Positions 1 to 38,648 of a stretch of 38,648 bases of DNA are shown in pieces. Source of the stretch: Acetobacteraceae bacterium (GTDB taxonomy: Bacteria; Pseudomonadota; Alphaproteobacteria; Acetobacterales; Acetobacteraceae); the NCBI GenBank assembly GCA_003137135.1, contig PLFB01000108.1:4459-43106 (forward strand), written 5' to 3'. The first letter of the stretch is position 1, and each line of letters opens with the position of its first letter. Position numbers and translations under genes: made by a program. The notes under the pieces are model-generated. The model ran no database searches, had not been told where the DNA came from, and was given only the letters and a program-made list of their open reading frames with translations.

Positions 1-141
1 AAAAACTTTTGCTCCCGCGGGCGTTTGGCGCGGGAGTGCCGTTAATCGCCGCCGACGGCGGCGATTAACGGCACTCCCGTCACAAGCGCCCACAGCTCGT
101 AAAAGTTTTTGCGCGCTTTTTTCAAAAAGCGCTGCTGGCTT
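1..141. repeat. Nested-palindrome intergenic element E1 (left end cut by window); core hairpin 31-79 is a perfect 23-bp stem with 3-nt loop
   Basis: AAAAACTTTT...CGGGAGTGCCGTTAATCGCCGCC-GAC-GGCGGCGATTAACGGCACTCCCG...AAAAGTTTTT followed by GCGCGCTTTTTTCAAAAAGCGC hairpin. Confidence 0.85.
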
Positions 142-204
142 TGCCTGCTCTTGCCTTTCCTTCCCTTATTGCTGATTTAGCTCCACGAGAAGCAGGAGCA
201 CCAA

Positions 205-2373
205 ATGGCCGAACCCAGAACCACCGAAGCCGGCTTGAGCGTCGCCACCGTCTTGCGCGATTTTGTGGACAATGAGGCGCTGCCCGGCACCGGCCTGGAT
301 GCCGCCGGCTTCTGGTCTGGCTTCGCCGCTCTGCTGGCAGATTTCGCGCCCCGCAACGCCGCGCTGCTGGCCAAGCGCGACGCGCTGCAGGCCAAAATCG
401 ATGAATGGCATCTGGCCCACAAGGGCAAGCCGCACGATTCTGACGCCTACGAAGGATTTTTGACGGAGATCGGCTATCTGCTGCCGGACCCGGCGGCCTT
501 CACCGTCGCCACCGCGAATGTGGACGACGAAATCGCCGTCATCCCCGGCCCGCAATTGGTGGTGCCGGTGAGCAACGCCCGCTACGCGCTGAACGCGGCC
601 AATGCGCGATGGGGCAGCTTTTACGACGCGCTGTACGGCACCGACGCGATTCCCGAAGCCGGCGGTGCGGAGCGCGGCAAGACCTACAACAAAATCCGCG
701 GCGCGGCGGTTGTCGCCCGCGGCCGGGCGTTTCTGGACGCCAGTTTTCCGCTCAGCGAGGGCAGCCACAAGGACGCCCAGGCCTATCAGGTGAAAGACGG
801 CCACCTCGCCGTCACCCTGCCGACCGGCGAAACCGGGCTGAAAACCGCCGAAAAATTCGCGGGTTACACCGGCGAGCCGGGCCGGCCGAAAAGCATCCTG
901 CTCAAAAACCATAATCTGCACGCTGAACTCGTCATCAACCCCGACAATCCCACCGGCAAGGACGACGCGGCCGGCGTGGCGGATATTCTGCTCGAATCCG
1001 CCATCAGCACCATCATGGACTGCGAGGACAGCGTCGCCGCGGTGGACGCCGCCGACAAGGTGGAGGTTTACCGCAACTGGCTCGGCCTGATGAATGCCAG
1101 CCTCTCCGCGCCGGTCGAAAAGGGCGGCAAGATGTTTGAGCGTAAACTGAACCCTGACCGCACCTACACCGCCCCCACCGGCGGCACGCTCACGCTGCAC
1201 GGCCGCTCGCTGATGCTGGTGCGCAATGTCGGCCACCATATGCTGACGGATGCGATACTCACCGCCGACGGCAAGGAAATTCCCGAAACCGTGATGGACG
1301 CGGTGCTGACCTCGCTGATCGCCATGCACGACTTGAAATCGTCCGGGCCGCTGAAAAATTCGTTGAAGGGCTCGGTCTATATTGTCAAACCGAAACTGCA
1401 CGGGCCGGAGGAAGTCGGCTTCGCCAACGAACTTTTTGGCGCCGTCGAGACTTTGCTTAAACTCCCCGCCTACACGCTGAAAATGGGCATCATGGATGAG
1501 GAGCGCCGCACCAGCGCGAACCTGAAGGCCTGCATCGCGGCGGCTAAAAACCGCGTCGTGTTCATCAATACCGGGTTTCTGGACCGTACCGGGGACGAGA
1601 TCCACACCTCCATCGAGGCCGGCGCCTTCATCCGCAAGGCGGAGATCAAAAACCAGCCCTGGATCAAGGCCTATGAGGATCGCAACGTCGATTTCGGGCT
1701 GGAATGCGGGCTGCAGGGCAAGGCGCAGATCGGCAAGGGCATGTGGGCGGCGCCCGACATGATGGCCGACATGCTCGAACAGAAAATCGCGCACCCCAAA
1801 GCCGGCGCCAACACCGCCTGGGTGCCGTCCCCCACCGCGGCCACGCTGCACGCCACCCACTACCACGCGGTGGACGTGCTGGCCCGCCAATCGGAGCTCA
1901 AATCCCGCCCGCCGGCGAAACTTTCGGACCTGCTGACCATCCCGCTGGCCCCCGCCACCAACTGGGCGCCGGACGCGGTGGCGCAGGAACTCGACAATAA
2001 CTGCCAGAGCATTCTGGGCTACGTGGTGCGCTGGATCGACCAGGGCGTGGGCTGCTCAAAAGTGCCGGACATTCACGATGTCGGCCTGATGGAAGACCGC
2101 GCCACTTTGCGCATTTCCTCGCAACACATCGCCAACTGGCTGCTGCACGGCGTGACCACCGAGGCGCAGGTGCTGGAAACGCTGAAGCGCATGGCGCTGG
2201 TGGTGGACCAGCAGAATGCCGGCGACCCGGCCTATTCGCCGATGGCGCCGGGCTATGACGGTCCCGCCTTCCAGGCGGCCTGCGACCTGATTTTTAAGGG
2301 CCGCGGCCAGCCCAACGGCTACACCGAGTTCATCCTCACCGCCCGCCGGCGGGAGGCAAAAGCCGCCCACTAA
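205..2373 (+). CDS. glcB: Malate synthase G
   Basis: 722 aa; family-typical sequence including [38 protein letters not shown] and [31 protein letters not shown] upstream. Confidence 0.97.
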
Positions 2374-2425
2374 CCCCGCACACTTGCCTCAAAAAGCCAA
2401 GGCAGCTAATAACCGCCCCCGGTAT

Positions 2426-2500
2426 GGGCGCGTAGCGCAGCGGTAGAGCACCACCTTGACATGGTGGGGGTCACAGGTTCAATCCCTGTCGCGCCCACCA
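2426..2500 (+). tRNA. tRNA-Val(GAC), CCA encoded
   Basis: Cloverleaf: acceptor GGGCGCG/CGCGCCC, anticodon arm CCACC-TTGACAT-GGTGG, T arm ACAGG-TTCAATC-CCTGT, ACCA end. Confidence 0.95.
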
Positions 2501-2522
2501 CCTCGGAAGCGAAAATTATAGA

Positions 2523-2557
2523 AGAAAGCAGCGCTTTTTTTTCAAAAAAGTAACTGC
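2523..2557. repeat. Minimal or deleted derivative of the nested-palindrome family (left outer half joined to right outer half)
   Basis: GAAAGCAGCGCTTTTTTTTCAAAAAAGTAACTGCTTA; abuts the TAA stop of the ClC gene. Confidence 0.75.
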
Positions 2558-4417
2558 TTATTCGTCCCTGTACCCCGCCACGCTATCCGCCACGCTATCG
2601 GCCACGTGCTCCTTCGTAATCACCCCCAAAATATCCTTCCCCCGCGGTACCGCGACGCCGGCGCGCACCACCACCGCCATCACCGCGTTCCTGGCCCAGA
2701 TGCGGCGGATCACGTCGAAGGCGATCGTCGTGTCCCGCACCATCACAAAACTCCGGCTCGCCAGTTCGCCCAGCGTCATCTGCCGTTCCGCGTCCGCCAG
2801 GCCGCGCCGCAGCGCCGTGTTCATGCGCAGCACGCCCGCAATCCGCCCGTCCGCCGTCACCACGATGTGCCGCATGCGCCCGGTTTCCTCCTCGGCGCTT
2901 AAAAACGCCTCGAACGTGGTTTCCGCCGGCAGCACACTCACCTCCCGGTTCATCACGTCCATCGCCCGGCGCACCAGGAACATATTGGCGTGCCGCGTCC
3001 GGGGGATGCCGTGGCCGCGCCCGACCAGCTTGATCGTATAGATGCTCTCGCGCGACAGCAGCCGGCGCACCCCTACTGCCACCGCGACCGCCACGATCAT
3101 CGGCATGACAATCCCGTAATCGCGCGTCATCTCGAAGATCATCACCACCGCCGTCATCACGGCGCCGGTCGCCCCGCCCACCATCGCCGCCATGCCCACC
3201 ATCGCGAAGGTCGGCACGTCGATCGGCAGCGGCATCTGCACCGCGCGCAGGATCGCGGCGAAGCTGCCGCCGATCGCCGCCCCCATGAATAGCGACGGCG
3301 AGAAAATCCCGCCCGAGGAGCCCGAGCCCAGGCTGGCCGACGTCGCAAACAGTTTGGCCGCGAACAGAAACACCAGAAAACCGGCCAGCGCCGGCAGGCT
3401 CAGTCCAAGCTGCCCGGTCAGAATCGCCTCGATCGTCGCGTACCCGACGCCTTCGACATAGTAATGCCCAAAAACCCGGAACAGCGCATAAATCAGCACC
3501 CCAACCATCAGCATCCCCACCGCATGGCGCAGATAGCGGTTCGGGATTCTCGCAAACGCCTCCTCGGCCGAATGCAGCCCCCGGATGAAACCGGCCGCCG
3601 CCACGCCGGTCAGCCCGCCCAGCACCGCGAACAGCAGCAGCGTCACCGCCGCGTAGGGGTCGGTGCCCAGCATCGGCAGCGGCGGCACGAAAAATGCCGG
3701 CTGGTTGCCAAAAAATGCCCGCCCCACGAACGTCGCCGCCCCGGTGGCCAGCGCCACCGGTAGAAACGACGTGGACCCCACCTCGGGCATCATCAGCTCG
3801 ATCGCGAACATCACCCCGCCGATCGGCGTGTTGAACGTCGCCGCGATCCCAGCACCCGCCCCCGCCGCCACCAGAATAATCCGCTGCCCCGCCGGCATCT
3901 TGATCAGCTGCCCCAGCGTGGAGCCCAGCGCCGAGCCGATCTGGATGATCGGCCCTTCCCGGCCGACTGCGGCGCCCGTGCCGATCGCGATGGCCGAGGC
4001 CAGCGATTTCACCACCGCCACCACCGGCCGGATCACGCCGCCTTTATAGAAAATGGCGTCCATCACCTCCGGCACCCCGTGCCCGCTGGCTTCCGGCGCG
4101 AAATTGACAACCAGAAAGGTCACCGCCAGCCCGCCGATCACCGGCACCAGAATGATCAGTGCCCCCCACGGGGATGGGCCGGTAAAATGGTTGGCGTCGT
4201 AATGCGCCGAAATCTGGCCCAGGAACGCGGCATTATGGATCAGCCCGATCAGCGCCCGGAACACCGCGGCGCCAATCCCCGTGCAGATCCCCAGCCCCAG
4301 CGCGATCAGCGACAGCCACACCAGGCTCAGTTCGGAATGCTTCTCGCCCGCGCCCTGGCTGGGTTCGAAACCCTCCTGCACGGCGGCGCCTTCCAAACCT
4401 TCATCACTGTTCACCAT
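2558..4417 (-). CDS. ClC-family chloride channel with C-terminal CBS-like region
   Basis: GSGSSGGIFSPSLFMGAAIG and GREGPIIQIGSALGS ClC motifs; ATG at 4417 with GGAGG SD preferred over the TTG-initiated 4459 ORF start. Confidence 0.92.
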   Translation of the reverse strand: MVNSDEGLEGAAVQEGFEPSQGAGEKHSELSLVWLSLIALGLGICTGIGAAVFRALIGLIHNAAFLGQISAHYDANHFTGPSPWGALIILVPVIGGLAVTFLVVNFAPEASGHGVPEVMDAIFYKGGVIRPVVAVVKSLASAIAIGTGAAVGREGPIIQIGSALGSTLGQLIKMPAGQRIILVAAGAGAGIAATFNTPIGGVMFAIELMMPEVGSTSFLPVALATGAATFVGRAFFGNQPAFFVPPLPMLGTDPYAAVTLLLFAVLGGLTGVAAAGFIRGLHSAEEAFARIPNRYLRHAVGMLMVGVLIYALFRVFGHYYVEGVGYATIEAILTGQLGLSLPALAGFLVFLFAAKLFATSASLGSGSSGGIFSPSLFMGAAIGGSFAAILRAVQMPLPIDVPTFAMVGMAAMVGGATGAVMTAVVMIFEMTRDYGIVMPMIVAVAVAVGVRRLLSRESIYTIKLVGRGHGIPRTRHANMFLVRRAMDVMNREVSVLPAETTFEAFLSAEEETGRMRHIVVTADGRIAGVLRMNTALRRGLADAERQMTLGELASRSFVMVRDTTIAFDVIRRIWARNAVMAVVVRAGVAVPRGKDILGVITKEHVADSVADSVAGYRDE

Positions 4418-4498
4418 ATCCCTCCTCACATGATAGACTTTTCTGCCCGTCTTTGCCAAAACACCGCCGGCAACCCGTCACTAGCAAAGGACAAGCGC

Positions 4499-5146
4499 AT
4501 GACCATCCAACTGGGCCAAATCGCCCCGGATTTCGAACAGGATTCCTCGGAAGGCAAAATCAGGCTGCACGAATACCTGGGCAATTCCTGGGGCGTCCTC
4601 TTCAGCCACCCGAAGGACTTTACTCCGGTCTGCACCACCGAACTCGCCGAAGTCGCGCGGCTGAAACCCGAATGGGACAAGCGCCACGTCAAACCCATCG
4701 GCCTCTCGGTCGATACCGGCGAGCGGCACCAAGGCTGGGCCGCGGATATCGAGGAAACCCAGGGCCAAAAACTCAATTTTCCGGTGATCGCGGACCACGA
4801 CAAAAAAGTCGCCACGCTCTACGGCATGATCCACCCGGAAGCCGACGCGGCCGTCACGGTCCGCACCGTCTTCATCATCGATGCCAATAAAAAGGTCCGG
4901 CTCAGCCTGACCTACCCGCCGTCCACCGGCCGTAATTTTTTGGAAATCCTGCGGGTCATCGACAGCCTGCAACTGACCGACAACCACAAGGTCGCCACGC
5001 CGGTGAACTGGAAAGACGGCGACGACGTCATCATCGTCCCCTCGCTCTCCGACGAAGACGCCAAAATCCGCTTCCCCGAGGGTTTTACAACGCTCAAGCC
5101 CTATCTGCGGGTGGTCAAACAGCCGAAATTGCCGCACACTGCGTAA
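4499..5146 (+). CDS. Peroxiredoxin (1-Cys/Prx6-like)
   Basis: MTIQLGQIAPDFEQDSSEGKIRLHEYLGNSWGVLFSHPKDFTPVCTTEL; internal start of ORF 4079..5146. Confidence 0.95.
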   Translation: MTIQLGQIAPDFEQDSSEGKIRLHEYLGNSWGVLFSHPKDFTPVCTTELAEVARLKPEWDKRHVKPIGLSVDTGERHQGWAADIEETQGQKLNFPVIADHDKKVATLYGMIHPEADAAVTVRTVFIIDANKKVRLSLTYPPSTGRNFLEILRVIDSLQLTDNHKVATPVNWKDGDDVIIVPSLSDEDAKIRFPEGFTTLKPYLRVVKQPKLPHTA

Positions 5147-5286
5147 GTAAGAAAGCACTTCTTTTTTAAAAAAAAGAAGCAAAAAACTTTTGATTCCCGT
5201 GGGTTGTGGCGTCTGCGTGCCACGGCCCCCCGTAATCAGAAGTTTTTTTGCTGCTTTTTTTACTAAAAAAAGAAGTCCTTACTTTC
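5147..5286. repeat. Nested-palindrome element E2
   Basis: GAAAGCACTTCTTTTTTaAAAAAAAGAAGCAAAAAACTTTTGATT...AATCAGAAGTTTTTTTG...AAAAAAAGAAGTCCTTACTTTC. Confidence 0.85.
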
Positions 5287-5296
5287 TTCGTATCGG

Positions 5297-5336
5297 CTGT
5301 CACGGAACCTTCACTGGACTGTCATCGCTCTGTCAC
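5297..5336 (+). promoter_or_regulatory. Tandem Pho-box array (four heptamers, 11-bp period)
   Basis: CTGTCAC (5297), CCTTCAC (5308), CTGTCAT (5319), CTGTCAC (5330); matches PhoB direct-repeat consensus, directly upstream of pstB-phoU-phoB. Confidence 0.85.
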
Positions 5337-5359
5337 GAAACCTGCCTATGGAGGCGCAC

Positions 5360-6190
5360 ATGGAAAACGCGAGCATGAACTCAATGACCGAAGCGCTCCT
5401 GCCGGCTTCTCTCATTCCCCCCGCCGCCGGTGACGCCGCGGCCCGGGTGTCCATCAAGAACCTGAATTTCTACTACGGCGCCACGCACGCGCTGAAAAAC
5501 ATCAACATCGACTACGCCGACAAAAAAACCACCGCCATGATCGGCCCTTCCGGCTGCGGCAAATCCACGCTGCTGCGCGTCCTCAACCGCATGTACGACC
5601 TCTATCCCGGCCAGCGCGCCGAGGGCGAGGTGCTGATCGGCGGCCAGAATATCATCGCGCCGAACGTCGATCTCACCCAGCTCCGCCGCAAGGTCGGCAT
5701 GGTGTTCCAGAAACCCACGCCCTTCCCCAAATCCATCTATGAAAACGTCGTTTTTGGCGTCCGCCTGCACGAAAAGCTCAGCAAGGCGGAGATGGACGAG
5801 CGCGTCGAATGGGCGCTGACCCGCTCGGCCTTGTGGGGCGAGGTCAAGGACCGCCTCAGCACCTCCGCCATCGGCCTGTCCGGCGGCCAGCAGCAGCGCC
5901 TCTGCATCGCCCGCTCGATCGCCGTTAAACCCGAAGTGCTGCTGCTGGACGAACCCACCAGCGCGCTCGACCCCATCAGCACGCTGAAAATCGAGGAACT
6001 GGTCGATGAGCTGAAGAAGGATTTCACCATCATCATCGTCACCCACAACATGCAGCAGGCCGGCCGCTGCGCCGACCAGGTGGCGTTTTTCTACCTGGGT
6101 GAACTCGTCGAGGTAGGGCCCTCCAGCCAAATATTTACCGCCCCCCGCGAACGGCGAACCCAGGAATACATCACCGGCCGCTTCGGCTAG
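5360..6190 (+). CDS. pstB: Phosphate ABC transporter ATP-binding protein
   Basis: Walker [10 protein letters not shown], signature [16 protein letters not shown], Walker [17 protein letters not shown] 5360 has a GGAGG SD that overlaps the upstream ATG 5348. Confidence 0.97.
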
Positions 6191-6202
6191 GGGGAGTAAA
6201 AA

Positions 6203-6925
6203 ATGGCTGAAGAAGCGAAGCACATCGTCACCAGCTTTGAGGTGGACCTGAAAAAACTCCGCGACATGATCGCCGGCATGGGCGGACTGGTGGAGCGCGC
6301 CGTCGCCGACGCCACCGCCGCGCTGATCGAGCACGACCCCGACCTCGCCGCCAGCGTGGTCGCCGCCGACCCCAAAATCGATGTCGAGGAACGCAAGATC
6401 GAGCAATTCGCCGTGCAACTCCTGGCGCTGCGCCAGCCGGTAGCGGACGATCTGCGGCAGGTCGTCGCCGCGCTGAAGGTCATTACGGATCTCGAGCGCA
6501 TCGGCGACTATTCCGCCAACATCGCCAAGCGCAGCCTGGTCATCAACAAGCTGTCGAGCCAGCTCGCCATGAGCGGCCTGGGCCAGATGGCGCGCCTGGT
6601 GCAGCAGAATCTCAAAACCGTGATCGACGCGGTGGGCGAGGCCGACCCGCAAAAAGCCATCAGCGTGTGGCGCGCGGACCAGATGGTGGACGACCTCTAC
6701 AACACCATTTTTAGGGAACTCATCACCTACATGATGGAGGATGCGCGCAACATCACCGCCTGCACGCATCTGCTGTTCATCGCGAAGAACCTGGAGCGCA
6801 TCGGCGACCACGCCACCAACATCGCGGAGCTGACCTATTACGCCGTCACCGGCGAATCACTGCCGGATTTCCGCCCCAAGGGCGACCAGACTTCCGGCTA
6901 CGTCCACGCGGAGACGGGTACTTAA
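6203..6925 (+). CDS. phoU: Phosphate signalling complex protein PhoU
   Basis: Two PhoU-type repeats, e.g. DLERIGDYSANIAK and NLERIGDHATNIAE. Confidence 0.96.
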   Translation: MAEEAKHIVTSFEVDLKKLRDMIAGMGGLVERAVADATAALIEHDPDLAASVVAADPKIDVEERKIEQFAVQLLALRQPVADDLRQVVAALKVITDLERIGDYSANIAKRSLVINKLSSQLAMSGLGQMARLVQQNLKTVIDAVGEADPQKAISVWRADQMVDDLYNTIFRELITYMMEDARNITACTHLLFIAKNLERIGDHATNIAELTYYAVTGESLPDFRPKGDQTSGYVHAETGT

Positions 6926-6927
6926 GC

Positions 6928-7638
6928 ATGAGTGAGCAGAACAAGCCCTATGTTCTGATCGTCGAAGACGAAGCGCCTTTAGTCACACTGCTCCGCTACA
7001 ATCTTGAAAAACAGGGTTTTAGGGTGGAGGACGCCGGCGACGGCGGCGAGGCGCTGACCCGCATCACCGAAGCCCCGCCCGACCTGCTTCTCCTGGACTG
7101 GATGCTGCCCACGATGTCCGGCATCGAACTGTGCCGCCAGCTCCGCCGCCGCCCCGCGACGCGCACCTTGCCCATCATCATGCTCACAGCGAGGGCGGAA
7201 GATTCCGATGCCGTCCGCGGCCTCGACACCGGCGCCGACGACTACATCACAAAACCCTTCTCGACCGAGGCGTTGATCGCCCGCATCCGCGCCCTCCTCC
7301 GCCGCTCCGGCACGGTGCCCACGAAACTAAAGCTCAACTTTCACGACATCTCCCTAGACCCCGCCTCCCACCGCGTCCTGCGCAATGGCCGCGCCCTCCA
7401 CCTAGGTCCCACCGAATTCCGCCTATTGGAATTCTTCCTCCGCCACCCCAAACGCGTTTTTTCGCGTGAAGACGTCCTCAACGCCGTCTGGGGCCGCGAC
7501 ATCCACGTCGAGCCGCGCACCGTGGACGTCCACATCCGCCGCCTGCGCAAAGCCATCAACGGCCCCGGCGAAGCCGATATAGTCCGCACCGTCCGCGCCG
7601 CCGGTTACGCCCTGGACACCGACTCCGCCGCCGCCTGA
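6928..7638 (+). CDS. phoB: Phosphate regulon response regulator
   Basis: Receiver domain (LLLDWMLPTMSG, GADDYITKPF) plus winged-helix OmpR/PhoB domain (VEPRTVDVHIRRLRKAI). Confidence 0.95.
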   Translation: MSEQNKPYVLIVEDEAPLVTLLRYNLEKQGFRVEDAGDGGEALTRITEAPPDLLLLDWMLPTMSGIELCRQLRRRPATRTLPIIMLTARAEDSDAVRGLDTGADDYITKPFSTEALIARIRALLRRSGTVPTKLKLNFHDISLDPASHRVLRNGRALHLGPTEFRLLEFFLRHPKRVFSREDVLNAVWGRDIHVEPRTVDVHIRRLRKAINGPGEADIVRTVRAAGYALDTDSAAA

Positions 7639-7740
7639 AGTCGGCTCGCGCCGTTATCTCCGTCACGACGAACAAAACCGCCGGCCGCCGAAGCTGAAAT
7701 CTTTACGCTGCTCATTCCCGCACCCTTCTCAACGGCCCGG

Positions 7741-8367
7741 CTAATTCATCGTCGTCGTGCCATCCGGCGCGTCCCAACCCGGTTCCTGGCGTTCCGAATC
7801 CGGCGCCAACTGGCCCATCGCGGTCCGATATTCGGCTTCATCGATAATCCCACGATCCAAGAGCCACTTGAACTTCTTCGCCTCCTCCGCCGGATTGGCG
7901 GCGGGATTCACCGCCAGATGCAGCCGCCTGATCCGCGCGATCCGCGCCGCTTTGATCCGCTCGAGAATCCGGTCGTGCTGCTTGTCCTTGATAATCCTGA
8001 TCCGATTGACCGCGCCCGACTTCGAGACGGACAACATCGTAAACGTCACAGATATGAGTCTCGAAAACCGCAGCACCCAGACGCAGATGACGATCAAGAC
8101 CGGCAAGCAACCAATGACAGCAAAGGGCGCCCCAAGGCTGGAAACCCCCATCACCGCCAAAACCGCCACAAGAATGACCGGCGGATAGTAGCGCTGCCCC
8201 GCATTCACCGTCACGGTGGAGGTGTTGTCAGGATCGATCAACTCATAAAACACGGACCCTTCGACCCGGCCGGTCGGGTCGGATAACGTGAACCCCAGCC
8301 TGTCCTCGCCAAACTGAATGGTCGTCTTCCGCCCAAACTTGCGCTGGGTCACGACGTCATCACCCAT
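7741..8367 (-). CDS. Membrane protein with C-terminal SHOCT-like segment
   Basis: Hydrophobic segments plus EEAKKFKWLLDRGIIDEAEYRTAMGQL. Confidence 0.65.
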   Translation of the reverse strand: MGDDVVTQRKFGRKTTIQFGEDRLGFTLSDPTGRVEGSVFYELIDPDNTSTVTVNAGQRYYPPVILVAVLAVMGVSSLGAPFAVIGCLPVLIVICVWVLRFSRLISVTFTMLSVSKSGAVNRIRIIKDKQHDRILERIKAARIARIRRLHLAVNPAANPAEEAKKFKWLLDRGIIDEAEYRTAMGQLAPDSERQEPGWDAPDGTTTMN

Positions 8368-8806
8368 GCCACGATCCCCCGGTCCAAGTGTGTCCTAATG
8401 TTAATCCAACCGTAAGTTAAATGAAAGCAGAATTCAGGCTTTTTCGCGCCGGCGGCGATCAACTGGAACAAACCATAAATAATTTATTAACAAACCAGCG
8501 CTTTTCCTGTTGCTAATTTGTTCTGTTCATGAGACCTCCCCTCACGACACCAGTGGCAACTTTAATTGCCTCTTTCATTCCAAAGAAAACACGCTTTGGT
8601 TGCAGCGCCCACTTCTTAAAAACGGTGTTTGACGGCTGTCGAGTCGATATCGGACGTTCCGGATACCGCAACCCCAAGGAAGCCGGATGCTGCGACGTGC
8701 TTTTGCCACCAGGCCTTGTCGCGATTCAGGCCGGCGGTAAAATAGCCGCGCGCCAGCTGCTTGTTGTCGCCGGTGGTGGCCGTGGATCGTCTCCCGGTTG
8801 TTTATT

Positions 8807-9406
8807 TTACGGAATGTAGGGCGCGGTTTGCGCGAAGGCGGGCCGCTCGGCGACTTTTTCGCGCAAGATCTGAAGTTTCGGCAGCTTTTCGGCCCAGGGG
8901 GCGTCTCCGAAGCGCAACTGCAAATAGTCAACCGCCACGACGGTGGTGATCACCGCCACGTTCGGCGTGCCGCCTTCATAGGCCGGCGGGTCGGCTTCGA
9001 GCGGCCGGAAACCGGTGATGATGGTGCGGCGGCGGCGCAGCCCGACGCGGCTTTCGCCCCAGTTCGGGTCCATCTGCATCGTGCCGGTGACGATGTTGGC
9101 CATCGCGTCGATCACGCCCATGGCGAGCCCGGCCTGCGAGATGATGTGATCGAGCGGCCCCTGCAGCAGCGATGGTTCGGGAATCTTTTTCTCCAGCCAG
9201 AGCAGGATCAACAGGCTTTCGGTCAGCGGCGTGCCGCCGTCGGTCTCCAGCGTCGGCACCCGCGCCGCCGGATTGAGCGCCAGCAGGGGCGCATCGTCCG
9301 CCCAGGGGTTGACGATCTGCGTCGGCGACAAATCAAAGCCTTTTTCGCCGAGCGCGATCCGCGCGATGCGGGCATAGGGCGACGTCGTATTGGTCAGGAT
9401 GCGCAT
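8807..9406 (-). CDS. Glutathione S-transferase family protein
   Basis: MRILTNTTSPYARIARIALGEKG...NPAARVPTLETDGGTPLTESLLILLWLE thioredoxin-like GST N-terminus; start at 9406 overlapping an upstream stop. Confidence 0.88.
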   Translation of the reverse strand: MRILTNTTSPYARIARIALGEKGFDLSPTQIVNPWADDAPLLALNPAARVPTLETDGGTPLTESLLILLWLEKKIPEPSLLQGPLDHIISQAGLAMGVIDAMANIVTGTMQMDPNWGESRVGLRRRRTIITGFRPLEADPPAYEGGTPNVAVITTVVAVDYLQLRFGDAPWAEKLPKLQILREKVAERPAFAQTAPYIP

Positions 9407-9507
9407 CAGCCTTCCTCCATCACGGCGTAGCCGCAGCGCAGCGAGGCGCGGATGATGGAACCGGGCTGCACGATCGCCACGAAATACCGCGATTGCCTGA
9501 GTTCCAT
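9406..9507 (-). pseudogene. Remnant of a LysR-type regulator N-terminus (33 aa)
   Basis: MELRQSRYFVAIVQPGSIIRASLRCGYAVMEEG resembles the LysR-family opening MELRQLRYFVAVAE.GSF.RAA. Confidence 0.65.
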
Positions 9508-9857
9508 GCCGTTCTCCTCCCGGATAAGAGCGTGACTGGATCACGTTGAAACAGACTGTCAAGCCTGGACCTCTCTTGCCGAAGAAAAGTAGCTTCTTCG
9601 TCGTGCTTGCGCGCTTGGATATGCGCCGTCGTCTGACGCCCCATAGGTTTGAGTTTTCGTGCACGCCAGATTAATATATTGGACGGGTTTTTCGCGGCGT
9701 CTATCCATCGAACCCGTCTCATGAGAACGGGCCGAGGCAAACAAGGTTTAAGATGACCATTCGTGCGCGCGGCAGGCAAATCCATCGGTTCCATCGGGCC
9801 GTCCGCGTGGCTTGGCCGCCACATTGCGGCGCGGCGGCAGGCGCCTGAGGAGACGTG

Positions 9858-11027
9858 ATGCGCCCGCTGGAAGACATCACCGTTGTCAGTCTGGAACACG
9901 CCATCGCCGCGCCGTTCTGCACGCGCCAGCTGGCCGATCTCGGGGCGCGCGTCATCAAGGTGGAACGGCCGGAAACGGGTGATTTTGCCCGCGACTATGA
10001 TGGGCGGGTGATGGGCCTGTCGTCGCATTTCGTCTGGGTCAACAGATCCAAGGAGAGCCTGGCGCTGAATCTGAAGGAACCGGCGGATCTGGCGGTCCTC
10101 AAAGAACTTCTCGGCCATGCCGATGTGCTGGTGCAGAATCTGGCGCCGGGCGCCGCCGAGCGCATGGGTCTGGCCTACGATGTCCTGAAGGAAACGCATC
10201 CGCGCTTGATCGTCTGCGACATCTCCGGCTATGGCGCGGACGGGCCGTACCGGGACAAGAAGGCCTATGACCTGTTGATTCAAAGCGAGGCGGGGTTTTT
10301 ATCCGTCACCGGCGCCAACGGCGAGCCGGCGAAAGCAGGCTGTTCGATCGCCGATATCGCGGCCGGCATGTACGCCTACAGCAACATTCTCGCCGCCCTG
10401 CTGATGCGGCAAAAAACCGGGACCGGCTGCCGGATCGAAATTTCGATGCTCGAAGCCATGGTGGAATGGATGAGTTTTCCCATGTACTACGCGTTCGACG
10501 GCGCGCCCGCACCGGTCGCCGCCGGCGCTTCGCATGCGAGCATCTATCCCTATGGGCCGTTTCCGGCCGGCGATGGACATGCGGTTATGCTGGGGATCCA
10601 GAATGAACGGGAATGGGCGGCGTTCTGCAGCATCGTGCTTGAGCGGCCCGATCTGATCGCCGATCAGCGTTTTAGCACAAATGCCGGACGTTCGGCTGAA
10701 CGCCAGGCGCTGCGCGACATCGTCGCCGGGGTTTTTGCGAAATTCTCGGCGGCCGAGGTGGTGCGCCGGCTCGACCAGGCCGGCATCGCCAACGCGAATG
10801 TCAACGACATGAAAGGCGTGTGGGCGCATCCGCAGCTGAAGGCGCGTGGGCGCTGGGTGCAGGTTGGCTCGCCGGCGGGTCCCGTGCCGGCGCTGCTGCC
10901 GCCTGGCGTTCCGGCTGAATTCGATCCCCGGATGGATCCGATTCCGGGCGTGGGACAGCATAATGAGAAGATTCTTGAGGAGTTGAGAAGCGGCGGATTC
11001 GCCAGGACCGAAGCTCTTGCGAAATGA
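9858..11027 (+). CDS. Class III CoA-transferase (CaiB/BaiF family)
   Basis: GARVIKVERPETGDFARDYDG, SLALNLKEPAD, DISGYGADGPYRDKKAYDLLIQSEAG. Confidence 0.95.
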   Translation: MRPLEDITVVSLEHAIAAPFCTRQLADLGARVIKVERPETGDFARDYDGRVMGLSSHFVWVNRSKESLALNLKEPADLAVLKELLGHADVLVQNLAPGAAERMGLAYDVLKETHPRLIVCDISGYGADGPYRDKKAYDLLIQSEAGFLSVTGANGEPAKAGCSIADIAAGMYAYSNILAALLMRQKTGTGCRIEISMLEAMVEWMSFPMYYAFDGAPAPVAAGASHASIYPYGPFPAGDGHAVMLGIQNEREWAAFCSIVLERPDLIADQRFSTNAGRSAERQALRDIVAGVFAKFSAAEVVRRLDQAGIANANVNDMKGVWAHPQLKARGRWVQVGSPAGPVPALLPPGVPAEFDPRMDPIPGVGQHNEKILEELRSGGFARTEALAK

Positions 11028-11067
11028 ACGGGTCGCGGCCGCGCGCGCCGTTCCGCTCGTACCGGGA

Positions 11068-12729
11068 TCAGAGGATTTTCGCTCGCATCGGCGGCCGCAT
11101 GACTCGTTGCACTTCGACCCGGATGCCGGCGTGGCCCAGTACCTGGAGCCATTCATATTGATGCGGTGCGAGATGGTCGTTTTCGGCCTTGACCTCGACG
11201 AAACGATGCTCGGCCTCCGTCCAGAGGAACAAATCCGGCAGCCCGCGGCCGTGCCGGCCGACATCCCGCGCCAGATGCCGCAGCGCCGCGGCGAGCCCGG
11301 CCGGTGGCAGGCGGCGCAGCAGGATATCGATGATGTCCGGCAGGTCATCGCGCCAGGAGACAAAAGGATTCGCCAGACCGCGCTTGACCGCAAAATGCCG
11401 CCGCATGATGGCCAAGGCGTCGCTGGGGTTTTGTAGCGTGCCTAGCCGCGCCTCGATCGCCAGCTGCCGCCTGGCATAGAAAGCCGGCTCGTACAGGTCG
11501 CAGGGCGCCAGTTGCAGCGGGGAGTGGAACACGCCGAGCGCCGGATCGTAGATGATATCCCAAAGCAGCAAGCCGAATGCCGCGTTCCAGAGCCAGTTCT
11601 CGGCATGCAGCCCGTTCCAGCCCTGGCCGCGGTAATGCGCCAGCACGGCGGCTTCGGCGCCGCCGTCATCGTAATCCAGGATCAGGCGGCCGCTCGCCAG
11701 CTCCACGCCGCGCGCCTCGCTGCGCCTGACATTGCGTTCCAGCCGCGCCAGGAGTTGGCGGGCGGCGTAGGCTTCCTCGGCATGGCAGGGCTGGTCCCGC
11801 ATCGCCTGCAGCAGCGATAAAGCTTCGCCGCGCCGGCCGGCTTTGATCAGCAGACGGGCCCGCCGCTCCCGCGCCGGCGCGGCCGGGCTGGTCTCGTACA
11901 GTTTGAGCGCGTCAAAATCCAGGTTTTCGCGTTCGAGGCACCGGCCGAGCCGATCGATGACCCGGTCAAACCAGGCATGACCGGCCAGCAGGGCGGTGCG
12001 GTTCACGGCCTTGTCAAGCCACCAGGCCAGCACGCGCGCCGCCGGGGCCGCCGCGCGAACATGGCGAAATTCGACGTACAGCGCCGCCATGCGGTAGGCG
12101 TCCTCCGCCTCGGCCCGGCTGACGAAAAGCGGCGCCAGCTGTGGCGCCGCAAAGCTTTCGGTGACGACGTGGCCCAGCGCCCGGGTGACGAAATCCGCAA
12201 GATTTTCGCGCAATTCGCCGAAAAACAGGAAGCGGAGGAACCGCCATGGGTCATGTTCGGGAATGCGGATGACCGGCGCGGACGCCAGGAACCGGGCTGA
12301 CCAGGCGGCGCGGCCGTCCCACGCCGCGATCCAGGACAGTAATTCATCCTTGCGCAGGTTTTTTGGCGCGGGCCGATCGCGCAGAGCGCCGCGCAGCTCG
12401 GGCAGCGTGAAACAATCCAGCGCCTGTGCCAGCGTGGCGGGTTCGAGCGCGCCAGTGCAGGACTGCAAAAGGCCGGCCGCCACCAGCTCCGCTATGGCCG
12501 CGCCAGGTTGGTCGATCTCCGGATAAACCAGTTTTGCCGCCCGAAAACACGGCCCGCGGCGGTTCGCCAGCCTGGCGTAGAGCATCAGCGCCGGCGTGTT
12601 GAGAGCCTCGAGCCTGGCAAGGTGCGCGCGTTCCGGCGCCGCCAGCAGGAAACCGTACCTTGCCCGCACGGCCTCGATCACCTGCATGAAATGCTCAAGA
12701 TAGTAGCCGGGCGTGAGGGGCTGGGTCAT
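11068..12729 (-). CDS. FAN1-like VRR-NUC domain nuclease
   Basis: C-terminal RGLPDLFLWTEAEHRFVEVKAENDHLAPHQYEWL = PD-(D/E)xK VRR-NUC motif; FAN1-like N-terminus YYLEHFMQVIEAVRARYGFLL. Confidence 0.88.
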   Translation of the reverse strand: MTQPLTPGYYLEHFMQVIEAVRARYGFLLAAPERAHLARLEALNTPALMLYARLANRRGPCFRAAKLVYPEIDQPGAAIAELVAAGLLQSCTGALEPATLAQALDCFTLPELRGALRDRPAPKNLRKDELLSWIAAWDGRAAWSARFLASAPVIRIPEHDPWRFLRFLFFGELRENLADFVTRALGHVVTESFAAPQLAPLFVSRAEAEDAYRMAALYVEFRHVRAAAPAARVLAWWLDKAVNRTALLAGHAWFDRVIDRLGRCLERENLDFDALKLYETSPAAPARERRARLLIKAGRRGEALSLLQAMRDQPCHAEEAYAARQLLARLERNVRRSEARGVELASGRLILDYDDGGAEAAVLAHYRGQGWNGLHAENWLWNAAFGLLLWDIIYDPALGVFHSPLQLAPCDLYEPAFYARRQLAIEARLGTLQNPSDALAIMRRHFAVKRGLANPFVSWRDDLPDIIDILLRRLPPAGLAAALRHLARDVGRHGRGLPDLFLWTEAEHRFVEVKAENDHLAPHQYEWLQVLGHAGIRVEVQRVMRPPMRAKIL

Positions 12730-12776
12730 TCGGTGTGCGCCGGAATGTTCGAATGCCGCATCTTAAGTCCCTTGCG

Positions 12777-14294
12777 TCACCTGACGGCTTCGGTTTCGGC
12801 TTCCAGGCCCAGCATCTGCGCCAGACGGTCCAGGCGGCGGAGGACGGATTCGCCGGCGAAAACGCCATTGGATTCGCTCAGGCGCAGGATCAGGCGGCCG
12901 GGGGCGATGGTGAGGGACGTGCCGGCGAGCAGCTGCGGCGTGCCGGCGGAGAGTGTGTAGGCCAGGCGCAAAGCGGCGCCGAGCGTTTCGGAGCGGCGGG
13001 CGGCGTGCAGGTCCAGCAGGGAGCGCGCCGGGGAAAGGAAGGCGCTGTCGGGCTCGGCTTCGTAGCGCAGCGCCATGGTCAACGCCAAAAACGCGCGGGC
13101 GTGGTGGTCCAGGCCGATGCCGGGCTGGCGCAGGACGCGGAAAAACGCCTGCTCGGCGCGGTATTCCGGATGCTCGTGGCTGCCGATGTCGGAGAGCCAG
13201 CAGGCGGCCTCGCGCAGACGGCGCTGGGCGCCGGTCTCGGCGGGAAACAGCGGGTTGGTCCAGGTGATGAGGGCGGGCGGCAAAGCCGGGTCGCGCAGAA
13301 TGCCGCGGGTGAGGTCGCGGCCGGCGGCGAGCAGGGGGTCCTCGGCGCGGATCTCTTCGGGCATCATGCGGGCGAACCAGCCCTCGCGCAGTCCGTTGGC
13401 GGAAAACACGACGCGCGCCGCGGCGGTGGCACGCAGCAGGCGGCGCAGGATCAGCGCGGCGTAGGGCAAATCCTCGATGCGGCGGCGCGGCACGCCGGGC
13501 ATGCGCTCAATAAGCTTTCTGCCGGCCTCGCCGATCACGCCGGCCAGATCCCGCGCCTCCTCGCGGCCGATCGTGTAGTGGTGCACCATATTCAGCGGGT
13601 AACCGGTCTGCATGATGTGGATGCGCGCCAAAGCGCGGAAGGCGCCGCCGGAGAGGTACAGGTCCCGGCCGGCGCCCTCGGCGATGAACGGCGTTTGTTC
13701 GAGCGCCTCGGTGACGATGGTGCGGGCCTTGAGCAGGTCGCCGCCGGCGCGGTCGGCGAGGCGGATCACGCCGACCGGCAAAGTGGCGGCGTCGCCGATG
13801 CGGCCGGCGTCCAGCCGCACCAGTTCGAGCGAGCCGCCGCCGAGATCGGCCAGCACGCCGTCAGCGCCGGGAATGCCGCACAGCACGCCCTCGGCGGAGA
13901 GCTGGGCCTCGGCCTCGCCGGAGAGGACGTTGAAGGTCATGTCCGGCAGACGCTTTTGCAGGCGCTTGATGAATTCGGGGCCGTTTTCGGCGTCCCGCAC
14001 GGCGGAGGTGGCGAGGATTTCGCAAGCCCCGGCGCCCATGGCGCGGGTGATGGCGTCGTAGCGGCGCAATACGGTTTCGGCCTGCTGCATGGCGCCGCTG
14101 TCGAGCTGGCCGGTGCGGGTCATGCCCTTGGCCAGGCGCAGAACGGCTTTTTCGTTGAAAATCTGGACGGGGTTGCGGGCCTCGCCCTCGTAGATCACCA
14201 AGCGGACGGAATTGGAGCCGAGATCAACCACGGCGCGCCTGGTTGCGGCCAGGCGGGGGTGCCGGTCGTCAAGTTCCGAGGTGAATTGGTCCAT
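12777..14294 (-). CDS. Ppx/GppA phosphatase family protein (exopolyphosphatase)
   Basis: AVVDLGSNSVRLVIYEG, LATSAVRDAENG, VLADLGGGSLELV. Confidence 0.95.
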   Translation of the reverse strand: MDQFTSELDDRHPRLAATRRAVVDLGSNSVRLVIYEGEARNPVQIFNEKAVLRLAKGMTRTGQLDSGAMQQAETVLRRYDAITRAMGAGACEILATSAVRDAENGPEFIKRLQKRLPDMTFNVLSGEAEAQLSAEGVLCGIPGADGVLADLGGGSLELVRLDAGRIGDAATLPVGVIRLADRAGGDLLKARTIVTEALEQTPFIAEGAGRDLYLSGGAFRALARIHIMQTGYPLNMVHHYTIGREEARDLAGVIGEAGRKLIERMPGVPRRRIEDLPYAALILRRLLRATAAARVVFSANGLREGWFARMMPEEIRAEDPLLAAGRDLTRGILRDPALPPALITWTNPLFPAETGAQRRLREAACWLSDIGSHEHPEYRAEQAFFRVLRQPGIGLDHHARAFLALTMALRYEAEPDSAFLSPARSLLDLHAARRSETLGAALRLAYTLSAGTPQLLAGTSLTIAPGRLILRLSESNGVFAGESVLRRLDRLAQMLGLEAETEAVR

Positions 14295-14360
14295 AATTCT
14301 CTAGTTTCGCAGATTCGCGGGGCGGCGGACAGGCAAAGTATTGTGACGATAGGGCAGGCA

Positions 14361-14534
14361 AGAAAGAAGCGCTTTTTGAAAAAAGCGCGCAAAAACTTTT
14401 GCGAGCTGGGGGAGCTTGGACCGGAGGTGCCGTTAATCGGCTCCGTTGGAGCCGATTAACGGCACCTCCGGTCCAAACGCCCCCAGCTCGCAAAAGTTTT
14501 TTGGTTACTTTTTTTCAAAAAAGTAACTGCTTTC
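14361..14534. repeat. Nested-palindrome element E3, with near-perfect 54-bp stem and 3-nt loop (14391-14501)
   Basis: Inner 27-bp arms perfect: GGACCGGAGGTGCCGTTAATCGGCTCC-GTT-GGAGCCGATTAACGGCACCTCCGGTCC (14418-14474); outer GCGC- and GTTAC-type A/T hairpins. Confidence 0.95.
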
Positions 14535-15971
14535 TTAAGCTGCCGTACCGCCGATGGTGAGGCCGGACATTTTCATGGTGGGCTGGCCGACGCCGACGGG
14601 GACGCCTTGGCCGTTCTTTCCGCAGGTGCCGATGCCGGGGTCGAGGGCGGGGTCGTTGCCGATCATTTCGACTTTCGTCAGGGCGTCCGGGCCGTTGCCG
14701 ATCAGGGTGGCGCCTTTGACGGGGGCGGTGACTTTGCCGTCTTCGATCAGGTAGGCTTCGGCGGCTGAAAAAACGAATTTGCCGCTGGTGATGTCCACCT
14801 GGCCGCCGCCGAAGTTGACGGCGTAGAGGCCGCGTTTGACGGATTTTATCATGTCCTCCTTGGTGGCGTCGCCGCCGAGCATGATGGTGTTGGTCATGCG
14901 CGGCATCGGGGAGTGGGCGTAGGACTGGCGGCGGCCGTTGCCGGTGGCGCGCATGTTCATCAGGCGGGCGTTCTGGCGGTCCTGGATGTAGCCGATGAGG
15001 ATGCCGTCCTCGATCAGGGTGGTGCGGGAGGTTGGGGTGCCTTCGTCGTCGATGGTGAGGGAGCCGCGGCGGTCTTTTAGCGTGCCGTCGTCCACGACGG
15101 TGACGCCTTTGGCGGCGATGCGGGAGCCCATAAGGCCGGCGAAGGCGGAGGTTTGCTTGCGGTTGAAATCGCCTTCGAGGCCGTGGCCGATGGCTTCGTG
15201 CAGCAGGATGCCGGGCCAGCCGGACCCGAGCACGACCGGCATTTCGCCGGCGGGGGCGGGGATGGATTCGAGGTTGACGGTGGCCTGGCGGATCGCTTCG
15301 TGTACGGCGGATTGCCAGTAGGCGGGGTCGATAAGGGGGGCGTAGCTGGTGCGGCCGCCGGCGCCGTGGGAGCCGGATTCGCGACGGCCATTTTGTTCCA
15401 TGACAACCGAGACGTTGAGGCGGACGAGGGGGCGGAGATCGGCGATTCTGCTCCCGTCGGCGCGTAGAATCTCTACCACTTGCCATTCGCCGGCGATGCT
15501 CGCCATGACTTGTGTCACTCGGCGATCCGCCGCGCGGGCGAAAGAATCGATTTCGGAGAGGAGGGCGGCGCGGGTGGAAAACGGCATCTCGGCCAGGGGG
15601 TTGAGGCCGGCATAGAGCGGGGTGGTGGTGGCGGCGGGGCCGGCGGCGACCATCGCGTGCTCTTGCGCGCGGGCGGATTTGATGGTGGCGGCGGCGCGGG
15701 CCAGGGCTTCGTCCGACAATTCGCCGGCGTGGGCGTAGTAGCTGGCCTCGCCGAGCACGGCGCGCAATCCAAAACCGCGGCGGGTGTCGAAGCTGGCGGA
15801 GCGGATGCGGCCGTCTTCCAGGCTGATGGCTTCGGATTCGCGGTATTCGAGAAATAGTTCGCCGTCGTCGGCGCCGTCCATGGCGGTGGCGATGTGGCGG
15901 GCGGCGGTGACGGGGTCGAGGCCGCCTTCGGCGTGGAACAGTTTGGTGGCGGTGGCGAGGGCTTCGGACAT
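14535..15971 (-). CDS. tldD: Metalloprotease TldD
   Basis: GWPGILLHEAIGHGLEGDFNRK HExxxH-type motif. Confidence 0.96.
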   Translation of the reverse strand: MSEALATATKLFHAEGGLDPVTAARHIATAMDGADDGELFLEYRESEAISLEDGRIRSASFDTRRGFGLRAVLGEASYYAHAGELSDEALARAAATIKSARAQEHAMVAAGPAATTTPLYAGLNPLAEMPFSTRAALLSEIDSFARAADRRVTQVMASIAGEWQVVEILRADGSRIADLRPLVRLNVSVVMEQNGRRESGSHGAGGRTSYAPLIDPAYWQSAVHEAIRQATVNLESIPAPAGEMPVVLGSGWPGILLHEAIGHGLEGDFNRKQTSAFAGLMGSRIAAKGVTVVDDGTLKDRRGSLTIDDEGTPTSRTTLIEDGILIGYIQDRQNARLMNMRATGNGRRQSYAHSPMPRMTNTIMLGGDATKEDMIKSVKRGLYAVNFGGGQVDITSGKFVFSAAEAYLIEDGKVTAPVKGATLIGNGPDALTKVEMIGNDPALDPGIGTCGKNGQGVPVGVGQPTMKMSGLTIGGTAA

Positions 15972-15977
15972 TTTTTG

Positions 15978-17102
15978 CTACTCCGCGGCGGCGATGGTTG
16001 GGTGACTATACAGCTTTGCGGCGGTGGCGCCACGCAGAGAGTGGCGGGTGGCGATGGCGGTGGCGAAGAGCAGGACCGCGTTCAGTTCGTGGATGTAGCC
16101 CAGGCTTTTTGAGCCGAGGATGATGGTGACCATGCCGAGCAGGTATTGCAGCGAAATCAGGCCGGCGAGGAGGAGAAAAAAGTCCCGCGGGGCGGCCGGC
16201 AGGGGGGCGCGCAGGCCGAGGACGGCGGTGGACAGCGTGACGAGGGCGGTGAGCGAGGCGAGGCAACGGTGATCGAACTGCACGGTGGCCTGGTTGACGA
16301 GAAAATTTTGGCAGGCGGGCTTCAGGGTGAGGAAGGATGTGGGAATCCAGTGACCGTCCATGAGAGGGAACGTGTTGAAGACGGTAACGGCATTGGTGGC
16401 GGCGACCAAAGCGCCCAGGCCGGCCGTGCCGAAGATCAGGATGATGCAGGCGTTGAGCCAAGTTTTTAGATGGGCCTGGCCTTCGACAGGTTCGGGTTCC
16501 GGGTATTTGACCGTCAGGGCGGTCCAGAGCAGGGCGGCGAGGATCAGCATGGCGCTGAGGAAATGAGGGGCGAGCCAGGCGGGGGGCGGGGTGAGTACAC
16601 CGGGTTCCAGGCCGGTGCGGACCATGTACCAGCCGAGCGCTGCCTGGGCGCCGCCGGCGGAGAAGATGGCGAGGAGCCAGAGGGCGAGGCGAGGCGAGAC
16701 GCGGCGCTTCAGCCAGAAAATGGCGAGTGGCACGGCGAAGACGACGGCCATCAGCCGGCCCCAGACGCGGTCCCAGAACATTGGCCAGAACAGGGATTTG
16801 AAGGTTTGCTCCGTCATGGCGGGGTGCATAGCGTGGTATTGCGCGGTTTGCTGATACAGGCCGAATAGATGCCGCCAGGCGGTTTCGTTGAGCGGCGGGA
16901 TGAAGCCGGTGACCGGACGCCAGACCTGGAGGATGAAACCGGCGCCGATGGTGCGGGCGTGGCCGCCGCCGGCGACGAGGCCGAAAATCATGAAGCAGAG
17001 CAGCAGCAGCCAGTTGCCGACCAGCTTGTCGCCGGGAGCCCGGACGCCGGTTGCCCGGACGCCGGTTGCCCGGACGCCGGTTGCCCGTGCGGCCTGTTTC
17101 AC
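15978..17102 (-). CDS. COX15/CtaA-like protein, divergent paralog
   Basis: Multi-TM COX15-like; GTG start at 17102 overlaps the upstream TGA (GTGA); retains QFDHRCLASLTAL and IHELNAV but has PMFWDRVWGR instead of EYxHRxxGR. Confidence 0.85.
   Translation of the reverse strand: MKQAARATGVRATGVRATGVRAPGDKLVGNWLLLLCFMIFGLVAGGGHARTIGAGFILQVWRPVTGFIPPLNETAWRHLFGLYQQTAQYHAMHPAMTEQTFKSLFWPMFWDRVWGRLMAVVFAVPLAIFWLKRRVSPRLALWLLAIFSAGGAQAALGWYMVRTGLEPGVLTPPPAWLAPHFLSAMLILAALLWTALTVKYPEPEPVEGQAHLKTWLNACIILIFGTAGLGALVAATNAVTVFNTFPLMDGHWIPTSFLTLKPACQNFLVNQATVQFDHRCLASLTALVTLSTAVLGLRAPLPAAPRDFFLLLAGLISLQYLLGMVTIILGSKSLGYIHELNAVLLFATAIATRHSLRGATAAKLYSHPTIAAAE
17041..17085. repeat. Three perfect 15-bp tandem repeats (CGGACGCCGGTTGCC)x3, coding (ATGVR)x3 on the minus strand
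   Basis: Direct reading of 17041-17085. Confidence 0.95.
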
Positions 17103-18163
17103 CGGGTCGCCCCACGCAGGCCGTGGAGCATCCAGGTCAGACACGCCAGAAGGGCGACGCCGTTCATCTGGTGCGCCACGCCGACGTCCAGCAGTTTGGA
17201 GACGAGCGCCGTCACGCCCAGCACGTATTGCAGCACCACCAGCGCAAATATCGCCAGCGCCGCGTCGCGCACCGCGCCTTGGGCGCCGCCGCGCAGAGCG
17301 GCAACGGCGGTGCCGATGACGGCGACCGCCGTCAATGTGCCGAGCATCTGGTGGTCGAACAGGATGGCCGCCTTGTTGGCGAAAAAGTTCATCCACCATG
17401 GCGAGAGCGCGAAATAATCCGGCGGCGGGCCCATGCCGGCACCGGTGGCGGCGTTAAACACGTCGATCGCTTTGGTGCCGGACACGAAGGTGCCGGCGAC
17501 CATCGTCAGCGCCAGGCACAGCATGGCCAGGATTGCCCATCGCTTCAGAGCCAATGCGCCGTGTAGCGCGACCGGCGCGGGCTGCGCCAGGGTGAGCGCG
17601 GTCCATAGCACGCCGAGGAGGAGCAAAATCGCGGCCGAGAAGTGCAAAGTGAGGCGCCAGGGTTCCACGGCCACGCTGTTGGGGTCGAAGCCGGAGGCGA
17701 CCATGAACCAGCCGATCGCGCCCTGCAGGCCGCCGAGCACGAAGAGCAGCGCCAGCCAGGGCACCAGCCGCCATTCGATCCGTCGCGTGGCCACGAAGGC
17801 GACCAGCGGCACGAAAAACACCACGCCGATGAGCCGGCCCCATAGCCGATGAAAATATTCCGGCCAGAACAGGGCTTTGAAGCCCGCCAGGTCCATGCCC
17901 TGGTGCTCCAGCCGGTATTGCGGGATGCTTTTATAGAGCGCGAAAATTTTGTTCCAGGCGGCGTCGCTCATCGGTGGGAGCGTGCCGATGATGGGCTGCC
18001 AGTCCATGATCGAGAGGCCGGAGCCGGTGTCGCGCGTATAGCCGCCGATGCCGGCCATCACCCAGATCATGAAGGCGACAGCGAACAGCCAAAGGGCGAC
18101 GGGACGGTTTTGCCGGAGCGGGGCGGCCTGGCTTCTGGCGGTGAGGGTGGCGGCGGAGGACAT
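17099..18163 (-). CDS. ctaA: Heme A synthase (COX15/CtaA)
   Basis: GGYTRDTGSGLSIMDWQPIIGTLPP, FWPEYFHRLWGRLIG, LFDHQMLGTL, VAHQMNGVALL. Confidence 0.93.
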   Translation of the reverse strand: MSSAATLTARSQAAPLRQNRPVALWLFAVAFMIWVMAGIGGYTRDTGSGLSIMDWQPIIGTLPPMSDAAWNKIFALYKSIPQYRLEHQGMDLAGFKALFWPEYFHRLWGRLIGVVFFVPLVAFVATRRIEWRLVPWLALLFVLGGLQGAIGWFMVASGFDPNSVAVEPWRLTLHFSAAILLLLGVLWTALTLAQPAPVALHGALALKRWAILAMLCLALTMVAGTFVSGTKAIDVFNAATGAGMGPPPDYFALSPWWMNFFANKAAILFDHQMLGTLTAVAVIGTAVAALRGGAQGAVRDAALAIFALVVLQYVLGVTALVSKLLDVGVAHQMNGVALLACLTWMLHGLRGATR

Positions 18164-18230
18164 GGGGAAGAGAGTGGCACCGGGAGCGGATTTGGCAAGG
18201 TGAGGTAGGGGGCGCGGGCCGAGGGCGAAA

Positions 18231-18376
18231 GAAAGTAGCGCTTCTTTGAAAAAAAGGCTCCCCGCCTGGGGCGCGCAAAAAACCTTTGATTCATTTGGAC
18301 CGCGCTGGTGTCACCAACTCTGGCCCAGATTAATAAGAGTTTTTTGCGCGCTTTTTTTCAAAAAAGCGCTACTTTC
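18231..18376. repeat. Nested-palindrome element E4
   Basis: AAGAAAGTAGCGCTTTTTTgAAAAAAAGCGC (minus strand) ... CAAAAAACCTTTGATT / AAGAGTTTTTTG. Confidence 0.85.
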
Positions 18377-19202
18377 TTGCTTTCTCCTCACGCCGCTGCC
18401 CCCGGCGGCGCTCCGCGATCAGAGACGCCACAATCGAGAGGGCGATTTCGTCCGGTGTAATCGCCCCCAGGTCCAGGCCCGCCGGCGCCTGGATTGCATC
18501 CAGCCGCGCTGGCGCGTTGCCTGCCTGCGCCAGTTTTTCCTTCAGCACCGCGGCTTTTTGGCGGGAGCCGACAAACGCGACCAGGGCGGCGCCGCATTGC
18601 AGCGCCGCCGTCAGCGCGGCCAGGTCGCCGCTGCCCTGTGTCGCCACCACGGCGAAGCGAACCGGGCGTGCCGCGGCCGGGATCGCAAAACCATCCACCA
18701 GCGCGTGCGCTGCCGGCAGTTTCTCATGCTCGGCGCGCGGCGCGGCGGCGGTTACGAAAAAGCCCATACGGGCGGCCAATTCCGCCAGCGCGGACGCCAC
18801 CGGCGAGGCGCCGAACACCGCCAGATGCGGGCGCGGCAGGAACGGTTCGACAAAAATATCCATTGTGCCGCGGCTGGGGCAGGCGTTGGTGGCGAATTCC
18901 ACGCCGTCCCGCGCCTCCCGCGGCGTGACTCCGCGTGCCGCCAGCACGTCGGCCGGCTGCACGCTCAGCAGCCGGGGCTGGCCGTCCTGCAGCGCCGCCG
19001 CGGCGGCCTTCAGCACGGCCGCGCGCGCGCAGCCGCCGCCGATCCAGCCGCCGGAAATCGCACCGCCCGGGCCGATGAGCGCCTTGGCGCCGGCCTTGGC
19101 GGCGGTGGCCGCGACGGTGCGCACCACCGTCGCCATCGCGAACGCCTCGCCGCGCGCCTGCAAATTGCGCGCGAGTTCCAGGATGTCCGGCACTATCGTC
19201 AT
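18369..19202 (-). CDS. XdhC/CoxF-like maturation protein
   Basis: GPGGAISGGWIGGGC and HLAVFGASPVASALAELAARMGFFV Rossmann region; linked to cox genes. Confidence 0.87.
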   Translation of the reverse strand: MTIVPDILELARNLQARGEAFAMATVVRTVAATAAKAGAKALIGPGGAISGGWIGGGCARAAVLKAAAAALQDGQPRLLSVQPADVLAARGVTPREARDGVEFATNACPSRGTMDIFVEPFLPRPHLAVFGASPVASALAELAARMGFFVTAAAPRAEHEKLPAAHALVDGFAIPAAARPVRFAVVATQGSGDLAALTAALQCGAALVAFVGSRQKAAVLKEKLAQAGNAPARLDAIQAPAGLDLGAITPDEIALSIVASLIAERRRGQRREEKARK

Positions 19203-20350
19203 AATACCGCCATCAGGCCGGTGAGGGCTGCGTCCAGGCTGGCCAGGTCGTGCCCCGGCGCGAAAACGTCCAGGTGGGGCAGCGCCTCACGCATGCCGCG
19301 CGCCGCCGGCGTGTAGCCGGGCACGGCTCTGAGCGGGTTGATCCACAGGATTCGCCGCGCGCGGCCGGCGAGCGCGCGCAGTTCGCGGCCCAGCACCCCC
19401 GGCTCGCCCGTGTCGTAGCCGTCGCTGGCGATGATCACCGCGGTGCGGGCGTGCACCAGGCGCGCGGCGAATTGCCGGTTGAACGCGGCCAGGCATTCGC
19501 CGATGCGCGTGCCGCCGGCCCAGCCGGCGGAGAGCATCGCCAGACGCTCCTGCGCGCGCCAGGGGTCGGGGTCGGCCAGCGCGTCCGACACATGCGTCAG
19601 ATGCGTGTGGTAGAGGAACACGTGAATATCCGTGAGTTCCGCCGCGAGCGCGCGGGCGACGCGCAGGTAGAAGAAACTGTAGAGCGACATCGACCGGCTG
19701 ACATCGAGCAGCAGAATGATGCGGGGCCGCACCCGCCGCGGCGCGCGGAAATGCAGTTGTGCCGTCGCGCCGCCGGCGCCCACCGCGCGCCTGAAAGTGC
19801 GGCGCATGTCCAGCCGCCGCCCGGCTTTGTCCGCGTGCTCCCGCCGGGTTTTCAGGCGCTGCAGCCGGCGCGCGAAATGGCGGATGACAGCCTCGATCGC
19901 GCGGGTCTGGTCCGGGTCCGTCAGCGTGCGGAAATCCGCGGTTCCCAGGGTTTTGGCCGCCGAAGCGCCCTCCTTGGCGGTGCTGTCGCCGGCCGCGCCT
20001 GCTGCATCGGGGCCGTGCTGCAAAACCGGGCCGGCCTTGCCGCCGGATTGTTGCGCGCCGCCGTGCTCGACGGTGCTACCGCCGCCAGTGCGGGTTTCCA
20101 GCGCCTTTTGCCGGTTCGGGCGCCGCCAGTAGGAGTCAAAAAGGTCATCGAAGCGGTGCCACTCCTCGGCGCGCGCGCAGAGCAGGCCGCGCCAGCCGTC
20201 GCGCAGCGCGGTATGCGAGAGCACGCCTAGGCGCTCAGCCACATGCAGCGCGTCCTCGGATTCGGTGATGCCCACGGCAAAACCGTTTTCGCGCATCGTG
20301 GCGACGAAGCCGGTGATTTTGGCGAACAGGGCGTCTGGCGTATTGTTCAT
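19199..20350 (-). CDS. coxE: CoxE-like VWA domain protein
   Basis: RPRIILLLDVSRSMSLYSFFYLRVA (MIDAS DxSxS) and TRIGECLAAFNRQ; start MNNTPDALFAK at 20350. Confidence 0.88.
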   Translation of the reverse strand: MNNTPDALFAKITGFVATMRENGFAVGITESEDALHVAERLGVLSHTALRDGWRGLLCARAEEWHRFDDLFDSYWRRPNRQKALETRTGGGSTVEHGGAQQSGGKAGPVLQHGPDAAGAAGDSTAKEGASAAKTLGTADFRTLTDPDQTRAIEAVIRHFARRLQRLKTRREHADKAGRRLDMRRTFRRAVGAGGATAQLHFRAPRRVRPRIILLLDVSRSMSLYSFFYLRVARALAAELTDIHVFLYHTHLTHVSDALADPDPWRAQERLAMLSAGWAGGTRIGECLAAFNRQFAARLVHARTAVIIASDGYDTGEPGVLGRELRALAGRARRILWINPLRAVPGYTPAARGMREALPHLDVFAPGHDLASLDAALTGLMAVL

Positions 20351-20352
20351 CG

Positions 20353-21243
20353 CTACCCTGCCGCCGCCATCAGGCGGCCTATGGTGGGCTGGTCGATGGC
20401 CAAACAATCTTCCCGGGTTTTCAGCAGCGTCGCCAGGGAATCCGCGATCTGTTCGGCGCTGGCATCCTGCAGGGCCGAGAGGCCGAGGCCGAGCAGGGAC
20501 GCCGCCCAGTCCAGCGTTTCGGCGATGCCTGGCTTCTTTTTCAGGTCGAACCGGCGCAGGCTTTGCACGAATTCCACCACCTGCCCCGCCAGCCGCGCCG
20601 GAATGTTGGGCACGCGCGTCCGCAAAATCGCCAGCTCCTTCTCGAAGCTGGGATAATCCAGAAAATGGTACAGGCAGCGCCGGCGCAGCGCGTCCGAGAG
20701 GTCGCGCGTGCCGTTCGAGGTCAGGACGACGAAGGGGATGCTGGTCGCGGTGATGGTGCCAAGCTCGGGGATGCTGAGCTGGTAGTCGGAGAGCAGTTCC
20801 AGCAGAAACGCCTCGAACGCCGCGTCGGCACGGTCGATTTCGTCGATCAGCAGCACCGGCGGCGCGGCTTGCGTCAGCGCTTCCAGCAGCGGGCGCTTCA
20901 GCAGGTATTTTTCGGAAAACAGCTCGTCATCGGGCAGCGTGGCGGCGGGGCCGACGGCCTCGGCGCGCTTGATGGCGAGGAGCTGGCGCTGAAAATTCCA
21001 CTCGTAGAGCGCGTTGTAGGTGTCGAGCCCTTCGTAGCATTGCAGGCGGATCAGGCGGGTGTTTTTGGCGCGCGCCAGGGCCTTGGCGATTTCGGTTTTG
21101 CCGACGCCGGGATCGCCTTCCACTAGCAGCGGGCGGCCGAGACTCTCCATCATCAGCATGGTCACCGCCAGGCCGCGCTCCGCCACGTAGCCCGACTGCA
21201 GCAGTGTGGCGCGCAGCGCGGCGATGGCGGCGGCGGAGTCCAC
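20353..21243 (-). CDS. coxD: CoxD-like MoxR-type AAA+ ATPase
   Basis: VEGDPGVGKTEIAKALA Walker A, VLLIDEIDRAD Walker B; likely GTG start. Confidence 0.92.
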   Translation of the reverse strand: MDSAAAIAALRATLLQSGYVAERGLAVTMLMMESLGRPLLVEGDPGVGKTEIAKALARAKNTRLIRLQCYEGLDTYNALYEWNFQRQLLAIKRAEAVGPAATLPDDELFSEKYLLKRPLLEALTQAAPPVLLIDEIDRADAAFEAFLLELLSDYQLSIPELGTITATSIPFVVLTSNGTRDLSDALRRRCLYHFLDYPSFEKELAILRTRVPNIPARLAGQVVEFVQSLRRFDLKKKPGIAETLDWAASLLGLGLSALQDASAEQIADSLATLLKTREDCLAIDQPTIGRLMAAAG

Positions 21244-21249
21244 GATCCG

Positions 21250-21858
21250 TTAGCTGGGCTTGCCGTGGCCGCGCAGCCCGGCGAACCAGTCCCGGATGAG
21301 GGCCCAGATGAAGGCGGCGGCGTTGAATTTTTGCTCCACCGGTGCGGCGGTCATGACCGGCGGCGGCGGCGCGTCCGCGGCGGCCCGGGCGAGTGCGGCC
21401 TGCACCTCCTGCGCCTTGATCAGCACATTCGCGAAAAAGATTTTTAGCAACTGATCGGTGGCGGCGTTCATCAGCCGCGAGCCGAAGGCGGCGACCTTGC
21501 CGGTGACGTTGACCACCGAAACGCCGGAAAGCTCGCAGGTATCGCCGCCGGTATCCTTCACCACCGCGTGCAAATCCAGCGAGGCGCCGGAGCCGCTGCC
21601 GGTATCCGAGCCCTTGCCGATGATGTGGATGCTGCGGGCCGTTTCATCTTGCGCGAGAACTTCCAACTCGCCCTTGAAGGAGACGGTTGCGGGGCCGAGT
21701 TTGACCGTGATCGCGCCTTTGTAATGCGTGGCGTCGATGCGCTCGGTGATTTTAGCGCCGGGCATGCAGGACGCCATGGTTTCGATATTTTCCACCAGCT
21801 TCCAACCCGCGCCGGCGGAGACCGGCAGCGCCAAGGATTTTTCCAGTTCGATTTTCAT
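21250..21858 (-). CDS. coxG: CO dehydrogenase subunit G (CoxG, SRPBCC)
   Basis: AWKLVENIETMASCMPGAKITERID...VKLGPATVSFKGE; ATGA overlap with coxL. Confidence 0.9.
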   Translation of the reverse strand: MKIELEKSLALPVSAGAGWKLVENIETMASCMPGAKITERIDATHYKGAITVKLGPATVSFKGELEVLAQDETARSIHIIGKGSDTGSGSGASLDLHAVVKDTGGDTCELSGVSVVNVTGKVAAFGSRLMNAATDQLLKIFFANVLIKAQEVQAALARAAADAPPPPVMTAAPVEQKFNAAAFIWALIRDWFAGLRGHGKPS

Positions 21859-24263
21859 GCGGTCAGGCCAAGGGATTTCGCATGTTGCCAGACTCTGAAA
21901 CTGTTGTAGGGCATGTTGAAATGCGTGGTGCCGAGATGCGCGAAGGCATCAACCATCGCGCTGGAGAAGCAGGGGATGGAGCCGACATGCGGCGATTCCG
22001 CGACACCCTTGGCGCCGATCGGGTGGTGCGGGCTGGGTGTGACGGTGAAATCGGTTTCCCAGTGCGGGGTTTCCTGGGAGGTGGGCAAAAAATAGTCCAT
22101 CAGCGTGCCGCCGAGCACGTTGCCCTGCTCGTCATACGGCAGTTCCTGGCCCATCGCGACGGCAAAGCCTTCGGTGAGGCCGCCATGAATCTGGCCCTCG
22201 ATGATCATCGGGTTGATCCGCGTGCCGCAGTCATCCAGCGCGTAGAAGCGGCGCACTTTGGTCTCGCCGGTCTTTTTGGTTATGTCCAGCACGCACACAT
22301 ACGCGCCAAACGGGAAGGTGAAGTTCGGCGGGTCGTAATAATCGACCGCCTCCAGCCCCATCTCCATCCCTTCCGGCACGTTGTTATAGGCGGCCCAGGC
22401 GATTTCCTTCATCGTCTTGCCCCGTGCCGGATCGCCTTTGACCTTGAACTGATCGAGATCGAATTCGAGATCATCGGGTGCGACCTCCAGCAGATGCGCC
22501 GCGATTTTTCTCGCCTTTTCACGAATTTTGCGCGCGGCGCGGGCGGTGGCGGCACCCGCCACCGGGGTCGAGCGCGAGCCATAGGTTCCCAGTCCGTAGG
22601 GGGCGGTGGACGTATCGCCCTCCTCCACGGCGATTTGCGAAGCCGCAATGCCCGCCTCGCTCGCGATAATCTGCGCGTAGGTGGTCTGGTGCCCCTGGCC
22701 CTGGCTGATGCTGCCCATCCGCGCGATCGCCGAGCCGTCCGGATGGACGCGGATTTCGCAGCTATCGAACATGCCGATGCCCAGAATGTCGCAGTTTTTT
22801 GACGGCCCCGCGCCGACGATTTCGGTGAAGGTGGTGATGCCGATGCCCATCAGCGTCGGCGCGTTCGGGTCGGCGCGCAACGCGGCCTGCTCGGCGCGCA
22901 GCGCCTTGTAATCGACCGCCTCAAGAACCCTTTCGAGCGCCGGCGCGTAATTGCCGGAATCAAATTCCAGCCCGAGCGGCGAGAGGTATGGGAACTGCTC
23001 CGCCTGGATGAAGTTGCGGCGGCGGATTTCCGCCTTGTCGATATCCAGCCTCTGCGCCAGCACGTCGATCATGCGCTCGATCAGATAAACCGCCTCGGTC
23101 ACCCGGAACGAGCACCGGTAAGCCACGCCGCCCGGAAATTTGTTGGTGTAAACGCCATCAACCGAGACATGCGCGTTCGCGATGTCATAGGAACCGGTGC
23201 ATACGTGGAACATCCCGGCCGGCCACTTCGTCGGGTCCGCGCAGGCGTCGAACGCGCCGTGATCGGCGGTGACATTGACGCGCAGCGCGCGGATCTTGCC
23301 GTTCTTGTCCGCCGCCAGTTCGCCGGTCATCCAGTAGTCGCGCGCGAACGCCGTCGTGGTAAGGTTTTCGCTGCGCGACTCGATCCATTTCACCGGCCGG
23401 CCCAGCACGATGGAGGCCACGATCGCGCAGACATAGCCCGGATACACGCCCACCTTGTTGCCAAACCCGCCGCCAATGTCGGGCGAAATGATCCGGATTT
23501 TTGATTCCGGAATGCTGGAGAGCAGCCCGACAACCGTGCGCACCACGTGCGGCGCCTGGCTGGTGATCCACACCGTCAAATCCCCGCGGATTGCATCATA
23601 ATTCGCGACCGACCCGCACGTCTCCAGCGGGCAGGGATGCACGCGCGGATACAGCATGTCCTGCTTTACCGTCACCTCGGCATTCGCGAAGGCGCGGTCG
23701 GTCTTGTCCTTATCGCCGATCTGCCAGTTAAAAATATGATTGTGGTGTTTCCGGGCACCGTGCGCGCCGACGTTTTTACCATCCAGATCCGGCCGGATCA
23801 CCGGCGCATCCGGCGCCAGCGCCTTGAACGGATCGACCACCGCCGGCAACTCCTCATATTCCACTTCCACCAGATCCGCCGCGTCCGCCGCGGTGTAGCG
23901 GTCGTCGGCGACCACGAACGCGACTTCCTGATTCTGAAAACTCACTCGCCCATCGGCCAATACCGCCTGCACGTCGCCCGCCAGCGTGGGCATCCAATGC
24001 AGCTTTAGCGGCTTCAGATCCTCCGCCGTCAGCACGGCGTGCACACCGGGATGCGCTTTCGCCTTGGATGTATCAATCGAAACGATTTTGGCGTGCGCGT
24101 AGGGGCTGCGCACCATGACCCCGGAGAGCATTCCTGGCAGCTTGATGTCATCGACGTAGTTGCCCTTGCCCTGGATGAAGCGCGGGTCCTCACGCCGCTT
24201 GCGCGAGCAGCCGATGCCTTCGAGTTTTTCGAGCCTGGCGTGGGTTTCGATGTTGGTGTCCAT
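21855..24263 (-). CDS. coxL: Aerobic CO dehydrogenase large subunit, form I
   Basis: Mo-hydroxylase family; active-site loop GGVAYRCSFRVTEAVY (AYxCSFR, form I) at 23103-23123; start MDTNIETHARLE at 24263. Confidence 0.95.
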   Translation of the reverse strand: MDTNIETHARLEKLEGIGCSRKRREDPRFIQGKGNYVDDIKLPGMLSGVMVRSPYAHAKIVSIDTSKAKAHPGVHAVLTAEDLKPLKLHWMPTLAGDVQAVLADGRVSFQNQEVAFVVADDRYTAADAADLVEVEYEELPAVVDPFKALAPDAPVIRPDLDGKNVGAHGARKHHNHIFNWQIGDKDKTDRAFANAEVTVKQDMLYPRVHPCPLETCGSVANYDAIRGDLTVWITSQAPHVVRTVVGLLSSIPESKIRIISPDIGGGFGNKVGVYPGYVCAIVASIVLGRPVKWIESRSENLTTTAFARDYWMTGELAADKNGKIRALRVNVTADHGAFDACADPTKWPAGMFHVCTGSYDIANAHVSVDGVYTNKFPGGVAYRCSFRVTEAVYLIERMIDVLAQRLDIDKAEIRRRNFIQAEQFPYLSPLGLEFDSGNYAPALERVLEAVDYKALRAEQAALRADPNAPTLMGIGITTFTEIVGAGPSKNCDILGIGMFDSCEIRVHPDGSAIARMGSISQGQGHQTTYAQIIASEAGIAASQIAVEEGDTSTAPYGLGTYGSRSTPVAGAATARAARKIREKARKIAAHLLEVAPDDLEFDLDQFKVKGDPARGKTMKEIAWAAYNNVPEGMEMGLEAVDYYDPPNFTFPFGAYVCVLDITKKTGETKVRRFYALDDCGTRINPMIIEGQIHGGLTEGFAVAMGQELPYDEQGNVLGGTLMDYFLPTSQETPHWETDFTVTPSPHHPIGAKGVAESPHVGSIPCFSSAMVDAFAHLGTTHFNMPYNSFRVWQHAKSLGLTA

Positions 24264-24281
24264 GGGCGTTTGTTCCTCAAA

Positions 24282-24418
24282 AGAAAGAAGTTCTTTTTTG
24301 AAAAAAAGAACCAAAAAACTTTTTATTAATTTGGGCCGCTGGCGGTGAGACCAGCACGGTATAAGTTAGCAAAAAGTTTTTTGCTTCTTTTTTTCAAAAA
24401 AGAAGTGCTTGCTTACTT
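24282..24418. repeat. Nested-palindrome element E5, between coxS and coxL
   Basis: AAGAAAGAAGTTCTTTTTTgAAAAAAAGAACCAAAAAACTTTTTATTAATT...AGCAAAAAGTTTTTTGCTTCTTTTTTTCAAAAAAGAAGTGCTTGCTTAC. Confidence 0.88.
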
Positions 24419-24420
24419 TT

Positions 24421-24930
24421 CTACTCCGCCAGCACCGGATGCGACGTCGCCACCGTCTCCCCCCGCATTTTCGCGGCGGCGTACTGGATCGACTTGACAA
24501 TGTTCTGGTAGCCCGTGCAGCGGCACAGATTGCCCGCCATCCAGAACCGGATGTCTGCCTCCGTCGGGCTCGGATTTTCCTGCAGCAGCCGGTACGCGCG
24601 GGTAATCATCCCGGGCGTACAGAAGCCGCATTGCAGGCCGTGTTCCTGGGAAAAGCCTTCCTGCAGCGGGTGCAGCGCGCCGGCTTTGGCAAAACCTTCG
24701 ATGGTCAGCATCTCCGCACCGTCGCATTGCACGGTCAGCACCGTGCAGGCTTTTACCGAAAGCCCATCCAGATCGACGGTGCAGGCGCCGCAATGCGAGG
24801 TGTCGCAGCCGATATGCGGGCCGGTGGTGGCGAGTTTTTCGCGCAGCGTGTGGATCAGCAATTCCCGCGGCTCTACCAGCACATCGACCGGCGATCCGTT
24901 AAGCGTAAAACTAACGACCGTTTTGGCCAT
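24421..24930 (-). CDS. coxS: CO dehydrogenase small [2Fe-2S] subunit
   Basis: [16 protein letters not shown] and CGFCTPGMI...[10 protein letters not shown] [2Fe-2S] motifs. Confidence 0.95.
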
Positions 24931-24944
24931 TTTTATAGTCCTCC

Positions 24945-25808
24945 CTATTTTACGCGCGAAAGCGCCAGGCGCAGCGCCCGTTCCACCATTTGTCCCGCCA
25001 TCGCGGTCTTGTATTCCTCATCGCCGCGCAAATCCGCCGCGGGTTCGCAAATCGCCATCGCCTTGGCCGCGGCTTGCGCGATCGCGGCCTCATCCACCGC
25101 CGTGCCCAGCAGCGCCTGTGCGGCGTCATGCGCGTTGAGCGCCGTTGGCCCGACATTCGTCAGCCCGATGCGCGCCGCCGCGCAGGTTCCATCCTTCATC
25201 CGCAACACCACGGCGGCGGCGGCCGTCGCATAATCCCCGGTCTTGCGCTTGAGCTTCGCATACGCCGCACCGGTCCCTGGCCCAGGAACGGGAATGCGGA
25301 TCTGCGTCATCACTTCGCCTGGCGCCATCGCGGTTTCGAACGTGCCCAGGAAAAAATCCGCCGCCTGCACCACCCGCTCCCCGCCGGCGCCGGCCAGCAC
25401 GAACGCCGCGTCCAGCGCCAGCATCACCGCCGGGTGGTCATTGCCGGGGTCGCCATGCGAGATATCCCCGCCGATCGTGCCCTTATAGCGCACCTGCGGG
25501 TCCGCGATCTGGCGGGCCGCCTCCACCAGCAGCGGCACATGCTCCGCCACGAGCGCCGAAAAGATCAGCTCATTCTCGGTCGTCATCGCGCCGATGCGGA
25601 TTTCGCCGCCCTCCAGCGCGATCCCTTTGAGCGACGCGACCTTGCGCAGATCGATCACATGCGCCGGCCCGGCAAAGCGCAGCTTCATCATCGGCAGCAG
25701 GCTATGCCCACCGGCCAGCAGTTTCGCTTCGTCGCCGTATTTATCCAATAGCGCGATCACGTCCGGCAGCGCGGACGGCGCGTGGTATTCGAATGGGCGC
25801 GGTATCAT
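24945..25808 (-). CDS. coxM: CO dehydrogenase FAD-binding medium subunit
   Basis: [21 protein letters not shown]...[29 protein letters not shown]. Confidence 0.95.
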
Positions 25809-26096
25809 GACCTTATCTCCCGTTTTCTTCTTGCGTCCGCCAGCCAAATACGCCGGTGACCCGGATGGATCATCGGCGCCGCCGGTGCGAACGTTGAAAC
25901 ATTACGGTAAGCGGAAGCCCCCCGCCTGGCAACACAAAATGCGCGAGCCGCCCTTTCGGCGGCCTGAAGCAGCCGGCCCAGCGCCTGGACGCCGGCGGCG
26001 CCATTCGCGCTGCTGGAAATTGGGTGTAGTCTTGGCCCGGCCGGATCCGCAGAATCTGGCGATGACAAGGAAACGCCAGAACCCAAGGAGCAACCC

Positions 26097-26840
26097 ATGC
26101 CCAGCCGCAACGCGAGTGTCGCCATCGTCGGCGCCGGAGACTTCATCGGCGCCGCCATAGCCCGCCGCTTCGCCGCCGAGGGTTTTCAGGTGCATGGCGG
26201 CCGGCGGCAGGGCGAGAAACTTGCCCCGCTCGCCGCGGAAATCGCCGAAGCCGGCGGCATGTTTCATGGTCACACGTTGGATGCGCGCGAAGCAAGCCAG
26301 GTGGCCGCCTTCCTGGCGGCGGCCGATGAGTCTGGGCCGCTGGAAGCCTGCATTTTCAACGTCGGCGCCAATGTCAACTTTCCGGTGCTTGAGACCACCG
26401 AGCGCGTGTTCCGCAAGGTTTGGGAAATGGCCTGTCTCGCCGGTTTTTTGACCGGGCGGGAAGCGGCGCGCCGCATGCTCGCGCATGGCGGCGGCTCGAT
26501 CTTCTTTACCGGCGCCACCGCCTCGATGCGCGGCGGCAAGGGCTACGCGGCGTTCGCCGCCGCGAAGGCCGGCCTGCGCGCCGTGGCGCAGTCGATGGCG
26601 CGCGAACTGGCGCCGCGAAACATTCACGTCGCGCATCTGGTGATCGACGCCGGCGTGGACACCGCCTGGGTGCGCGAGCGCATCGCCGCCAGCCGGGGCG
26701 CCGAGGCGGCGGCCGGCCTGGCCCCCGACACGCTGATGAACCCGGCCTCGATCGCGGAGACCTATTGGCAGCTGCACCGCCAGCCGCGCGACGCCTGGAC
26801 CCACGAACTCGACTTGCGCCCCTACGGCGAGACCTGGTGA
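26097..26840 (+). CDS. SDR-family oxidoreductase
   Basis: NASVAIVGAGDFIGAAIARRFAAEGFQV nucleotide-binding start; YAAFAAAKAGLRA. Confidence 0.88.
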   Translation: MPSRNASVAIVGAGDFIGAAIARRFAAEGFQVHGGRRQGEKLAPLAAEIAEAGGMFHGHTLDAREASQVAAFLAAADESGPLEACIFNVGANVNFPVLETTERVFRKVWEMACLAGFLTGREAARRMLAHGGGSIFFTGATASMRGGKGYAAFAAAKAGLRAVAQSMARELAPRNIHVAHLVIDAGVDTAWVRERIAASRGAEAAAGLAPDTLMNPASIAETYWQLHRQPRDAWTHELDLRPYGETW

Positions 26841-26848
26841 GGCGCGCC

Positions 26849-27499
26849 ATGGAAAACCCGGTTTTTTACTTCGACTTCGGCAGCCCCAACGCCTATCTGG
26901 CGTGCCGCGTGCTGCCCGGCATCGAGGCCCGCACGGGAGCGCGCTTCCGGCACGTGCCGGTGCTGCTCGGCGGGTTGTTCAAGCTCACCGGCAATCAGTC
27001 GCCGATCACCGCCTATGCCGGCATCCCCCACAAGCTGGCCTATCAGCATCTCGAAATCAGGCGCTTCGTCGCGCGATACGGGCTGACCGCTTTCCGCATG
27101 AACCCGCATTTTCCGGTGAACACGCTGATGCTGATGCGCGGCGCGGTGGCCGCCGAGGCCGAAAATTGCGCCGCCGCGTACAACGAGGCGATGTTCCACT
27201 TCATGTGGGAGGAACCACGCAAGCTGGACGATCCGGCGGTGCTCCAGCAGACCCTGATCGATGCCGGCCTGCCGGCCGAGCGTTTGCTGGCGCGCGCGCA
27301 GGAGCAGGAGATCAAGGACCGCCTGGCCGCCAACACGCGCGAAGCCTATGACCACGGCGCCTTCGGCATCCCGAGTTTTCTGGTTGGAAAAGAACTCTAT
27401 TTCGGGAAGGACCGATTGCAAGACATCGAGGAAGAACTCAGGGCTAAAACGGCCCAGCCGGCCGAACGTTCGGCCGCCGGGCCCGTCGGCAGCGAGTAA
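26849..27499 (+). CDS. 2-hydroxychromene-2-carboxylate isomerase / DsbA-like kappa-GST family
   Basis: VFYFDFGSPNAYLACRVLPGIEARTGARFRHVPVLLGGLFK ... GAFGIPSFLVGKELYFGKDRL. Confidence 0.92.
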   Translation: MENPVFYFDFGSPNAYLACRVLPGIEARTGARFRHVPVLLGGLFKLTGNQSPITAYAGIPHKLAYQHLEIRRFVARYGLTAFRMNPHFPVNTLMLMRGAVAAEAENCAAAYNEAMFHFMWEEPRKLDDPAVLQQTLIDAGLPAERLLARAQEQEIKDRLAANTREAYDHGAFGIPSFLVGKELYFGKDRLQDIEEELRAKTAQPAERSAAGPVGSE

Positions 27500-27656
27500 G
27501 AAAGCAGTTACTTTTTTTGAAAAAAAAGTAACCAAAAAAACTTTTGATCCCCCGGCCTTTGAGCGGCCATACTGTGGCCGCTCAAAGGCCGGGGAATAAA
27601 AAGTTTTTTGCGGACCGCGGCGGCGGCCGGCTTTTTTTCAAAAAAGCGACCGCTTG
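27500..27656. repeat. Nested-palindrome element E6 (between convergent genes)
   Basis: GTTAC-type left hairpin, perfect core CCCCGGCCTTTGAGCGGCCA-TACTG-TGGCCGCTCAAAGGCCGGGG, GCGGTCGC-type right hairpin. Confidence 0.92.
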
Positions 27657-27661
27657 AACCA

Positions 27662-28468
27662 CTAAACCGGCTTCGACATCGACTTAACCATAGACGTCAC
27701 TACGCGCCTAGGCGCGAAGCGCACGCTTTGGGCCATCAGCCAGTTCATCGCGCCAGGGATGACGACGCGTTCGCCATTTTGCATCGCGCGATAGCCGATG
27801 GCGGCTACCGATTCCGCGGTGGGGAGTTTTTTGCCTTTCACCAGCCCCGAGTTGTGCATGTTGGCGCGATCCTGAAAGCCCGATGCCGTCGGTCCGGGGC
27901 AGAGCGCGGTGACGGTGACGCCGGTGCCTTCCAGCTCCGCGGCGATCGCCTCGGAAAAGCTCAGCACGAAAGCCTTTGTGGCGTAGTACACCGCCATATA
28001 AGGGCCGGGCTGGAACGCGGCGGTCGAGGCGGTGTTGAGGATTTTGCCCTTGTTCGCGAGGAGATCAGGTAAAAACAGTTTTGAGAGCACCACCACCGCC
28101 GTCATGTTGAGCTGCATCGAGGCGAGTTCGGTGGCGAGATCGCTGTTGGCAAATTCTCCGAAAGCGGCGTAGCCGGCGTTGTTGGCGAGCGCCGAAATCG
28201 CCAGCCCGCGGCTCCGGACATCTGCCACAAGCTGCCTCGCGCCGGCTTCGCTTTCAAGATCGGCGCCAATCACGGTTGCCGTTAGGCCATGGCGCCGCGT
28301 CAGTTCGGCGGCCAGCGATTCCATCGGCGCCACCGACCGGGCGGCGAGGATGACGTGGTAGCCGCCGGCGGCGAATTCTTCGGCCAGCGCCTTGCCGATG
28401 CCGGAGGAGGCGCCGGTGATGAGCGCGATTTTTTGACTGTTCACGGATTGCGACATGGGATTCTCCAT
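27662..28468 (-). CDS. SDR-family NAD(P)-dependent oxidoreductase
   Basis: IALITGASSGIGKALAEEFAAGGYHVILAAR; YMAVYYATKAFVLSFSEAIAAEL. Confidence 0.95.
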   Translation of the reverse strand: MENPMSQSVNSQKIALITGASSGIGKALAEEFAAGGYHVILAARSVAPMESLAAELTRRHGLTATVIGADLESEAGARQLVADVRSRGLAISALANNAGYAAFGEFANSDLATELASMQLNMTAVVVLSKLFLPDLLANKGKILNTASTAAFQPGPYMAVYYATKAFVLSFSEAIAAELEGTGVTVTALCPGPTASGFQDRANMHNSGLVKGKKLPTAESVAAIGYRAMQNGERVVIPGAMNWLMAQSVRFAPRRVVTSMVKSMSKPV

Positions 28469-28522
28469 AAGTTTAAACGCATAAACATTTCAAGCACAGC
28501 CTCGCCGGATTGGGCCCTCGTC

Positions 28523-28840
28523 TCACGTGCAGGACGCCTCTGCCTGCTCGACCAGACGGCGCAGATCGGCCAGCGCGTCATCGAGCGTGAGCGCGTAGAA
28601 ATTCTCCCGTGAAACCCGCTCCATCGCCACCAGTCCGGCCTGGCGCAGCACCTTGAGGTGATGCGAAATCGCCGGTCGCGAGAGCGCGATGCGCGCCGCG
28701 ATTTCGCTCACGTTCAGCCGTTCGGACGATGCCAGCAGCAAAATGATATCCTGCCGGAACGGATCGCCGAGTGCGGCGAAAACCGGCGCGCAGAGGCGGA
28801 AACTTTCCTGGACATCATCGAGGGTAACTTTGCGGGCCAA
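28523..28840 (-). CDS. ArsR-family HTH regulator
   Basis: FAALGDPFRQDIILLLASSERLNVSEIAARIALSRPAISHHLKVLRQAGLV. Confidence 0.93.
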   Translation of the reverse strand: MARKVTLDDVQESFRLCAPVFAALGDPFRQDIILLLASSERLNVSEIAARIALSRPAISHHLKVLRQAGLVAMERVSRENFYALTLDDALADLRRLVEQAEASCT

Positions 28841-28857
28841 GTCAAACTCCGTTCATC

Positions 28858-28875
28858 CGTTTAATCATATAAACG
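28858..28875. promoter_or_regulatory. Candidate ArsR operator palindrome
   Basis: CGTTTA-ATCATA-TAAACG immediately upstream of the arsR-like start. Confidence 0.5.
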
Positions 28876-28924
28876 TTTTCAGCCGCCGCCGCAAGATCGT
28901 GGCGCGGCCGAGCGAGCGCTTCGT

Positions 28925-29923
28925 TCAAATGTCGCTTTTTTGCCGGCGGTAGGCGCTGGGGGTGGTGTTGGTCCAGGATTTAAAGGCGCGCCAGAAAGCG
29001 GTGCCGTCCGAGTAGCCGAGCGCCTCGGCGATGCTGGCCTGGGAGCGCTGTCCGGCCGCGACGTGCAGGTCGGCCATCGCCTGGCGGTGCTCGCGCAACA
29101 ACTGGCGCAGCGACGTGCTCGACGCACCCAGCCGGCGCTGCAGGGTCCGCGGCGATAGACCCAGGCCGGCGGCCAATTGTTCCACCGTGATTTTATGTTG
29201 TCCCAAGTTCACGCCGATCATCCGGCGGACCGACTGCACGAAATCATCCGCGTCGTCCGGTTCCTGCAGCAGTTCGGCGATATGGCGTTCTAGAATCGTG
29301 ACGAGCCCGGAATCGGCGGCGCCGTGCGGGCGGTCCAGGTCCGCATTGGCGAAAATCAGCCGGTTGGCGGGCTGGCCGAAGCGCAAGGGCGCGCGGAACA
29401 CGCGCTCATGCGCCGCGGTGTTTGCGGGCGCGCCGTGTTCAAACTGTGCCTCGACCGGGTGGAAACCGGGACCGGCCGTCGCCTGCAGGAGCTTGCAAAT
29501 CGCCGCCATGGAAAACTCGCTGTCCTGCCGGCGGGGCCAGATCGCGGCATCGTCGATGCGATAGGTCCAGAGCGTCAGCTCGCCTTGCCGTTGCAGCGTG
29601 GCCTGGGTGCCGCCTTGCAGGGCCGCGAGCAAGGCGGAGAACCGCGCCACCGCGGCGCGCGGCGTGGCGGCGGCGGTGAACAGCAGGCCGAGCGGCCCGA
29701 GATCGGCCGGCCGCACGGCGAGGCCGAGCTTTAGGCCGATCGCCGGATCCCGTAGCGCGGTGGCGGCGGATTCGAACAAGGCGTTGTAGCGCGCCAGCGA
29801 GATCGGCGCATAGGGATCGGCCAATTGCTCGCGCGACAAAAAGCCGTCGCGCAGCAGCGCGTCCGCCTGCCCGGTTTCGTCGAGGCGGCGGAGCAGGGGG
29901 CCGAGCACGGAGGCCCGGATCAT
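28925..29923 (-). CDS. AraC-family transcriptional regulator with arabinose-binding-type N-domain
   Basis: C-terminal HTH: ITVEQLAAGLGLSPRTLQRRL...SQASIAEALGYSDGTAFWRAFKSWTNTTPSAYR; start MIRASVLG at 29923. Confidence 0.92.
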   Translation of the reverse strand: MIRASVLGPLLRRLDETGQADALLRDGFLSREQLADPYAPISLARYNALFESAATALRDPAIGLKLGLAVRPADLGPLGLLFTAAATPRAAVARFSALLAALQGGTQATLQRQGELTLWTYRIDDAAIWPRRQDSEFSMAAICKLLQATAGPGFHPVEAQFEHGAPANTAAHERVFRAPLRFGQPANRLIFANADLDRPHGAADSGLVTILERHIAELLQEPDDADDFVQSVRRMIGVNLGQHKITVEQLAAGLGLSPRTLQRRLGASSTSLRQLLREHRQAMADLHVAAGQRSQASIAEALGYSDGTAFWRAFKSWTNTTPSAYRRQKSDI

Positions 29924-30058
29924 CGCGGCGCGGACGGCGATTTTGGGCAAAAAAACTCCTTTGGCGCAGTTTATCGAAATTTTGGCGGGTTTCACAGTCG
30001 TTTCGAAACATTCGCCGCGCGGAAAATGCAGTTTCTCGAAGAATTCAGGAGAGCCGCC

Positions 30059-32044
30059 ATGCCCGACGCCCATCTCGCCGAACCGCCGCCCGCCGCCGCG
30101 ACCCGGCCTTACCCGCTGGACCCGCTATCGCTCGAGGAAATCGGCGCCGCGACCGCGCTAGTGACAGCGGAGAAAAACCTCGGCCCGGCGCATCGCTTCG
30201 CGATGGTGCGGCTGGAAGAGCCGGGCAAGGCCGAGATCAAGGCCGGCGGCGCGCTGCCGCGGCTGGCGTTTCTGCTGGTGCTGGACCGCGGCAGCGGCGA
30301 TACGTTTGAGGGCATCGTCGATCTGACCGCGGGCGTGGTTTCGTCCTGGAAGCGGCTGCCGTTCGATGCGGCGCCGTATGGCCAGGCGCCGGTAATGATC
30401 GAGGAATTTTTCCGCTGCGAGGCGGTGGTGAAGGCCGATGCCGGCTGGCGCGCGGCGATGCACCGGCGCGGGCTGACGGATGAGGATATCGAGCGAGTCC
30501 AGGTGGACCCGTTTTCCTCCGGATTTTTCAATAACGAGTTTGAACGTGGCCATCGCGTGGTGCGCGCCGTCAGCTATTACCGCGAAAATCTGAAGGATAA
30601 CGGCTACGCGCACCCGATCGAGGGCGTGGTGGCGGTGGTCGATCTGGTGGCGGACAAGGTGGTCGATCTGGTGGACGAGGCCGAGATCGTGCCGATTCCG
30701 AAAAAGAAGCGCAATTATGATTTGGCGAGCCAAGGGCCGTTGCGGACGGATGTAAAACCGCTGGACATCGTGCAGCCGCAGGGGCCGAGTTTTTCGGTCG
30801 ATGGCTGGAAAGTCGCTTGGCAGAACTGGCATTTCCGGGTCGGTTTCACGCCGCGCGAGGGGCTGGTGCTGTATGAGCTCGGCTACCAGGATGGTGAAAA
30901 GCTGCGTCCCATCATTTATCGCGCGAGCGTGACGGAGATGGTGGTGCCGTATGCCGACCCGACGGCGAATCATTACTGGAAAACCGCGTTCGACGCCGGC
31001 GAATACGGGCTGGGAAAACTCGCCAACGCGCTGGAACTGGGCTGCGACTGCCTCGGCAACATCCACTATTTCGACATCCCGTTCGCCGATGATGCTGGCG
31101 CGCCGTTCGTGATGAAAAACGCCGTGTGCATGCATGAGGAGGATTACGGCATCCTGTGGAAGCACTACGAATTCCGCAACGAGACCTTTGAGGTCCGGCG
31201 CTCGCGGCGACTGGTGATCAGCTTTTTCGCGACCGTCGGGAATTATGATTACGGTTTCTATTGGTATCTGTACCAGGACGGCACGATCCAACTGGAAGCG
31301 AAACTTTCGGGCATCATCCAGACGGCGGCGGTGGCGCCCGGCAAACCCTATCCGTGGGGCGGCATGGTGGACGAAGGCCTCGGCGGCCCGACGCACCAGC
31401 ATTTTTTCAATGCGCGGCTGCACATGGATCTGGACGGCGGCGGCAATACCGTCACGGAGCACGAATTTTTGCCCCGGCCCTGGGGCAAGGACAATCCGTA
31501 TGGCAACGTGTTCGACACCACCAGCAAAACGCTGGCGCGCGAGTTGGACGCGGCGCGGATCGCCGACGGCGTGACGGGACGGTACTGGAAGATCAGCAAC
31601 CCGAATGCGGCGAACAGCGTGGGCAAACCGACAGGCTACAAAATGAGCTTTCCGCCCAGCCCGCTGATGCTGGCGCAGGAAGGCTCCTCCGTCCGTCGGC
31701 GCGGCGGCTTCGCCACCAAACATGTCTGGGTCACGCAGTATGACCCGGCGGAGAAATACGCGAGCGGCGATTACCCCAACCTGAACGCCGGCGGCGGCGG
31801 GCTGCCGGCCTATATTCAGGCGAATCGCAACATCGAGAACGAGGACATCGTGGTCTGGCACTCCTTCGGCCACACCCATGTCTGCAAGCCGGAGGATTTT
31901 CCCGTGATGCCGGTGGAATATGCCGGCTTCATGCTCAAGCCCAACGGCTTTTTTGCCGGCAACGTGGCGATGGACCTGCCGGCCGGGCGCAACGAGCATA
32001 GCGTGGATCATCGCGCGGCCACCGGCGGCGGATGCTGTGCCTGA
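30059..32044 (+). CDS. Copper-containing (primary) amine oxidase
   Basis: TVGNYDYGFYWYLYQDGTIQLEAK (TPQ-type NYD motif), EHEFLPRPWGKDNPYGN, WHSFGHTHVCKPEDFPVMPVEYAGFML. Confidence 0.95.
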   Translation: MPDAHLAEPPPAAATRPYPLDPLSLEEIGAATALVTAEKNLGPAHRFAMVRLEEPGKAEIKAGGALPRLAFLLVLDRGSGDTFEGIVDLTAGVVSSWKRLPFDAAPYGQAPVMIEEFFRCEAVVKADAGWRAAMHRRGLTDEDIERVQVDPFSSGFFNNEFERGHRVVRAVSYYRENLKDNGYAHPIEGVVAVVDLVADKVVDLVDEAEIVPIPKKKRNYDLASQGPLRTDVKPLDIVQPQGPSFSVDGWKVAWQNWHFRVGFTPREGLVLYELGYQDGEKLRPIIYRASVTEMVVPYADPTANHYWKTAFDAGEYGLGKLANALELGCDCLGNIHYFDIPFADDAGAPFVMKNAVCMHEEDYGILWKHYEFRNETFEVRRSRRLVISFFATVGNYDYGFYWYLYQDGTIQLEAKLSGIIQTAAVAPGKPYPWGGMVDEGLGGPTHQHFFNARLHMDLDGGGNTVTEHEFLPRPWGKDNPYGNVFDTTSKTLARELDAARIADGVTGRYWKISNPNAANSVGKPTGYKMSFPPSPLMLAQEGSSVRRRGGFATKHVWVTQYDPAEKYASGDYPNLNAGGGGLPAYIQANRNIENEDIVVWHSFGHTHVCKPEDFPVMPVEYAGFMLKPNGFFAGNVAMDLPAGRNEHSVDHRAATGGGCCA

Positions 32045-32045
32045 C

Positions 32046-32585
32046 ATGGTGATCGAAAAGCCGATCGCGCTGCTGGAGGAGGTTCTGGCGCCCTGGCGAG
32101 AGCGCATCGGCGCGGATTTTGATGGCTACAAAAACCATGTCAGCCGCATGCTGAATTTCTGCTTCGCGCTGCGCGCGTGCGGCGATGAGGAGCGCCGCAA
32201 GCTGATCATCGCCGGCGCGTTTCACGATATCGGCATCTGGTCGGACGGTACGGTGGACTATCTGCCGCCCTCCATCGCGCAGGCCAAACTCTATTTGACG
32301 CAACACGGCCTGACGGATTGGATTCTTGAGATCGAGCTGATCATCGACCTGCATCACAAGCTGCGGCGTTACCGTGGGGATGCCTCTCCGCTCGTCGAGA
32401 TTTTCCGCAAGGCCGATCTGGCGGATTTCTCGCTGGGGGTGGTGACAGGCGGCGTGCCGGCCGCCACCGTGCGGGCGGCGAAGGCGGCGTACCCGAATGC
32501 CGGATTCCACAAGCGGCTGGCGCAACTGGCCGGCGGCTGGTTCGCCGGGCATCCATTTAGCCCGCCGCCGTTTATGAAGTGGTGA
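32046..32585 (+). CDS. HD-domain protein
   Basis: NHVSRMLNFCFAL, IIAGAFHDIGIWSDGTVDYLPPSI HD motif; 1-nt gap after the amine oxidase stop. Confidence 0.85.
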   Translation: MVIEKPIALLEEVLAPWRERIGADFDGYKNHVSRMLNFCFALRACGDEERRKLIIAGAFHDIGIWSDGTVDYLPPSIAQAKLYLTQHGLTDWILEIELIIDLHHKLRRYRGDASPLVEIFRKADLADFSLGVVTGGVPAATVRAAKAAYPNAGFHKRLAQLAGGWFAGHPFSPPPFMKW

Positions 32586-32733
32586 AGGAAGCGGTCGCTT
32601 TTTTGAAAAAAAGCTCCGCAAAAAACTTTTATTAATCAAGGCCTTTGAGCGGCCATACTTTGGCCCCTCAAACGCCGTGGGAATCAGAAGTTTTTTGCGG
32701 AGCTTTTTTTCAAAAAAGCGACCTCTTCCGCCC
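32586..32733. repeat. Nested-palindrome element E7
   Basis: GCGGTCGCTTTTTTgAAAAAAAGC...CAAAAAACTTTTATTAATC..CCTTTGAGCGGCCATACTTTGGCCCCTCAAA..AGAAGTTTTTTG...TTTTTTTCAAAAAAGCGACC. Confidence 0.87.
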
Positions 32734-32836
32734 GCTTGCGCGAGATTTTAGAACTTTTTTAGAACTCCTTTAAGACGCGGAACGAGCCGGCTGAGACACT
32801 GCCTCCAGGATAACCGTCAACAAAGGATGCGGTGTC

Positions 32837-35812
32837 ATGGGGAAGACCATTACGGGCGAGCTGACCAAAACCGTTACCGTGGGGGTGGGGGGGTATATCA
32901 GCCCCTTGACCGTCAGTTCGTCGGGCTCGGTCGAGCCCACCGCGGCGGGTTCGGATGCCATTATCCTGCCGGCAGCCGCCGCCGGCGGGGTCATCGTCAA
33001 TGACGGCTTCATCATCGCGGCGGAGACCAGTTTCGGCGTGTACTCGGTCGGCGTGGCGCTGAACGCCGCCGGCACGCTGACCAATACCGAGATCATCCAG
33101 GGCGGCGCCGGCGGGTATCACGAAATAAGTCCGGGCTACGGCGATGGCGAAAACGGCGGCGCCGGCGTGACCGGCGTGGCGGGCGTGACGGTGAATAACG
33201 CCACCGGGCTCATCGAGGGCGGCGCGGGCAGCTATGGCGACCTGCGCGCCGGCGCGGGCGGCGACGGCGTGATTCTGTCCGGCGCCGGCGCGACGCTGAC
33301 CAACACCGACGTCAACGGCTTCATCGTCGGCATCACCGGCGGCGCCGGCGCCAGCGGAGGCGATTACAGCAACCACGGCGGCACCGGCGTGGCACTCCTC
33401 GCCGGCGCCTATGGCAGCAACGCCTCGGTCGTCAGCGGCGGCGCGGGCGGAACCCTGCGTGACTACGGCAGCGGCGCCGGCGGCGGCGGCGACGGCGTTG
33501 ATTTGACCGGCGCCAAGATGAAAAACCTGGAAGCGGGGCGCATCATCGGCGGCGCCGGCGGCAATGCGGACAGCTTTGCCAAAAATCCCGGCGGCGGCGG
33601 CGACGGTGTTTTGGTGCAAAGCGTGAACGGCGCGACGTCCTTCCTGGCCAATTACGGCACCATCGCCGGCGGCGCCGGCGGGTCGATCATCGACTCCGCG
33701 TATGGCGGCGACGCGGCGAATGGCGGCGGGGGCGTTTCGCTGTCCGGCAGCGGCGCGGGTTTCGTCAATTATGGCACCGTGACCGGCGGCGCGGGCGGGA
33801 ACACCAGCCTGCCGCAATATGCTGGAACCAATTTCTACGCCGGCCGAGGCGGCTTTGGCGTTCTTTTAACAAGCGGCGCCACCGGCCAGAGTTACGGCGC
33901 CATCACGGGCGGCAGCGGCGGCGGCGGCGGCAGCGGCGGCGTCAGCGGCGCCTATGGCGGAATCGCCGTGGCACTGGAGACGGGCGCGTTCTTCAACTAC
34001 GGCACGCTGACCGGCGGCGCCGGCGGGGTCAGCGCCGGAGGAGTTACGGCGCCGGGCGGCAGCGGCGCGTATGATGTTGCCGGCTATTTTTACAACAACG
34101 GCGGAAAGATTTTTGGCGGCAAGGGCGCGTTTGGCCTCGTTGCGACCAGTAACAACGGTCAGTTCAAGGGGACGGCCGGCGTCGTCAATTCGGGCACCAT
34201 CACCGGCGGCAACATCAGCGTCGGCCTGGTCACCGTTTATGCCGTGGATGTCAGAAATACGGGCGAGATATGGGGCGGTTACGGCGCCGGCCAGGGCGCA
34301 AACCTGATTGGCGGCGCGGGGGGCGCCCCCACCCTGCTCAACCTGGGTATCATCTCCGGCGGCAACGCCTATGGCGCCGCGGCGGTGCCGCAGGCCGGCG
34401 GCGTGGGTGTGGTCGTGCAGGCGGCCACGCTGCTCAACAACGGCACCATCACCGGCGGGGCCGGCAGCTTTGGCGAAGGCAGCACACAGTACACCGGCCA
34501 GGGCGGCGACGGCGTGGTGATCTCGAACGGCGTGGTGATCGACGCCGGCACCATCGCGGCCGGCGCGCCCGGCCAGGGCCCGGCCGGCTACGCCGTCACG
34601 TTTCAGGCCGCCGGCACGCTGGCGCTGCTGACCGGCGCGCGGATCATCGGCGAGGTCATGGGCAACGCGGCGGATGCGGATGTGCTGGAATTCGCCGGCG
34701 CCGGCACGCAGGCCGGCATCGGCACGCAGTTCATCGACATCGACGACATCAGTTTCGTCTCCGGCGCGGACTGGACCATCGCGGGCAATGCAGCGGGGCT
34801 GACCACCGCCCAGCAGATCAGCGGGTTTGCCGCCGGTGATGCCATCGTGCTGGATGGTTTTACCAGCACCGGCATGCCGGCGCTGGCGGGCGGCGTCCTC
34901 ACGCTGGATGATGCCGGCAGCAACGCCGCAATGACGTTCGCGACCCCGCTTTCGGGCGACCTGCTGATCACCGACGGCGGCGGCAACACCACGATTGCGA
35001 TGGCGGCCGTCACCTCCGGCGTCACGCTCGGCGCGACGGTGGACGAGATCGTGCTCCCCGGCGGCACCGCCAGCAAGCTGACCGTGGATCTGGGATCGGA
35101 ACTGACCGTGGCCGATGGCGGCAAACTCGCCAGCGTCGCGGTGCAAGGGGTCGTGTCCGTGTTATCGGGCGGCACCGCCACCGATGTCTCGGTGGCGAAG
35201 GGCGGCGACCTGGAAGTGACCGCCGGCAAGGCCGACGACATCACCATCGCCGCCGGCGGCGCGGCGTATTTCAACGGCGGCGTGGCGAGCAACACCACGC
35301 TGACGGGCGGCCTGATCGAACTGCTGGATGGCGCCAAGCTGAGCGGGAAATTCGATTTCAAGGGCAGCGGCGGCGTTCTATTGATCGAGCAAACGCAGTT
35401 GCCGACGCTGGTCATTTCCGGCTTCGCCGCGGGCGATGCCATCTACCTGGCCGATGCCGCGGCGTCGGGCAAGGTGAAAGTCACCGCCGACGGCGAGCTG
35501 ACGATTTCCGCCGGCGGCAAGAGCTACAAGCTCGACATCGCCGGCGCCAAAAAAGGCTCGACCGACTACGTGTTCTCCGACCATACGCTGACCGAGAAAC
35601 CCGCGAAAATGGCGTTCGCGCGTCCGGTGGCGAGCGCCGCGCCGGCCCCGGCCGCGCTGCCGGAACTGGTCGCCGCGGGCGGATTCCAGGCGATGGCGGC
35701 GCCGACAATGAGCCCGATCAGCGCCGCAACCTCCGCGTATGGCGGTTTCATGTTTGAACCGTTGCAGGTGCCGAATGGCGGGATTCAGACGATGGTGACG
35801 TTGCAGACGTGA
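32837..35812 (+). CDS. Large Gly-rich repeat, beta-helix/AIDA-like strand-loop-strand protein
   Basis: 991 aa; recurring NYGTITGGAGG / GDGVxLxxGA units, C-terminal ADGGKLASVAVQGVVSVLSGGTATDVSV; SD AAAGGA. Confidence 0.85.
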   Translation: MGKTITGELTKTVTVGVGGYISPLTVSSSGSVEPTAAGSDAIILPAAAAGGVIVNDGFIIAAETSFGVYSVGVALNAAGTLTNTEIIQGGAGGYHEISPGYGDGENGGAGVTGVAGVTVNNATGLIEGGAGSYGDLRAGAGGDGVILSGAGATLTNTDVNGFIVGITGGAGASGGDYSNHGGTGVALLAGAYGSNASVVSGGAGGTLRDYGSGAGGGGDGVDLTGAKMKNLEAGRIIGGAGGNADSFAKNPGGGGDGVLVQSVNGATSFLANYGTIAGGAGGSIIDSAYGGDAANGGGGVSLSGSGAGFVNYGTVTGGAGGNTSLPQYAGTNFYAGRGGFGVLLTSGATGQSYGAITGGSGGGGGSGGVSGAYGGIAVALETGAFFNYGTLTGGAGGVSAGGVTAPGGSGAYDVAGYFYNNGGKIFGGKGAFGLVATSNNGQFKGTAGVVNSGTITGGNISVGLVTVYAVDVRNTGEIWGGYGAGQGANLIGGAGGAPTLLNLGIISGGNAYGAAAVPQAGGVGVVVQAATLLNNGTITGGAGSFGEGSTQYTGQGGDGVVISNGVVIDAGTIAAGAPGQGPAGYAVTFQAAGTLALLTGARIIGEVMGNAADADVLEFAGAGTQAGIGTQFIDIDDISFVSGADWTIAGNAAGLTTAQQISGFAAGDAIVLDGFTSTGMPALAGGVLTLDDAGSNAAMTFATPLSGDLLITDGGGNTTIAMAAVTSGVTLGATVDEIVLPGGTASKLTVDLGSELTVADGGKLASVAVQGVVSVLSGGTATDVSVAKGGDLEVTAGKADDITIAAGGAAYFNGGVASNTTLTGGLIELLDGAKLSGKFDFKGSGGVLLIEQTQLPTLVISGFAAGDAIYLADAAASGKVKVTADGELTISAGGKSYKLDIAGAKKGSTDYVFSDHTLTEKPAKMAFARPVASAAPAPAALPELVAAGGFQAMAAPTMSPISAATSAYGGFMFEPLQVPNGGIQTMVTLQT

Positions 35813-35814
35813 AA

Positions 35815-35850
35815 GGAAAGCAAGCCGTTACTTTTTTGAAAAAAAGACGC
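35815..35850. repeat. Half element of the nested-palindrome family
   Basis: AAGGAAAGCAAGCCGTTACTTTTTTgAAAAAAAGACGC; left outer hairpin only. Confidence 0.65.
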
Positions 35851-35948
35851 GCCGCCAGGGGTCGAGGGCCTTAAATTTTCCAGCCGGGCTTTTCGGGCAA
35901 CGAAGCCAACGCCCCCGCCGCCGCACATGAACGAGGAACGGAGATATC

Positions 35949-38648
35949 ATGGGCAAGACCATTACGGGCGAGCTGACCAAAACCGTCACGATCGGCGTGG
36001 CGGGGTACACCAGCCCGCTGACCGTGAGTGCATCCGGCTCGGTCGAGCCGACGGCGGCGGGGTCGGACGGCATTTTGCTGCCGGCGGGCGCCGGCCCGGC
36101 GGTGATCGTGAATGACGGCTTTATCATCGCCGCGAAGACCACCCTGGGAACCTACTCGGTCGGCGTGGACCTGAAGGCCGCCGCCACGCTGACCAATACC
36201 GCGATCATCCAGGGTGGTGCCGGCGGCATTTACAATCCCAGTGAAATCATTGACGACGGCGAAAACGGCGGCGCCGGCGTCACCGGCGGCGCGGGCGTGA
36301 CGGTCAATAACGCCACCGGGCTCATCGTCGGCGGCGCTGGCGGCTACGGCATGAATCGCCAAGGCGTGGGCGGCGACGGTGTGGTGCTGGATGGCGCCGG
36401 CTCGATGCTGATCAACACCAACAATGGCGGTTTTCTCGTCGGCATTGTGGGCGGCGCCGGCCCATCCGGAAGTTATTACGCCAATGGCGGCGGTGCCGGG
36501 GTCTCGCTGCTCGCCGGCGCCTATGCCGGCAACGCCTCGTTCATCACCGGCGGCGCCGGCGGCGCCATTGTGCGGAACAGCGTCCCCCCCGCCGGGGCCG
36601 GCGGCGACGGCGCCGACGTGTCCGACAGCTCCGTCAATAACCTGGCCGCGGGGCGCATCACCGGCGGGGCCGGCGGCAATGCGCAGATGTATGCCGTGGC
36701 TCCCGGCGCGGGGGGTGCTGGTGTTGTCGTGCAAAGCCTGAATGGCACGGCGTCCATCCTGGTCAATCACGGCGCCATCACGGGCGGCGCCGGCGGGTCG
36801 CTCAAGGACTCCGACTACGGCGGTAGCGGCGCCGAGGGCGGGGATGGCGTGACGCTGTCGGGCAGCGGTGCCTATTTCGCCAATTACGGTACCGTGATGG
36901 GCGGCATCGGCGGCGCCGGCGTTCTCGTGAGCACCGTCCCGCACGACGCCGGCGCCGGCGGCTTCGGCGTCTATCTGAAGGACGGCGCCGCCGGCCGGAA
37001 TTTCGGCGGCATCACGGCGGGCGCCGGGGGCACCGGCGCCGATGGCGTCGCGGGCGTGACCGGCGTGGACCTGGTCACCGGCGTGTTTTACAATTTCGGG
37101 ATCATCACCGGCGGCGCCGGCGGGGTCACCAGCATGGGCGTGACGCTGGCGGGCGGCGCCGGCGCGTCTGATATCGCCGGGTATTTCTACAATATCGGTG
37201 GCAAGATTTTTGGCGCCAAGGGCGGCTATGGCCTGACGGCGGAAGGCAACACCGATGGCTATGCCGCCGCCGCCACCGTCGCCAATTCCGGCACCATCAC
37301 CGGCGGCAACGGCGCCGGCGGCCTGTTTGCCGCCTACGCCGCCTATATCAGAAATTCGGGCACCCTGCTGGGCGGCGATGGCGCCGGCATCGGCGCGTCG
37401 TTGACAGGCGACGCGAAGGGCACCCCGACTTTGGTGAATTCCGGCGTCATAGAGGGCGGTGCCGCGTATCAATCCGCCCCGGCCCCGCAGGCCGGCGGCC
37501 TGGGTGCCGATGTGCAGGCGGCTACGCTGATCAATACCGGCACGATCATCGGCGGCGCCGGCGGGTTTGGCCAAAACACCATGCTCGAAACCGGGCAGGG
37601 CGGCGGCGGCGTGTTGATCGTGGACGCGCTGGTGATCGACTCCGGCCGCATCGCGGGCGGTCCGGCCGGGCAGGGCCCGGCCGGCTATGCGGTGTCGTTC
37701 CTGACGTCCGGCACGCTGGAGCTGGCGACGGGCGCGGTGATCGCCGGCGAGGTGGAGGGCGACGCGGGTTATGCGGACGTGCTGGAATTTAGCGGTTCCG
37801 GCTCCTTCGGTAGCGGCTTTACCGACATGACCGACATCAGCTTCGCCACCGGCGCGGCATGGACCGTCGCGGGCGACGCCGCGAACCTGGCCGGCGGTCA
37901 GCAGATCAGCGGCTTTGCCGCCGGCAGTTTCATCGTGCTGGACGATTTCACCAACGACGCCGCGCCCGGATTTTCCGGCGGCACGCTGGCGCTCGCGGAT
38001 ACCGTCAGCAACATAGCACTCGCGATGACCTTCGCCACGGCGCTGACCGGCGACCTTCTGGTCAGGGCCGGCGGCGGCAACACCACGCTCTCCTTGGTAC
38101 CCGTGACCTCCGGCATCACGCTCGCCGCGGGGGATGACGAGGTCGTGCTCACCGGCGGCACCGCCACCAAGCTGACCGTCGATGCGGGTGCGGCGGTTAC
38201 CGTGGCCGACGGCGGGCAGCTCACCAGCGCGACCGTCAAAGGCGTTTTGCAGGTCTTGTCCGGCGGCACCGCGACCGATGTCTCCGTGGCGACAAATGCC
38301 ATTCTGACCGTGTCCGATGGCGAGGCGGAAAACACCACCATCGCGGCGAGCGGGGGCGCCTACTTCACCGGCGGCGTGGCGAGCAACACGACCTTGGCTG
38401 GCGGCTACATGGAGCTATCGGCTGGCGCGCAACTCAGCGGGACATTCATTTTCAAGGGCAAAGGCGGCATTCTGCAGGTGGAAGAAGTGCCGTTGCCCAC
38501 GGTGGTGATTTCCGGCTTCGCGGCCGGCGATCAAATCATCCTGGACGATACCGCCTTCGCCGGCGGCAAGGTGAAGGTCACCGCGAACGGTGAGTTGACG
38601 ATTTCCGAAGGCGGCAAGAGCTACGAGCTCGACATCGCCGGCGCCAAA
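35949..38648 (+). CDS. Second, paralogous Gly-rich beta-helix-like protein, incomplete at window end
   Basis: MGKTITGELTKTVTIGVAGYTSPLTVSASGSVEPTAAGSDG...; 900 codons open to the window edge, hence absent from the ORF track; SD CGGAG. Confidence 0.92.
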   Translation, partial: MGKTITGELTKTVTIGVAGYTSPLTVSASGSVEPTAAGSDGILLPAGAGPAVIVNDGFIIAAKTTLGTYSVGVDLKAAATLTNTAIIQGGAGGIYNPSEIIDDGENGGAGVTGGAGVTVNNATGLIVGGAGGYGMNRQGVGGDGVVLDGAGSMLINTNNGGFLVGIVGGAGPSGSYYANGGGAGVSLLAGAYAGNASFITGGAGGAIVRNSVPPAGAGGDGADVSDSSVNNLAAGRITGGAGGNAQMYAVAPGAGGAGVVVQSLNGTASILVNHGAITGGAGGSLKDSDYGGSGAEGGDGVTLSGSGAYFANYGTVMGGIGGAGVLVSTVPHDAGAGGFGVYLKDGAAGRNFGGITAGAGGTGADGVAGVTGVDLVTGVFYNFGIITGGAGGVTSMGVTLAGGAGASDIAGYFYNIGGKIFGAKGGYGLTAEGNTDGYAAAATVANSGTITGGNGAGGLFAAYAAYIRNSGTLLGGDGAGIGASLTGDAKGTPTLVNSGVIEGGAAYQSAPAPQAGGLGADVQAATLINTGTIIGGAGGFGQNTMLETGQGGGGVLIVDALVIDSGRIAGGPAGQGPAGYAVSFLTSGTLELATGAVIAGEVEGDAGYADVLEFSGSGSFGSGFTDMTDISFATGAAWTVAGDAANLAGGQQISGFAAGSFIVLDDFTNDAAPGFSGGTLALADTVSNIALAMTFATALTGDLLVRAGGGNTTLSLVPVTSGITLAAGDDEVVLTGGTATKLTVDAGAAVTVADGGQLTSATVKGVLQVLSGGTATDVSVATNAILTVSDGEAENTTIAASGGAYFTGGVASNTTLAGGYMELSAGAQLSGTFIFKGKGGILQVEEVPLPTVVISGFAAGDQIILDDTAFAGGKVKVTANGELTISEGGKSYELDIAGAK

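Follow-up and report, generated by a model that had tools for sequence, protein, structure and literature searches.

The window analyzed here is a 38,648-nt stretch of DNA from the genome of an Acidocella species (~65% GC, 4.2 Mb, 83.8% complete). It carries a recurring three-hairpin element, which a first-pass annotation had placed at nine sites (seven full or near-full copies and two partial ones), and direct reading finds the element at all nine. With R1, a covariance model built on the half-element whose E values are rough, the copies reported at 1-141 (right half), 5147-5286, 14361-14534, 18231-18376, 24282-24418, 27500-27656, and 32586-32733 and the partial copy at 35815-35850 were found again at E values of 0.006 or below. 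The partial copy at 2523-2557 was confirmed by eye, and in the right arm of the 27.5-kb copy R1 matches the hairpin only. The features are listed below; feet are the paired bases on which the outer hairpins stand.

L016 4426-4500 (contig C66 from ~4426), upstream of the window: left arm of element 1
1-143, no strand: element 1, right three quarters; class I core, right foot GCGC (from sequence; R1 101-143, minus strand, 42.2 bits)
205-2373, plus strand: malate synthase G gene, downstream of element 1 (Pfam)
2523-2557, no strand: solo hybrid hairpin GCGC-T8-C-A6-G-TAAC with ends AAGCA and TGCTT (from sequence)
5144-5286, no strand: element 2; feet CTTC and CTTC-like (R1 5147-5191, plus strand, 63.1 bits; 5239-5286, minus strand, 38.7 bits)
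14358-14537, no strand: element 3; class I core (R1 14492-14537, minus strand, 65.1 bits)
18227-18380, no strand: element 4 (R1 18335-18380, minus strand, 63.4 bits)
24279-24420, no strand: element 5; class III core (R1 both halves, 64.8 and 62.9 bits)
27497-27656, no strand: element 6; class II core, extra GC insert in the right arm (R1 27497-27544, 52.9 bits)
32584-32732, no strand: element 7; class II core, both feet GGTCGC (R1 both halves, 63.3 and 55.3 bits)
35815-35850, plus strand: partial copy, solo left arm with foot GTTAC (from sequence; R1 35831-35846, 21.2 bits)

A 1-Cys peroxiredoxin gene (4430-5146, plus strand) ends in TAA (5144-5146), where element 2 begins, and a pstB-like ABC gene follows (from 5348, plus strand); at this locus, several relatives have a different, unrelated hairpin, and others have no element. 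Element 3 adjoins the TAA stop of tldD (14535-15971, minus strand), with ppx/gppA (12777-14294, minus strand) next (Pfam), and stands on foot GTTAC at the tldD side and GCGC at the opposite end. An xdhC gene (18369-19202, minus strand) has its TAG stop inside the AAGN array of element 4, and the start of ctaA/COX15 follows (17099-18163, minus strand; Pfam). Element 5 lies between the genes for the [2Fe-2S] subunit (24421-24930, minus strand) and the molybdopterin subunit (21855-24263, minus strand) of a xanthine-dehydrogenase-type enzyme (Pfam), and thus probably inside an operon. Element 6 fills the gap between convergent genes for a DsbA-type protein (26765-27499, plus strand) and a short-chain dehydrogenase (27662-28468, minus strand; Pfam). 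Element 7 begins at the stop of the gene at 32037-32585 (plus strand), ahead of the gene at 32837-35812 (plus strand), and the solo left arm sits 2 nt past the stop of the latter. The genes at 32837-35812 and 35949-38648 are large and stand in tandem, are 70 to 83% alike in 300-nt blocks, and are rich in GGAGG-type glycine repeats; Pfam gave no match to either.

The element is one family of homologous dispersed repeats

The first-pass annotation had proposed a genome-wide count of further copies, and copies proved plentiful. There are 678 exact instances of the outer palindrome CTTTTTTNNAAAAAAG across the 4.2 Mb of the genome versus one of a reversed control, and shuffled sequence yielded no outer hairpins of the element type. 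R1 found 144 half-elements in 534 kb of the genome's own sequence, or ~1,100 genome-wide by extrapolation. These counts are lower bounds, as the short-read assembly breaks at the element palindromes and leaves gaps inside element cores; NN scaffold joins lie within elements at L018 6476, L031 2979, L041 751, and L016 4440. At gathering scores, Rfam matched only a tRNA in the window and gave no match to the sister form described below; its subthreshold matches are generic long hairpins.

Each of the 48 intact copies has a match of 60 nt or more among the others, with a median identity of 85.5% over 141 nt, and from this common sequence we take the copies to have been dispersed by copying. The three-hairpin repeat is thus one family of homologous, noncoding, dispersed elements of ~100 to 200 bp. 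The copies could instead be ordinary native terminators, alike by constraint and not by descent, and their terminator-like core and 3' location would suit this. We regard that explanation as highly improbable, given the identity among copies, a copy number that differs sharply among genus-mates, and syntenic sites that are cleanly empty (see below).

Modular anatomy

The element reads (AAGN)n, outer hairpin, CAAAAAACTTTT, variable core palindrome, AAAAGTTTTTTG, outer hairpin, and (NCTT)n. The ends differ from the fixed GAAAGCA and TGCTTTC given in the first-pass annotation: they are mutually inverted AAGN and NCTT arrays of variable length, mostly of two or three units, in which N is free. The arrays do not pair with each other at N beyond chance (20 of 96 versus 20.8 expected).

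An outer hairpin is typically C-T6-G-A7-G on a paired foot, and some outer arms hold an extra nested hairpin. Foot types are discrete (GTTA/TAAC, GCG/CGC, CTT/AAG, GTT/AAC, and GGTCG/CTCCG), and the core palindromes fall into about four classes. Feet and cores are discrete modules that mix, the foot type tracking the core class loosely and recombining with it. The left and right feet of one element usually differ. A rule that the two outer hairpins must differ was set aside: the window genome shows a weak bias only, part of the foot extraction was faulty, and the difference seen in other genera follows from an element with fixed unlike ends. In many copies with like feet, the minimum-energy fold is one long hairpin and not three.

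It had been noted from the window that the GC bases of the outer hairpins vary while staying paired, and compensatory changes across the family bear this out. In alignment A1, columns 10 and 31 pair as C-G in 31 of the 57 distinct sequences and as G-C in another 24, and the foot covariation score is 0.146, versus 0.035 for shuffled and at most 0.020 for slid alignments. The A/T stem never varies and so gives no evidence for or against pairing.

Reduced copies also occur, among them a coreless two-hairpin form (L057 9221-9325) and single-hairpin copies such as the one at 2523-2557, which follows tRNA-Val (2426-2500) and adjoins the stop codon of a CLC channel gene (2558-4417, minus strand; Pfam). 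With GCGC as its left foot and TAAC as its right, this hairpin looks as if loss of all that lay between had fused two outer hairpins. Such hybrid and coreless forms suggest deletion between modules. A different palindromic repeat, GTCATTGCGAGC...GCAATCC, interrupts the core of an element at L052 ~8329; this repeat is found downstream of tldD in L083 as well and looks like a separate REP-type family.

Docking at stop codons

Gene context was counted over 766 kb (~18% of the genome) with a simple, home-made codon-usage gene caller that called 702 genes. An element lies within 230 nt downstream of the stop in 183 of the 664 genes examined (28%), and a single family of repeats may thus have remodeled 3' ends across a genome within one genus. 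Half-elements cluster at gene 3' ends, in agreement with the 3'-untranslated-region location suggested earlier. The distance from stop to foot there is tight, with a median of 12 nt and peaks at 7/8, 11/12, and 15/16, a 4-nt phase that matches the AAGN units; at gene 5' ends it scatters widely around a median of 74 nt. Frequent joints are T|AAG at TAA stops and TG|AAG at TGA stops. The phasing of the first unit is partly built in, since the stop codon supplies bases of its AAG, and the positions one and two units outward are unaffected by this. This 4-nt-phased docking at stop codons is a point that the first-pass annotation missed, and the same docking and spacing are seen in named relatives from other genera of the Acetobacterales. 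Palindromes fall inside gene calls in only 15 of 162 cases, though 88% of the DNA is coding. DNA uptake sequences are frequent also inside genes, and we rejected that identity for the element on this count.

Elements occupy 31 of 82 convergent gene pairs (38%), 98 of 471 tandem pairs (21%), and 6 of 89 divergent pairs (7%). The convergent rate is close to the expectation for two independent stops at ~21% each; intact copies are in excess between convergent genes (Fisher p = 0.003). This excess would suit a role at the DNA level, in which the elements bind gyrase or nucleoid proteins and relieve supercoiling at gene ends, as do the gyrase-binding BIMEs of Escherichia coli, and so would the A-tract-rich, perfect palindromes and the ability of the sister form to fold as a closed four-way junction. 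Nucleotide-scale, 4-nt-phased spacing from the stop is not expected of a supercoiling role, however, and we consider such a role improbable.

Distribution among relatives

Within the genus, exact matches number in the hundreds in the window genome and from 0 to ~50 in other genomes, and in an order-wide sample they occur patchily, in 59 of 397 genomes. R1 gave at least 150 matches in each of several other genera, 149 in G042, 93 in Acidocella facilis, 57 in G012, and 31 in G020; there were at most 4 in G005, G008, G024, and G053 and none in G009. This last sister species has no palindrome in 1.13 Mb. A comparison of insertion sites in relatives, which had also been proposed, found all 11 syntenic element loci empty in G009, the intergenic region often being just 0 to 45 bp. 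Between tldD and ppx, four relatives have a short, element-free gap, and G042 has a differently composed element after the same stop. The family is one that multiplied within the Acidocella lineage of the window genome, docked at gene 3' ends, in most cases inside the stop codon or immediately behind it.

In plasmid and phage collections, matches were confined to two plasmids of one Pseudoroseomonas species and short, chance-like matches. Four IMG/VR viral contigs (L275, L276, L277, and L278) carry copies, and these may be prophage or misassigned host DNA. Matches in Clostridia/Ruminococcus metagenome-assembled genomes were disregarded, as they probably arose by chance in DNA rich in A and T.

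An inside-out form in Acidocella facilis

A. facilis ATCC 35904 (G043) is a named type strain congeneric with the window genome. At its tldD stop we found a form that the first-pass annotation missed, an inside-out cloverleaf that reads AAAAGTTTTTGGGG, hairpin, core, hairpin, CCCCAAAAACTTTT. It is built of the modules of the linear form, but its flanking pair faces outward. The end sequence of this form occurs 101 times in A. facilis, 23 times in G006, and 19 times in G020, and the window genome has a single instance; loci in A. facilis include L323 2938-3074, L344, L349, L350, and L356, among others. Its abundance in this strain makes bench study possible.

The predicted fold of this form is a closed cloverleaf (-95.7 kcal/mol; z = -14.5), and 15 to 16 of 22 paired sister copies fold as exactly three hairpins within a terminal stem. 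RNAalifold on 17 sister copies recovered the stem that closes the cloverleaf, the two hairpins beside the core, and a core fragment, with 7 pairs changed on both sides, a rough count because the alignment was sequence based. Most of the paired sister copies lie between convergent genes, with both ends a few nucleotides from both stop codons. The two forms occur at the same tldD stop in different species, which suggests that gene ends are reused as sites.

Comparison with known repeat families

We found no description of the family in open-access texts. The CIRs are the CcrM-associated intergenic repeats of Caulobacter and Brucella. They resemble the element in being alphaproteobacterial and in an RNA model whose two halves each fold into a long stem-loop of their own; CIRs expose GANTC, however, which occurs in only 7 of 48 element copies. 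Lichenicola cladoniae presumably lies near the group of the window organism. This alphaproteobacterium (65.5% GC) is credited with 1,369 REPs by RepRanger (PMC12306157), and these REPs may belong to the element family.

The element resembles REP/BIME sequences in its hundreds of extragenic palindromes, mosaic makeup, location at gene 3' ends, and presumed role at RNA 3' ends. REPs have one palindrome of 20 to 40 bp with a GTAG or CGTC tag (PMC3733652), whereas the element has three palindromes per unit, no such tag, and no RAYT, and docks at stop codons. CGTC repeats are described as missing in Acetobacteraceae (PMC3733652). Of the 48 intact copies, 3 have GTAG close to the left foot and none has CGTC. 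No RAYT (Y1_Tnp, PF01797) was found in the window genome, at 83.8% completeness, or in several copy-rich genomes, and one each was found in element-free G009 and near-free G008. With neither a Y1 transposase nor a tag, mobilization as a RAYT-dependent REP was rejected.

YPAL/RU-2 of Yersinia is reviewed in PMC2229807 as a mobile palindromic repeat of ~168 bp that has empty and filled sites, lies next to dyad symmetry, and is linked to upstream genes, all of which recall the element. YPAL makes target duplications of 3 to 26 bp, whereas none was detected for the element, and the account of YPAL consulted mentions neither a three-hairpin layout nor AAGN ends (PMC2229807). In the same review, the bacterial MITEs ERIC, Correia/NEMIS, and RUP are likewise short, dispersed intergenic repeats with terminal inverted repeats, and ERIC affects mRNA stability, as we propose for the element; unlike the element, they have TA ends and make target duplications (PMC2229807). 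We file the element with none of the RAYT-linked REPs, target-duplicating MITEs, or CIRs, as it fails their tested defining features. By behavior, REP/BIME, YPAL, and ERIC are nearest, and the element belongs to the set of dispersed, structured 3'-end repeats.

How the element may move

The elements could be nonautonomous, MITE-like transposons mobilized in trans by a transposase whose target includes stop codons, with any effect on RNA a by-product that aids survival. The dispersal and copy-number burst, the inverted terminal arrays, and a shift of stop usage at insertions to TAA (40 of 101 element-joined stops versus 189 of 664 genes) all favor this. No enzyme was found, however; the ends vary in length, the T6/A6 tracts and paired feet are kept in other genera, and flanks match no longer than in shuffled pairs, a result that old, decayed target duplications could also give. 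We therefore think such a transposon rather unlikely. The MITE-like character first proposed thus holds for dispersal and terminal inverted repeats, while the absence of a target-site duplication and an enzyme leaves a classical MITE unsupported. Two other sources of mobility were rejected: reverse transcriptase (RVT_1) does not track copy number, and genes flanked by left and right halves gave no autonomous copy, being a PAS histidine kinase gene, queuosine-pathway genes together with one carboxyl-transferase gene, and an uncharacterized 176-aa open reading frame.

Nucleotide-scale docking at stops with no transposase signature is unusual and testable. It is conceivable, if doubtful, that the family represents a new element class, mobile or copied, with translation stop codons as its target. 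In such a process, the AAG ends would restore the stop codon on joining after T, TA, or TG, and insertion would leave no target duplication; as the element is a linear trio in one Acidocella species and an inside-out cloverleaf in another, targeting may take place on folded single strands or via mRNA. If true, stop-codon targeting would be a new mechanism.

Proposed function at mRNA 3' ends

We think that the element, as a member of a dispersed REP/MITE-like family, probably works at mRNA 3' ends, terminating transcription in both directions, perhaps in part, and stabilizing the message. The mRNA copy would begin with an unpaired purine spacer of (AAGN)n, ~8 to 12 nt long, and an A/U-topped hairpin, followed by the core hairpin between A6 and U6 tracts, which is terminator-like on both strands, and then by the second A/U-topped hairpin. 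The first-pass annotation had likewise seen the core as terminator-like between A/T tracts, and this is what the family shows: a run of 5 to 7 T residues follows the core in 86 of 88 strands, and the core folds below -10 kcal/mol in 79 of 86.

The spacer and first hairpin would keep the core clear of the terminating ribosome. In one E. coli system, an intrinsic terminator was found to be fully efficient only when it lay more than 27 nt from the stop codon (PMC4824070), and in the element the spacer and first hairpin place the start of the core ~35 nt from the stop, by sequence. The element would then be a self-spaced terminator, and the family would offer a natural library of candidate self-spaced, bidirectional terminators.

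Elements are no rarer in tight, operon-like same-strand pairs (8 of 49) than in wider pairs (3 of 17), all small numbers. Their presence in operon-like pairs, together with that of element 5 between subunit genes of one enzyme, argues against strong termination. The single long hairpin predicted for many copies with like feet also speaks against the proposed three-hairpin function. Termination and mRNA protection are both inferred here, and a partial terminator plus mRNA stabilizer, as for REPs, fits best: the core would terminate in both directions, possibly in part, and the hairpins would shield the upstream mRNA from 3'-to-5' decay. Retention of the T6/A6 tracts and paired feet across genera suggests constraint on the element.
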